NCBI RefSeq assembly: GCF_022965805.1
Contig: NC_133117.1
Coordinates: 11,990,183-12,054,182, forward strand
Direction: 5' to 3'
DNA from: Primulina eburnea
Taxonomy: Eukaryota > Streptophyta > Magnoliopsida > Lamiales > Gesneriaceae
DNA: 64,000 nucleotides
Shown piece by piece: positions 1 to 64,000 of the stretch (position 1 is its first letter; every line of letters starts with the position of its first letter). The position numbers and the translations under genes are program-made. Below the pieces are notes generated by a model. The model did no database searches. It was not told the DNA's origin and worked only from the letters and a program-made list of their open reading frames with translations.

Positions 1-128
1 ACTTCCGCTGATACTTTAAACATTAAATCTTTTATCAGTTTATTTATGGATGAGGCATGTTATTTATTTAAAGAGAAAAATTTTAACTTATTCCGAAAAT
101 TTTCAAATACGAAATACGGGCCTCTACA
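1..128 (+). mobile_element. 3' end of an LTR, family H
   Basis: The first 128 bases align by eye with the last 128 bases of the solo LTR ending at 60420. They share the run around 'cattaaatc' and the terminus 'cgggcctctaca'. The element's remainder lies left of the window. Its insertion interrupts the RNase H region of the minus-strand gypsy element A, which resumes at 129. The putative 5-bp target duplication (GTATA at 129-133) cannot be checked because the other end is outside. Confidence 0.8.
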
Positions 129-610
129 GTATAGATAGTGTTGCCAAATCTTCAATGCAAACACAATGGCCGCCAATTAAAGTTCATGAATTGGGTAGTG
201 AGTCTCATGTGGCTTCAATTGTCTCGAGGCATAGGCAATGACATGTCCTCGCTGCATCAAAACACATCCTAATCCTCTGTGAGAAGCATCACAATAAACA
301 ACAAAGTCATCAGTACCTAACAGAATAGTCAACACCGGAGCACTGGTCAATCTCTTCTTCAACTCAAGAAAACTGGATTCACACTCTTCTGACCAAACAA
401 ATGGTGCATTCTTCTGAGTCAGTTGCATAATAAGCTTAGCAATACTCGAAAAATCTTTAGTAAATCGTCGATAATACCCTGCTAAACCCATAAAACTGCA
501 TATCTCTGGCACTAATGTCGGTCTAGGCCAATTGATCACTGCCTCAACTTTGCTAGGATCGACAGAAATCCCATCTCCAGATATAATGTGACCCAGAAAT
601 ATAACTTGTC
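129..610 (-). pseudogene. Gypsy A RNase H fragment
   Basis: This covers the RT connection and the start of RNase H of element A, read right to left. Visible are the post-RT block [14 protein letters not shown], then [15 protein letters not shown] with the first catalytic Asp of RNase H, then [20 protein letters not shown]. An in-frame TAA follows EL at about 177-179, where related proteins have Glu. The same frame then continues with recognisable family sequence (LAAIVFALK) until the H LTR breaks it at 129. The later RNase H catalytic residues are therefore missing. The start lies one frame away from the RT block because of a 1-base deletion near 620. Confidence 0.85.
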
Positions 611-1412
611 TTAGCCAAAATTCACATTTGGACAGTTTGCATATAATTTCTCAGCTCTCAGGGTTCTCAATACAGTCCTCAGATGCTCAGCATGATCAAT
701 CATATTCTTTGAATAAATCAGTATACCATCGATAAAGATAATCACAAAATCATCGAGATACTTCTGAAATACACGGTTCATCAGGCCCATAAATACAGAT
801 GGAGCATTCGTTAAACCAAATGGCATGACTATAAATTCATAATGGCCATACCTGATTCTGAAAGCTGTCTTCGGTATATCATAATCTCTGACTCTCAGCT
901 GACGATATCCAGATCTCAGATCGATCTTGGAATAAACAGAAGAACCCGGCAACTGATCAAATAAATCATCTATACGAGACAAAGGGTATTTGTTCTTTAC
1001 TGTAGCCTTGTTCAGTTGCCGGTAGTCAATGCAGAGTCTCATTGAACCGTCCTTCTTTCTAACAAACAATACTGGAGCACCCCAAGGAGATACACTCGGT
1101 CTGATGTACCCTTTGTCCAGTAAATCCTCCAACTGGTCTTTCAACTCTTTCAATTCAATCGATGTCATTCTGTATAGAGCTCTAGAAATAGGAACTTTAC
1201 CTGGTACCAATTCAATACTGAAGTATATCTCTCGAACTGGAATAAAACCCGGAATCTCATCTGGGAAGACATCAGGAAACTCGCATACCACTGGAAGATC
1301 TGCCAAAGATGGGCTCGACTTCAGTACATCTACTGAATACTCAAGGAATCCATCTGCTCTTTTCTGTAATAATCGAGTCATTGATAATGCAGATATCAAA
1401 GGAATTCTAGAT
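611..1412 (-). pseudogene. Gypsy A reverse transcriptase, inactive
   Basis: RT of element A copies element RNA into cDNA. Family landmarks in order are [62 protein letters not shown] and the catalytic-loop equivalent [10 protein letters not shown]. Ty3/gypsy RTs have an [YF]xDD box there, so the second Asp has become Gly (codon at 725-727), which should abolish polymerisation. Near 620 a lost base shifts the frame ([10 protein letters not shown] where the family reads YAKLxKCEF). The upstream linker includes [12 protein letters not shown], the usual segment between protease and RT. This is clearly a decayed copy. Confidence 0.9.
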
Positions 1413-1736
1413 CTAGAACCCTCTACTGTAAAATTTCCATTCATCAGCCATATCAGGTCTGAATATCACAATCTTATGGAAACAATCTACGGTAGCTCTG
1501 TACTTGGTCAGCATATCGATACCAATAATGCAGTCAAAATCAGACAACCCAAGTACAATAAAATCTAAACCAATCTCATGCCCGTCATACTGTAGCATAG
1601 AATGTTTAACAGAATTCACTGATATCAAATATGTCCCCAAAGAAGAAGAGACAGATACTACAACAGATAATGACTCAACAGGCAATACATGTATCAATGC
1701 AAATTTCTCAGAAATAAATGTATGAGACGCAACCGT
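1413..1736 (-). pseudogene. Gypsy A aspartic protease, C-terminal part
   Basis: This is a retropepsin-type protease that would mature the polyprotein. The minus-strand reading gives VASHTFISEKFALIH, then FDCIIGIDMLTKY, the conserved GxDxL block. The active-site D-T-G triad is split. The Asp codon lies at about 7216-7218 beyond the CACTA-like insertion, the Thr codon ACG is the duplicated target site, and the following residue is Val where Gly is expected (DTV). The gene was therefore both mutated and physically interrupted. Confidence is high because the two halves meet in frame across the insertion. Confidence 0.85.
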
Positions 1737-2345
1737 CACTACAAGAAATACGCCCAACAACAATGCACCTACGACAACGTTTTTTTTGAAAAACCGTTGT
1801 CGTATAGTTTTTCACAACGGTTTTAGTGAAAACCGTTGTAGTAGGTGTGTTTTGACAACGGTTTTGTAAAAACCGTTGTCTTTTATGGTGTCAACGACAA
1901 CGGTTTTCTAAAAACTGTTGTCTTTTGCCGTGTTTTTTTGGACAATCGACAACGGTTTCTTAAAAACTGTTGTCTTAGATATGTCTACGACAACGGTTTT
2001 AAAACCGTTGTCTATGAGCTGTTTTTCTTGGGATACGACAACGGTTTTTAAAAACTGTTGTCTAAGAGCGTGTTTTTTTTTGGGATACGACAACGGTTTT
2101 AAAAACTGTTGTGTATGAGCATGTTTTTTTTCGACATACCACAACGGTTTTATAAAAACCGTTGTGGATTGGTGTTTTATTTTTTGACAAACGACAACGG
2201 TTTAATAAAACCGTTGTTGATTGACGTTTTTTTTATAGAAACGACAACGCTTTTAGTGAACCGTTGTAGATTAGCGGTTTTTTTTTTTAGAAACCACAAC
2301 GGTTGTAGTTAACGGTTGTTAAAATAGAAACATTGTTAAACCGTC
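1737..2345. repeat. CACTA subterminal inverted-repeat array, left
   Basis: About a dozen copies of a unit with CAACGGTTTT and its inverse AAAACCGTTG separated by short A/T runs and about 20 bp of spacer. Small palindromes alternate along the array. It begins directly after the CACTA terminus and stops where a solo LTR was inserted at 2346. Short ORFs here are by-products of the repeat. Confidence 0.85.
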
Positions 2346-3919
2346 TGTGGGGACCCGGACGCTAATCGTGATTATAATCGTCATTGGGACTAATTAATCA
2401 ATTATAAAATGGGGTCTAATTTTTTTTTTTTTAAAATGCGGAACGTAGTGAAATCAAACTAATATACATCTCAATACAAAATACAATACAAGTCCTGTAC
2501 TGCATGCATTCAAACTAAACTAAGGTTTAACAACTAATGTCAAGTGTTCAAACCCTATTATACATCATAATCAAAGTCCGTAGTCTCCACTCTAATCACG
2601 ATCTCTCCTCATCTCCTGGACCCTGATCCTGTCCCACCTGTTGTCATGTACACATACAGACAAGACAACAGCCGGATAACTCCGGTGAGAATAAATCCCA
2701 GTATAAATCAACGAAACATGCAATCATATAAACAATATAAAGCATGTAATCAGGTAACAGATATATGTATCAAAATCTGAAACATAAACAATCATAGACT
2801 GTCGACATTGATCATAACTCTATCATTCAGACTAGACTCAATCCTAGTCTAGGGATCCCGGTTTCCAAATGTGGTGTTCCTATATCGAATTCCGTAATAG
2901 AAGGAACTCTGATCCTATTACTCGATATAACCAAATATGATGTTCCTATATCGAATTCCGTAATAGAAGAATTCCAATCCTATTTACTCGATATAACCAA
3001 CATCCGGTGTCCTGACCTAACCGTCATGGACTGTAGCTCTATCGCTAATATCCCATCTTGAGACATCGTGCAATGTGCCCGTGGCGATCCCGCCACTGTC
3101 AGGCACTTCCGTCCCAAGAGGTCTACACTAGCCTGTGACATCGTGCAATGTGCCCGTGGCGATCCCACTACTATCAGGCACTTCTGTCACAAGATTACTC
3201 GTCTGATACCCGCTATCTATAAATCAAGAAGACAAGTATATCAGTCCAATCAATGCAAATAGCAATGCAATAAAGTAAAGTATGTGATTTAGGGAAACTC
3301 AAGTCTAAACCGACTCCAGTCGATCTCCCAATACCACATTGACTTATACCTTCCTTTCGTCGGTTTCTGGCTCAGTCGAAGTCCTGAATTCACAGTCTGT
3401 CTGACAATGACAATATCAATAATCTCATGTCAATATACCTTCCAAATCAATAACAATCTGATCAATCTGGATTTAATTCAAAATCAACGGCATAACGGTA
3501 CAATTTCAATATCCCCGTCAATACAATATCCTCAAATCACAGTTACAATCCGTACTCATATCCAATAAAATCCGTAATCCAATCACAATTCAAATCTGTC
3601 TGGTATAAATCAATATACCCTAAAAATTCATAATAATTCTATAATCAGTCCGTTTCTTAATCTGACTTCGATTCTATGATGTCTAATATATCAAGAACAA
3701 CATATATGAGTTGCATTGAATTCTGACAATATCATAATTCCAAAACATGTCAAAACGTAGTAAAACTTACGTCCAGTTGTAGCCTACGTCGTTAGGAACT
3801 CGGTACCGAAGTCGGATTCAAAATCAGACGGACGGATTGATCGTAAATCGAATTCTGGAGTCAAGGATCAAAGCTTTCCCCTCTATCTCATTTTTCCCTT
3901 TTCTGAGAAAAGCTTGCAT

Positions 3920-4031
<112 letters not shown>

Positions 4032-4088
4032 ACACATACGTACCATGCAAAATGGCAAATGGCTCACTCTTGGCCAAACACGTCTCCC

Positions 4089-4250
4089 GCTCGGGCGGAC
4101 ATAAAGTTCCGCCCGGGCGCGAAACTCTCGGCCCTGGCATTCTGTTCATTCGCGCTCGGGCGGATATAATGTACCGCCCGGGCGCGAGGTGCTCGGGTTT
4201 CTTCCCTCACTCAATGGCGCTCGGGCGGTCAAAGACTTCCGCCCGGGCGC
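4089..4250. repeat. GC-rich arm-loop-arm repeats in solo LTR
   Basis: Three units (4089-4120, 4151-4187, 4217-4250), each with arm GCTCGGGCGG, a spacer of 10-12 bases and inverted arm CCGCCCGGGCGC. About 30 bp separates the units. They are far more GC-rich than their surroundings. In the LTR's own (minus) direction they precede the A/T-rich TATA-like region. Confidence 0.9.
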
Positions 4251-4386
4251 CAACCCTTCGGCCCAAAATTATATTTTCCATGTATTTTGTCCAATTCGAT
4301 CTCGAAATGGCCCGGCTATTATCCTATTAATTCATACTCAATAAATTCAGCTTAACATGCTATAAAATCTCGGGCATTACACCGTC

Positions 4387-4759
4387 GCTACATTAAAAGG
4401 TAAACCATCGCCGATTCAAATGAGCGACGGTTATTAACCGTCGCTATTCAAACTAGCGACGGTTTATAACCGTCGCTAAAAGTTATCGACGACGGTTTAG
4501 CGACAGTTTTAAACCGTCGCTAATTATAGATCGGCGACAGTTTTAGAAATTCCGTCGCCGATTTAAATAGCGACAGGTTTTTGAAAGACGTCGCCGATTC
4601 AAAACCAGCGCTGGTTTTGTAAACTGTCGTCGATTTAAACGTAGCGACGGTTTTATAATTCGTCGCTAAATTGAAATTTGGTCATTATTCTAGTTTTAAC
4701 TTTTTTAACAGTTCTTGATTGTCTTTTATCCGTTGTCGTTTAGCATTTTTCTTGTAGTG
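4387..4759. repeat. CACTA-type array and inner right terminus
   Basis: After the solo LTR the array resumes with a second motif type, AGCGACGG paired with CCGTCGCT, about 8 copies with varied spacers. It ends in the CACTA-like terminus TTTTTCTTGTAGTG at 4746-4759. Confidence 0.8.
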
Positions 4760-5926
4760 AATTTTTCATAAAACCAATGAATACTTGGTTAAAAATTTCC
4801 TCAAGTATTAAAAAATCATTTTCAGAAAATTGAATCGATGGTAAGATTTTATGTCTGTTCTTTAGGGAATTCGGAATTCCATGGATATGGAGGTTACAAC
4901 TAGAATTTTCTTGCTTATGGAGGGTTAGTTCACAAAATTTTGGGACAAATACTAAAGAGAAGACCCTGATACAGGAAAGCTCTATGGCTCCGAAATTCTT
5001 CAACATATGGAAGAAAAAATTTCTTTATATCATAAAGATTTTAATAAACAACAAGAAAAAGAGCAGGATTCAATGAGTCTTTCAAGCTTCTTACTCCGAA
5101 ATATTCTGATATTTATTCTAAAGAAAAGATGATTGAAGTCTACATTGAAAAACTGAAGAAAGATCTTTATAAGAACATTGCATGTTCTGACTCCAAATCA
5201 GATAAATCAATAGTATCCGAATCAAGTGAAAACCAATTTATCCATCTAATGCAGATGCAAAATGCTCAAGACCCAAAGGAAGATATTCCTTCCCATATTA
5301 GTGATATTTTTGAAAATTATATAAATTCATTAAAAGAAAATATTAAAGATGATTAGGATATTCATCTTTAATAAAGTTGGTGGAATATCACTATATAGAC
5401 TTTTTGACTTTTGTAATCATGTTACTATTTTCTTTTATAAAGCATTGTATTGTTTATATTTTTAGTTGGAATCCTGGGTTTGATGTCCTGCTCTTCCATC
5501 TCTTTATAGGTTGTATTGTGTTTTTAATAGAATACGGACAAGTTTGCTCTCCTCTATTTTCTCTCTGTAAACAACCCTTCTTACGAATTAAATAAAAGCT
5601 TCAAGTTTTGAATACAACTTTGTAAGTTTTTTTTTTTTTATTTCAAAACATGTAAACAACCCCTCTATTGCCACGTTGATGACGAACATGTATCAAGGTC
5701 AATTACAATACTAAATTCAAACTTTTAAAATTTTTGTTTATCGTTGGCATATTTTGGAATATGGATTTTGAAAATAACATAGTCACGGATTTAACGTGGT
5801 AAATATTTTGTTTTCGATTGTAATTTTTGGTTTAATTATTATTATATATATTATAAATTAAAAGAAATTTAATACAAAAATTTTAACTAATGAAAAAAAT
5901 TATTAAAGACAACAGTTTTGGATTTT
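4760..5926 (+). other. Segment held between two CACTA-like ends
   Basis: A non-repetitive segment of 1.17 kb between an inner right terminus (4759) and an inner left terminus (5927). The first 600 bp carry a degraded reading frame in the plus direction that ends in the 5129-5356 ORF. Around 5585-5640 there is an AATAAA followed by a T-rich run. From 5640 to 5926 I see only AT-rich DNA. It could be captured sequence or the remains of an older insertion. Confidence 0.5.
5087..5356 (+). pseudogene. Unrecognised protein fragment, retroelement-like
   Basis: An open frame (75 codons from the first Met at 5129; the same frame is open from about 5087) ends at 5356. It is rich in Lys, Glu, Ser and Asp and contains SDKSIVSESSENQFIHLM near the middle, with an acidic C-terminus. 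Upstream, in other frames, short pieces with Trp and aromatic residues look like the eroded N-terminal part of the same protein. The composition vaguely recalls non-enzymatic parts of plant pararetrovirus-like or other retroelement polyproteins, but I cannot name a family and no catalytic motif is present. An AATAAA about 230 bp downstream would suit a 3' end. Function unknown. Confidence 0.3.
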
Positions 5927-6240
5927 CACAACAAGAAAAATGGTAAAAGATATTCGACAACTATTTAGCGATAGTTTTTTCTCTAACCGTCGCTAAACAT
6001 AGCGACGGTTTTACTTCAACCGTTGCCGATGTATCATTTTGCGACGGTTTAATCTACACCGTCGCTATATTTAGCGACAGTTAAAAAAACCTGTCGCATG
6101 TTTAAAAATAGCGACGGGTTTGCCAAATCCGTCGCTAAAGTTGGCGACGGTTAAATAAAAACTGTCGCAACATTTAGCTACAACTTCGATTAACCGTCGC
6201 CGATTTATAATTTCGCGAAAGTTTATCTAAAACCGTTGCC
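5927..6240. repeat. Inner left CACTA-like terminus and array
   Basis: It begins CACAACAAGAAAAATGG, a one-base variant of the outer terminus, followed by about 8 copies of AGCGACGG/CCGTCGCT-type inverted motifs. Confidence 0.75.
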
Positions 6241-6297
6241 ATTTTCAAAAAAATTCCTTTCCCCCTAAACTTCCCCCCATTTTCTTTCACCACTCTC

Positions 6298-6305
6298 TAT
6301 AAATA
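6298..6305 (+). promoter_or_regulatory. TATA-box-like motif
   Basis: TATAAATA lies after a C-rich stretch and before a pyrimidine-rich, leader-like region of short direct repeats. It resembles a plant core promoter pointing rightwards and may be the relic promoter of the ancestral CACTA element. No intact ORF follows. Confidence 0.4.
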
Positions 6306-6336
6306 CATGCAAATTTACTTCAATTTCTTCCACTTC

Positions 6337-6595
6337 ACTTCACAACAATTAAAACTTTTCTCACTTACACGATTTTACAACTACACAACACTTAAATTTT
6401 TGTCTCTTTACGATTTTACAACTTCACAACACTTAAAATTTTTATCTCTTACACGATTTTACCACTTTACAACACTTAAAATTTTTATCTCTTACACGAT
6501 TTTTTACCACTTCAAAACAATTAAAATTTTTATCTTTTACACGATTTTATCACTTCACGACTTTTAAATTTTTTATCTCTTACACGATTGTATCA
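6337..6595. repeat. Direct tandem repeat, about 45 bp unit
   Basis: About six degenerate copies of a 42-48 bp unit containing 'acaacacttaaaattttt' and 'tctcttacacgatttta'. It lies inside the right half of the CACTA-like composite, directly downstream of a TATA-like motif. The ORF across it merely repeats the unit. Confidence 0.8.
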
Positions 6596-6639
6596 ATTGA
6601 AAACACAGATTTATTAAATTCTTAATTTTTTTTTATTTT

Positions 6640-7212
6640 ACCTAAAATATTAGCGACGGAATCAATAAACCGTCGCTAAATAGAAACGGTTTTGCACATA
6701 AATACCGTCGCTAAATTTAGCAACGGTAAACAGTAAACCGTTGCTAAATTTAGCGATGGGATTTTTAACCGTCACTAATTAGCGACGGTATTGTAACAAA
6801 CCGTCGCAAATATCTTTTGCGACGGTTATCAAAACCGCCGCAAATTGTAGTTTCGACAACACTTTATATTTTGCGACGATTTTAAAAACCGTCGCAAATT
6901 ATAGTTACGACAACCGTCAAAAACCGTTGTCTTTGAGCGAACCATTTAACAACACTGACTTTAACAACAGTTGTAAAATACCTACGACAACGGTTAAAAA
7001 CAACGGTTTAAAACCCTTGCAAAACCGTTGTCGTTGCTAGAAATTACAACGGTTTAACACCGTTGCAAAACCGTTGTCGTTGATAGAAAAGACAACGGTT
7101 TAAAACCGTTGTCGTTGAAGACACTTTCAACAACACCCTCAGTTACAACAGTTTTAAATGGCCTAACGACAACGGATTTTATCCGTTGTCGTTTGACGTT
7201 TTTGTTGTAGTG
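6640..7212. repeat. CACTA subterminal array, right
   Basis: First AGCGACGG/CCGTCGCT-type units (to about 6900), then CAACGGTTTT/AAAACCGTTG-type units, ending in the terminus at 7199-7212. The order of the two motif types mirrors the left half of the composite. Confidence 0.85.
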
Positions 7213-8379
7213 CGTATCAATCAATACATATGCAAGATAACCACAAAGAGAACAGTTACTTGCAACAAAACATCATCTGATGCTTCATGTGCCTGTTCTT
7301 CAGTCAAAGCAAATACCCTGGCCTGCTGCTAGGAGGCTAGCTTACTGTTTGGCTTCCACCTGGCCTTGGCTGTGACTGGGCTGGTGCTGGCTTGAATGTG
7401 TGGACAACAGATGATCGTCTATCAGGCTGAGCCACTGATCCAGATGATTAGCTCCCTGGGATCTTTGGGACCCTCGCTGTGGAAAAAATCTGGCAAAATA
7501 TCCCTGCTGTCTGCAGATGCGACAACTACAAAATCCTCCTTGGCATTGCTCTGTGAGATGTCTTCCGCCACAAGTTCTGCAATAAGCCCCGGTATAACTC
7601 TGTCTGGAACCACTGGAGCTAGATGAACTACTCCCTGACTTCTTAAACTGTTTCCCTCTGGCTTTAAGTTGATCTTTCTTCCCGCTGCTGCTACTGCGAC
7701 TCTAAAATATGGGAGGGTGTTGGTGGAATTGAGTCGAGGATGGTTGCTGTTTTGGTGCTGATGAAACATACGCGGCTCCCTTCTGCCTCATCAGGCCCGC
7801 TTCAGCTCCTTTGGCTCTGTTCAAAGCATCTGCAAAATTATTTGGTCGCCCGGTGTTCACCAATGTAAAGATATCAGGATTCAGCCCATTGATGAACTGA
7901 TCAGGAACAGCTTCGTCATTCTCAGCAACATGTAGAGCAAAACGTAACAAAGTAGAGAACTTGGAATACTCTTCAATATTCAACTGACCCTGTCTCAGAT
8001 TAGCAAACTCTGCACCCTTGTCTTTTTTGTACGACACTGGGAAAAATCTTTGATAAAATTCAGTCTTAAAGATGTTCCAAGTAATAGTCGTACCTCGATG
8101 CTCCAACGCTCTCTTGGTCGTGAGCTACCAATTCTTCGCAACATCATGCAATTGGTGCCCAATATATCGGACTTGGCACTCATTTGTATAATCCAACGAA
8201 TCAAACAGAATCTCAATGTCATCTAACCAACTCTCACAATCAACAGAAGTCTCAGTGCCTTTCAGAGCCGACGGTTTAAACGACTGAAACCTCTTTAGTA
8301 GTGTCTCCATCGGTGTTGCTGTCACATCCATCGTATTACCCGAGGTACTACCCTCTTCTGGGATTCTTCGAGGTGGCAT
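7213..8379 (-). pseudogene. Gypsy A gag with zinc knuckles
   Basis: Gag would form the cytoplasmic virus-like particle. The likely start is Met at 8379 (MPPRRIPEEG). The retrotransposon-gag domain follows: WLDDIEILFDSLDY, then FKTEFYQRFFPVSYKKDK and FINGLNPDIFTLV. An in-frame TAG replaces a Trp codon at about 8122-8124, and a second TAG follows HPPIF at about 7704. Further on the same frame shows two knuckles: CRTCGGRHLTEQC, with spacing one residue short of CX2CX4HX4C, and CRICRQQGYFARFFP, which has lost the His and last Cys. The frame then leads towards the protease, cut at 7215 by the CACTA-like element. Confidence 0.85.
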
Positions 8380-8672
8380 ATCTGATTATCAAAAGGGTTA
8401 GTAATCAAATTTGACAAATCCGTCTCAGTCCCTTTCTGATCATCTTACCTCTGATCAAGAATCAGTTCTGATTCATTCTCAATAATACATATCTCCAATC
8501 AAATCAGATAGTCAGGTAAACATGTATTAAAGCAGTAAAAAATAATGCAATAGTAGCATATCAATTATGTAACTCATCATAATAATCAATTACATGCTAG
8601 CATTGCAAAACAAGGAAGAAAAACTCAATCTACCCCGCTCACTCTCTTCTATCTCAGTCTAAGGAACCTACT

Positions 8673-8684
8673 GCTCTGATACCA
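8673..8684 (-). promoter_or_regulatory. Primer-binding site, initiator tRNA-Met
   Basis: The minus strand reads TGGTATCAGAGC, the standard plant retroelement primer site complementary to the 3' end of tRNA-Met. It lies two bases inside the 5' LTR edge (8687), which fixes both the orientation and the LTR border. Confidence 0.9.
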
Positions 8685-8686
8685 CC

Positions 8687-10520
8687 TGCAGTGGGGACCC
8701 GTACGCTAATTCATATCTTAATCATCTTTGGGAATAATTGGATCAATTAAAAGAATTGGGTCTAAATTTTTTTATTTTTTTTAAAATACATGTGCGAAAT
8801 ATATTATAATCAATCTGATATAAAAGTCAAAAGTAAAAGTACAAGTCTTGTACAACAGTACGTTATAACAAACTACTGTTCTTTCACTACATACCAGGTA
8901 ATGAAAAAAAACTCTACTTCTGGTCCGAATCTCCATGCTAAACTGCGATATCTCATCCTCTTCTCGACCCTGATCCTGTCCCACCTGTTGTCATGCACAC
9001 ATACAAACACAACAACAGCCGGATGACTCCGGTGAGAATAATATTCCCAGTATAAATAACTTAAACATGCAATCATATAAACATATACAAAAGCATATAA
9101 CAGTTATCAATAACATGTATCAAAATCTGGAAGACATGAATTGATATAAACCATAAGTCAAACTCTTGACTCTTAATCTCTGACTCGACTCTTCTCAAAT
9201 CTTGGGATCCCGGTTTCTAGACATTGGCATACTATATCGAATCTCAGTAATATAAGTCGATCTACTCCTAAGCAACATAGATATAAACCAAACATCCAGT
9301 GCCTTGGCACCTCCGCCAAAGACTTGGCACCTCAGCCAAAGACTAGGCACATCCGTCCATGACTCTTTCTCGATATCTATCTTCTATTATCTGCTTTTCT
9401 ATAAATCAATAGAATAAGCATACACAATCAATGAATTCAAAGGTATTAAACAATACAAATAAGTATGTGGTTTTGGGAAACTCAAGTAGTATCTAACTCG
9501 AGTCGTATCTCCCGGTTCAACATTGATTTACACCTTTCTTTTGTCGGGTTTTGGCTCTATTCTGTCTTTGAAATCTTCAATATCAATCTGGCATAACATA
9601 TTCGATGAATACAATATCAACATATACCCCAATCAATACCAGATATAATCAGAACTCAATCTAATTCTGTTTCAACGGCATAACATCACAGTCTCAATAT
9701 ATCTCGATAATACAATCTCAACAAATACAAATCATAACTCATAATCAACCAACAACAAAATTTGATACCAAATATGTATATTCACAATCAAATTCAATAT
9801 AAAAATCATAAAAAATTCATATGGTATCCGTTCGTCGATCCAGTTTCGATTATACGATGACTAGAGTCTCAGGAACAGATAATATCAGTCATATCATAAT
9901 TCCTTCAATACCATATTTTCATACCATATCAAAACATAAGAAAACTTACGTCTTGTCGAAGCCTCTAACGAAAGGAATACGGTACTGAGCTCGAATAAAA
10001 AATCAGACGGTCGGATTTTGCACAACATCCAATTCTAGATTCAAGACTTGAGAATTCTCTAGAGCTTCCCTCGTTTTCCTCTTTTCCTTTCTGAATTCTG
10101 AAGGAATAACGTCGCTTATTATATATATTATGCATGGAAAAGCCAAGTGGCTCATCTCTTGTGCAGCACGTCTCCCGCATATGCGCAACTTTCCCCGACG
10201 CATATGTGCGAGACCTACTGGTCTCGATGCATCACACTTCAAGTACTCGCGCATATGCGCGCCCTCTCTTCGCGCATATGAGCGAGGTCCTCTGTCATAC
10301 TCGCGTATATGCGCCCTGTCTCCGCCCATATACGCGAGGTTCTCTGCTTGTCTCGCGCATATGGGCGCATCGGTTCCGCGCATATGCGCGAGACCTTCTG
10401 TCCTCGCACACAACAATGCTCATGCTATTCCAAATCGTGTCTCGGAGTGGTCCTTCTATAATCATATCAATTCATAGACAATAATCTCATATTAACAGGA
10501 TATAAATCTCGGGCATTACA
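8687..10520 (-). mobile_element. 5' LTR of gypsy A
   Basis: Plus-strand ends are TGCAGTGGGGACCC and CGGGCATTACA. On the minus strand it starts TGTAATGCCCGAG and ends next to the primer-binding site. It is 1834 bp and clearly homologous to 2346-4381 and 43429-45230. It carries a conserved dyad CCGG-N6-CCGG at 9019-9032 and GC-rich dyad repeats at 10176-10392. The 10110-10130 run 'ttatatatatta' is the probable TATA region. Confidence 0.88.
10176..10392. repeat. CGCATATGCG arm-loop-arm repeats in 5' LTR
   Basis: Four units, each with two copies of a palindrome close to CGCGCATATGCGCG separated by about 10-12 bases, followed by a spacer such as 'accttctgtcct'. The flanking sequence matches that around the CGGGCGG repeats of the solo LTR at 4089-4250, so the same slot holds a different palindrome. 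Confidence 0.9.
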
Positions 10521-13500
10521 TGGAAAGACCTCGATTTTTTTTTTCTAATCATAAATCATAAATTCTAAAATACTAAACTAAATAAAATAACTTACCATTT
10601 CTAATAATCATAATAATTTAACCATTTAAATCTCAAGTGCATAAAATAAAATCCTAACTCATCACCTAACCAAAACTTCTTAAATTGACCTTTAAAAAGA
10701 TCAACTAACAATAAATAAAGCATAATAAATATCTCTAATAAATCATTAAAGTAATCTTAAATAATTTATCTAACAAGCTAGTGCGTAAACATAAAGATCC
10801 TCGGGTGTGTACTGCTGCACTCGATCCAATCAATCGTCAACACCTCCCATATATCATCAAATCTTGTATCATATAAACTTAGTGAGTCTAAAGACTCAGC
10901 ACGTTCTAAACATGGATAGTAAATAATACACATACAATCACATGTATTTAAAAGTCATATTTTTATTTAAAATATCATTTGAATAAATAAACCATTTATA
11001 AATCATTTTAGTATAATTAAATCATAAATCGTAAAATCATTTTAAAATAACTTTAAGCATAAATAATTTTTTTAAAAATATTTAAAATAAGCTTTAAGAA
11101 TAAATAGTTCATTTTAAAAATATCTTTAATCCTCATCATACATCATATATCATAAGAATCATTTTTATCATAAGCTTTCAATCATAAATCATTTTGGGTG
11201 AAGTTTGATCCTTGAAAGTGACTAACTTTTATCTTTTGGTCGACTGCAAACTTAGCTTCACATGGTCCATGGGGGTGTGCACTAGGCTCCACCGTGGAAA
11301 TACGATCATCGGGGTCCTCTGGGGGCCTTTTCCCATACACGGGGTACCCCTGGGCCTTGGCCCGTAAACAGGGTCCCTCTGGGGCCTTGGCTCGTATATG
11401 GGCTCCCTCTAGGGCCTAGGACCTCACGCCATTCCCACAAAATCATATATCATATATTTTGTTACAGCCAATTCACATCCTTCAAAATATTTTTCCTTTT
11501 CTTTAAAAATCATAAAATAAGACAGCTTTCCAAAAATATCATTTTAAACATTATAAATTGCACAGCTTTACCATAAATAATAAAATACATATTATCATCA
11601 AAATCATAATTTTAAATCATATAATATCATTTAACGTGCGTTATGATCCTTTGGGACGCTGCCAAGCATTTACGTATTTTCTTAAATGTAAAATTACTAT
11701 TTTGCCCCACACGTAAAAAATTCTTGAATTTATATTTTCTCACATTTAATGACATGGGATTATATTAAATAATTATTTAAGTTTAAATATAAATTTTCAT
11801 AATTTTAAAAAGCTCAAAACTAGGCTTTTTGATTAATTCTTTAATAACGTTTCGTGCGGCGATAAAATCTTGGATAAATCCAAAACTCAATATTTTGGTC
11901 CCAAATTTTAAACATAGAATTTTTATTATTTATTCTACCCTTGTGAACCATGAACCACACTCGTGGACCCATGGTTCCAATATTCTTCCTAAATTTTTGA
12001 ATTTGACACCTTATCGAACACACCGAGCCATCTTCCTCTTTACTCGAGCCACGCCTGAGCCACCTCGAGCCAAACCATATCCAACCCATTTAGGCACCAT
12101 CTTGACTGACCCTGACCCATATAACCTAGCCCTAGCTCGCTCAAATCCTGCTGGACAGAAGACCCGATGGCATGTGTGTGTGTGTGCGTGAGTCTCCTTT
12201 TAGTATTGGGACTCCTATCTAGTCTAGGACTCTTCCAGCCTTTCACCACCCAGCCCAACAGACCCGAGAGATCCATGGACCACGCCCAAACCCTTGAACC
12301 CAGCAGCGAACCACCTGGATCAAAAACAACCTGCGCGCCACCTTGTAGCTCCCCTCCCGTTCTCTCGTTTGGCTCGAGCCACAGCGCACCCTGCCGCTCC
12401 AGACCCTGGCCCGGCCCTTGCCCATGACACTAGGACCCTGATGAACCTACCCTGAGCCACCCATCTCCAGCAGCAGCCCCCTTGGCTGCTGTCACTTCCA
12501 CCAGGCAGCTCGAGGAGTCCCTGCTCCATGGGACTCCTCCAAAGCTGTGTGCGATGGTTCCTTGCCATGCTAGGACCCTTCCTGACCCTGAACCACCCCA
12601 ATACCAGGCCCCAACCCAAGCCTTGGCCAACCCGTGAGCCCCCATGCAAAGAAACGAGTCCGTGGACCACAACATGCACACACAACCTACTGTTCCTTCT
12701 TTTTGATTTTAGCCCACGATTACATCATGTTCTCTTTATTATTTTATCATGTTTTGTCCCTAATATATTCATATTTTTATCATGTATTGGAAGCTTAACC
12801 ATTGGATTCATAACATTTATAAACATAAAATCGTCACTTTTTTAAAATATACGATATACCTTAAAAATAATTCAACAATCATATTTTTCATGCATAAACA
12901 AATAAATAATGCATAATATGATTTTTATGATGTTTGAAAGGGTTTAGAAAACGTGCCTTTGCGTTAATAACGCTCGAATTTTTAATCGTCAGCGAGGAAG
13001 GACGAACGAGCGACGAAGAACACGAGCTTTCTTCTCCTTATTTTTTTGAAAATTATTGTGTGTGCAAGTGGAGGATTTTGGCTGATTGAAAGTGTATTGT
13101 GAGGTTTTGAAGACCTAATACACTTATTTATAATTTAATTAACAAGTTAAACGAACTTTGGTTTTGGGCTTGTATTCTTAAGGATAATTGAGCCTATTTA
13201 AATTAATTAAATTGGGCCCAATAACACTTAATTATTAAATAAAAAATTATAAAATTAGTTTCCATAAAATAATATTTTTAATATTTTAAAACTCCTTGTT
13301 TGTCCAAAACCGGCTTCCTGGGAAAAATCGAACTCGACTCGTAAAATAATTCGAACTCATACATTTTCAGAAAAACTAAATCGTTTTTAATCATATTAGA
13401 AAGTCTTTACATTATTTAATGAAAAATAAATATTCTTGTCTTGGTCGTCCTCGGTCTCTTTTCCCCTGTCTATTATCGAATATTCGGGTAAAATCCTTAA

Positions 13501-13654
13501 TTTCATGAAAACATGTCACATAATCATGCAATCATACATTTAATCATATAATAAATATCATACAAGAATTTCAAATCAATTAAATAAAACAATTAAGCAA
13601 TTAATATAATGTGCATGCATGCGGTTTACGTAGGTTGATTTTTCGAACGTTACA
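10521..13654 (-). mobile_element. LTR, family B (solo or truncated)
   Basis: 3.13 kb of non-coding DNA. Its plus-strand right end is TTCGAACGTTACA (minus-strand start TGTAACGTTCGAAAAATC), typical of plant gypsy LTRs. The left side abuts the end of element A exactly, so 'tggaa' may be A's target duplication and B may extend no further. It contains the dyad GTGAGTCTAAAGACTCAGC at 10882-10900, also present in variant form in LTRs B2 and H, and a 'ctggggccttgg' repeat at about 11330-11420. No coding domain is recognised. ORFs at 12.2-12.8 kb have no family features. Confidence 0.6.
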
Positions 13655-14149
13655 AGGATCTCAACAATCTATCCAAAGATGTTCACTCCCTGTTCATCCA
13701 AATAAACTCCATGATAAATAATTGCGCTTCAACGCCACAACTATCGAGTTCTCATGATGCTCTCACTCCGAAGATGGATCAAGTTAGTGAAAATTTGAAT
13801 TCCAAGATTGATTCAGTTCACACTCAAATTGCATCCAAGTTAGACATTGGGTCAGCCTTGATGACTTCAGTTGTGCACATTATGAAAATATATGTAGTTG
13901 TTCCCGGTGTTGACAAAAATGAGAAAAAAGTCAGAAAAAAAGTCTAAAGCTTAATATACTTACTGCAAAGAAATATGACAAGAAGAGTGAAGACACAAAA
14001 AATATATAGTTGATTATGTTTAACATAATGATCAAAAATTTTTGGAGCATTTTATTTCAGTTTTCAGTTTCATAAAATTAGTTTATCGGAATTTATTTTG
14101 CATAAATTGGACGTATTTCTTAATTTTGTCAAACACTAAAATGATAAAT
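13655..14149 (+). pseudogene. Gag-like internal fragment, copy 1
   Basis: A degraded reading frame of about 80 codons (13711-13947). It contains ASTPQLSSSHDALTPKMD and then a heptad-like region NLNSKIDSVHTQIASKL, suggesting a coiled coil. The same protein recurs at 15276-15500. The segment lies directly before an LTR start at 14150, so it is the 3' part of the internal region of a short LTR element. I do not recognise the family and call it gag-like only from position and composition. Confidence 0.4.
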
Positions 14150-15081
14150 TGTTGGAACAAAAAATTTATGTTTTGGTGTTAAATTATTAAGCTAAATTGA
14201 TTTGAGTTAAACTGAACTCCAAACCAAGCAGAACTAACTATTATAAACTAAACTGATTTACATAAACTGGACTGGTTGAGCATAATTGACTCGGACAAAA
14301 ACTGAAGTATCTCTTATCATTTTTTTTGGATGAGTTTTTCCATACTTTGCTGACAGAGCCAGAATCAACATTTGTAATAATGTCAGGAATGATGACCTAG
14401 ACAAAATATGCAGCTACGGCTGCATTATTTGGAACACATATCTTTTGAAGTTTGTGACCATTGCATTTCAAAAACTAAGAATAGAGATGCAGTTGAGTTG
14501 AGAAGCATTTACCCAATTACAAGTTTATAAGTTATGACGTTACAACCAAGTTTTTAGCTTTCATGATTAAGCTAAAACTGCTCATATGACACTTTACAAA
14601 GTATTGTATCTGATCATTAAAGATCATTAAGTGCTATGAATTCTACGTAATTCATTGTATTCGAGAACAGTTCGCATATTGTTTCTTCGTTTAGATGAGT
14701 AGACTAGGAGTTTCAGTTTTGGCAGTGTTAAGTCCAAACTGAACTGGGTTTTTGCAAATTTTTTGTAAAGATCAAAACCTTCTAGTGTAAGGATTTTCAA
14801 AAGGAATATTGGGTGACGTAGGATCTTGAATTCTCCGAATATCTAGAATCAAGCTAGAGTACATTTTACTTTAAGGTTACCATTCAGTTTACGTAGTCAA
14901 ACCATTATTTGAAGTCTTCTAATTCGTCAGTTTTGTTTCTTTCAGTACATATTTCGTTAGCCAAATGATAATGACAATCGAAATACCTTGTTCAGTTTCT
15001 AACCAGACTATATTATTTTTGAAAAATAAATTTGGGAAGTGTTTATTCAAACTCTTCTAAACACTTCAACCGATCCTATCA
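14150..15081 (+). mobile_element. LTR of a small tandem element (C2)
   Basis: It starts TGTTGGAACA with 'tttggtgttaa' just after, and ends CGATCCTATCA. The homologous solo LTR C starts TGTTGAAACA and ends CGATCCTAACA. An internal block with 'gggtgacgtagga' and 'tctccgaa' also matches C. Low-complexity 'aactgaact' runs occur within. 932 bp. Confidence 0.65.
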
Positions 15082-15751
15082 AGAACCAAGCCATCAGCTG
15101 ATCATTTTCTTTGATCTAAAAGCTTATATGATTGTCGATTCAACTGAATTGGAGCTTGGAGAAGATTTTGCTATTGATAATATTCTTTCAAATCTAACTG
15201 GATCAATGCTTTTCTTACACTAGACATGACATGAAAGAGATCAACTGCAACTGATGCTGAGAATTTGAAAGATAAGTGTTCAAGGACCTCTCAAGCCTAT
15301 CTAAATATGTCAATATATTGTTTATCAAGCTGGAGTCCATGAGAAAGAATTGTGCTCCAACATCACAACTATCTAGTTCTCATGATTCTCTTACACATGA
15401 GATGGATTTAGTGCATGACAAGCTTAAATTCGAAGATAGATTCAGTTCACACACAGCTCTGTGCAAATTTCAACTATGTCTGAACAAATGTCTTCAATAG
15501 TACATATCTTGAAGATATGTGGCTGCCCCTGGTGGAAAAAATATGTAAGTGCGCCTCAAGGACAAAACTAATAAAGCTAAAGACGAATATGCTTCAAAGT
15601 AGTCAGACAAAAAGGGGAAGATGGAGAAAAGACAAAAAATAGTTGTATTTGTTTCTAAAATTAGTTCATCAGAATTTTATATCAATACTTTTTTTTTCTT
15701 AAAATAGGTTGATTTATTTCTTAATTTTGTCAAACATAAAAAATGTGAAAT
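15082..15751 (+). pseudogene. Gag-like internal fragment, copy 2
   Basis: A 670-bp internal region between two C2 LTRs. The 15276-15500 ORF repeats the motif of copy 1 (CAPTSQLSSSHDSLTHEMD), again with a short helix-forming stretch. A purine run 'aaaaaggggaagatggag' at about 15611-15628 fits a polypurine tract ahead of the next LTR. No protease or RT is present, so the element is non-autonomous. Function unknown. Confidence 0.4.
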
Positions 15752-16150
15752 TGTTGGAACATTTATATTTTGGTGTTAACAAATTATACAAGGCAAAACA
15801 ATTCTTAACTAAACCGAACTGGCATTATCAATAGGGTAAATTGTGTATTCAACTGCATGGTGGTTTAGCGACATTAAGATCAAACCAAAAATTCTATGCT
15901 AGACTAAAAGTAAACCAAAGCATCGATCTTGATTGTGAAAGACTAAGGAAATTAAAATAACATGAATTCAGTATTACAAGTAGTACTACCAGAATGTTGC
16001 TATATCAAACCCCTGTCTATGATCCTAAATCTATAAAGAAATAATTTTAGAAAAGTTCTTAAATCTCAGTTGACAAACCATCCCCGGGGATCTAAAATCT
16101 ACCGAGACTTGAAGGAACACTTCTAGTGTAAGGGAATGAAATGAGTGTTT
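15752..16150 (+). mobile_element. Truncated C2 LTR
   Basis: It starts TGTTGGAACATTTATATTTT and follows the C2 pattern for about 400 bp, to 'cacttctagtgtaaggg', before merging into the gypsy integrase fossil G. The 3' end is missing. Confidence 0.5.
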
Positions 16151-16189
16151 TCGATTTTGTTAACAATGTCTTTCATGTCAACTGATAAA

Positions 16190-16287
16190 AGCAAATTATT
16201 AAAGGCCTTCTGAACTTCTAAGATGCCCTTTATCTATACCTAAGTGGAAATGGGATAGCATCATCGTGGATTTTGTGGTTGGACTTC
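16190..16287 (+). pseudogene. Fossil gypsy G integrase, piece 1
   Basis: The plus strand reads IPKWKWDSIIVDFVVGL up to 16287, matching the first catalytic Asp block of Ty3/gypsy integrases. Upstream codons towards about 16190 are degraded. The reading breaks where Athila-like element E is inserted and resumes at 41523. Confidence 0.8.
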
Positions 16288-16756
16288 TGTTGCGCATTTT
16301 CTTGATTGCTCGCAAGTGCACGATGTCAAGTTATAGTAAAATGTAATTTTGAGTACTAGTGTCGATCCCACGAGGAATGTATTTCTAAACTTATATTAGT
16401 GTTTGTAATTGAAATAGTCTCGACTTTATTTAGAATATCAATCGACAGATTTGTTTGCACCAATAACTAGATTGAAAATAAATTTAATTATAGTACCAAA
16501 TAATAGTAAACAACAATGGAATAAAAGATCTAGAGGTCCGATTTCACGCAACTATCCACCATATGTTATTTTGTGTAGCTATATTATAAATGTCCTTCTT
16601 ATTCATTAGCCAAGAATTCTAAATTATCTACTCCTTCTTCCGATTGTTAAGTAGATACTAATTATCTAACAAAGGAGTGTAACATCCCCGTCAACAATAT
16701 ATAATTAAATAACACAATAAGCAATAACTTCTTTTAATGGCTTCAATAGCAATATA
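16288..16756 (-). mobile_element. 3' LTR of E, distal piece
   Basis: Matches 40221-40690 of the 5' LTR closely, including 'gtgtcgatcccacgaggaatg'. It stops at the target duplication ATATA (16752-16756) where element F inserted. Confidence 0.92.
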
Positions 16757-17675
16757 TGATACGAACACGGGTGGTCAAGCCCCAAGGAAAGCATGGGATC
16801 CTTTGCAGTTTCCGGACGGACCAATCACGAGGGGACGACTAAAGAAGTTCAAGGAGGCACTACAAGGAGTCATGAGCAAGCATGAAGGGGTCTTGATGCA
16901 TGGGAGTACGTTGGGAGGCGAAAGGAATATTATTCAAGCATTAGTGAATCAGGCCGAGTCTACACGGATGTGCACACGGACCTGCACACGGGGTCCGTGC
17001 CCTTTACAGCCAAGGATGAAGAATTCCAGTGTCTACACGGACCCAAGCACGGACCAGTACACGGGGTCCGTGTCCTTTGATATTTGCGAAGACAGTGTCT
17101 ACACGGACCTGTACACGGAGGTGAGCACGGGGTCCGTCTCCCTTATTTCCAGCTGAAGTTTAGTTCCCGAGTGTACCGGACCCGGGCACGGACGGCTACA
17201 TGGGGTCCGTGTCAGAGCCGGCTGCGCGAGAAATTTCCTTTCTAGAGTTTTATTATTTTTGGAGACTAGATTCTTGATATCTTTTGTTATTTAAACATAT
17301 TTTGGACGAAAATTTGAACACTTTTTCAGATTATTATTGATATTTTATCATTGTTCTTGAGTTTTTTCTCAAACAATTAAAGCTTTTGCTTTGTCAAACA
17401 AAAATCAAACTTATCAAAGTTTTCAACTTTGTGGCGTTTGTCGATCGTTCTTGTGTGGATTGTCTTAGACTAGTTCTTCGAAGGTTCGTTCTAATCACGA
17501 TTGTTTATTCCGTGTTTATTTGTTGCTAAAATTTTCATAGTTTAGAGGTGAATATCACAACACACACTTGATTCAAAAGGTCGGGACAACACAACGATTC
17601 TTTGTTTGATATTAAATTGAGGGCGCGATTAATTTTTAATCGTGTTTGCTTTTATTCGTACAAAGATTCACATCA
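16757..17675 (+). mobile_element. 5' LTR of F
   Basis: It starts TGATACGAACACGG and ends ATTCACATCA, two bases before the primer-binding site. It encodes a copy of the integrase C-terminal tail in frame (16737-17156) and holds four dyad units around ACGGACC/GGGTCCGTGT (16958-17213). Confidence 0.93.
16958..17213. repeat. GGACC/GGGTCCGTG dyad repeats in F 5' LTR
   Basis: Four units of roughly 60-80 bp, each with ACACGGACC and the inverse GGGTCCGTGT, with spacers such as 'ttccagtgtct'. The same array is at 29408-29664 in the 3' LTR. Confidence 0.9.
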
Positions 17676-17677
17676 TT

Positions 17678-17690
17678 TGGTATCAGAGCC
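17678..17690 (+). promoter_or_regulatory. Primer-binding site of F, tRNA-Met
   Basis: TGGTATCAGAGCC follows the 5' LTR by two bases, the standard initiator tRNA-Met primer site. Confidence 0.93.
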
Positions 17691-17970
17691 AGGTTAATTG
17701 AATTCAAGTAAGTTTATCTTTCATTCTATTAGCAGATCTAATTATCCTTTAATTCCGCTTTTAGATCTGTTTGTTCTATCGTTCTTCGTAATTTTTTTTC
17801 GTGAATCTGTGATTCTCGAAATTTGTTGGTGTTTTTTTTTTTAGGATTTTCGAGTAGTATTCAGCCAAAAAAAAAAGAGTACAAAAATTCCGAAAATTCA
17901 CCATTATTTCTTTTTGATATCTTGTTCTATTTTCTTTAGAGAGTCATAATCAATTACCTCTCACAGTCAA

Positions 17971-18021
<51 letters not shown>

Positions 18022-18336
18022 CATATCTTCGAATTCTTGTCTACACAGTCCAAGTGAGTCGGTCGCATTTGTTCCCAAGTTGGGAATTGATTGTTTGATA
18101 TACTCAAATACAAAGGTTGAGAACACCTTCGAGAGAAGCATCAAATTCGAGTGGAAACATTTGAGTGAGTGTTATTTCTTTGGAGTGACTAGTGAGTATT
18201 TGTTGTGAGCAAAAAAAAAAAAATAGGAGAGGAGAGGAGAGACGAGTGAACTTCTTTGGAGTGACCGTGAGCATTTGGGTGAGGACTATTTTTGTTTTCT
18301 ACTAACGTTTTCTTGCAGGTACAAATCCAAAATTAA
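17691..18336 (+). other. Untranslated leader of F
   Basis: An AT-rich leader between primer site and gag, with poly-A/T runs, a (TA)n tract at about 17972-18019 and a short GAGAGGAGAG purine repeat near 18228. No ORF of note. Confidence 0.7.
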
Positions 18337-21300
18337 ATGGAGAGGGAGGTAGGAGATAGTTCGAATTCGGGGTTGCCTAAGGTCCAAATGGATGCGTTGT
18401 TGGGGCATTTTAGTAGGATGATGACGACCCAAATTGAGTCATTGCATGAAAGTTTGGATAAGCTTGAGGTTGGTGTTAGTGGGAGTAAATCTAAACCTAG
18501 GGATTTGGGTAGAGATGATGAGGAATGTGATTTGGGAGGAGACGAGGAGAGTCAAAATGAGAATTGGGGTAGAAATGGAAGAGGTAGAGGAAGAAGGGAA
18601 GCCATGCGAGGTAGATATGAGGAGACTAGGGAAGATGGTCACATGGGTAGCATTAAGATGAAAATACCATCGTTCCATGGGAAATCTGACCCGGAGGCAT
18701 ACTTAGAGTGGGAAAAGAGGGTAGAGTTCGTATTTGAATGTCACCACTACTCCGAACAAAAGAAGGTGAGGTTGGCGGTGGTTGAATTCTTAGACTATGC
18801 TCTCATTTGGTGGGATCAACTAGTGACCACTAGGAGGAGGTGTAATGAGAGACCCATTGAATCTTGGGATGAGGTGAAGAGGGTAATGAGGAAGAGGTTT
18901 GTGCCCAATAACTATTATAGGGAGATGTTCAAGAGGTTACAAACTTTGAGGCAAGGGGTAAAGAGTGTGGAAGACTACTATAAGGAGATGGAAGTAGTCA
19001 TGATTAGGGCAAATATTGAGGAGGATAGTGAGGCGACCATGGCCCGTTTTCTTTGTGGTTTGAACAGGGAGATACAAGATCAAGTGGAGCTGCGGCACTA
19101 CTTAGATCTAGACGAGATGGTGCAAATGGCCATAAAGGTGGAGCAACAACTCAAGAGGCGAGGAGTTGGCCGCACCAATCAAACTGGGGGTGCATCATCT
19201 TCTTGGCGGTCAGGTGGAGCGAAGCGTGAGGAAAATAAAGTGGTGGCCAAGCCAAGATTTGACACTAAGCAAGAGGTACCTAAGCGAGGAGTCCAAGGTA
19301 AATCTGAAACTCCTTCTAATCGTTCTAGAGATACTAAATTTTTTAGGTGTCAAGGGTTGGGTCATATTGCTAGTGAGTGTCCTAATAAGAGGGTGATGTT
19401 TTTGAATGATTATGGTGAGTATGAGTCTCAAAGTGATGGAGATGGTGAGGGTATTGATGGTGATATGCCTGCGTTGGAGGATCCCGATGAGGGATATGGG
19501 GCGGTTGTAGGAGAAGCGCTAGTGACTAGACGTATCATGAGTGCCCAAGTCAAGGATGATGAGGCTAGCCAAAGAGAGAATTTGTTCCACACTAGATGTT
19601 TTGTGAATGGTAAGGTTTGCAATATAATCATAGATGGGGGTAGTTGCACTAATGTGGCTAGTGTTGAGATGGTGGAGAAATTGGGGTTGCCTACAATAAA
19701 ACACCTTCAACAATATAGGCTTCAATGGTTGAATGATTGTGCGGAGGTGAAAGTGAATAGGCAAGTTCTAGTTGCGTTTTCAATTGGGAAGTATATTGAT
19801 GAGGTGATGTGTGATGTGGTGCCAATGCATGCTTGCCATATTTTGTTGTGTAGACCTTGGCAATTTGATAGGCACGTTACTCATGACGGGTTCAAAAATC
19901 ATTACTCATTTACTTTAAAGAAAGAAACCATTGTATTGCTTCCTTTGTCCCAAAAGCAAGTGTTGGAGGACCAATTGAAAAAGAAAAAGAGAGATGAGGT
20001 CGAAAAAAAGAGTGAATTAAAGAGTGAGGTGGCCTTAGAAAATAAAAATGAAATGGCTGAAAAAAAGAGAGATGAAAAGAGTGAGATAGCCATACAAAAG
20101 AAAAAAGAGAGGAAAGAAATTGAGGGGAAAGAAAAAGAGAGGAAAGAGGCCAAAAAGAAATCATATATGGCCCAAAAAAGTGAGTTGAAACAATTGTTAC
20201 ACACACATGAGCCACTTGTGTTGATTCTTTACAAGGAGATCCTCCTAAACACAAGTGATATAGTCGGGTCTCTCCCGAGCATTGTTGTTTCCCTTTTGCT
20301 GGAATTTGACGATATATTTCCAGAGGAGCTACCTCAAGGGCTACCACCATTGAGGGGGATCGAGCACCAAATTGATTTGGTGCCCGGGAGTGTATTGCCA
20401 AATCATCCGGCCTATAGAAGCAATCCGGAGGAGACTAAGGAGCTTCAACGGCAGGTAAGTGAATTGTTAGATAGGGGTTTTGTGCGTGAGTCCATGTCAC
20501 CTTGTGCGGTACCTGTTTTATTAGTTCCTAAGAAAGATGGCTTATGGCGTATGTGTGTAGATTGTAGGGCAATCAATAACATAACCATTAAGTATAGGAA
20601 TCCCATTCCTAGACTAGATGATATGTTAGATGAATTGCATGGTGCTTGCATCTTCAGAAAGATTGACTTGAGGAGTGGTTATCACCAAATTAGAATGAGG
20701 GAAGGTGATGAGTGGAAAAATGCTTTTAATACCAAGTATGGGTTATATGAGTGGATGGTCATGCCATTTGGCTTAACTAACGCTCCTAGCACTTTTATGC
20801 GGTTAATGAATCATGTTTTGCGTGCACACATAAGGAAATTTGTTGTGGTTTACTTTGATGATATCCTAGTGTATATCAAAAATTTGAAAGAGCATGTTAA
20901 CCATTTGAGACTTGTGCTAATCACTTTAAGGGCTGAAAATTTATATGCTAACTTGAAGAAATGTGATTTTTGTACTAGCAAACTTGTCTTCCTTGGGTTT
21001 GTGGTAAGTTCACAGGGTATACACGTTGATGAATACAAGGTAAGTGCTCTTCGAGATTGGCCAACGCCTACTACTGTTGGTCAAGTTCGAAGCTTTCATG
21101 GTCTTGCAAGCTTCTATAGGAGGTTTGTAAAGGACTTTAGCATATTGGCGGCACCGATGACGGCGGTGATCAAGAAGAACGCTCCATTCCATTGGGGCGA
21201 GGAGCAAGAGAAGTCCTTTAATCTCATTAAGCAAAAATTAATTAATGCTCTTTTACTTGTTTTACTTGATTTTGCTAATACGTTTGAAATTGAATGTGAT

Positions 21301-21921
21301 GCTTCAGGTGTAGGTATTGGTGGAGTGTTGATGCAAGGAGGGCGGCCGGTTGCATACTTTAGTGAGAAGCTTAATGGAGCGGCCTTGAATTATCCCACAT
21401 ATGACAAGGAGTTCTACGCGCTTGTGAGTACCTTAGAGACGTGGCAATACTACTTGAGGCCTAAGGAGTTTGTGATTCACACGGATCATGAGTCTCTTAA
21501 GCACCTTAAGGGCCAACAGAAGTTGAACAAGTGGCATGCCAAGTGGGTGGCGTTCATAGAGACGTTCCCCTACATCATCAAGTACAAGCAAGGTAAGGAA
21601 AATGTAGTGGCCGACGCACTATCACGAAGGTACATACTAATCTCTACCTTGGAGTCAAAAATTTTGGGGTTTGAGCATGTGAAGGAACTGTATGTGCTAG
21701 ATGAGGACTTTAAGAGTTTGTTTAAAACTTGTATGCATGGTCCACATGAGAAATTCTACTTGCATCATGGTTTCCTGTTTAGAGAAGATAGGTTGTACAT
21801 CCCTAAATCATCCATTCGTAAACTACTTGTTAGGGAGGTACATGGGGGTGGTTTAATGGGACATTTTGGTGTGGCTAAAACTTTAAGTGCATTGCATGAA
21901 CATTTTATTGGCCACACATGA
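18337..21921 (+). CDS. F gag-protease-RT-RNase H polyprotein, copy 1
   Basis: A 1194-residue frame starting [12 protein letters not shown]. Gag occupies about residues 1-330 ([20 protein letters not shown]). A zinc knuckle follows near 338-350 with its first Cys replaced by Phe ([15 protein letters not shown]). Protease is near 430-530 ([13 protein letters not shown]). A very charged Lys/Glu linker spans about 546-611. RT is at about 680-870 with YFDDILVY, and RNase H at about 980-1090 ([31 protein letters not shown]). The integrase HHCC region begins near 1170 ([10 protein letters not shown]). One T lost near 21905 shifts the frame, ending the ORF at 21921. RT substitutions such as FRKIDL for FSKIDL suggest decay. 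The start is the first Met after the leader. Confidence 0.92.
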
Positions 21922-22501
21922 AACGTGACGTTGAGCGTGTTTGTGACAAGTGCATTACTTGTAGGCAAGCTAAATCTAAAACACAACCACATGGCTTGTA
22001 TACACCACTTCCCGCCCCTAGTGAACCTTGGGTTGAAATTTCTATGGACTTTGTTTTGGGGTTGCCTAGGACAAAGAAGGGGAGGGATTCAATATTTGTT
22101 GTTGTTGATAGATTTTCTAAGATGGCACATTTTATTGCTTGTCAGAAAACCGATGATGCTTCTAACATTGTGGACTTGTTCTTTAGAGAAGTCGTTAGGT
22201 TGCATGGCATGCCTAAGAATATTGTGTCTGACCGTGATGTTAAGTTCTTAAGTTACTTTTGGAAGACTTTATGGGCTAAACTTGGCACAAAATTGTTGTT
22301 TTGTACTACTTGTCATCCTCAAACGGATGGGCAAACTGAAGTTGTTAATAGGACTTTAGGAACACTTTTGCGTGCTATTCTAAAAAAAAACTTAAAGAAT
22401 TGGGAGAATTGTTTGCCTTTTGTTGAATTTGTTTATAATCGTTGCGTGCATTGTACTACAAATTATTCGCCATTTGAAATTGTTTATGGTTTTACTCCTT
22501 T
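21922..22501 (+). pseudogene. F integrase, copy 1, frameshifted and truncated
   Basis: The integrase continues in another frame: [12 protein letters not shown] (zinc Cys pair), then [19 protein letters not shown] with the first catalytic Asp, [11 protein letters not shown] with the second, and [13 protein letters not shown] with the Glu. It stops after [10 protein letters not shown] because copy 2 begins at 22502 out of frame, giving a stop within a few codons. The C-terminal domain is missing. Confidence 0.88.
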
Positions 22502-24452
22502 GGTTGGGTCATATTGCTAGTGATTGTCCTAATAAGAGGGTGATGTTTTTGAATGATTATGGTGAGTATGAGTCTCAAAGTGAGGGAGATGGCGAGGGTA
22601 GTGATGGTGATATGCCTGCGTTGGAGGATCCCGATGAGGGATATGAGTTGGTTTTAGGAGAGCGCTAGTGACTACACGTATCATGAGTGCCCAAGTCAAA
22701 GATGAGGAGGCTAGCCAAAGGGAGAATTTGTTCCACACTAGAAGTTTTGTGATGTGTAAGGTTTGCAATGTAATAATAGATGGGGGTAGTTGCACTAATG
22801 TGGCTAGTGTTGAGATGGTGGAGAAATTGGGGTTGCCTACAATAAAACACCCTCAACCATATAGGCTTCAATGGTTGAATGATTGTGCGGAGGTGAAAGT
22901 GAATAGGCAAGTTCTAGTTGCGTTTTCAATTGGGAAGTATATTGATGAGGTGATGTGTGATGTCGTGCCAATGCATGCTTGCCATATTTTGTTGTGTAGA
23001 CCTTGGCAATTTGATAGGCACGTTACTCATGACGGGTTCAAAAATCATTACTCATTTACTTTAAAGAAAGAATCCATTGTATTGCTTCCTTTGTCCCAAA
23101 AGCAAGTGTTGGAGGACCAATTGAAAAAGAAAAAGAGAGATGAGGTCGAAAAAAAGAGTGAATTAAAGAGTGAGGTGGCCTTAGAAAATAAAAATGAAAT
23201 GGCTGAAAAAAAGAGAGATGAAAAGAGTGAGATAGCCATACAAAAGAAAAAAGAGAGGAAAGAAAATGAGAGGAAAGAAAAAGAGAGGAAAGAGGCAAAA
23301 AAGAAATCATATATGGCCCAAAAAAGTGAGTTGAAACAATTGTTACACACACATGAGCCACTTGTGTTGATTCTTTACAAGGAGATCCTCCTTAACACAA
23401 GTGATATAGTCGGGTCTCTCCCGAGCATTGTTGTTTCCCTTTTGCTGGAATTTGACGATATATTTCCGGAGGAGCTACCTCAAGGGCTACCACCATTGAG
23501 GGGGATCGAGCACCAAATTGATTTGGTGCCCGGGAGTGCATTGCCAAATCGTCCGGCCTATAGAAGCAATCCGGAGGAGACTAAAGAGCTTCAACGGCAG
23601 GTAAGTGAATTGTTAGATAGGGGTTTTGTGCGTGAGTCCATGTCACCTTGTGCGGTACCTGTTTTATTAGTTCCTAAGAAAGATGACTCATGGCGTATGT
23701 GTGTAGATTGTAGGGCAATCAATAACATAACCATTAAGTATAGGCATCCCATTCCTAGACTAGATGATATGTTAGATGAATTGCATGGTGCTTGCATCTT
23801 CAGCAAGATTGACTTGAGGAGTGGTTATCACCAAATTAGAATGAGGGAAGGTGATGAGTGGAAAACTGCTTTTAAAACCAAGTATGGGTTATATGAGTGG
23901 ATGGTCATGCCATTTGGCTTAACTAACGCTCCTAGCACTTTTATGCGGTTAATGAATCATGTTTTGCGTGCACACATAGGGAAATTTGTTGTGGTTTACT
24001 TTGATGATATCCTAGGGTATAGCAAAAATTTGAAAGAGCATGTTAACCACTTGCGACTTGTGCTAATCACATTAAGGGCTGAAAATTTATATGCTAACTT
24101 GAAGAAATGTGAATTTTGTACTAGCAAACTTGTCTTCCTTGGGTTTGTGGTAAGTTCACAGGGTATACACGTTGATGAATACAAGGTAAGTGCTATTCGA
24201 GATTGGCCAACGCCTACTACTGTTGGTCAAGTTCGAAGATTTCATGGTCTTGCAAGCTTCTATAGGAGGTTTGTAAAGGACTTTAGCATATTGGCGGCAC
24301 CGATGACGGCGGTGATCAAGAAGAACGCTCCATTCCATTGGGGCGAGGAGCAAGAGAAGTCCTTTAATCTCATTAAGCAAAAATTAATTAATGCTCATTT
24401 ACTTGTTTTACTTGATTTTGCTAATACGTTTGAAATTGAATGTGATGCTTAA
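22502..24452 (+). pseudogene. F second copy: knuckle, protease, RT, start of RNase H
   Basis: Begins abruptly inside the zinc knuckle ([11 protein letters not shown]), with no gag or start codon. A 1-base deletion near 22663 breaks the frame. The main open stretch (22668-24452) holds protease ([12 protein letters not shown]), the Lys/Glu linker, and RT with [12 protein letters not shown] and [10 protein letters not shown], the catalytic Asp pair being intact. It ends at TAA 24450-24452, where copy 1 has TCA (Ser) in RNase H. Nearly identical to copies 1 and 3 by eye. Confidence 0.9.
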
Positions 24453-25648
24453 GGTGTAGGTATTGGTGGAGTGTTGATGCAAGGAGGGCGGCCGGTTGCA
24501 TACTTTAGTGAGAAGCTTAATGGAGCGGCCTTGAATTATCCCACATATGACAAGGAGTTCTACGCGCTTGTGAGGACCTTAGAGACGTGGCAACACTACT
24601 TGAGGCCTAAGAAGTTTGTGATTCACACGGATCATGAGTCTCTTAAGCACCTTAAGGGCCAACAGAAGTTGAACAAGTGGCATGCCAAGTGGGTGGCGTT
24701 GATAGAGACGTTCCTCTACATCATCAAGTACAAGCAAGGTAAGGAAAATTTAGTGGCCGACACACTATCACGAAGGTACGTACTAATCTCTACCTTGGAG
24801 TCAAAAATTTTGGGGTTTGAGCATGTGAAGGAACTGTATGTGCTAGATGAGGACTTTAAGAGTTTGTTTGAAACTTGTATACATGGTCCACATAAGAAAT
24901 TCTACTTGCATCATGGTTTCCTGTTTAGAGAAGATAGGTTGTGCATTCCTAAATCATCCATTCGTGAACTACTTGTTAGGGAGGCACATGGGGGTGGTTT
25001 AATGGGACATTTTGGTGTGGCTAAAACTTTAAGTGCATTGCATGAACATTTTTATTGGCCACACATGAAACGTGACGTTGAGCATGTTTGTGACAAGTGC
25101 ATTACTTGTAGGCAAGCTAAATCTAAAACACAACCACATGGCTTGTATACACCACTTCCCGCCCTTAGTGAACCTTGGGTTGAAATTTCTATGGACTTTG
25201 TTTTGGGGTTGCCTAGGACAAAGAAGGGGAGGGATTCAATATTTTTTGTTGTTGATAGATTTTCTAAGATGACACATTTTATTGCTTGTCACAAAACCGA
25301 TGATGCTTCTAACATTGCGGACTTGATCTTTAGAGAAGTCGTTGGGTCACATGGCATGCCAAAGACTATTGTGTCTGACCGTGATGTTAAGTTCTTAAGT
25401 TACTTTTGGAAGACTTTATGGGCTAAACTTGGCACAAAATTGTTGTTTTGTACTACTTGTCATCCTCAAACGGATGGGCAAACTGAAGTTGTTAATAGGA
25501 CTTTAGGAACACTTTTGCGTGCTATTCTTAAAAAGAACTTAAAGAATTGGGAGAATTGTTTGCCATTTGTTGAATTTGCTTATAATCGTTGCGTGCATCG
25601 TACTACAAATTATTCGCCATTTGAAATTGTTTATGGTTATAATCCTTT
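24453..25648 (+). pseudogene. F second copy: RNase H and integrase
   Basis: After the shared nonsense codon the frame is open from 24471 to 25667: RNase H remainder ([25 protein letters not shown]), HHCC zinc region ([26 protein letters not shown]), then catalytic core with [15 protein letters not shown] and GQTEVVNR. It lacks the C-terminal domain because copy 3 starts at 25649. It is the cleanest integrase core frame among the three copies. Confidence 0.9.
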
Positions 25649-27597
25649 GGTTGGGTCATATTGCTAGTGAGTGTCCTAATAAGAGGGTGATGTTTTTGAA
25701 TGATTATGGTGAGTATGAGTCTCAAAATGAGGGAGATGGCGAGGGTAGTGATGGTGATATGCCTGCGTTGGAGGATCCCGATGAGGGATATGGGGCGGTT
25801 GTAGGAGAAGCGCTAGTGACTAGACGTATCATGAGTGCCCAAGTCAAGGATGAGGAGGCTAGCCAAAGGGAGAATTTGTTCTACACTAGATGTTTTGTGA
25901 ATGGTAAGGTTTGCAATGTAATCATAGATGGGGGTAGTTGCACTAATGTGGCTAGTGTTGAGATGTGGAAAATTTGGGTTGCCTACAATAAAACACCCTG
26001 AACCATATAGGCTTCAATGGTTGAATGATTGTGCGGAGGTGAAAGTGAATAGGCAAGTTCTAGTTGCGTTTTCAATTGGGAAGTATATTTATGAGGTGAT
26101 GTGTGATGTGGTGCCAATGCATGCTTGCCATATTTTGTTGTGTAGACCTTGGCAATTTGATAGGCACGTTACTCATGACGGGTTCAAAAATCATTACTCA
26201 TTTACTTTAAAGAAAGAATCCATTGTATTGCTTCCTTTGTCCCAAAAGCAAGTGTTGGAGGACCAATTGAAAAAGAAAAAGAGAGATGAGGTCGAAAAAA
26301 GAGTGAATTAAAGAGTGAGGTGGCCTTAGAAAATAAAAATGAAATGGCTGAAAAAAAGAGAGATGAAAAGAGTGAGATAGCCATACAAAAGAAAAAAGAG
26401 AGGAAAGAAATTGAGGGGAAAGAAAAAGAGAGGAAAGAGGCCAAAAAGAAATCATATATGGCCCAAAAAAGTGAGTTGAAACAATTGTTACACACACATG
26501 AGCCACTTGTGTTGATTCTTTACAAGGAGATCCTCCTTAACACAAGTGATATAGTCGGGTCTCTCCCGAGCATTGTTGTTTCCCTTTTGCTGGAATTTGA
26601 CGATATATTTCCGGAGGAGCTACCTCAAGGGCTACCACCATTGAGGGGGATCGAGCACCAAATTGATTTGGTGCCCGGGAGTGCATTGCCAAATCGTCCG
26701 GCCTATAGAAGCAATCCGGAGGAGACTAAGGAGCTTCAACGGCAGGTAAGTGAATTGTTAGATAGGGGTTTTGTGCGTGAGTCCATGTCACCTTGTGCGG
26801 TACCTGTTTTATTAGTTCCTAAGAAAGATGGCTCATGGCGTATGTGTGTAGATTGTAGGGCAATCAATAACATAACCATTAAGTATAGGCATCCCATTCC
26901 TAGACTAGATGATATGTTAGATGAATTGCATGGTGCCTGCATCTTCAGCAAGATTGACTTGAGGAGTGGTTATCACCAAATTAGAATGAGGGAAGGTGAT
27001 GAGTGGAAAACTGCTTTTAAAACCAAGTATGGGTTATATGAGTGGATGGTCATGCCATTTGGCTTAACTAACGCTCCTAGCACTTTTATGCGGTTAATGA
27101 ATCATGTTTTGCATGCACACATAGGGAAATTTGGTGTGGTTTACTTTGATGATATCCTAGGGTATAGCAAAAATTTGAAAGAGCATGTTAACCACTTGAG
27201 ACTTGTGCTAATCATATTAAGGGCTGAAAATTTATATGCTAACTTGAAGAAATGTGAATTTTGTACTAGCAAACTTGTCTTCCTTGGGTTTGTGGTAAGT
27301 TCACAGGGTATACACGTTGATGAATACAAAGTAAGTGCTATTCGAGATTGGCCAACGCCTACTACTGTTGGTCAAGTTCGAAGCTTTCATGGTCTTGCAA
27401 GCTTCTATAGGAGGTTTGTAAAGGACTTTAGCATATTGGCGGCACCGATGACGGCGGTGATCAAGAAGAACGCTCCATTCCATTGGGGCGAGGAGCAAGA
27501 GAAGTCCTTTAATCTCATTAAGCAAAAATTAATTAATGCTCCTTTACTTGTTTTACTTGATTTTGCTAATACGTTTGAAATTGAATGTGATGCTTAA
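25649..27597 (+). pseudogene. F third copy: knuckle, protease, RT
   Basis: Repeats the zinc-knuckle-to-RNase H segment. The protease is disrupted by a 2-base loss near 25965 (after NVASVEM) and the Lys/Glu linker by a 1-base loss near 26300. RT (26320-27597 frame) reads [12 protein letters not shown] and [10 protein letters not shown], then ends at TAA 27595-27597, the same nonsense site as copy 2. [10 protein letters not shown] differs from [10 protein letters not shown] in copy 2. Confidence 0.9.
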
Positions 27598-29606
27598 GGT
27601 GTAGGTATTGGTGGAGTGTTGATGCAAGGAGGGCGGCCGGTTGCATACTTTAGTGAGAAGCTTAATGGAGCGGCCTTGAATTATCCCACATATGACAAGG
27701 AGTTCTATGCGCTTGTGAGGACCTTAGAGACGTGGCAACACTACTTGAGGCCTAAGGAGTTTGTGATTCACACGGATCATGAGTCTCTTAAGCACCTTAA
27801 GGGCAACAGAAGTTGAACAAGTGGCATGCCAAGTGGGTGGCGTTGATAGAGACGTTCCTCTACATCATCAAGTACAAGCAAGGTAAGGAAAATGTAGTGG
27901 CCGACGCACTATCACGAAGGTACGTACTAATCTCTACCTTGGAGTAAAAAATTTTGGGGTTTGAGCATGTGAAGGAACTGTATGTGCTAGATGAGGACTT
28001 TAAGAGTTTGTTTGAAACTTGTATGCATGGTCCACCTGAAAAATTCTACTTGCATCATGGTTTCCTGTTTAGAGAAGATAGGTTGTGCATCCCTAAATCA
28101 TCCATTCGTGAACTACTTGTTAGGGAGGCACATGGGGGTGGTTTAATGGGACATTTTGGTGTGGCTAAAACTTTAAGTGCTTTGCATGAACATTTTTATT
28201 GGCCACACATGAAACGTGACGTTGAGCGTGTTTGTGACAAGTGCATTACTTGTAGGCAAGCTAAATCTAAAACACAAACACATGGCTTGTATATACTACT
28301 TCCCGCCCCTAGTGAACCTTGGGTTGAAATTTCTATGGACTTTGTTTTGGGGTTGCCTAGGACAAAGAAGGGGAGGGATTCAATATTTGTTGTTGTTGAT
28401 AGATTTTCTAAGATGACACATTTTATTGCTTGTCACAAAACCGATGATGCTTCTAACATTGCGGACTTGTTCTTTAGAGAAGTCGTTAGGTTGCATGGCA
28501 TGCCTAAGACTATTGTGTCTGACCGTGATGTTAAGTTCTTAAGTTACTTTTGGAAGACTTTATGGGCTAAACTTGGCACAAAATTGTTGTTTTGTACTAC
28601 TTGTCGTCCTCAAACGGATGGGCAAACTGAAGTTGTTAATAGGACTTTAGGAACACTTTTGCGTGCTATTCTAAAAAAGAACTTAAAGAATTGGGAGAAT
28701 TGTTTGCCTTTTGTTGAATTTGCTTATAATCGTTGCGTGCATCGTACTACAAATTATTCGCCATTTGAAATTGTTTATGGTTTTAATCCTTTGACTCCAT
28801 TGGATTTGATGTCTTTACCTGTGAGTGAAAGGCTAAATATGGATGGCAAGAAGAAAGCTGAATTTGTTAGGGGGTTGCATGAAAAGGTCAAGGCCAACAT
28901 TGAGAAGGGAAATGAGCAATATGCCAAGCAAGCCAACAAAGGGAAGAAGAAGGTGATATTTGAGAAGGGAGATTGGGTGTGGTTACGCTTGAGGAAGGAA
29001 AGGTTTCCGAAGAAGCGACGTTCAAGGCTACTGCCTAGGGGCGATGGACCATTTCAAGTCCTTGAAAGGATCAATGACAATGCCTACAAACTCGATCTAC
29101 CAGGTGAGTATAAAGTCAGTTCTACTTTCAATGTTAGTGACTTGTCCTTGTTTGATGTAGGTGATGAGCAAGATTTGCGGACAAATCCTTTTCAAGAAGG
29201 GGAGGATGATGCGAACACGGGTGGTCAAGCTCCAAGGAAAGCATGTGATCCTTTACAGTTGCCGGACGGACCAATCAGGAGGGGACGCCTAAAGAAGTTC
29301 AAGGAGGCACTACAAGGAGTCATGAGCAAGCATGAAGGGGTCGTGATGCATGGGAGTACGTTGGGAGGCCAAAGGAATATTATTCAAGCATTAGTGAATC
29401 AGGCCGAGTCTACACGGATGTGCACACGGACCTGCACACGGGGTCCGTGCCCTTTACAGCCAAGGATGAAGAATTCCAGTGTCTACACGGACCCAAGCAC
29501 GGACCAGTACACGGGGTCCGTGTCCTTTGATATTTGCGAAGACAGTGTCTACACGGACCCGTACACGGAGGTGAGCACTGGGTCCGTGTCCCTTATTTCC
29601 AGCTGA
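27598..29606 (+). pseudogene. F third copy: RNase H and full-length integrase
   Basis: RNase H is broken by a 1-base loss near 27806 and a TAA at 27945-27947 (Glu-stop-Lys where copy 2 has Glu-Ser-Lys). From 27954 the integrase is open: HHCC zinc region, [19 protein letters not shown] and GQTEVVNR. Unlike copies 1 and 2 it continues through the C-terminal domain ([38 protein letters not shown]) into the 3' LTR, ending with [20 protein letters not shown] and a Cys/Thr-rich tail over the dyad repeats. The terminal motif fits the CR-type tail thought to guide CRM integrases. Confidence 0.88.
29194..29206 (+). promoter_or_regulatory. Polypurine tract of F
   Basis: AAGAAGGGGAGGA directly precedes the 3' LTR start TGATGCG at 29207. 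It lies inside the integrase frame. Confidence 0.88.
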
Positions 29607-30126
29607 AGTTTAGTTCTCGAGTGTACACGGACCCGGGCACGGATGGCTACACGGGGTCCGTGTCAGAGCCGGCTGCGCGAGAAATTTCCTTTCTAGAGTT
29701 TTATTATTTTTGGAGACTAGATTCTTGATATCTTTTGTTATTTAAACATATTTTGGACGAAAATTTGAACACTTTTTCAGATTATTATTGATATTTTATC
29801 ATTGTTCTTGAGTTTTCTCTCAAACAATTAAAGCTTTTGCTTTGTCAAACAAAAATCAAACTTATCAATGTTTTCAACTTTGTGGCGTTTGTCGAGCGTT
29901 CTTGTGCGGATTGTCTTAGACTAGTTCTTCGAAGGTTCATTCTAATCACGATTGTTTATTCCGTGTTTATTTGTTGCTACACTTTTCATAGTTTAGAGGT
30001 GAATATCACAACACACACTTGATTCAAAAGATCGGGACAACACAACGATTCTTTGTTCGATATTAAATTGAGGGCGCGATTCAATTTTAATCGTGTTCGC
30101 TTTTATTCGTACAAATATTCACATCA
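29207..30126 (+). mobile_element. 3' LTR of F
   Basis: 920 bp, TGATGCGAACACGG to ATTCACATCA. Scattered substitutions separate it from the 5' LTR (for example in the fourth dyad unit). It encodes the integrase tail in its first about 400 bp and carries the dyad array at 29408-29664. Confidence 0.93.
29408..29664. repeat. GGACC/GGGTCCGTG dyad repeats in F 3' LTR
   Basis: Same four-unit array as in the 5' LTR. The first three units lie within the open frame that extends from integrase. Confidence 0.9.
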
Positions 30127-30131
30127 ATATA

Positions 30132-31050
30132 TGTCCTTCCGAACTATATAAATACTATCGATGTATTTTTCCCTTTCTTGTTTATAAATTCCCTTTTCCA
30201 AGTGATAAATTATAAACATAAGAATCATTCAAGATACGGCCAGTAAAATGAAAGCATTAAGATTTGAAAAATACAAATGAAAAATAAGGAAAACTTATAT
30301 AGCATAATTCATAAATCCCAACACATGGTTTCTAGTCTTGTTCCATCTTTCCTCTAGAATAAGAATTAGTTCATAATAATACAAACAACACAATAACACA
30401 TGAATCTTAAACATACATATCAACTAAAAATAAAGAAAGAAGAAATTAGAACAAGAGTTTGGAGTGCAAGATATTTCTCTCCAGAAGTGTGCAAGAGATT
30501 TCCTAAGAATGATGCACTTGGATCTTCAATCTTCTAGCCTCCACTTATCATCCCTTGGATCCCCAATACCCTAGATAGTAAATAATAGAAGCCTTTTATA
30601 GTCCTAAACAAGTCTTTGCACGCAAAACACAAAAGTCATCAACTCCCATGCGCAGCACACCAAATTTCAGAATTTCCGGACTTTGTCTGTCAAAGACCGT
30701 GGGTGCGGTAAAGATGGCACCGCGGGTGCGGTGCTGTTTCGGGGAAAACTTTCATCTTCGAAATTCAGTGGCCGCGGGTGCAGTGCAGAGGGGACCGCGG
30801 GTGCGGTACAGCTTCGGCAAAAATTATTGAACATTGACCGTGGGTGCGGTCTCTTTATTAGCGCGGGAGCGCTGCAGCTTCGGCCTTTTTTTATCTTTTG
30901 CACTTTCCAATTAAACAATTTACTACTCCAAATTCTAATTCTAAGCTTCCAAACTACAAAAACAACAACAAATCACATAAAATCTGCTCAAAAATCACAA
31001 AATTCCAAGTTAAAAACAAGTAATAAAAGTACAATGAATTGCACTTATCA
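30132..31050 (-). mobile_element. 3' LTR of E, proximal piece
   Basis: Resumes at 'tgtccttccgaactatataaatac' after F's target duplication and ends CACTTATCA at 31050, matching 40691-41517. It has a TATA-like 'ctatataaata' near 30145 and more dyad units than the 5' LTR (30695-30893). The full 3' LTR is 1388 bp against 1297 bp for the 5' LTR. Confidence 0.92.
30695..30893. repeat. ACCGCGGGTGCGGT dyad repeats in E 3' LTR
   Basis: Three units, each with two near-copies of ACCGCGGGTGCGGT (arms ACCGC and GCGGT) followed by 'gcagcttcgg' or similar and an AT-rich spacer. The 5' LTR has fewer (41255-41345). Confidence 0.92.
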
Positions 31051-31065
31051 AACTCTACCAAACTT
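31051..31065 (-). promoter_or_regulatory. Polypurine tract of E
   Basis: The minus-strand purine-rich run AAGTTTGGTAGAGTT abuts the 3' LTR start at 31050, in the expected position. Confidence 0.65.
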
Positions 31066-32599
31066 AAGATTTTGCTAGTTCCGAGCAAAACAAAACAAAA
31101 CGAAACAAACAAGTCATGAAATACTTTAAAGAACTTGGCCTCAAGATATTTTAACTAACTCTTCATGCATTCACAATTCAAATCAATCCAACCAATTTTT
31201 CATCCGGATATAATCATGCAATCAGTTAATTTTCTTAACTTCTACTCTCTTCAACTCATGTTTCAAAACATTCTCAATCGATTTCAAATTATTTTTTTTC
31301 AAACACAAATCAAGAGGTATTTTCTGGTAAAAATTGGGTTCAAAGCAGTATTCATTCAATAAAGGGATACCCAATAAATATTTGATGCAATGAGGTATGT
31401 GTAAAATTGATCAAGATTCTTACTCAATGAAAGTGTTTATCGATTGTCCATAAGCTAGATCCTCCCAATCACTCTCCACTAGTATATTGGACAACTATGA
31501 CTAGGTTAATAGGATTTTCAATGGTTGTAATGTTAGGCCTTGGCTCATGGCTACAAATAAAGATTAGGAGTTCAAATAAGGGAGTAAGTTGAATTTTATC
31601 TCTTTTGCAAACTCCACTTTTTCTTTATTTCCATTTTTTTATTCATTTCATCTCTTTTTCTCCCCTGTTTCTCCAACTTCTTCAATCAAACATCATCCAT
31701 CATTTTTCTTTTCTTTTCTTTTGTAGGAGAATATCACTTTCTTTAATCTTTTGAATTCTTACTCCCTTGAGAAGGTAGGAAATAATTGTATAAGATATTC
31801 AAAGGGTTGGTAAATGTGGGATAATTGAAAGAATATTCGAATGGGGTCTTTTACACATATTTACGTATGCCATTCAAATTCATATAAGCTCAAAGATGTG
31901 ACAAATGATAAATTAATTTTATTTGGTGGCTTGAACGGCTCAATCGATCCAAAAATCACTTAAATCATTCCTAAATCATAATTTGTCCGTATTTCACCTC
32001 GAGTGATGTTTGGATAGTTCTAGACAAAATCTCAATTCACCAACACAAAGTAGAATTTAATCATCGTGAAAATGGTGTCTCAATGCATCAACCAAATACA
32101 TATATATTCAAAAGAAAAGTGCTTGGCTTCCAAGAAATTTCAAGAACACAATTCTTTTCTCATATAGGCTCAAGAGGGCTTTAAATGAATATTTATGAAC
32201 AATATAAATAGGCCCAAATAAAATCAAATATTGCCTCAATCATATATGTGTTTGCAAAAGTTTATTTCAATCTCAAATGAAAATCACAGAGTTGTATAGA
32301 AATTATAAGTCTCAAATTTACCAAATCTCATGATTGTTCTCTAAATTTATCAAATTGAATGATTAACATAAATGAAATGCATGACCTTTCTTTTCAATAC
32401 AATTTTTTTTTTCATTGGCCATTTCAAAATAAAAAATTTCATGACTAAAACACTACACACACACAAGCAAACAACTCAAAAAATAAACAAACAAAATAAA
32501 ATAAAATAAATCACATCTCCCCCAAACTAAAACATGTGCATCGTCCTCGATGTAAATAATCATGAAAATGAGGAGAATACATACCTCGGGCAACGAGCG
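31066..32599 (-). other. Non-coding 3' region of E
   Basis: About 1.5 kb of AT-rich DNA between the last ORF and the polypurine tract. I see no coding frame with family features, only A/T runs. Confidence 0.6.
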
Positions 32600-33768
32600 T
32601 CAGTGGTCATCGCCATCCTCATCATCTGCGTCATCTTGGGATGGTTGGAACTCCGGCGGGTGGTATATGGGTGGCCACTGTGGAGGAGGTGGAAATGGAT
32701 TACCAGAGGAAGAAGCTGATGGAAATTGCTGAGCCAAGACAGACGTAAAATCCATCATATATTCCATAAATGTATCGGTCCTAAACTGAAACTCATCCAT
32801 ATCTTGGCGTTGTTGGCGCATCTCCTCTTCCAACTGAGTTAATCTATCCCGCATATTTCTTGGTTGCGGTTGTGGTTATTGAGCTTGAGCATGGGCACGT
32901 ATTTCTGCAGCTCTTCTGTTGAATTCCATTTCAGCTCGACGTGCCGCAGCGTGTTCACCTCTGACTGACCTATGTGGTTGAATTACCACAATGAAATTTT
33001 TCAGCTTTAACAATTCTTCATTCATTGCCCAAGTCACTCCCGCGTTCTGGCATAATGCAGTGATAAGAGAAGGGTGGAGGAGTCCGCTAGGAGAATTACC
33101 TTTTGCATAATCAAGCATCGAACTCTGAAGCAATTGACCTAAATCAATTTTCCACCCCGTCATGATGCAAAAAGTAAGGATAGCTCTCTCCTTGATGACA
33201 GTGGTGGTATGCTCGGTAGGTTTAATCCTTGCATAAATAAAAGAATACCAATCTTTGGCAACACTTTTCAGATCAGAATTTACTAGGCTGACATGCACAT
33301 CATCCCTCATTCTCCACTCTGCTCTCTCTATGCAAATTGTTTGAAGAATATTATTATAATCAACATGCTCAGTCCGTTATTTTTCATATTCATCGTGCAT
33401 TACTGGAGGGATACCATATAACGTATTGATCGTATGTGCATCAAAGGCTACCATTTTTTCTCGCACCAACACCTTCAATTGATCATGCCTAACCTTGAGG
33501 TTAGCATAAAATTCTCTCACCAACGAAAGACAACATCTTGTGACTGCCTGCCAAATTCCTCCCAATGCCGAGCAGTAAGCATTAATCCAATTTCGGATCG
33601 AGGAAAACTCAAATCAAATCCCCTTTCTTTTACAATGCTTTTGTTCAAAATTTTTCCATAGTTCTCCTCCGCTTTCTCGTCCCAAAACCTGTTTGCATCG
33701 TAATTTGCAGATGATGAATCACCCTTGGATTGTTTCTTTCTTGGAGGCATTTTATCAAACACCTTCAA
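32600..33768 (-). pseudogene. Athila-type extra 3' ORF region (env-position)
   Basis: Four overlapping frame pieces read right to left from MPPRKKQSKGDSSSANYD (33768). Then come a helical block (LSLVREFYANLKVRHDQLKV; MVAFDAHTINTLYGIPPV), a second block (TTTVIKERAILTFCIMTGW; GLLHPSLITALCQNAGV) and a Gln/Pro/Asp-rich tail with a short coiled coil (RLTQLEEEMRQQRQDMDEF). It resembles the 'putative plant transposon protein' found 3' of integrase in Athila-like elements, a position sometimes called env-like. I see no membrane segment. Breaks include frameshifts near 33520 and 33370 and a TAA at about 32876. Role unknown. Confidence 0.6.
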
Positions 33769-34277
33769 ATCAACTTCTTACCCTTCAATCCACTTCACTA
33801 AATTTAATGATTCTTGCACTCCCCCAAACTTAATACTCACAATATCCACACCTCAACAATATACACAACAATCCGATCAACAATATCAACAATGTACTTC
33901 ACAAAATGTAATTTCCTTCCATAACAAATAACACCAATAATTTCGAATTCAAAGCAAATGTAGTATAGATTTGCTCACCTTGAGTGTTCAAATGTTTCTT
34001 TGAAGAACAAATTCGAAGCACCAATCAATACTTTTTGTGAAATTTTCGAACCCCTTTTAAACCCTAGGCTTGGTGTTTATTTTGTATGAAATGTAGATGG
34101 AAATTTGAGTGGATTTTGTGAAGTTATGTAGGTGTGGATTGTATTTTTGTGCTTGAAAGATCAAAATTTGAGTGTAGAATGTATTGTGAGTGGAGTTTTT
34201 CGAAGTTGAGGAGAGAAAATGGAGAAGGGTTCTTCGTTTATGCGTCGTTTCAGCCCCATTCTGATTTTTAAAATGTC

Positions 34278-34604
34278 GACCGCGGGTGCGGTCTGCAAGG
34301 GACCGCGAGTGCGGTGTGCTTTCGGCAGTTGCTTTGAAATTCATTATTCAGCTACCGCGGGTGCAGTGTGCAACGGACCGCGGGTGCGGTGTTCATTCGG
34401 AAAATGTAGCGCGGGTACGCTCAAGAATATACCACGGGTGCGGTGTAGCTTCGGGAACTCTTTTAATTTTGTATACACCATAAGCGCGGGTGCGCTCAAG
34501 ACTATACCGCGGGTGCGGTGTAGCTTCAGTAAATTCCTTACATTTTCTGTCTTAAACACTGCAGGAACGTTCCAAATTGTACCGCAGGTGCGGTATTCCT
34601 TCGG
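34278..34604. repeat. ACCGCGGGTGCGGT dyad repeats, internal array of E
   Basis: About five units of the same motif as in E's LTRs, lying between integrase and the extra ORF. Some units vary as GCGCGGGTGCGC. Spacers are AT-rich. Confidence 0.92.
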
Positions 34605-34828
34605 GAATTTTTTTCTTCTCCAATTTTTAGTCCTGAAAAGAAATAATTGGAATTCATTAGATTTGGGAAGATACAAACACACACTATACTAAAAGTACAC
34701 AACCAAAAATAATCATAATACAAAAAAAAAAAAAATCAAAACCAAAATGCAATAGAGAAACAAAAATTTGGGTTGCCTCCCAATAAGCGCTTGGTTTAAC
34801 GTCTTCAGCCCAACTATCATTTTTCTGA

Positions 34829-36085
34829 TCAGTTTGGTTCGCTCAGCTTGACACTGTCGATATTCCTTACTTTAGTCCCATAGTACGGCTTAACCCGCTG
34901 TCTGTTGACTTTGAAGGTTCTCCCATCACTGCATTTTAACTCGATAGCCCCATTCTGAGACACCGTTTCCACAACAAACGGCCCTGACCAACGCGACTTT
35001 AGCTTACCAGGGAACAACTTCAGACGAGAGTTAAACAGTAGTACTTGTTGTCCTGGTTTGAGCTCCCTTCTTACAATGATTTTGTCATGCCACTTCTTAG
35101 TTTTCTCTTTGTAGATCTTGGCATTCTCATATGCTTCGTTTCGGAATTCATCCATCTCGCTCAACTGCAGTTTTCTAACGTCACCAGAAGCTTTCAAATC
35201 AAAATTTAATTTCTTCACAGCCCAAAATGCTCTATGCTCCAACTCCAATGGCAGATGACATGCTTTCTCAAACACTAGCCTATAGGGAGACATCCCAATA
35301 GGCGTCTTGAATGTAGTCCGATAAGCCCATAACGCATCATCCAACTTCATAGCCCAATCTCTCCGGTTGGTGTTGACAGTCTTTTCCAGTATTTGCTTAA
35401 TTTCCCGGTTTGATACTTCAGCTTGTCCATTCGACTGAGGATGATATGCTAGTGCCACTTTGTGCTTCACATTGTATTTAGCCAAAAGTGAGTTGAAAAT
35501 TCTATTGCAAAAATGCGTACCTTCGTCACTTATGATGGCTCTCGGTGTTCCAAACCTAGTGAAGATGTTCTTGTGCACAAACTTAACTACAACACAAGCA
35601 TCATTAGTACTGGTGGCGATTGCATCCACCCATTTCGAAACATAATCTACAGCTAATAATATATAAGATTGACCAAAAGAAGGGGGAAAGGGTCCCATGA
35701 AATATATGCCCCAGACATCAAAAAGTTCTACTTCCAAAATATTTGTCAGTGGCAATCCGTGACGCCTAGAGATGTTTCCTAACCTTTGGCACCTATCACT
35801 TGATTTCACTAAGGTATAGCTATCCTTAAACAAAGTAGGCCAGAAAAAACCTGATTGCAATACCTTAGCTGCAGTTCGTGTCGCTCCAAAATGTCCACCG
35901 TATGCGGATGAATGACATAGCTCAAGAATTTGGTGTGCTTCGACACCGTCAACACATCTCCTAATCACTTGGTCAGCACATCTCTTATACACACAAGAAT
36001 CATCCCAGAAGAAAATTTTGATATCATGGAAGAACTTATTTTTCTGATGGTGATTCAGATCTGGAGGAAGAATACCACAAGACAA
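34829..36085 (-). pseudogene. E integrase, catalytically damaged
   Basis: A 418-residue open frame. The zinc region has [15 protein letters not shown] but only one of the usual paired Cys (SSDRCQRLG, where a CxxC is expected). In the core the first catalytic Asp is Tyr ([11 protein letters not shown]; codon TAT for GAT). The second survives ([11 protein letters not shown]), as does the Glu ([12 protein letters not shown]). The C-terminal domain includes [20 protein letters not shown] and [10 protein letters not shown]. The frame start is artificial, since it continues from RNase H after a break near 36090. A folded protein could be made, but strand transfer should fail. Confidence 0.9.
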
Positions 36086-36105
36086 AAATTCGCAATGTCA
36101 GAAAA

Positions 36106-36864
36106 TCAAGGGAGTACTGAACTTACCTCAAAAAGTTGTTCGTCTGGAAATGCTTCTTTTATGATTCCTTCATATTTTTTATCTTCAAGTTCGAATCGTG
36201 ACAAGTGATCAGCTACTTGATTTTCACACCCCTTTCTATCTTTAACTTCAAAATCAAACTCTTGGAGCATTAAGATCCACCTCATCAAGCGTGGTTTTGC
36301 ATCCTTTTTGGCAAATAGATATCGAATAACTGCATGGTCAGTGAAAACAATTACCTTCGTTCCAACCAAGTAAGGTCTAAACTTGTCAAATGCAAATACT
36401 ACTGCAAGCATCTCCTTTTCAGTATTTGTGTAATTTTGTTGTGCAGCATCCATGGTTCGACTTGCATAGTAGATTGATATAAAAAATTTATCACGCCTTT
36501 GGCCCAACACCACACCTACTGCATAATCACTAGCATCGCACATCAATTCGAAGGGCTCCTTCCAATATGGTACTATCATGATTGGTGCTGTCACCAATGC
36601 CTTCTTGATCTTCTCAAATGCCTGCAGACAATCATCATTAAAAATGAAAGTGGATTCCTTTTCAAGAAAATTACACAAAGGTTTAGAAATCTTAGAAAAA
36701 TCTTTGATAAATCTACGATAAAAGCCGGCGTGTCCTAAGAAACTCCTTATCCCTTTGATGTTCTTCGGTGGTGGAAGCTTTTCAATTGCAACCACTTTGG
36801 CTCTGTCTACCTCTAATCCCTTTGAAGACACTTTATGTCCAAGAACAATACCCTCTTGAACCAT
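36106..36864 (-). pseudogene. E RNase H
   Basis: A 252-residue frame read in continuation of RT after one nonsense codon. It has the RT connection (FLGHAGFYRRFIKDFSKIS) and RNase H with all four acidic residues visible: MCDASD, NTEKEML, VFTDHA and VADHLSR. It ends after DEQLFEVSSVLP, a frame break away from integrase at about 36090-36106. It would degrade RNA in the RNA-DNA hybrid during reverse transcription. Confidence 0.88.
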
Positions 36865-36876
36865 AAAATGACACTT

Positions 36877-38949
36877 TTACCAATTAAGAACTAAGTTCTT
36901 TTCTTGACATCTCTGCAAAACAAGGGAAATGTTATGTAAACAGTGATCAAATGAAGAGCCAAATACCGAGAAATCATCCATGAAGACTTCCATGATTTCC
37001 TCCACCATGTATGCAAAAATGGCCATCATACACCTCTGAAAAGTAGCAGGTGCATTACATAGCCCAAAAGGAATCCTTCTAAAAGCAAACGTGACATAAG
37101 GACACGTGAAAGTTGTCTTCTCTTGATCCTCCGGAGCTATAGCAATCTGGTTATAACCTGAATAACCATCTAAGAAACAGTAGTTACAATAACCAGCAAG
37201 TCTATCAAGCATTTGGTCAATAAAAGGTAATGGAAAATGATCTTTTCGTGTGGCATTGTTCAACTTCCTATAATCAGTACATACTCGCCATCCAGTCACA
37301 GTACGAGTAGATATTAGTTCATCATTTTCATTCTTTACCACAGTTATTCCACCCTTTTTAGGCATTACTTGCATAGGAGACACCCAACTGCTGTCAGAAA
37401 TAGCATAAATAACTCCAGCATTTAACAATTTCAACACTTCATTTTTCACTACCTCTTTCATGGCTGGATTAAGCCTCCTTTGATGATCTAAATAAGGAGC
37501 ATATGACTCCTCCATTAAAATACTATGCATGCATATGGTAGGACTAATCCTCTTGATATCAGAAATCGACCACCCAAATGCAGTTTTAAATTTCCTCAAC
37601 ACTCTCAACAATTTTTCTTTTTCATCTAAAGTAAGAGAGGAAGAGATAATTGCCGGATATGTCGAATTCTCACCCAAGAAAGCATAACAAAGATGGCTTG
37701 GCAATTCCTTCAAAACAGGGGATGAAGGTATAATTTCTGAACACTTGTCCTCTTCCAAATTTTCATGTGCAGCTTCCTTCACCTTTGGCAACTCCTCAAG
37801 AGCCAAAAGTTGTTCCCTCAATTTCCAATCATCATTCCCAACTCTACTCACAGCACTAGAAAGGCATATTTCTAATGGATCTTTTACTGTATGACTTATA
37901 TCAATCTCAGCAACACAAGATTCAACAATATCAATGCTTTTACAAGTACTCACCTCGTCATTACCTTTAATAGCCTTATAGATGTTGAATATCACAGCTT
38001 CTCCACCAACTCTCAAGGTGAGTTCTCCTTTGTGTACATCTATCAATGCTTTTCCAGTGGCCAAGAAGGGTCGCCCAAAAATCAATGGAGCATCTTGATC
38101 TTTTTCCATATCAAGTATTACAAAATCAGCAGGGAAGATAAACTTGTCAGTTTTTACCAAAACATCTTCAACAATTCCATGAGGATAAGTGAGTGACCAA
38201 TTCGCAAGTTGCAAAGTTATAGTGGTTGGTTTTACCTCTCCAAGCTTCAAGTCCCTATAAGTAGAAAATGGCATAAGATTAATACTTGCTCCAAGATCAC
38301 ATAAAGCTTTATTAACTTGAGTACCACCAATAATGCAAGGTATAGTAAAACTCTCTGGATCTTTGAGTTTCTGTGGTAGCTTCTTTTGGAGAATGGCGCT
38401 ACACTCTTCGGTCAACTTCACTGTCTCAAACTCTTGCAACCTCCTCTTCTTTGACATCACATCTTTGATGAACTTTGCATAGTTTGGCATTTGCTCTAAA
38501 GCATCAGCAGATGGAATATTGATGTGAATCTTCTTGAAAATCTCCAAAAAATTTGTAAATTGATCATCCAATTTCTTCTTTTTGAACCTCTGCGGATATG
38601 GAAGAGTTGGCTTAAATACCGGAGGTTGTTCAACTTCAACTTCAGCTTTGGATCCCTCAGTTTCCTCTTTTTCAACGGTCTTCTCATTTCCCTCATTCTC
38701 TTTGGATTTTTGTACCTCTAGTTCTTTTCCACTTCTCAAAGTTACAGCTTTGCATTGATCCTTTGGATTCACTTCAGTAATACTTTGGAATTGACCTTTA
38801 TTTTGATCTCTCAATGCATTAGCCAATTGTCCAATCTGTGTCTCCAATGATTTCATTGTGGCACCCATATTTCCCATGTGAGTTTCCACGCCAACAAGAC
38901 GAGATTCAGTCATAGCCATCCTTTTACTAGATTCCAACAAATGTCCCAA
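36877..38949 (-). CDS. E protease and reverse transcriptase
   Basis: A 690-residue frame. The N-terminal linker has ETHMGNMGATMKSLETQIGQ and CKAVTLRSGKELE, typical of Athila. Protease centres on LGASINLMPFSTYRDL (Asp-Leu-Gly-Ala-Ser form, the usual one in this lineage) and PLIFGRPFLATG. RT follows with VMPKKGGITVV, VCTDYRKLNNATRKDHFPLP, FLDGYSGYNQI, PFGLCNAPATFQ and FMDDFSVFG, the catalytic Asp pair being intact. It ends at TAA after NLVLNW, where related proteins have Glu. The frame overlaps the end of gag by 23 bases in another phase, so gag and pol are separated by a frameshift. The first Met need not be the true start. Confidence 0.9.
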   Translation of the reverse strand: MGHLLESSKRMAMTESRLVGVETHMGNMGATMKSLETQIGQLANALRDQNKGQFQSITEVNPKDQCKAVTLRSGKELEVQKSKENEGNEKTVEKEETEGSKAEVEVEQPPVFKPTLPYPQRFKKKKLDDQFTNFLEIFKKIHINIPSADALEQMPNYAKFIKDVMSKKRRLQEFETVKLTEECSAILQKKLPQKLKDPESFTIPCIIGGTQVNKALCDLGASINLMPFSTYRDLKLGEVKPTTITLQLANWSLTYPHGIVEDVLVKTDKFIFPADFVILDMEKDQDAPLIFGRPFLATGKALIDVHKGELTLRVGGEAVIFNIYKAIKGNDEVSTCKSIDIVESCVAEIDISHTVKDPLEICLSSAVSRVGNDDWKLREQLLALEELPKVKEAAHENLEEDKCSEIIPSSPVLKELPSHLCYAFLGENSTYPAIISSSLTLDEKEKLLRVLRKFKTAFGWSISDIKRISPTICMHSILMEESYAPYLDHQRRLNPAMKEVVKNEVLKLLNAGVIYAISDSSWVSPMQVMPKKGGITVVKNENDELISTRTVTGWRVCTDYRKLNNATRKDHFPLPFIDQMLDRLAGYCNYCFLDGYSGYNQIAIAPEDQEKTTFTCPYVTFAFRRIPFGLCNAPATFQRCMMAIFAYMVEEIMEVFMDDFSVFGSSFDHCLHNISLVLQRCQEKNLVLNW

Positions 38950-40078
38950 CTAGATCCTCAAGTGAAGGTTTTCCTTCCCCCTTTGGTGTATTGAACCCCG
39001 GTGGAGGATTCAACACATTCTTATTATTAGCATATGAAAAATTTTCATGATTTCTCAAACCAGGATGATAAGTGTTAGGGGGAGGGTTACCTCGATATCC
39101 TCCGTAGCCACCAAAATTCCTATTATTGATATAATGAGCCTCATCAGGAATATGTGGTTCTTCAGTAACAACAGATGCATTTTCAACCTCTGATGTACTA
39201 GCCTTATTCATTGCTGCAATTTGAGTTGTTAAAGCTGAAACTTGAGCGGTGAGTGATGTAATAGGATCTATGGCATAAATTCCAGCTTGCTTCTTTACTC
39301 TTGACCTCTCAGACGGCCACTGATAATTGTTAATGGTCATCTGTTCAAGCAAATCATATGCTTGATCAGGTGATTTTGCAAATATCGTGCCACCAGCTGC
39401 TGCATCCATAGTGCCTCTTGTTTGTCCATTCAAACCATTGTAAAACAATTCAATTTGTACCCAATCTTCAAAACCATGGTTTGGACACCTCCTCAACAAC
39501 TCCTTATACCGTTCCCATGCCTCATATAATTGCTCAAAGTCAGTCTGCCTAAAAGTACTTATCTCAATTTTCAACTGTGCAGACTTCGCAGGTGGAAAAT
39601 ATTTAGCAAGAAACTTGGTTGCTAACTCCTGCCATGTAGTGATACTCCCCAAAGGAAGCGATTGGAGCCATCCTCTTGCTTGGTCCCTAAGAGAAAAAAG
39701 AAACAAGCGCAATCGAATTATATCATCAGAAACACCATTTATTTTTACCGTGTCAGTGATTTCAAGGAATGTTCTGAGATGTAGATGAGGATCTGCAGTA
39801 GCTGCTCCCCCAAACTGATTCTGTTGAACCATGTTTATCAATGCGGGCTTGAGCTCAAAGTTGTTTGCATTAATAGTCCCTCGTGCTATGCCCGAGTAAT
39901 GAGCATTTAATACCGGTCTAAAATGATCTCTGATGGGTATTGCAGGGGGTGGATTTTCATTATCTCTGTTATCAGCCATTGCTCGAATCTCTTCTCTTCT
40001 TGCCTTTCTTAATCTTCTTGTGGTTCTTTCGATCTCAGGATCAAAGATAAGCAAGTCAAGATTTTGCGATCTTCGCAT
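38927..40078 (-). CDS. E gag
   Basis: A 383-residue frame starting MRRSQNLDLLIFDPEIERTT. The gag core spans about residues 85-250: FLEITDTVKINGVSDDIIRL, WLQSLPLGSITTWQEL, FLAKYFPPAKSAQLK, LYEAWERYKELLRRC and FYNGLNGQTRGTMDAAAGG. This is the Athila-type nucleocapsid precursor without a zinc knuckle. It ends SLEDLVGTFVGI at the frameshift before pol. It opens about 120 bp inside the primer-binding site. No internal stop, so gag alone could be made. Confidence 0.9.
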   Translation of the reverse strand: MRRSQNLDLLIFDPEIERTTRRLRKARREEIRAMADNRDNENPPPAIPIRDHFRPVLNAHYSGIARGTINANNFELKPALINMVQQNQFGGAATADPHLHLRTFLEITDTVKINGVSDDIIRLRLFLFSLRDQARGWLQSLPLGSITTWQELATKFLAKYFPPAKSAQLKIEISTFRQTDFEQLYEAWERYKELLRRCPNHGFEDWVQIELFYNGLNGQTRGTMDAAAGGTIFAKSPDQAYDLLEQMTINNYQWPSERSRVKKQAGIYAIDPITSLTAQVSALTTQIAAMNKASTSEVENASVVTEEPHIPDEAHYINNRNFGGYGGYRGNPPPNTYHPGLRNHENFSYANNKNVLNPPPGFNTPKGEGKPSLEDLVGTFVGI

Positions 40079-40196
40079 GCACTGTTAAACAAAGATAAGA
40101 AAAAAAATCAATGTTTAATGTAAAACAGCAAAAACAGCTCTAAATTAAAATCTAGACTAATTGGTAACAATACTAATATAAATTTATAATAAACAC

Positions 40197-40214
40197 TCCC
40201 CGGCAACGGCGCCA
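40197..40214 (-). promoter_or_regulatory. Primer-binding site of E, tRNA-Asp type
   Basis: The minus strand reads TGGCGCCGTTGCCGGGGA, the Athila/Tat primer site, six bases inside the 5' LTR edge at 40221. The same site occurs in element D at 55485-55502. Confidence 0.9.
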
Positions 40215-40220
40215 AAAACT

Positions 40221-41517
40221 TGTTGCACGTTTTCTTGATTGCTCGCAAGTGCACGACGTCAAGTTATAGTAAAATATAATTTTGAGTACAAGTGTCGATC
40301 CCACGAGGAATGTATTTCTAAACTTATATTAGTGCTTCTAATTGAAATAGTCTCGACTTTATTTAGAATAATCAATTGACATATTTGTTTGCACCAATAA
40401 CTAGATTGAAAATAAATTTAATTATAGTACCAAATAGTAGTAAACAACAATGGAATAAAAGATCAAGAGGTCCGATTTCACGCAACTATCCACCATATGT
40501 TATTTTGTGTAGCTATATTATAAATGTCCTTCTTATTCATTAGCCAAGAATTCTAAATTATCTACTCCATCTTCCGATTGCTAAGTAGATACTAATTATC
40601 TAACAAAGGATTGTAATGTCCCCGTCAACAATATATAATTAAATAACACAATAAGCAATAACTTCTTTTAATGGCTTCAATATCAATATATGTCCTCCCG
40701 AACTATATAAATACCATCGATGTATTTTTCCTTTCTTGTTTATAAATTCCCTTTTCCAAGTGATAAATTTTAAACATAAGAATCATTCAAGCTAAGGCCA
40801 GTAAAATGAAAGCATTAAGATTTGAAAAATACAAATGAACAATAAGGAAAACTTATATAGCATAATTCATAAATCCCAACACATGGTTTCTAGTCTTGTT
40901 CCATCTTTCCTCTAGAAATAAGAATTAGTTCATAATAATACAAACAACACAACATCACATGAATCTTAAACAAGACATATTAAATAAAAATAAAGAAAGA
41001 ATAACTTAGAACAAGAGTTTGGTGTGCAAGATATTTCTCTCCAGAAGTGTGCAAGAGATTTCCTAAGAATGATGCACTTGGATCTTCAATCTTCTAGCCT
41101 CCACTAATCTTCCCTTGGATCCTCAATACCCTAGATAGTAAATAATAGAAGCCTTTTATAGTCCTAGACAAGTCTTTGCACGCAAAACACAAAAGTCATC
41201 AACTCCCATGCGTAGCACACCAAATTTCATAATTTCCGGACTTTGTCTGTCAAAGACCGCGGGTGCGGTACAGCTTCGGCAAAAATTCTTGCACATTGAC
41301 CGTGGGTGCGGTCTCTTTGTTAGCGCGGGAGCGCTGCAGCTTCGGCCTTTTTTTATCTTTTACACTTCCAATTCAACAATTTACTACTCCAAATTCTCAT
41401 TCTAAGCTTCCAAACTATAACAACAAAAACAACAACAAATCACTTAAAACCTGCTCAAGAATCACAAAATTCCAAGTTAAAAACAAGTAATAAAAGTACA
41501 ATAAATTTCACTTATCA
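40221..41517 (-). mobile_element. 5' LTR of E
   Basis: 1297 bp, TGTTGCACG to CACTTATCA on the plus strand, followed by the duplication ACTTC. It is near-identical to the interrupted 3' LTR except for scattered substitutions and about 91 bp fewer dyad repeats (41255-41345). Confidence 0.93.
41255..41345. repeat. Dyad repeats in E 5' LTR
   Basis: The ACCGCGGGTGCGGT array reduced to about one and a half units, against three units in the 3' LTR. Confidence 0.9.
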
Positions 41518-41522
41518 ACTTC

Positions 41523-41718
41523 CACCAATCTAAGGAGGCCACAATAGTTTATGAGAAAAAGTAGGAGTGAATAAGCGAGCCAAACTCTATCAAAAATCAT
41601 ATGGTTACACGGAATCTCTATCATCATTGTCTCAAATCGAGATCCAGAGTTCACATCAAGACTATGGAAAAATTTACCAGAATGTTTTGGAATGAAACTA
41701 AACTTCAGCAAAACTGCA
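41523..41718 (+). pseudogene. Fossil gypsy G integrase, piece 2
   Basis: Continues piece 1 across E. Degraded codons are followed by LSKIIWLHGISIIIVSNRDP, then EFTSRLWKNLPECFGMKLNF. The second catalytic Asp block reads SNRD where gypsy integrases have SDRD, so that Asp is Asn. The reading breaks at LTR B2 near 41718 and resumes near 46345. Confidence 0.8.
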
Positions 41719-44700
41719 CATCTAGAGACGAACCGTGTCTTAAAATAATATTATTTTAATATTTGCGGAAAAATTTAAAATTTTCTTATTAAATAATGTT
41801 ATTATAAATATAAATCGCAAAATAAATAACGGTTACCACGCATACTAAAATAATATTAATATTAAAATTCTATCATCTTAAATATGACAACCATAAAATC
41901 CCAATTTAAAAGCATCCACCATAATTTGAAAATGTCTAACTTATATAGAAATTTTAGCATGCTAGTCCCAAAAATCAGTGCAATAAAATTTGAGAAAATA
42001 GTTTTAAACGTGCATAAATAAAATCCCATAAACTAGAAGGTCCTCGGGTTTGCATAGCCACTGGCCCGAGACTGTTCACTGGTCATCGCCTCTCGTCTCC
42101 TCTACTATATCATCTGCATTGATTAAGTACAGTGAGCCTAATGACTCAGCATGCATAAATCGCGAATAACAAGTAATACGTAATAAAATCAATGCAATTT
42201 AAACTTAGTTCGTGCGTAAAATATTATAATCATAAATATTTATAAGGTGACTTTCTTGCATAAACCATTCATAAAAATAATAAATCATATTTCATACTTT
42301 TCATGCATAATCGTAAACGTAAATAATTTTTTGTAGAGTTTTGTTTAACGCAAGTAGCCCAAAACATAAATCGTTTGATCAAACTAAACAACAATACTAG
42401 GTTGGCAGGGATCACCACAGCTCTTGGACTGGATGTCCGCTCCCAAACATAACATAATTCCTCCGAAGAGGTTGGAGAGGTCCCCGGACACATTCTCTGG
42501 CTTCCAAACCCGTAACATAATTTGGCCACAAAACAAATTGCATACCTCAAAAATAATTGTTTTGCACGTCATACATACTTACGGATATCGTGAACCTCGT
42601 TGGATTGTCCTGGACATGCTTCCACAAATTTATAATTTAACCAATCAACTATAGCCCCGAAGGCTCACTCGGACAGATACTATTCTCGGATTAAATAAAT
42701 AACTTACGACTTGCCAAACGACTCAATACTCAAACCATACTTAGCCAACATCCTAACCCACTGTCCAAGAGCCTAAGACAACCCCGAACCATGACAAAAA
42801 CCCTTAAACCATGAACAACACCCAACGCCTGAAAACGACTCATGGAGACAAAATACGACCCATATACGCTTCTCACGACTTCACGCCTAAACCAACGTGA
42901 ACAGGACCCGAAACAAGCCCTACACTCGAACCTTATACTCAACTTAAGCCCCTGGTCCAGCCCAAACCTGTGCCCAAGTCACACAAAACCAGTAAGACCC
43001 TGACAGCCCCTCATGTGAGGGCCAATTCTGTTCAGCTGTAGTTTTTCTGGTTCCAGCCACCTATCTGCCACTACAGGCCATGAAACATCATAACAAGACT
43101 CATCCTAGGACCCTAAGAAATTCCCCAAACTATAGACAAGAACCATAGTCCAACCATATGCTGAACCACAAGATCGAACACCTATAGCCCCTTACATGCA
43201 CCTGAACCTGCGCATGTCCGCTTTTTTCTGTCCCAATGCTTTTCCAGTCCAGCCACACCTTGAACAACCTTAACTAGGGTTGTCCTAGGACTCTTAGAGA
43301 CTACCTAAACCGTAGGCCTGAGCCGAAGTCCAGTCCCTGCACTCAACCAAGCGACAAAACCCAAGAACAGCACCTACATACCATTATTCACGCCTCCTAC
43401 TTCCCACGCTAAAAAAAAAGTTGCTGACTGTAAGGCCCGAGATTATATCACTTTAATCCGAGATTATTTAATTTACGAATTTTGGAATGATGAATTAAAT
43501 TCCACGATTTTTATAATTAAGTAGGATTGAAATTGAATTAAAAAAAGTTATTGAGGGCTGAATTGCAAATAGTGAAGAATCCAGGGACTAAAGTGCAAAT
43601 TATGACTTGGTGGGACACTTGTCATGCTTTGACATATAAAAGTTTCAATTCCTTCACTTTCCTCCAGCAAGAACCGAGACAATTTCTCTGAAATTCCCTC
43701 AAAGCATCATTTTTTTTAGAATTTTGATTGTGTGAGTTCGATTATCAGATTTTGATTTCCGGACACGGTACTGTACTCCTCTCATTGACCGCTACAACTG
43801 GATGTAAGTTTTATTGAGTTTTGTTATCATTTGAAATTCTGATATTGGGAGAATTATTATTTGATCATTATTATGTGTTCTGGGAATACTACAAATCGTA
43901 GAATCGAAACCGGATTGAAGAACAGATTGATTATGAAATTGTTATGATTTTCTGATTATATTGATTGAGATTGGACATATTTGGATTATAGACTGATTAC
44001 AAATTGTATCGGATATGGGTTATGATTTGTAATGGATATCTGGTGATATTGTATTGACGGGGTTATCGAGACTGTATCGTTATGTCGTCGAAACATCAGT
44101 TGAATTAGATTGATCAGATTCAGTAATGATTTCGATTGTATCGTGATATCGTTGATATGAATTAGATTGTACCTTGTTCAGATATGGATCAGATTATATA
44201 CTGATTTGAGTATTGATCAGAACAGGTTTTGAATTGAGATATATACTGATATTGTATCTATGTGATTGTCATTGCCAGACTGGGTATGGATAGATCAGAA
44301 TACAAGACTTCGTCTTTGTCAGACCGAGAAGACAAAGGTATAAATAAATGTTGATTCGGGATTGCACAACTCGAGTTAGGTTTGACTTGAGTTTCCCAAA
44401 ATCGCATACTATATTTTATTGCATTGATATTTGCAGATTATCAGATTGATATGTTTAGTCTATTGAATGATAGCAGAGCCAGAGTTTGAGTCTAGGACAG
44501 ATCAGCCTAGCTAGGGCAGAACCGCCAAGTCTTGGACAGAACTGCTAAGACCCTAGACTTGTGGTATACCGATGAGCTTAGATGTAGATCGACGTCTATT
44601 GTAGACACTCGATATAGCATGCCCAAGTCTAAGTCTTTGTCAGAACTGCTAAGACCCTAGACTTACGGTGTATCGATGAGCTTAGATGTAGATCGACGTC

Positions 44701-46206
44701 TATTGTAGACACTCGATACGGCATACCAAAGTCTAAATTAGATCGGGATCCCTAGATTAGAAATAAGATAAGATCAGATAACGTGTCATTGATTCATGTA
44801 GTCAGATTAGATACATGTTTTAATGTTTGGTTATGCTTTTATATATGTTTTATATGATTGCATTTATACATTGTTTATACTGGGATATTTATATCTCACC
44901 GGAGTTATCCGGCTGTTGTCTTGTTTGTATGTGTGCATGGCAACATGTGGGATAAGATCAGGGTCAAGAAGAGAATGAGGCTGGACTAGATAGCGTGGAG
45001 ATCCGGGCTTCAGAAGCAACTTAGGATTCAGTACGGATATGTAGTTGAACCTAGTTGAATTATTGTAGATCATACAATAATTGTATGTTATGTTTAATAT
45101 GTAATTTGAATTTAATTATATTACGTTTCCGCTTTGTATTTAAAAACAAAAATTTAGACCCTGTTTATTCTAATTGTTTGAAATATTCCTAAAGATGATT
45201 AAGGAATGAATTAGCGTCCGGGTCCCCACACTGACCATACCTGGATCACTTACCAGTGTCTAAACACACCCTAATTCATGGCCATACACAGTAGTAGCAG
45301 CCCAGGCGATCCAACCGAAGTCTTCGATCGAGAATCCTCAAGAACACTATATTCTTGCACTAAATTTTCAGAAAACGGTTTCAAATCCGTTTGCATAATT
45401 TCTTGCACATAAAAAATGAATTTTCATGCATGATTTATATCAAAATACATAATATAACATGATCGATGCATTAAAGAAAATTTTAGACATGCCTTTGCAT
45501 TAAAATACACGAATTATCGAATATGGACGCGGGGAAGAACAAAGGACAAACTGAGGGCATTGCGCTGCATTTTTCTTGCTTCAAGGATCTAAAATCCTTC
45601 AGAATAATGGGGTGATGTTTTGGTAATAGTGGTTGCTATAAAAAGGAGCCAAAAGAATCCAATTCACCAATTACGTATTTTATGTGCGTGTGGCTTGTGT
45701 GTGTGTTCAATGTGTGGGTTGTGTGTGGCCGTGGGTTTTATGTCTAGGATATGGCAGGACTCTTGTATTTAAATGGGATAATGATTAGGTTTTTTAGTTT
45801 AATTAAAACACTAATTAAATTTACTATTTTAGCCCTCCAACTTTTGAAATTAAGGGTCCTACAAATTTTAAAATTCTACCAATAAATAAATACTACCCAA
45901 TTTAATTAAGTCATAAAAATAATTATAAAAATATTTTATTTCGCATGGACATATTTAAATCCCTTATTTTCAAGTTTTGTTAATTAAAATACTTTATATT
46001 TCTATTTCACTCGATAAATTAAATATATCCATAAAAATGCTAAAATTTATAAATCTTTTAAAATCCTATTTTCTTGACTTAAAATAAAAATATGACTTAA
46101 AATTTTAACATCTTAATCGTCTATAGTCTTCTTTCCCGGTTCTGTAGCGAGCATTAATTCGTCTGAAAAACTAAACTCGAGAAAACATTTTAAATTACAT
46201 GATAAA

Positions 46207-46255
<49 letters not shown>

Positions 46256-46344
46256 AACACATAACATGCATTGCTTAAATTCTTAACTAAATAAATAAAT
46301 TAATTCAATCATGCATGGAGTTTATGTGTACTAGTTTTTGGGCA
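41719..46344 (-). mobile_element. LTR B2, interrupted by a family-A solo LTR
   Basis: A non-coding LTR-like block inserted into integrase G. Possible target duplication CTGCA/CTGTA (41714-41718 and 46345-46349, one mismatch), so the edges are approximate. The motif AGTGAGCCTAATGACTCAGC (42131-42150) and the phrase 'tgcctttgcattaa' near 45488 resemble LTR B. It is split at 43429-45230 by a solo LTR of family A. A (TA)n tract lies near its right end (about 46208-46251). Confidence 0.55.
43429..45230 (+). mobile_element. Solo LTR, family A, plus orientation
   Basis: TGTAAGGCCCGAG to GGGTCCCCACA, 1802 bp, flanked by CTGAC (43424-43428 and 45231-45235). A TATA box TATAAAAG lies at about 43636-43643. 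It retains the CCGG-N6-CCGG dyad (44899-44912) but has no GC-rich arm-loop-arm array. Two 'gatgtagatcgacgtctattgtagacactcgata' direct repeats of about 120-bp period occur at 44550-44720. Confidence 0.9.
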
Positions 46345-46620
46345 CTGTACTAACAATAAATCTGAACTAACTATTCAAATACTAGAAGACATGTTGCACG
46401 CATGTGTGGTAGATTTTGCAAGAATTGGGGAAAACACTTATCTTTGGTGGAATTCGCCTATAGCAACAGGTACCTGTCTATTATTCAAATACTGCATATG
46501 GGGCTTTATATGGACGTAAATGTCAAACTCTCCTCAATTAGGATATGGAGAGGTTACGAAGTACCAAATATGGGAAAAACATGATCATACCATCTGATAT
46601 CATACAAGAGATAATCTAGA
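46345..46620 (+). pseudogene. Fossil gypsy G integrase, piece 3
   Basis: Resumes with SELTIQILEDMLHACVVDF, carrying the Glu of the integrase core, then (frameshifted) KHLSLVEFAYSNRYLSIIQ, the region after the catalytic core. It degrades into a CACTA-like array at about 46620. Confidence 0.8.
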
Positions 46621-47211
46621 GTAAACATCTAGATTTTTAAAAACCGTTGTAGTGTATTATAATACTACAAATTATTTTAAAAAAATTCTACGACAACGGT
46701 TTTTAAAAACCGTTGTCGTAGCTCGGAAAAAAACCGCTAATAGACAACGGTCGTTGCCCAAAAAAACACAATAATAGACAACGTTTTTTAAAACCGTTGT
46801 CGTAGGGCAACAAAAAACAAGCTAATAGACAACAGTTTTTAAAAACCGTTGTCGTAGCTCGAAAAAAAACCGCTAATAGACAACGGTTTTTGTCGTTGCC
46901 CAAAAAAACAAGCTAATAGACAACGGTTTTTAAAAACCGTTGTCGTAGCCCAAAAAAAACAAGCTAATAGACAACGGTTATTAAAAACCGTTGTCGTAGA
47001 CCAAAAAAACACGTTAATAGACAACGTTTTTTAAAACCGTTGTCGTAGACATATCAAGGACAACAGTTTTTAAGAACCTTTGTCGTTGAGCGGGTTTTTT
47101 GAGCCTACGACAACGGTTTTTCTTGAATCCGTCGTTAAAAGACAAAACAAAACGTTTTTTATAAAAGACCGTTATCTTTGATGTGTTGTTGAATTAAGAT
47201 TTTCTTGTAGT
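46621..47211. mobile_element. Second CACTA-like element (truncated or short)
   Basis: About ten units of CAACGGTTTTT/AAAAACCGTTG with 'caaaaaaacaagctaatag' spacers, ending in terminus TTTTCTTGTAGTG at 47211. A weak left terminus 'tactacaaatt' lies near 46663. No clear 3-bp duplication. It is inserted in integrase G, which resumes at 47212. Its 46752-47211 part is repeated at 48206-48666. Confidence 0.7.
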
Positions 47212-47377
47212 GAGAGTTCAAATTCATGACCGTGTGCTTATGAAGGTAACACCAAGAAAAGGGATGTTCGAGGAAGAAGAAGTGGAAAGTTACAACCAAG
47301 TTTTTTTTGGGTCCTTTAAGATCAACAAACGAATAGGTTCAGTAGCGTACCAATTTCTACATCAGAAACCCACTCTG

Positions 47378-47380
<3 letters not shown>
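47212..47380 (+). pseudogene. Fossil gypsy G integrase, piece 4
   Basis: The plus frame reads VQIHDRVLMKVTPRKGMF, then [18 protein letters not shown], matching the integrase C-terminal domain (VGDxVxLKVxP; GPFxIxxRIGxVAYxL). It is cut by a (TA)n tract. Duplicated at about 48667-48834. Confidence 0.8.
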
Positions 47381-47415
<35 letters not shown>

Positions 47416-47485
47416 AGTTCGTGGTTTATATGACGCAAAATGTCAAGGCATTTTTTACACCTAGCTAATATTAAGCAAACCTCAT

Positions 47486-47520
<35 letters not shown>
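47381..47520. repeat. Two (TA)n tracts and deleted hairpin remnant
   Basis: (TA)n at about 47381-47413 and 47489-47520 flank the left arm of the inverted repeat that is complete at 48933-49120. The right arm and loop are missing in this copy. Confidence 0.85.
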
Positions 47521-47524
<4 letters not shown>

Positions 47525-48832
47525 ACCACATAAATTCATCCAGAAAAAGAATCACACCTAAAAAAGAGTTAAAAATGGTGAGAAAATGCCAAAAACAAAA
47601 GATGGAAATTCTTGAAAAATAGCCCATTTCATTAGAAAACCACATAAATTCATTCAGAAAAAGAATCACCAGAAAAAGAGCTAAAAATTGTGAGAAAATG
47701 CCAAAAAAAAGATGGAAATTCTTGAAAAATAGTAAACCCTCCCAAAAGTACAAAAATTACTTTACACCCAAATCCTACCTAGAAATAATTTAATCTGGAA
47801 GGTGTAGCACAATCTGAAAAGGGATCGGTTACTGTGCCCGAGAGCACAACAGAAGTTGGAAATAATGTTTTTGAACAAGACAACCGAGCACCCAAACTTA
47901 TTGTGTGTAGCAAATACCATAAAATACAAAAATGTCATACATAGAGTGTTTTAGAAATATACCTATCAATCACAAAGATTGATGTTTTGGCTACAACTAA
48001 GTCATAAACAACTTAGCTTTTGAAGTTAGACAATCTACAAGCTTCCAACACCACTCCTTGCTCAGATGGACTCCTTCCTTCAAAATTAGGTCCACCACTA
48101 ACAAGGTAGATCCACTCTAATTTTACACTAGAAAAATTAGAGGATTTTTCTTTGAGAAGTGTATGCTTTCCTCAACAATTGAAGAAGCAAAAGTTGAGAG
48201 AATATCGTTGCCCAAAAAAACACAATAATAGACAACGTTTTTTAAAACCGTTGTCGTAGGGCAACAAAAAAACAAGCTAATAGACAACAGTTTTTAAAAA
48301 CCGTTGTCGTAGCTCGAAAAAAAACCGCTAATAGACAACGGTTTTTGTCGTTGCCCAAAAAAACAAGCTAATAGACAACGGTTTTTAAAAACCGTTGTCG
48401 TAGCCCAAAAAAAACAAGCTAATAGACAACGGTTATTAAAAACCGTTGTCGTAGACCAAAAAAACACGTTAATAGACAACGTTTTTTAAAACCGTTGTCG
48501 TAGACATATCAAGGACAACAGTTTTTAAGAACCTTTGTCGTTGAGCGGGTTTTTTGAGCCTACGACAACGGTTTTTCTTGAATCCGTCGTTAAAAGACAA
48601 AACAAAACGTTTTTTATAAAAGACCGTTATCTTTGATGTGTTGTTGAATTAAGATTTTCTTGTAGTGAGAGTTCAAATTCATGACCGTGTGCTTATGAAG
48701 GTAACACCAAGAAAAGGGATGTTCGAGGAAGAAGAAGTGGAAAGTTACAACCAAGTTTTTTTTGGGTCCTTTAAGATCAACAAACGAATAGGTTCAGTAG
48801 CGTACCAATTTCTACATCAGAAACCCACTCTG

Positions 48833-49120
<288 letters not shown>

Positions 49121-49399
49121 TCTTAATCATGCCTATAAAAAGCTCCATTTCATTAGAAAACCACATAAATTCATCCAGAAAAAGAATCACACCTAAAAAA
49201 GAGTTAAAAATGGTGAGAAAATGCCAAAAACAAAAGATGGAAATTCTTGAAAAATAGCCCATTTCATTAGAAAACCACATAAATTCATTCAGAAAAAGAA
49301 TCACCAGAAAAAGAGCTAAAAATTGTGAGAAAATGCCAAAAAAAAGATGGAAATTCTTGAAAAATAGTAAACCCTCCCAAAAGTACAAAAATTACTTTA

Positions 49400-51138
49400 C
49401 ACCCAAATCCTACCTAGAAATAATTTAATCTGGAAGGTGTAGCACAATCTGAAAAGGGATCGGTTACTGTGCCCGAGAGCACAACAGAAGTTGGAAATAA
49501 TGTTTTTGAACAAGACAACCGAGCACCCAAACTTATTGTGTGTAGCAAATACCATAAAATACAAAAATGTCATACATAGAGTGTTTTAGAAATATACCTA
49601 TCAATCACAAAGATTGATGTTTTGGCTACAACTAAGTCATAAACAACTTAGCTTTTGAAGTTAGACAATCTACAAGCTTCCAACACCACTCCTTGCTCAG
49701 ATGGACTCCTTCCTTCAAAATTAGGTCCACCACTAACAAGGTAGATCCACTCTAATTTTACACTAGAAAAATTAGAGGATTTTTCTTTGAGAAGTGTATG
49801 CTTTCCTCAACAATTGAAGAAGCAAAAGTTGAGAGAATATTGTGTAGAAGTTTCGGCCATGTGCTAGGAAGAAAGAGGGAGGAGAAATTAAAACTTGCAT
49901 GAAACATTGTTTGTTGAAAAAGTTCCCTCCAATTCTTCACCTCCCAAGCATGCATTTTTATTTGGGCTTGTAATAGTTACAAAGCCCATGGACTTTAATT
50001 TAAATGTCTCAAACAAATTTGAGACCAATTAAACCTTCCTTGAATTTATTCAAGACCACTAGTATAATAATTATTTCTAATTAGGCTCTATAAGACCCGA
50101 TGTTATTTAATTAATTCAACACTTGAATTAATTTAATTATTTTGACTCTACTAGGTCCACTAGTTTTTAATTAATTCAACACTTGAATTAATTTAGTTTA
50201 GTCCATAATAATGTTTATGAAAATTACAATTTTCAAATATATTATTTATTTGACCCATCTTTTAATTTAGGAACACTTCCATAAATTAAAAGTTATATTC
50301 CCCATAATTCTCTTATAGAAGTCATACTTATATTTTTCTTTGCGCTTATAAACTCTTTATAAGTCGTTGAACACATTGAACTATTTTCCTTCTCAACTAG
50401 ATCTAGAAATTTAGCACTTGTGTGACCTCAATGGTTCAATGGTACAACTAGCCGTGGGTTCACATCTCAATATGATTCGGGACTAAACATGTCCTTATAT
50501 GAGAATGCCCCAGTTGCTCCATTCTTACTTATCAACTCCTTGATAATAAGAACGTCAGAACTCAAGTCTGATAGTACCTAACCAATCATGTTAAATGCCT
50601 AGCAGCATCGTATACATGATTCCCTAAGTATCAAATGATAGAGCCTGCAAGAACCAATATATTATGGTTAGTGTATAGTACGGTCCCTTCATCTCATATA
50701 TCCCGACCTATTTGACAACTATTGGTATATCAAGAGCTGTCAAAGAATCGATACTATGTGTCATGTCGTAGTTGCATCGATGGTGTAATCTATGAAACCC
50801 CTTTCATAATTACCACTAACACTCTGATAAGAGATTTCAAACTACATACACATGAGATCACATAGGATATCTATACTCGAAGGTAAGTGGTGAATCCCCG
50901 ACTACAAAACATCGACTCCTATATGTTTCGACAAAACACTCAACCTTGCTATCTGATGACCCCATGAGAATCGGTAAACAAGTCAAAGTGCAATGCTAGC
51001 ATATAGAGTCTCAATTTTGTCCCGGGTCATAAGGACTAATGGTGTACAACCATAAACTAGGACGTTTCCACTCGATAAGTGATAACCACATGGAAAGTTC
51101 TTTATGGAGGGTTGTTCAGTGCACTTTACAAGGAGCAC
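49400..51138 (-). mobile_element. Ty1/copia 3' LTR, distal part
   Basis: Non-coding LTR sequence on the minus strand, continuous in sense with 61317-61675 across the inserted LTR C. It shows long AT-rich stretches and 'ttaattcaacacttgaattaattt' direct repeats (about 50105-50200). Its left limit is uncertain because part lies in the tandem duplication. ORFs here are without family features. Confidence 0.5.
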
Positions 51139-51325
51139 TGTTGAAACATTTCATGTTCGCAATCTTGATTTTGATGTTAAAAAAATTTTTATTGTGTTTC
51201 TAACATATTTACTCAAGTGTGAAGTTATTCACACAAGAAGCAAACCGAAATTTATTATGCACAAACTGAATTTCTGGCAAGATTTGGTGTTTTGACGATA
51301 TCTCTCAGCTAGATAATCTAAATGA

Positions 51326-52645
51326 TGGTGTGCTGTCGTTATGCCACCAAATTAATTCCTACCCTTTTAAATAAAACTAGTGCAATGGTGAGTAGGGTCG
51401 AATCCACAGGGAACGGGAGATTTATTTCTTTCGAGTAAAATGCAAATAAAGGGGGGATTTGTTTGATAAAAACTAATATTAGAACTAATTTAACATGCAA
51501 GAAGAAATAACAAAATCAAGATGAATAACTAATTAAATGTAAATTAATATTACTAAGCTCGATTCAAGGGATTTCTACTATTCAATTGTATCACTGTTCA
51601 TCGGCTAACATATATTTATTCATGCAATTACAAGCAATTAACTTTAGAATTATAGGGATAGCCGCTAAAATTCTTGTGTTTTCCTAAAATAATTGACCAA
51701 ACCCAGCATCCAGTCAAAACTTATTAATAATTAACTGGGCACGATAGCGTTCCATATTAATTAAAAATAGCATTTTCGTTTTGTGAAAACAGTTAATCCT
51801 AAATCTAACAACCGAGATAGCTGCAATTGATAGATCGCGTTTCGTTGATTTATTTAGATTAAATATGCTATGATAGCACAACACACCTAATCTATCGCTA
51901 CTCATGTTCCAATCATTCATGACAATTACGGATCACTGAATTCATGGATAGCAGTAGAAAATTATATATCGAATTAAATTGTCAGATTAATCAACATACA
52001 ACTTTCATATAAATAAATCATAAATCAACAAATACTTGAACAAAGCACAAATTTTAAATTAAAGCACAAAAGCCTCACAGTGATAAATCGAATTAGTAAA
52101 AAATATCCCTTGAATCAAAAACTAATACTTAGCCTAAAGTTGTGGAAAGAGTTGGAGAGAAAATCTTGAGCCTCCTTGTTCTTGTGTTACGTGAGATTGG
52201 TTGGAAGATTGTAGAAAGCTTTCAATTTTGATTTTTCTCAAATCTTGTGTGCGGCTGTGTCTCTCCTTTTCAATTGAGTAGTGGATTTGGGTTTTATTAA
52301 GCTAACAAGCCCAATAATACTTAATTAACCTAATTCTTAAAATATAATATAATAGATAATATTTTATCTATATTTTCCTTTCTTGCAATTTTTTGGCAGC
52401 TGAAGTATCATCATAAGGCGTGGCCACGCCTTATTCCAGGACTTCTTCTGGTTTGGTCATTCACTTTGAACTCTATCTTGGAAACTTCAAATGTGATAAA
52501 CATCACTTTTTTAGCTCAAATTTGTTCCAAGACCGTAAAAGTTCCTCCTACAATAAAATTACACAAAAATGTGTCAATTAAACATATCGGAGGTTAAAAT
52601 AACGGGAAATATGAAAATAAAATATTAACTATTACAAGCCTATCA
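51326..52645 (-). mobile_element. 3' LTR of D
   Basis: TGGTGTGCTGTCG to AGCCTATCA on the plus strand. It holds a perfect 20-bp palindrome TAAGGCGTGGCCACGCCTTA at 52414-52433. Confidence 0.95.
52414..52433. repeat. 20-bp perfect palindrome in D 3' LTR
   Basis: TAAGGCGTGGCCACGCCTTA, repeated in the 5' LTR at 56596-56615 and, as part of larger dyads, at 54192-54426. Confidence 0.95.
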
Positions 52646-52660
52646 AAATCTCCCACACCT
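52646..52660 (-). promoter_or_regulatory. Polypurine tract of D
   Basis: The minus strand reads AGGTGTGGGAGATTT, adjoining the 3' LTR edge. Confidence 0.85.
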
Positions 52661-54191
52661 AAACGATGCTTGTCCTCAAGCATAAAATAGATCAACTCAT
52701 TATCTCAATTTTCGTCCTCCTTCCGCTTCCTCTACTTATCCAAAACATTTTTCATGCAGGAAGAAAATTTAAATTCAGAGCACCTCACAAAATAACATCA
52801 TGAACAATCACTGTAATCAGAATGTGTAGAGATTAAAATGTATGGGATTTAACAACTCCTCACAAGATTCGCTCATTCCGCTCATCAGTGTCTAGGATAT
52901 CTATCAACAAACTCTCATGTCAAATGCATTGAAAATTCTTACCATATGCTTGCAAATATATCACATCCTTCACTAAATGAATGGATTAAAATACACAAAC
53001 AAAAAGGGCTATAAATGGGTTGTAACGTGGCTAGGGGTAAGGTAGAATAAAGGAAATAATGAGCTATGGAATTGGAGAAACCATATGCACTTTTCACAAA
53101 AACAATTGCATCCAAATAATAACATCTTCAACCTCATTATAACATCAAGAGCCCTCTTTTTTTTTTCTATTTGTTTGCTCTTCTTTTCTTTTTCACTTCG
53201 TCTACTTCTCTTCTTTCTCTTTCTTTTTTTTGTTTTTGTTTTTGTTTTTTTTTGTAGACGGTTACTATAAGGATTCGAGATTGAATAAATCCCAACAATT
53301 CACATTATTTTGGATTGAATGATGCTATTTATGAAAATTTTATATGATTTTCCAATTCAAGGTTCAAAAAGAGGGATAACCAACAAAAAGGATTTGACAC
53401 GGCTTGTAATGTGGCTATTTTCATTCAAAGAAAAAGGCTGAGGCTCAAACTTGGTTAATTAGAGGTCTAGGAATCAGGGTAGGCTCAACGAACGGCTCAA
53501 ATGATGCGAATGAAAATGGTTTGAACTTATTGCCCTTATCGTTTTGTTTATGCACCTAATCCACCACAAAGTGTTGACAAGGACATGTATAACAATGCAA
53601 GTTCTAGAAAAATTAACAATGCAATGACAACACACAATCAAAGAAAATGGAGCATGATATCATGATTGCTCATAGGCTCAAAGCTCACCAAAGAAAAAAT
53701 ATAGCAATTGTGTTAAATCCCACACACTTGTCATCTCTAACTATCATCAAGAGCAACTTATTCATAATGCAAACGTGAGAATGCAAAAACATTTGCACGC
53801 AAAGAAAACATCATTTTTTTTTTCGCATCGGAAGCAATCAGGATTCAGAAGAAAGTGATAACAAATGGACTAGATGCTAGGAACTAACAACGTCACTATT
53901 TTTTTTATTACTTTTATGCAAAAAATGAGAAGAAAAAAAAATTAAAACGAGAAATAAGGCAATATACCCTCCCACACCTAAATGTGGCAATGTCCTCAAT
54001 GACACAAAATTAGATGCACAACATAGACAGTAAAAGCAAACAAAGGAAGTTAGAGAACTCCCCTGAAAATTGTTGGGCATCATAGAGCAAGGTGTCCTAT
54101 TGCTGTGGTGGACGCTGCTGCGAGAGAGAGGAAAAAAAATAGGTTAATTTTTTTATTTTTGTTTTTAAAGAAAAGGAAAAAAATCTCCCAG
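52661..54191 (-). other. Non-coding interior of D
   Basis: An AT-rich stretch of about 1.5 kb with pyrimidine runs (about 53155-53255). No domain is recognised. A fragment 'ctcccacacctaaatgtggcaatgtcctcaat' near 53968 echoes the polypurine-tract region, suggesting an internal duplication of 3' sequence. Confidence 0.55.
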
Positions 54192-54426
54192 CAGTAGAGG
54201 TATTTGAATAAGGCGTGGCCACGCCTTATGTGAAAACCTCTACTGGAATTTTTTTTTTTTTCAAATCAGTAGAGGTGTTTCAACAAGGCGTGGCCACGCC
54301 TTGTGCGAAAACCTCTACTGGAATTTTTTATTTTTTTTATTTTTTATTTTTTATTATTTTTTTTTTTTTGCGCAGAAGTGTTATTCTTATAAGGCGTGGT
54401 CACGTCTTGTTAGAAGACATATTCTG
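54192..54426. repeat. Nested-stem dyad repeats, internal array of D
   Basis: Three units (54192-54245, 54267-54320, 54370-54426). Each has an outer inverted pair CAGTAGAGGT/ACCTCTACTG (degenerate in the third) around the inner palindrome AAGGCGTGGCCACGCCTT, with T-rich spacers between units. Confidence 0.92.
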
Positions 54427-54556
54427 CACAAAGGTAATAAAAATTGTACTATGTGAAAAAAAAAATAAAAGAAATTAAAAACAATAAGAACAAGAAATTT
54501 GGGTTGCCTCCTAAAAGCGCTTGATTTTTAGTCGTCAGCTTGACCCTCAAAAGCAC

Positions 54557-55369
54557 TCATTCAAAGAGCGGCTGACGCCCAAAGTACGTGTCATATGACA
54601 CCATAAATGGGTCTTGGTTCCATGTGCCCTCAAGTTTGGCTTGATGTATACGATGTAAGCTCGTCTCCTCAACAAAACGTGACTTTAAATAATAGGCATG
54701 AGATGAGAGTATCATCGTTGGCTCTTGAAGAACAAAATCTGTTGAAATCGGCAATGATGAAAGACAAGGATCTCTTAGATGTATGTATGATAATGTTATC
54801 GACGAGCTCATATCGATAGTCTCAGGAGCTTGTTCATCTCTCAACTTCATTGGTGCCTCCTCTTCGTGTGATATTTCTTCCAAAACTTCTTCAGACTGAG
54901 GCTGAACAGTTTCCTCATTCAATGCCACACGCTTGTTTACCATATCATTCAATCGACTTATGATTATTTCAAGACTATATCCCTCATCTTCTTGATGCTC
55001 GAAAGGTTGGTCTGTAAAATCAGATTGGCTAATTTCTGGAGGGTATTGGTGGCTCCAACTCTGCAGCGAAGGATTCCAATATTGATGGTAGTCAAAGTCG
55101 GCCATATCATTTAGCAAATATATCACACCGTCTTCATGTCGACTAAGTAATGGACTACCAGTTGTCAGTGCTCCATTAAATACCCATCTTCGTGTAACTG
55201 CATCCAAACCTTTAAGGAAAAGTCGAATAAGAACATAGTTAGAAAAATCATGATTCCTGAATGTTGTTATTAAATTATTGAATCTCTCCCATGCTGCGTA
55301 GAATGGCTCTCCGTTTTGTTGAGCAAAGGTTGTGAATACTTGTCGATGAAACATCTCGAAGTATTTCAC
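54557..55369 (-). CDS. D gag-like protein
   Basis: A 270-residue frame. The N-terminal half matches the Athila-type gag core: FAQQNGEPFYAAWERFNNLI, RNHDFSNYVLIRLFLKGLDA, then ALTTGSPLLSRHEDGVIYLL at the position of the conserved AAGG block. The C-terminal half is acidic and low in pattern (NEETVQPQSEEVLEEISHEE). It is shorter than the 383-residue gag of E and lacks the usual N-terminus, so it is either truncated or starts further upstream in another frame. It is the only coding remnant of D and may act as a packaging-competent gag or be a relic. Confidence 0.75.
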   Translation of the reverse strand: MKYFEMFHRQVFTTFAQQNGEPFYAAWERFNNLITTFRNHDFSNYVLIRLFLKGLDAVTRRWVFNGALTTGSPLLSRHEDGVIYLLNDMADFDYHQYWNPSLQSWSHQYPPEISQSDFTDQPFEHQEDEGYSLEIIISRLNDMVNKRVALNEETVQPQSEEVLEEISHEEEAPMKLRDEQAPETIDMSSSITLSYIHLRDPCLSSLPISTDFVLQEPTMILSSHAYYLKSRFVEETSLHRIHQAKLEGTWNQDPFMVSYDTYFGRQPLFE

Positions 55370-55484
55370 AATAAAAAATTATCAAATTCTTCTTTTCTTG
55401 ATAAAATCACCTGCACAAGAAGAATGAGACAAAAAAATAATAATAATAATAGCAAAACTCGAAAAAAAACTAACCTTGCACCGT

Positions 55485-55502
55485 TCCCCGGCAACGGCGC
55501 CA
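55485..55502 (-). promoter_or_regulatory. Primer-binding site of D, tRNA-Asp type
   Basis: The minus strand reads TGGCGCCGTTGCCGGGGA, five bases inside the 5' LTR edge at 55508. Identical to that of E. Confidence 0.92.
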
Positions 55503-55507
55503 AAATT

Positions 55508-56827
55508 TGGTGTGCTGTCGTTGTGCCACCAAATTAATTCCTACCCTTTTAAATAAAACTAGTGCAATGGTGAGTAGGGTCGAATCCACAGGGAACGGGA
55601 GATTTATTTCTTTCGAGTAAAATGCAAATAAAGGGGGGATTTGTTTGATAAAAACTAATATTAGAACTAATTTAACATGCAAGAAGAAATAACAAAATCA
55701 AGATGAATAACTAATTAAATGTAAATTAATATTACTAAGCTCGATTCAAGGGATTTCTACTATTCAATTGTATCACTGTTCATCGGCTAACATATATTTA
55801 TTCATGCAATTACAAGCAATTAACTTTAGAATTATAGGGATAGCCGCTAAAATTCTTGTGTTTTCCTAAAATAATTGACCAAACCCAGCATCCAGTCAAA
55901 ACTTATTAATAATTAACTGGGCACGATAGCGTTCCATATTAATTAAAAATAGCATTTTCGTTTTGTGAAAACAGTTAATCCTAAATCTAACAACCGAGAT
56001 AGCTGCAATTGATAGATCGCGTTTCGTTGATTTATTTAGATTAAATATGCTATGATAGCACAACACACCTAATCTATCGCTACTCATGTTCCAATCATTC
56101 ATGACAATTACGGATCACTGAATTCATGGATAGCAGTAGAAAATTATATATCGAATTAAATTGTCAGATTAATCAACATACAACTTTCATATAAATAAAT
56201 CATAAATCAACAAATACTTGAACAAAGCACAAATTTTAAATTAAAGCACAAAAGCCTCACAGTGATAAATCGAATTAGTAAAAAATATCCCTTGAATCAA
56301 AAACTAATACTTAGCCTAAAGTTGTGGAAAGAGTTGGAGAGAAAATCTTGAGCCTCCTTGTTCTTGTGTTACGTGAGATTGGTTGGAAGATTGTAGAAAG
56401 CTTTCAATTTTGATTTTTCTCAAATCTTGTGTGCGGCTGTGTCTCTCCTTTTCAATTGAGTAGTGGATTTGGGTTTTATTAAGCTAACAAGCCCAATAAT
56501 ACTTAATTAACCTAATTCTTAAAATATAATATAATAGATAATATTTTATCTATATTTTCCTTTCTTGCAATTTTTTGGCAGCTGAAGTATCATCATAAGG
56601 CGTGGCCACGCCTTATTCCAGGACTTCTTCTGGTTTGGTCATTCACTTTGAACTCTATCTTGGAAACTTCAAATGTGATAAACATCACTTTTTTAGCTCA
56701 AATTTGTTCCAAGACCGTAAAAGTTCCTCCTACAATAAAATTACACAAAAATGTGTCAATTAAACATATCGGAGGTTAAAATAACGGGAAATATGAAAAT
56801 AAAATATTAACTATTACAAGCCTATCA
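55508..56827 (-). mobile_element. 5' LTR of D
   Basis: 1320 bp and almost identical to 51326-52645. Contains the palindrome at 56596-56615. U5 side holds 'gggtcgaatccacaggga', a motif also seen in modified form in E ('gtgtcgatcccacgagga'). Confidence 0.95.
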
Positions 56828-57296
56828 AATGACAATCTGCCAACTTGATTGATCAGAAAACTCAATTTTTAGCATGTCAAATTTCACATTCGTTGGGCAA
56901 ATTCGAATGTTATCAAGGTCTAACGGATCGCTAAATTATCGGACTGATTGCACGAAAACAGCAATCAGTTGGGTATGAGCAGTTGGGGTATGTTGGTCAT
57001 ATCTCTCAGCTCGTTTATTGGAATGAAACGATTCAGTATGCGTTGGAAATATAAGACAATGATCTACAAATCATCTTCAGAAGGAAAAGTCTGAATAAAT
57101 ACTGATAAATGACGATGAAGCTACTGGTTCTGCACAAACTGAAATATGTTAGGCTGATTTCAGCACACTAACTGAAACTGAACCAGACCAACTGAACCAG
57201 CTGAACTGAACCGAACCAGCAGTTGGCCAACTGAACCGAACTGAACCAGCTGCTGACCAGTTGAACGGAACGAACAGTTGAGTTGACCAGAGTTGA

Positions 57297-60200
57297 TGTA
57301 GAACTCGTGAAATCAGACTACGTATTAGCCATGCATAATTACTATTATTTAAAATTAAAATGATTTATTTTATATTTAAAGCATTTTAAAAGTTGTTTAG
57401 TCATTATCATTTATTTTTATCGCAAAAGTTTAGTTTTTATCTTTTCGGTTAAATAAGCGAGACCGGACTGGAGTTGGAGTATTGAGATAAAATTTAATAG
57501 TAAGAAAATATTCTTAAATTTAATTTAAGCCAAAGAATAAGTTATTTTAATGTAGAAGAATGTTTAGAGATTTATTTACTTAATTGGAGATAACTAGTAA
57601 ATAAATTTTTTTATATCCAATAATTAATTAAAAGCCTAAATTAAAATGTGTGACCAATTGAGATAAGTTAATCTAGGCTTATTTTATTTAGCAATTGTAA
57701 CTTAACATGTTAGTAATTTATTTTAAGAATAGCCATGCATATAAGAAAATTACTATCCCAAATTAAATTATTAATTCACTAAAATACATAATAAGTGTTT
57801 AAAACTTTAAAGAGCTAAAATTCAAGAATTAAGCAATATTTTACCCCATTTTAATTGCAAAATTTCGGCCACCCCTTATAGGATTTAATTAAGTTTGACA
57901 ACTCACAATTTTTGATTCCTTTCCTTATCCTTTCTTGGTAAGATAGTTCCCTCACTTTTAATCACCAAAAATTAATAATTAAGCAATATTTCTACCATAT
58001 TTTGATAAGTAGAAATCGGCCATTCACCTCTCCAAATAAAACAATATCATACTTCATTTCCTTATCTCTCAAACTCTAGGATAGAAAGATTTTATCTTGC
58101 CATTCAATCCCCATTTATTTTGCAACTTCCTCATTCATTTCCTAGCCTTCTCTCCTCTCCATTCTCTCGAAAATTTCAGAAGAAAACCTCACAAAAAATC
58201 GTGAACCCTCAAGAGTAAATAAGAGAGAAAAGTAGAAAAGAAAAGGAACTCCGTCTCCGCCGCGCCGTGTTCGTCGTATAATTTGTTTTCTTTCGTAAAC
58301 AAATTTCTACGCATGTCTATATTATTCTTTTCTCTTCAATCAAGTCATATACATATTTTTAACCATGTTATTTTCATAATTCATGTAGCAAAACCGAAAC
58401 TTGATAGCCATTTTCGAAAATAAATCGTGCAAATTTTTTGGCTCCCACTTGTGCTTCACGTTTGGTATTGTTTTTGTGATTTCAGGGGTTGGCTTGGTTC
58501 CAGGCATTCAAGGCTGCATCTAGGCATGTTATAGGGTGTGTTAGGGAGGTGTTGGTTAATTGTTTTGAGTCCCTTCACCACAGAAACACGAAATGAACAA
58601 CAACTCTCCATAGTTGCAAGTTGTGAATTTCGATTTCTTGTTTGGATTGTCTAAGTTGAAGGTTCGGATCATTGTTGGTTTAAGGCCTGTAACCATGGTT
58701 AGAACCCTTCCTTAGCATGTCCAAGACGTGACTAAGATGGCCTTTCATGGCTTGGTTCATGGTCCCATTGGATTTTAAAACAAACAAGACAAGTGCCCCT
58801 TCGGTTTTCAATTTTCTGATTTTTGTTGTGTTGGTTGGTGTTCGATTTTGAAGATGTTGGGTGGATCTTGGTTGGCTTCTAGCCCTTATCCATGATTCAC
58901 ACAATACCACATGATGTCTAGATCAAGCCATGGTCGATCACATGGCCATTGGAATAACCAAGACAACAAGTGAAGCAATACACCCCACGCGTGCAAAATG
59001 GCGTTCTCGGGTGGAGCTTCGGATTGTCGCAGGTGTTTGTTTGGATTGTGTTTGGCCTAGGGCCCTTATCCATGGTTCAAGCCACACCTTAGGATGTTGG
59101 GAAGAGGCTCTGGTCGGTGGTTCAAGGCCCAATGGCCATTAGCCTTGTAATCGATGCATTTCGAACGAAGCTGCTGCTGCTGGAATTGGACAGCAGCTTT
59201 GCTGTGGTTCAGAGGTATCACGCGAGTTCTTAGTTGGCTTTTAGCCTATGAACTTGGTTTGGAAAATACCTCAATGAGTTAGAAGGCCATGTTTTTGGCC
59301 GTTTGTGATTTGGTTGAGTTTAGAAGTCGTACGAGAATTTATGGTGAAAGGTGCCAAAGTGACTCTCGAAAGAGCATTTCATGATTTTGGCCTCCATTCC
59401 CATTTTTCGTGTATTAAAGCCCTAGGGATTTATTTTCCTTCATTTTAGGTGTATTTTAATCATGACTAAATGATGGTTTGATGTTGGTTCGGATTGGTAC
59501 GAAGCCATGGTTGGAATATTAGTTCGTGGGTCGCGTTTGTCTCATTTTTGGGTTCGGTTATGAAGCTTTAGTCAAGTTGAAATTATTTGCATGCTCCTCA
59601 TGTTAGAAGTAGTTCGCAGTGAGCTTGAGAACGATCCAACCCTTTCGATAAAAATGTGGTGATAATTATATTACGTGCAAAAATAAAAATGTTTATTTTT
59701 GAGATATATGCGATATGTCTTGTGGCCACCTTACGCTTATGGGATTGTTTCAGCCGGTGACTTACGACCGGTTTATGTTTATGTATGGGTACGGACATCC
59801 AGTTGAAGAGCTGTGGTGATCTCTACCACCCAGTATACTGTGTTTTTGTCTGACCAGATGATTCCTGTTATGTTACGTGCCACTTGCATAGAAACATTAT
59901 CTCTACAGAAAATTAAGATTTGATATGTTATGACAGAGCTCTATCGAGCAAAGCTTTTACGTATGATTTCCAGATATGCACGTATTTATAATTATCCATG
60001 ACACGATTTTCACCTTACGCTTTACGATACGATATTTTTATGTTACGCGAAATTTTATGATATATTTACTTGTTATTCACGATATATGCATGTTGAGTTT
60101 TTAGACTCACTAGACTTGATTGTTGTAGGTACTGATGAGGTTGGGACCGAAGGCGGGGACCTGTGAGCTAGCTTGGGTTGGCAGTATTAGGAACCCGAGG

Positions 60201-60420
60201 ACCTCATTTTTTTATCATTTACTATTTATGCTCAAATTCAGTTTTTACTTTGACGAATTATTTTTAAGTTGTGGTTTGAAAACAATATTTGCTTCCGCTG
60301 TTACATTAAACATTAAATCTTTTTTTCAGTTTATTTTATCAATGAAACATGTTATTTATTTAAAAAGAAAAAATTTAAATAATTCCGCAAATTTACAAAT
60401 ACGAAGTACGGGCCTCTACA
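57297..60420 (+). mobile_element. Solo LTR H
   Basis: TGTAGAACTCGTG to GGGCCTCTACA, 3124 bp, flanked by GTTGA (57292-57296 and 60421-60425). No coding domain accompanies it. Degenerate direct repeats of 'cccttatccatggttcaa' type recur at about 58.7-59.3 kb. The dyad TGAGTTTTTAGACTCAC lies at 60094-60110 near the 3' end, as in LTR B in its own direction. ORFs within look random. Confidence 0.9.
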
Positions 60421-61316
60421 GTTGACCAGTCGGGAAAAGGTTCAGCAAGGCGAATTTGACCATTGCAATCTTAGAAACAGTACAGAAACTTTCCAAACGG
60501 TCATATTCTTGTGTCTAACATATATATCATTGTTGGAGCTTATAAATACAATATATATAAGATCAAACAAGAGCTTTTGAAGAGGAATAAAAGTATGGGC
60601 AGTTAGCATGAAAAAAATCATCTAGTTGAGAGCATAAGCCCTTGTGTGAGGATACATTTCAGATGTACACTGTAAAGGATAAATTCCTCACACACAATCA
60701 CTCACACATATACAAGAGAGTTGAACTTAAAATATCAGTTGACTGAGTCTTTACACAAAGACGTAAAACATTGTGTTTGTAGTCTTTGCATATGAGACAT
60801 TTAACAATATGCTGATTGTGAGGTGCTGCCTACAATCTTGAGTGCTAGGAGTTCAGTTAGGCAGTAGTGTAAGTCTTAGTTGAATGGATATGTACAAAGA
60901 GTTGTATAAATCAAAATCTTCTAATGAATCCTTCCCAAGGGGAAAAAAGGGTGACGTTGGAGTGTTTGAAATCTCCGAACATCCATAAACAAATTCGCGT
61001 CCATTTGTTTATTGCAGTTACTTATCATTTTCATAGTTTTAAAGATGCATTGTTGAAACATTTTATATGTTCTTCAAATACCAAAATATTGCATACAATT
61101 GTTTGATAAAATGCTTCAACAAAAATATTTTTACTCATTCAACTTGCATATATTTTAAATGCTTTACAAAATATTTAATCGGTTTCTACGAAAGATTATT
61201 TCGAGTGTTTCCGCTTGATTTCATATCAAACTTGATTTAATGCATTGGTGTTCAATATTTCAAGAACCGAGCTATTGTAGCTCAATGATTACCCCTTAAC
61301 CGATCCTAACAAGCAC

Positions 61317-61675
61317 CTATCTACATGTTCAGACATCACAATGTCCCCTACCACTGAAACATGGTACTCACATCAAAGATACTAGTCTCAAACTCGAGCA
61401 ACCTTTATCCTTCTTAACGGCGGCTGAATCAATTAGGAACTGTTTAGAATATACAATATTACAAATATGAGTTTCTTGATACTCCTCATATAAGCATCTC
61501 ATATTCTTTCTACTAGTTGTATATTCAAGGACTTTATCTATACAACTAGCATGGGTATACAGATAAAGATGTGCCAAAACAATAATTTCAAATATAATTA
61601 AAATAAAGATTATTTATACATAGAGTTTCAACATGAACCCTTGGCCAACACTTGGCTCGACGGGCACCTACTCTA
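61317..61675 (-). mobile_element. Ty1/copia 3' LTR, proximal part
   Basis: LTR sequence adjoining the copia polyprotein end, with minus-strand polypurine AAGTGGGAGATT at about 61678-61689. It continues at 51138 beyond the inserted LTR C. Confidence 0.6.
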
Positions 61676-61692
61676 AAAATCTCCCACTTGCA

Positions 61693-62170
61693 CTAGAGCC
61701 AACTACCTATATGCTTCAAACCCATCGATTCACGATGCTTCTCGAATAATGGTCCAGGTAAAGGCTTAGTTAGTGGATCTACAACATTATCTGCGGAGCC
61801 GACTTTGTCAATCGACACTTCTCCTCTTTCCACAATCTCTCGGAGGATGTGGTACTTTCTCAATACAAGTTTGGATTTCTGATGAGACCTTGGTTCCTTC
61901 TCCTGAGTAATGGCTCCCGTGTTGTCACAAAACACCAGGACTGGAGCAACTCCATCAGGAATGACGCCCAACTCTTGGATGAAATTCCTTAACCAAACAG
62001 CCTCCTTTGCTGCAGCTGATGCAACAATGTATTCGGCCTCAGTAGTGGAATCCACAGTAATATTTTGCTTGGAACTCTTCCAACAGACAGCAACACCATT
62101 GAGCATGAATACGAACCCAGAGGTTGACTTTGAGTCATCGATATCGCTTTGGAAGCTAGAGTCAGTATAA
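61693..62170 (-). pseudogene. Ty1/copia RNase H
   Basis: Copia-type RNase H, reading FQSDIDDSKSTSGFVFMLNG (upstream of the Met at 62106), then CWKSSKQNITVDSTTEAEYI, FCDNTGAITQEKEP and DVVDP-like NVVDPLTKPLPG at the C-terminus. The active-site pattern Asp (SDIDDS), Glu (TTEAEY) and Asp (FCDN) is visible. The C-terminal tail GLKHIGSWL matches the usual end of copia polyproteins. A frame break lies between this and RT (62170-62286). Confidence 0.85.
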
Positions 62171-62285
62171 CCCTACAATTTCAGTTCTCCACCCCCATAG
62201 ACAAAGACAACTTATTGGTCCTTCTAAAATACTTGAGGATGTCTTTCACAGCTTTCAGTGTGGAAGACCAGGGTTCGATTGATAT

Positions 62286-63047
62286 CTACTCACATATCAT
62301 CCCATACAAGATACTACCAATTGCGGATGCATACGGAATGCATGTCATCGACGCTATATCTGCATCAGTCTTGGGAGACATAGACTTGGATAGGGACACA
62401 CCATCATATATTGGTAGATGTCCTCTCTTGGACTCATCCATCGAGAACCGCTTAACGATGGTATCAATGTATGTGGACTGGGTGAGACCAAGCAATCTTC
62501 TTGGTCTATCCCTATAGATCTGTATTCTCAATACAAGAGATGCTTCACTCAAGTCCTGCATCAAAAAGTTACTCGCTAACCATATTTTAGTTGATTGCAA
62601 CATCCCAACATCATTCCTAATGAGTAGAATGTCATCAACATAAAGCACCAGGAATGTCACAGCACTCCCACTGACCTTCTTATACACACAAGGTTCCTCA
62701 GGATTCTTAGTAAAACCTAACTCTTTGATTGTACTATCGAATCTGAGGTTCCAACTCCTAGATGCCTGCTTTAGACCATAAATAGATCTCTGAAGTTTGC
62801 ATACCATATGCTCACTTCCGATAGATGTGAACCCTTCAGGTTGAGACATGTAAATATCTTCCTTAATATCCACATTAAGAAAGGCTGTCTTGGCATCCAT
62901 CTGCCATATCACATAGTCATACCATGCATCTATGGTTAGCAATATCCTTATAGACTTGAACATTTCAACTGGGGAAAAGGTTTTCTCAAAGTCAACTCCT
63001 TGTCTTTGAGTATATCCTTTTGCTACCAATCGTGTCTCGACGGTCAA
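62286..63047 (-). pseudogene. Ty1/copia reverse transcriptase
   Basis: A 253-residue frame: RLVAKGYTQRQGVDFEKTFS, WQMDAKTAFLNVDIKEDIYM, CKLQRSIYGLKQASRSWNLR and catalytic YVDDILLI, then YIDTIVKRFSMDESKRGHLP. Residues around the catalytic Asp pair are intact. The IDxWYDYVIWQMDA block shows some substitutions. The upstream end breaks near 63047, with the linker to integrase in other frames. Confidence 0.88.
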
Positions 63048-63394
63048 TACCTACCATCCGCCCCAAGTTTTCTCTTGTAAATACATTTACATCCTATGGG
63101 AAAAGTTCCTTTAGGTGGATCCACAAGATTCCACACTTGGTTTGAATGTATGGAATTCATCTCAGATTCCATTGCTTCAAGCCACTTGGATGAATCGGCA
63201 TCAGATACGCTTCCTTGAAAGTCACTGGATCACATCCATGGTTAGGCTCATCATGACCCTCTTCAAGAAGCAGACCATACCTCATAGTGGTCTCAAGACT
63301 CTCTCGGATCTTCTAGGAGCTTGTATCTCCTCTCTTGGATCTTCTGGTGTGGGTTCTACAATTGTGGGTGTCTATCGAACTTCTTGGAGTTCTA

Positions 63395-64000
63395 TCATCT
63401 CCCCTTTTCTATCCAGTAGAAATTATTTTTTTCTAAAAAGGTTGCATTCCTAGAAACAAACACATTTATTTCTTGAGGATGATAGAAATAGTATCCAACT
63501 GAATTCCTTGGATATCCCACAAAGTAAGATAAAATGGATTGACTATACAATTTATCTCCCAAGAAGACATCCCCATATTCTAAGATAAAAAAATTTGGGA
63601 GGCTTACCCATCCATATCTCATATGGTGTCTTATCAACTGCCTTTGAATGGACACTGTTCAACAACAGTGCCACTGTCTCAAGTGCATATCCCCAAAAAG
63701 ATGGCGGCAACTCCGTGAACCCCATCATATACCGAACCATGTACATCAAAGTCCGGTTACCACGCTCTGAAACACCATTCAATTGCGGTGTCGTAGGTAG
63801 AGTCCACTACGAGAGAATCCCATTCTCCCTAAGATACTCTTGGAACTCGGCACTCAAGTACTCACCACCTCGATCCGATCGAAGTGACTTGATGCTTCGT
63901 CCCAACTGTTTCTCTATTTCACTTATGAATTCTTTGAACATTTCAAAGGCTTCAGATTTGTATTTCATCAAATACACGTGCTCATACCTCGAAAATTCAT
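63395..64000 (-). pseudogene. Ty1/copia integrase, C-terminal part
   Basis: From the right edge the minus strand reads SDRGGEYLSAEFQEYL near 63840-63885 (second catalytic Asp), then LNGVSERGNRTLMYMVRYMM (Glu), LPPSFWGYALETVALLLNSV and KTPYEIWMGKPP. The GKPRK-like region and a final domain SYFVGYPRNSVGYYFYHPQE follow. A stop codon falls after the ENGILS block near 63808, and a frameshift near 63600 separates two frames. The zinc region and first Asp lie beyond the window. Confidence 0.85.

What the first reader, a model, noticed from the sequence alone, without database searches (positions are those of the whole stretch)
4089..56615. Private GC-rich dyad repeats in four unrelated LTR families
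Families A, D, E and F each carry tandem units built on a different dyad: CGGGCGG/CCGCCCG and GCGCATATGCGC (A), GGCGTGGCCACGCC (D), ACCGCGGGTGCGGT (E), and GGACC/GGGTCCGTGT (F). The layout is similar every time: two GC-rich arms about 8-20 bp apart, then a roughly 15-40 bp AT-richer spacer, in an otherwise AT-rich LTR. The sequences do not look homologous between families, so the architecture appears to be acquired or selected repeatedly. Possible roles (inference) are protein-binding dyads, RNA hairpins in LTR transcripts, or methylation-linked control.
Basis: partly seen in the sequence, partly recalled or inferred. Interest (0 to 1): 0.85.

Follow-up and report, generated by a model that had tools for sequence, protein, structure and literature searches.

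The report
Paired GC dyads at retrotransposon promoters
Several families of plant jumping genes carry rows of short GC-rich mirror-image DNA sites just upstream of their promoters, many of them obeying one hidden spacing rule, much like arrays already described in another retrotransposon group; they probably bind a protein that controls the promoter.

Summary
The dyads are real and well above chance, but the reading changes in two ways. (1) They look like promoter arrays: in U3 upstream of a TATA or TATA-like site and, in elements D, E and relatives, a second array with the same dyad lies between pol and the 3' LTR; in E and relatives it precedes a core-promoter-like sequence and an extra ORF (PF20167). 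(2) They are not all unrelated: both A variants, E and two further classes share one core, CGC-N4-GCG, in pairs 22-23 bp apart; N4 and flanks are private. Genome-wide: 51,139 pairs at 22 bp, 45,219 at 23 bp, 96 at 25 bp. D and F use other dyads (329 and 5,755 exact sites; reversed patterns 0). In one LTR lineage the dyad is swapped at the same place (12 versus 7 of 20 sampled LTRs); a homologous LTR in the window (A3) has none. Closest known: Sirevirus (Ty1/copia) repeated-motif boxes, private palindromes before the TATA box and before ENV. This is a Ty3/gypsy counterpart with a stricter grammar. A paired dimeric factor reading duplex DNA is most likely but unproven; hairpin/siRNA roles remain open.

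The parts
2346..4381 (-). A1 solo LTR (TSD CCGTC at 2341-2345 and 4382-4386), inserted in a CACTA-like element
   Evidence: flanks printed; homology to A2 and A3; TIR-like CACTACAAGAAA ends read by eye
4090..4250 (-). A1 dyad array: three pairs of CGC-YCGR-GCG 22 bp apart (LTR positions 133/155, 198/220, 263/285)
3923..4032 (-). TA repeat downstream of the A1 array in LTR sense, at the place of the TATA box
8687..10520 (-). A2 LTR, followed in sense by a PBS-like TGGTATCAGAGC
   Evidence: LTR end read by eye
10170..10400 (-). A2 dyad array, CGC-ATAT-GCG and variants
43429..45230 (+). A3 solo LTR (TSD CTGAC), homologous to A1/A2, without the GC dyad array
   Evidence: 0 cores; 0 dyads
16288..41517 (-). 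element E (TSD ACTTC), split by element F; LTR pieces 16288-16756 and 30127-31050 (3' LTR) and 40221-41517 (5' LTR)
   Evidence: domains
30680..30880 (-). dyad array in the E 3' LTR (ACCGCACCCGCGGT in sense)
41250..41335 (-). dyad array in the E 5' LTR (2 CGC-N4-GCG cores)
34279..34597 (-). internal E array between pol and the extra ORF
34260..34278 (-). TTTTAAAAA, TATA-like, just after the internal array, followed by a CT-rich leader (L035 is this locus)
32876..33752 (-). extra ORF region (frame broken by stops); open piece 32876-33376 matches PF20167 Transposase_32, 89 bits
16757..30126 (+). element F (TSD ATATA), LTRs 16757-17675 and 29207-30126, Ty3-type gag-pol, PBS-like TGGTATCAGAGCCAGG
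16963..17213 (+). F dyad array in the 5' LTR, CACGG half-sites 12 bp apart, CACGG-N3-CCGTG at 16987 and 17060
29413..29664 (+). F dyad array in the 3' LTR, CACGG-N3-CCGTG at 29437, 29510, 29650
51326..56827 (-). element D (TSD AATGA), LTRs 51326-52645 and 55508-56827, 99.92% identical; gag-like ORF 54557-55378 without a Pfam hit
52417..52430 (-). GGCGTGGCCACGCC in one D LTR
56599..56612 (-). GGCGTGGCCACGCC in the other D LTR
54192..54410 (-). internal D array: two full dyad units 75 bp apart (54212, 54287) and a third, decayed one

Best explanation
The arrays are upstream promoter elements of Ty3/gypsy-type LTR retrotransposons: clusters of sites, read in double-stranded DNA, for a dimeric protein that works in pairs. 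In the A variants, E and two further classes each site is CGC-N4-GCG, and two of them 22-23 bp apart form the unit; N4 and flanks differ by family. The array lies in U3 before the TATA box. In elements with the extra PF20167 ORF it is repeated before a second, internal promoter that would drive that ORF. Shown: sequence, gap, spacing, position, one dyad shared by both places in the elements tested, and swapping of the dyad in one LTR lineage. Inferred: that a protein binds, that it is a host factor, that it activates, that the internal site is a promoter, and that N4 turnover reflects escape from silencing or change of partner.
For: Core CGC-N4-GCG observed/shuffle mean: A1 56/2.3, A2 39/4.2, E internal 112/3.7, E LTR 111/2.7, AGCGCC class 9/1.2, G internal 35/0.8, G LTR 29/0.7, L070 11/2.1. 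Gap specific: 327 for N4 against 3, 5, 1 and 83 for N2, N3, N5, N6 in 70 stretches. Pairs genome-wide: 51,139 at 22 bp (reversed pattern 651), 45,219 at 23 bp (3,316), 96 at 25 bp (167). TATA[AT]A after the last core: A sample 16 of 20, 49-127 bp, median 55; E LTR 30 of 30, 24 of them at 95-98 bp; D TATA-like 12 of 20 at 47-74 bp. Internal arrays: loose TATA-like site within 45 bp in 27 of 30 E loci, exact TATA[AT]A at 11 bp in 2 of 4 G and at 37 bp in 1 of 4 AGCGCC-class loci, with CT-rich leaders by eye. Same dyad upstream of the PF20167 ORF and again about 3 kb downstream, where the 3' LTR is expected, in 6 of 7 loci fetched. In 3 of 4 G loci the internal array is inverted relative to the downstream one, as duplex sites allow. 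E centre ACCC is 92-99% conserved in LTR units, as high as the arms (units were picked with <=5 mismatches, which favours this).
Against: No binding, expression or methylation data. A3, a homologous LTR, has no array. D and F do not fit the CGC-N4-GCG rule. G LTRs (0 of 4), 3 of the 19 A LTRs with arrays, and F show no TATA[AT]A in the stretch read, and exact TATA[AT]A follows E internal arrays in only 3 of 30, 298-668 bp away. L070 has an internal array but no copy was found in the 2.5 kb further downstream. LTR limits of L065-L071 were not mapped. Two-sided changes at E positions 2/13 and D pair 3/22 would also suit pairing in RNA. Only three spacings were tested genome-wide.
Confidence: 0.58

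Rival explanations
1. The arrays matter as hairpins in RNA (or single strands): a structure in LTR or 3' transcripts, or a template from which the host makes small RNAs that silence the element.
For: Arrays fold better than shuffles on both strands for one locus each: A1 z -6.4 sense/-9.3 antisense, A2 -8.4/-11.3, E LTR -6.0/-2.9, E internal only -2.3/-1.1. Two-sided changes at E position 2/13 (LTR: C-G 109, G-C 24, G-G 9, C-C 1) and D pair 3/22 (T-A 12, T-G 4, C-G 4). In maize Sireviruses small RNAs are reported in excess over palindrome clusters (Bousios 2016, as described in PMC10760457, passages).
Against: No lean to G.U over A.C in E arms overall: A.C/G.U 28/14 (LTR), 46/39 (internal), 20/37 (post-pol sample). 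In A1 pairs 20 of 34 outer-N4 positions are A.C in sense, though these are G.U in antisense. The E centre is as conserved as the arms. A 22-23 bp rule with 25 bp nearly empty is not needed for hairpins.
Confidence: 0.2
2. The extra-ORF protein (PF20167) or another element-encoded protein is the binder and co-evolves with its private sites, as TnpA-type or VANC-type proteins do with theirs (recalled).
For: In the seven loci the class of dyad follows the PF20167 clade: E class 82% identical to each other, G class 84-98%, E to G 34-37%, L070 42-45% to E.
Against: Whole-element descent alone gives that pattern. Element F, read here, has gag-pol only, and the A lineage shares the CGC-N4-GCG rule with E although no such ORF was seen with it (A internal regions were not searched).
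Confidence: 0.12
3. Neutral tandem expansion: GC-rich inverted units spread by slippage, template switching or conversion, without function.
For: Unit number varies between copies: 3-6 in E LTR loci, 7-16 in E internal loci. [quoted passage not shown]
Against: Same gap and pair spacing in two LTR lineages and at two places in the element; dyad replaced while LTR sequence on both sides stays alignable; position before TATA sites.
Confidence: 0.1

Closest known systems
Sirevirus repeated motif (RM) boxes, Ty1/copia (Bousios et al. 2010, PMC2829016; abstract and passages, sections 9, 10, 19, 20 read)
   Same: Palindromes private to each family, many copies, CpG-dense, in the first half of the LTR before a TATA box; extra copies before the ENV gene in ENV-bearing elements; an internal promoter was proposed there.
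   Different: Ty3/gypsy-type elements here; core CGC-N4-GCG in pairs 22-23 bp apart (A, E, G, AGCGCC classes) instead of CGG-CCG; the ORF is PF20167. F (CACGG-N3-CCGTG) has a CGG-CCG core like theirs. The paper calls RM Sirevirus-specific, comparing with other Ty1/copia elements. No spacing rule in the sections I read.
5' CpG island of Del LTRs, Ty3/gypsy (Cruz et al. 2014, PMC4029996; passages)
   Same: CpG-rich, variable region in the 5' part of the LTR, proposed as a 'moving target'; A LTRs begin TGTAATGCCC, 8 of 10 letters as the Del U3 att TGTAACACCC.
   Different: The passages mention no palindrome or spacing; eudicot Del elements there had no such island. Whether A is Del was not tested by phylogeny.
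Additional ORFs with their own promoter between pol and 3' LTR, e.g. maize Grande gene23 (described in PMC7264820, passages; the 2013 paper itself not seen)
   Same: An extra gene after pol driven by an upstream internal promoter.
   Different: Grande's gene is antisense to gag-pol; the E ORF is in sense. No dyad array is mentioned in the passages seen.
[quoted passage not shown]
   Same: Family-specific tandem repeats in the same region.
   Different: No link to LTR motifs or to a promoter in the passages seen; the usual ORF there is antisense TRP28.
Subterminal repeats of CACTA transposons (recalled)
   Same: Tandem and inverted short GC-containing motifs; such arrays also stand in this window.
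   Different: DNA transposons; sites bound by an element protein.

Membership tests
Sirevirus RM boxes | host element is a Sirevirus (Ty1/copia) | tested here: not met
   E and F carry Ty3-type domains: gag, RVT_1, RT_RNaseH, integrase with H2C2, SH3_Tf2-1 in F; the RVT_2 (copia) hit at 62286-63050 is another element
Sirevirus RM boxes | private palindromic motif in many copies in the LTR | tested here: met
   D has only one per LTR
Sirevirus RM boxes | CGG-CCG core | tested here: not met
   A, E, G and AGCGCC classes have CGC-N4-GCG; F alone has CGG-N3-CCG
Sirevirus RM boxes | located upstream of a TATA box | tested here: met
   A 16 of 20, E LTR 30 of 30, D 12 of 20 TATA-like; not seen for G LTRs (0 of 4) or F
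Sirevirus RM boxes | extra copies before the additional (ENV) gene | tested here: met
   E in the window; 7 of 7 PF20167 loci fetched, out of 150 listed matches; the gene is PF20167, not shown to be ENV
Del/Tekay lineage (for A) | conserved U3 att at the LTR start | tested here: inconclusive
   8 of 10 letters shared with TGTAACACCC
Del/Tekay lineage (for A) | RT/RNase H phylogenetic placement | not tested
   no reference set in the tools; not attempted
Tat/Athila group (for D and E) | long region after pol with an extra ORF | tested here: met
   E: PF20167 piece after integrase; D has lost pol and the ORF
Tat/Athila group (for D and E) | RT/RNase H phylogenetic placement | not tested
   placement rests on the PBS-like sequence (recalled as typical) and the extra ORF

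The most novel reading that the evidence does not exclude
One host DNA-binding protein, a dimer that reads CGC-N4-GCG and acts as two dimers 22-23 bp apart, is exploited by separate Ty3/gypsy lineages of this plant at both their LTR and internal promoters; the lineages keep changing N4 and flanks, to dodge small-RNA silencing, while arms and spacing stay fixed.
Probability: 0.3. Interest if true: 0.82.

Novelty: new variant of a known kind. Interest (0 to 1): 0.62.

Why it matters
It turns a 'CpG-rich, hypervariable LTR start' into a testable grammar (arm, N4, 22-23 bp), extends the Sirevirus layout to Ty3/gypsy-type elements, gives a concrete candidate for the internal promoter of extra ORFs, and offers about 96,000 natural site pairs with which to find the factor and to ask whether silencing drives the turnover of N4.

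Tried and rejected
Rfam scan of the window at gathering scores: 0 matches. 'Private motifs with nothing in common' was dropped. A shared spacer element (GCCGA, GACAGA, GGCAGA or GCCAGA within 22 bp before a pair) held only in A1 14 of 17, A2 3 of 13, E internal 20 of 39, E LTR 16 of 34, G LTR 0 of 14, G internal 1 of 17 and is not claimed. Strict helical phasing: best periods A 10.1, E internal 10.3, E LTR 10.5 (R 0.66-0.70), but G 14.8; not claimed. Folding z-scores do not separate the hypotheses. L070: no downstream copy of its dyad in 2.5 kb more; unresolved. F rests on two LTRs in the window and the genome count.

Literature searches: (open-licence PMC papers only). The one paper holding all of Ty3, gypsy, palindromic, LTR, CpG island and TATA box was PMC2829016. 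None of the listings or passages seen describes CGC-N4-GCG pairs. Bousios 2016 (PMC4728375) is not held and was not read; Macas et al. 2009 on variable 3' UTRs of plant retrotransposons is recalled only.

Sampling limits: searches list matches of the 40 best candidates. The A sample is every 5th of the first 100 listed of 3,205 places, all on C1; the post-pol sample every 5th of the first 100 of 327, on C1-C6. A: 12 A1-type, 7 A2-type, 1 without (L076, by eye interrupted after about 130 bp; not tested). Post-pol: 15 E class, 4 AGCGCC class, 1 without (L111, by eye interrupted; not tested). D: 20 of the 38 listed LTRs that are not the window's; 13 exact, 4, 2 and 1 with one, two and three mismatches. 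E internal and post-pol sets share some elements. Copies are related, so Fisher values are not used.


Full report
What is in the window. It lies in an 812-Mb genome, by its elements a plant. Self-comparison, flanks and domains give: A1, a solo LTR 2346-4381; A2, an LTR 8687-10520; A3, a solo LTR 43429-45230; D, an element with LTRs 51326-52645 and 55508-56827 (99.92% identical) and only a gag-like ORF; E, a Ty3-type element 16288-41517 with gag, RT, RNase H, integrase and an extra sense ORF with PF20167, split by F; and F, a Ty3-type element 16757-30126. LTR ends and duplications (CCGTC, CTGAC, AATGA, ACTTC, ATATA) were read from the flanks.

More than chance? Yes, with a caveat. In A1, A2, F and the E post-pol stretch none of 60 shuffles reached the observed number of GC-rich dyads; the same test scores 0 in the D LTR, D internal region, E 5' LTR and A3, because it is blind to D's AT-rich outer arms and E's 5-bp arms, and because A3 has no array. 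D and E stand on their copies: 329 exact sites against 0 reversed for D, 20 of 20 other D LTRs within three mismatches, and E-class dyads in 30 of 30 LTR and 30 of 30 internal loci, found with queries that contained them. F's dyad has 5,755 exact sites against 0 reversed.

A hidden common rule. A1 (CGC-YCGR-GCG), A2 (CGC-ATAT-GCG), E (CGC-ACCC-GCG), a class from PF20167 loci L066-L069 (CGC-TAGG-GCG with CGC-CCCA-GCG, here 'G') and a class with CGC-CTAG-GCG or CGC-CGAG-GCG share arms and gap. Observed against shuffled counts run from 9/1.2 to 112/3.7; D and F have none. The gap is specific: 327 for N4, against 3, 5, 1 for N2, N3, N5 and 83 for N6, in 70 stretches. Pairs stand 22 or 23 bp apart: 51,139 and 45,219 in the genome, 96 at 25 bp; the reversed patterns give 651, 3,316 and 167. 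Only these three spacings were counted genome-wide. In the samples further distances gather near 30-31, 42-43, 49-54, 64-67 and 70-77 bp.

The dyad is swapped in place. Of 20 sampled A-lineage LTR starts 12 are A1-type, 7 A2-type, 1 has no array. A1 and A2 LTRs align over positions 1-92 and again from 451/394 on, but not across the array; A3 aligns to A2 on both sides and has no array. So the array is a replaceable module, and the lineage can exist without it.

Two places before core promoters. In A (16 of 20), E (30 of 30) and D (12 of 20) a TATA or TATA-like site follows the LTR array; it was not found for G LTRs (0 of 4), three A LTRs with arrays, or F. Between pol and the PF20167 ORF a second array ends before a TATA-like sequence with a CT-rich leader; in most E loci this is a TTTTAAA-type site (27 of 30 by a loose pattern), exact TATA[AT]A being found in 3 of 30 and far away. 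The dyad of the internal array recurs about 3 kb after the ORF start, where the 3' LTR is expected, in 6 of 7 PF20167 loci fetched of 150 listed; LTR limits were not mapped there, and L070 is undecided. Of 20 post-pol sites 19 have a dyad array. D, which has lost pol and the ORF, keeps its dyad in LTR and interior.

Mechanism. Sharp spacing, a conserved centre in the E unit, inversion of the internal array in 3 of 4 G loci and position before core promoters point to a protein reading duplex DNA. The same grammar in lineages that differ in structure points to a host factor. The hairpin rival keeps support: folding and two-sided changes at E 2/13 and D 3/22; A.C and G.U counts in E arms lean no way overall (94 to 90). 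No step from binding to activation is shown.

Known relatives. The layout matches the Sirevirus RM boxes closely (PMC2829016): private palindromes before the TATA box and before ENV, with an internal promoter proposed but not identified. It differs in the kind of element, the core of most classes and the pair spacing. Del LTRs have variable 5' CpG islands (PMC4029996, passages), and an extra gene with its own promoter is known from Grande (described in PMC7264820, passages). I rate it a new variant of a known kind.

Noticed in passing
window 19355-28793: Element F holds three head-to-tail copies of a 3.15-kb stretch (97.7-97.8% identical) that spans RT to integrase.
   Followed up: no
window 1736-2345, 4382-7215, 46692-48541: CACTA-like elements with their own tandem inverted motifs (GACAACGGTTTT..AAAACCGTTGTC, GCGACGGTT..AACCGTCGC), TRF periods 32-54 bp; a second private-dyad system in the same window.
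   Followed up: no
G000, 25-bp spacing hits, e.g. C2:13597101, C4:5750322: Several of the few 25-bp pairs are near copies of one sequence with CGC-ACAT-GCG and CGC-GCAT-GCG sites, perhaps another family with its own spacing.
   Followed up: no
L073-L112, spacers before dyad pairs: GGACAGAA or GCCGAAG-like words often precede A1 and E pairs but rarely A2 or G pairs.
   Followed up: partly
L070 400-900: A PF20167 locus with a dense array of long dyads (AGCGCCTCGGCGCT, GCCTCGGCGCCAGATTTG); no LTR copy was found.
   Followed up: partly
window 44527-44736: The array-less A3 LTR has a 104-bp tandem duplication elsewhere in the LTR.
   Followed up: no
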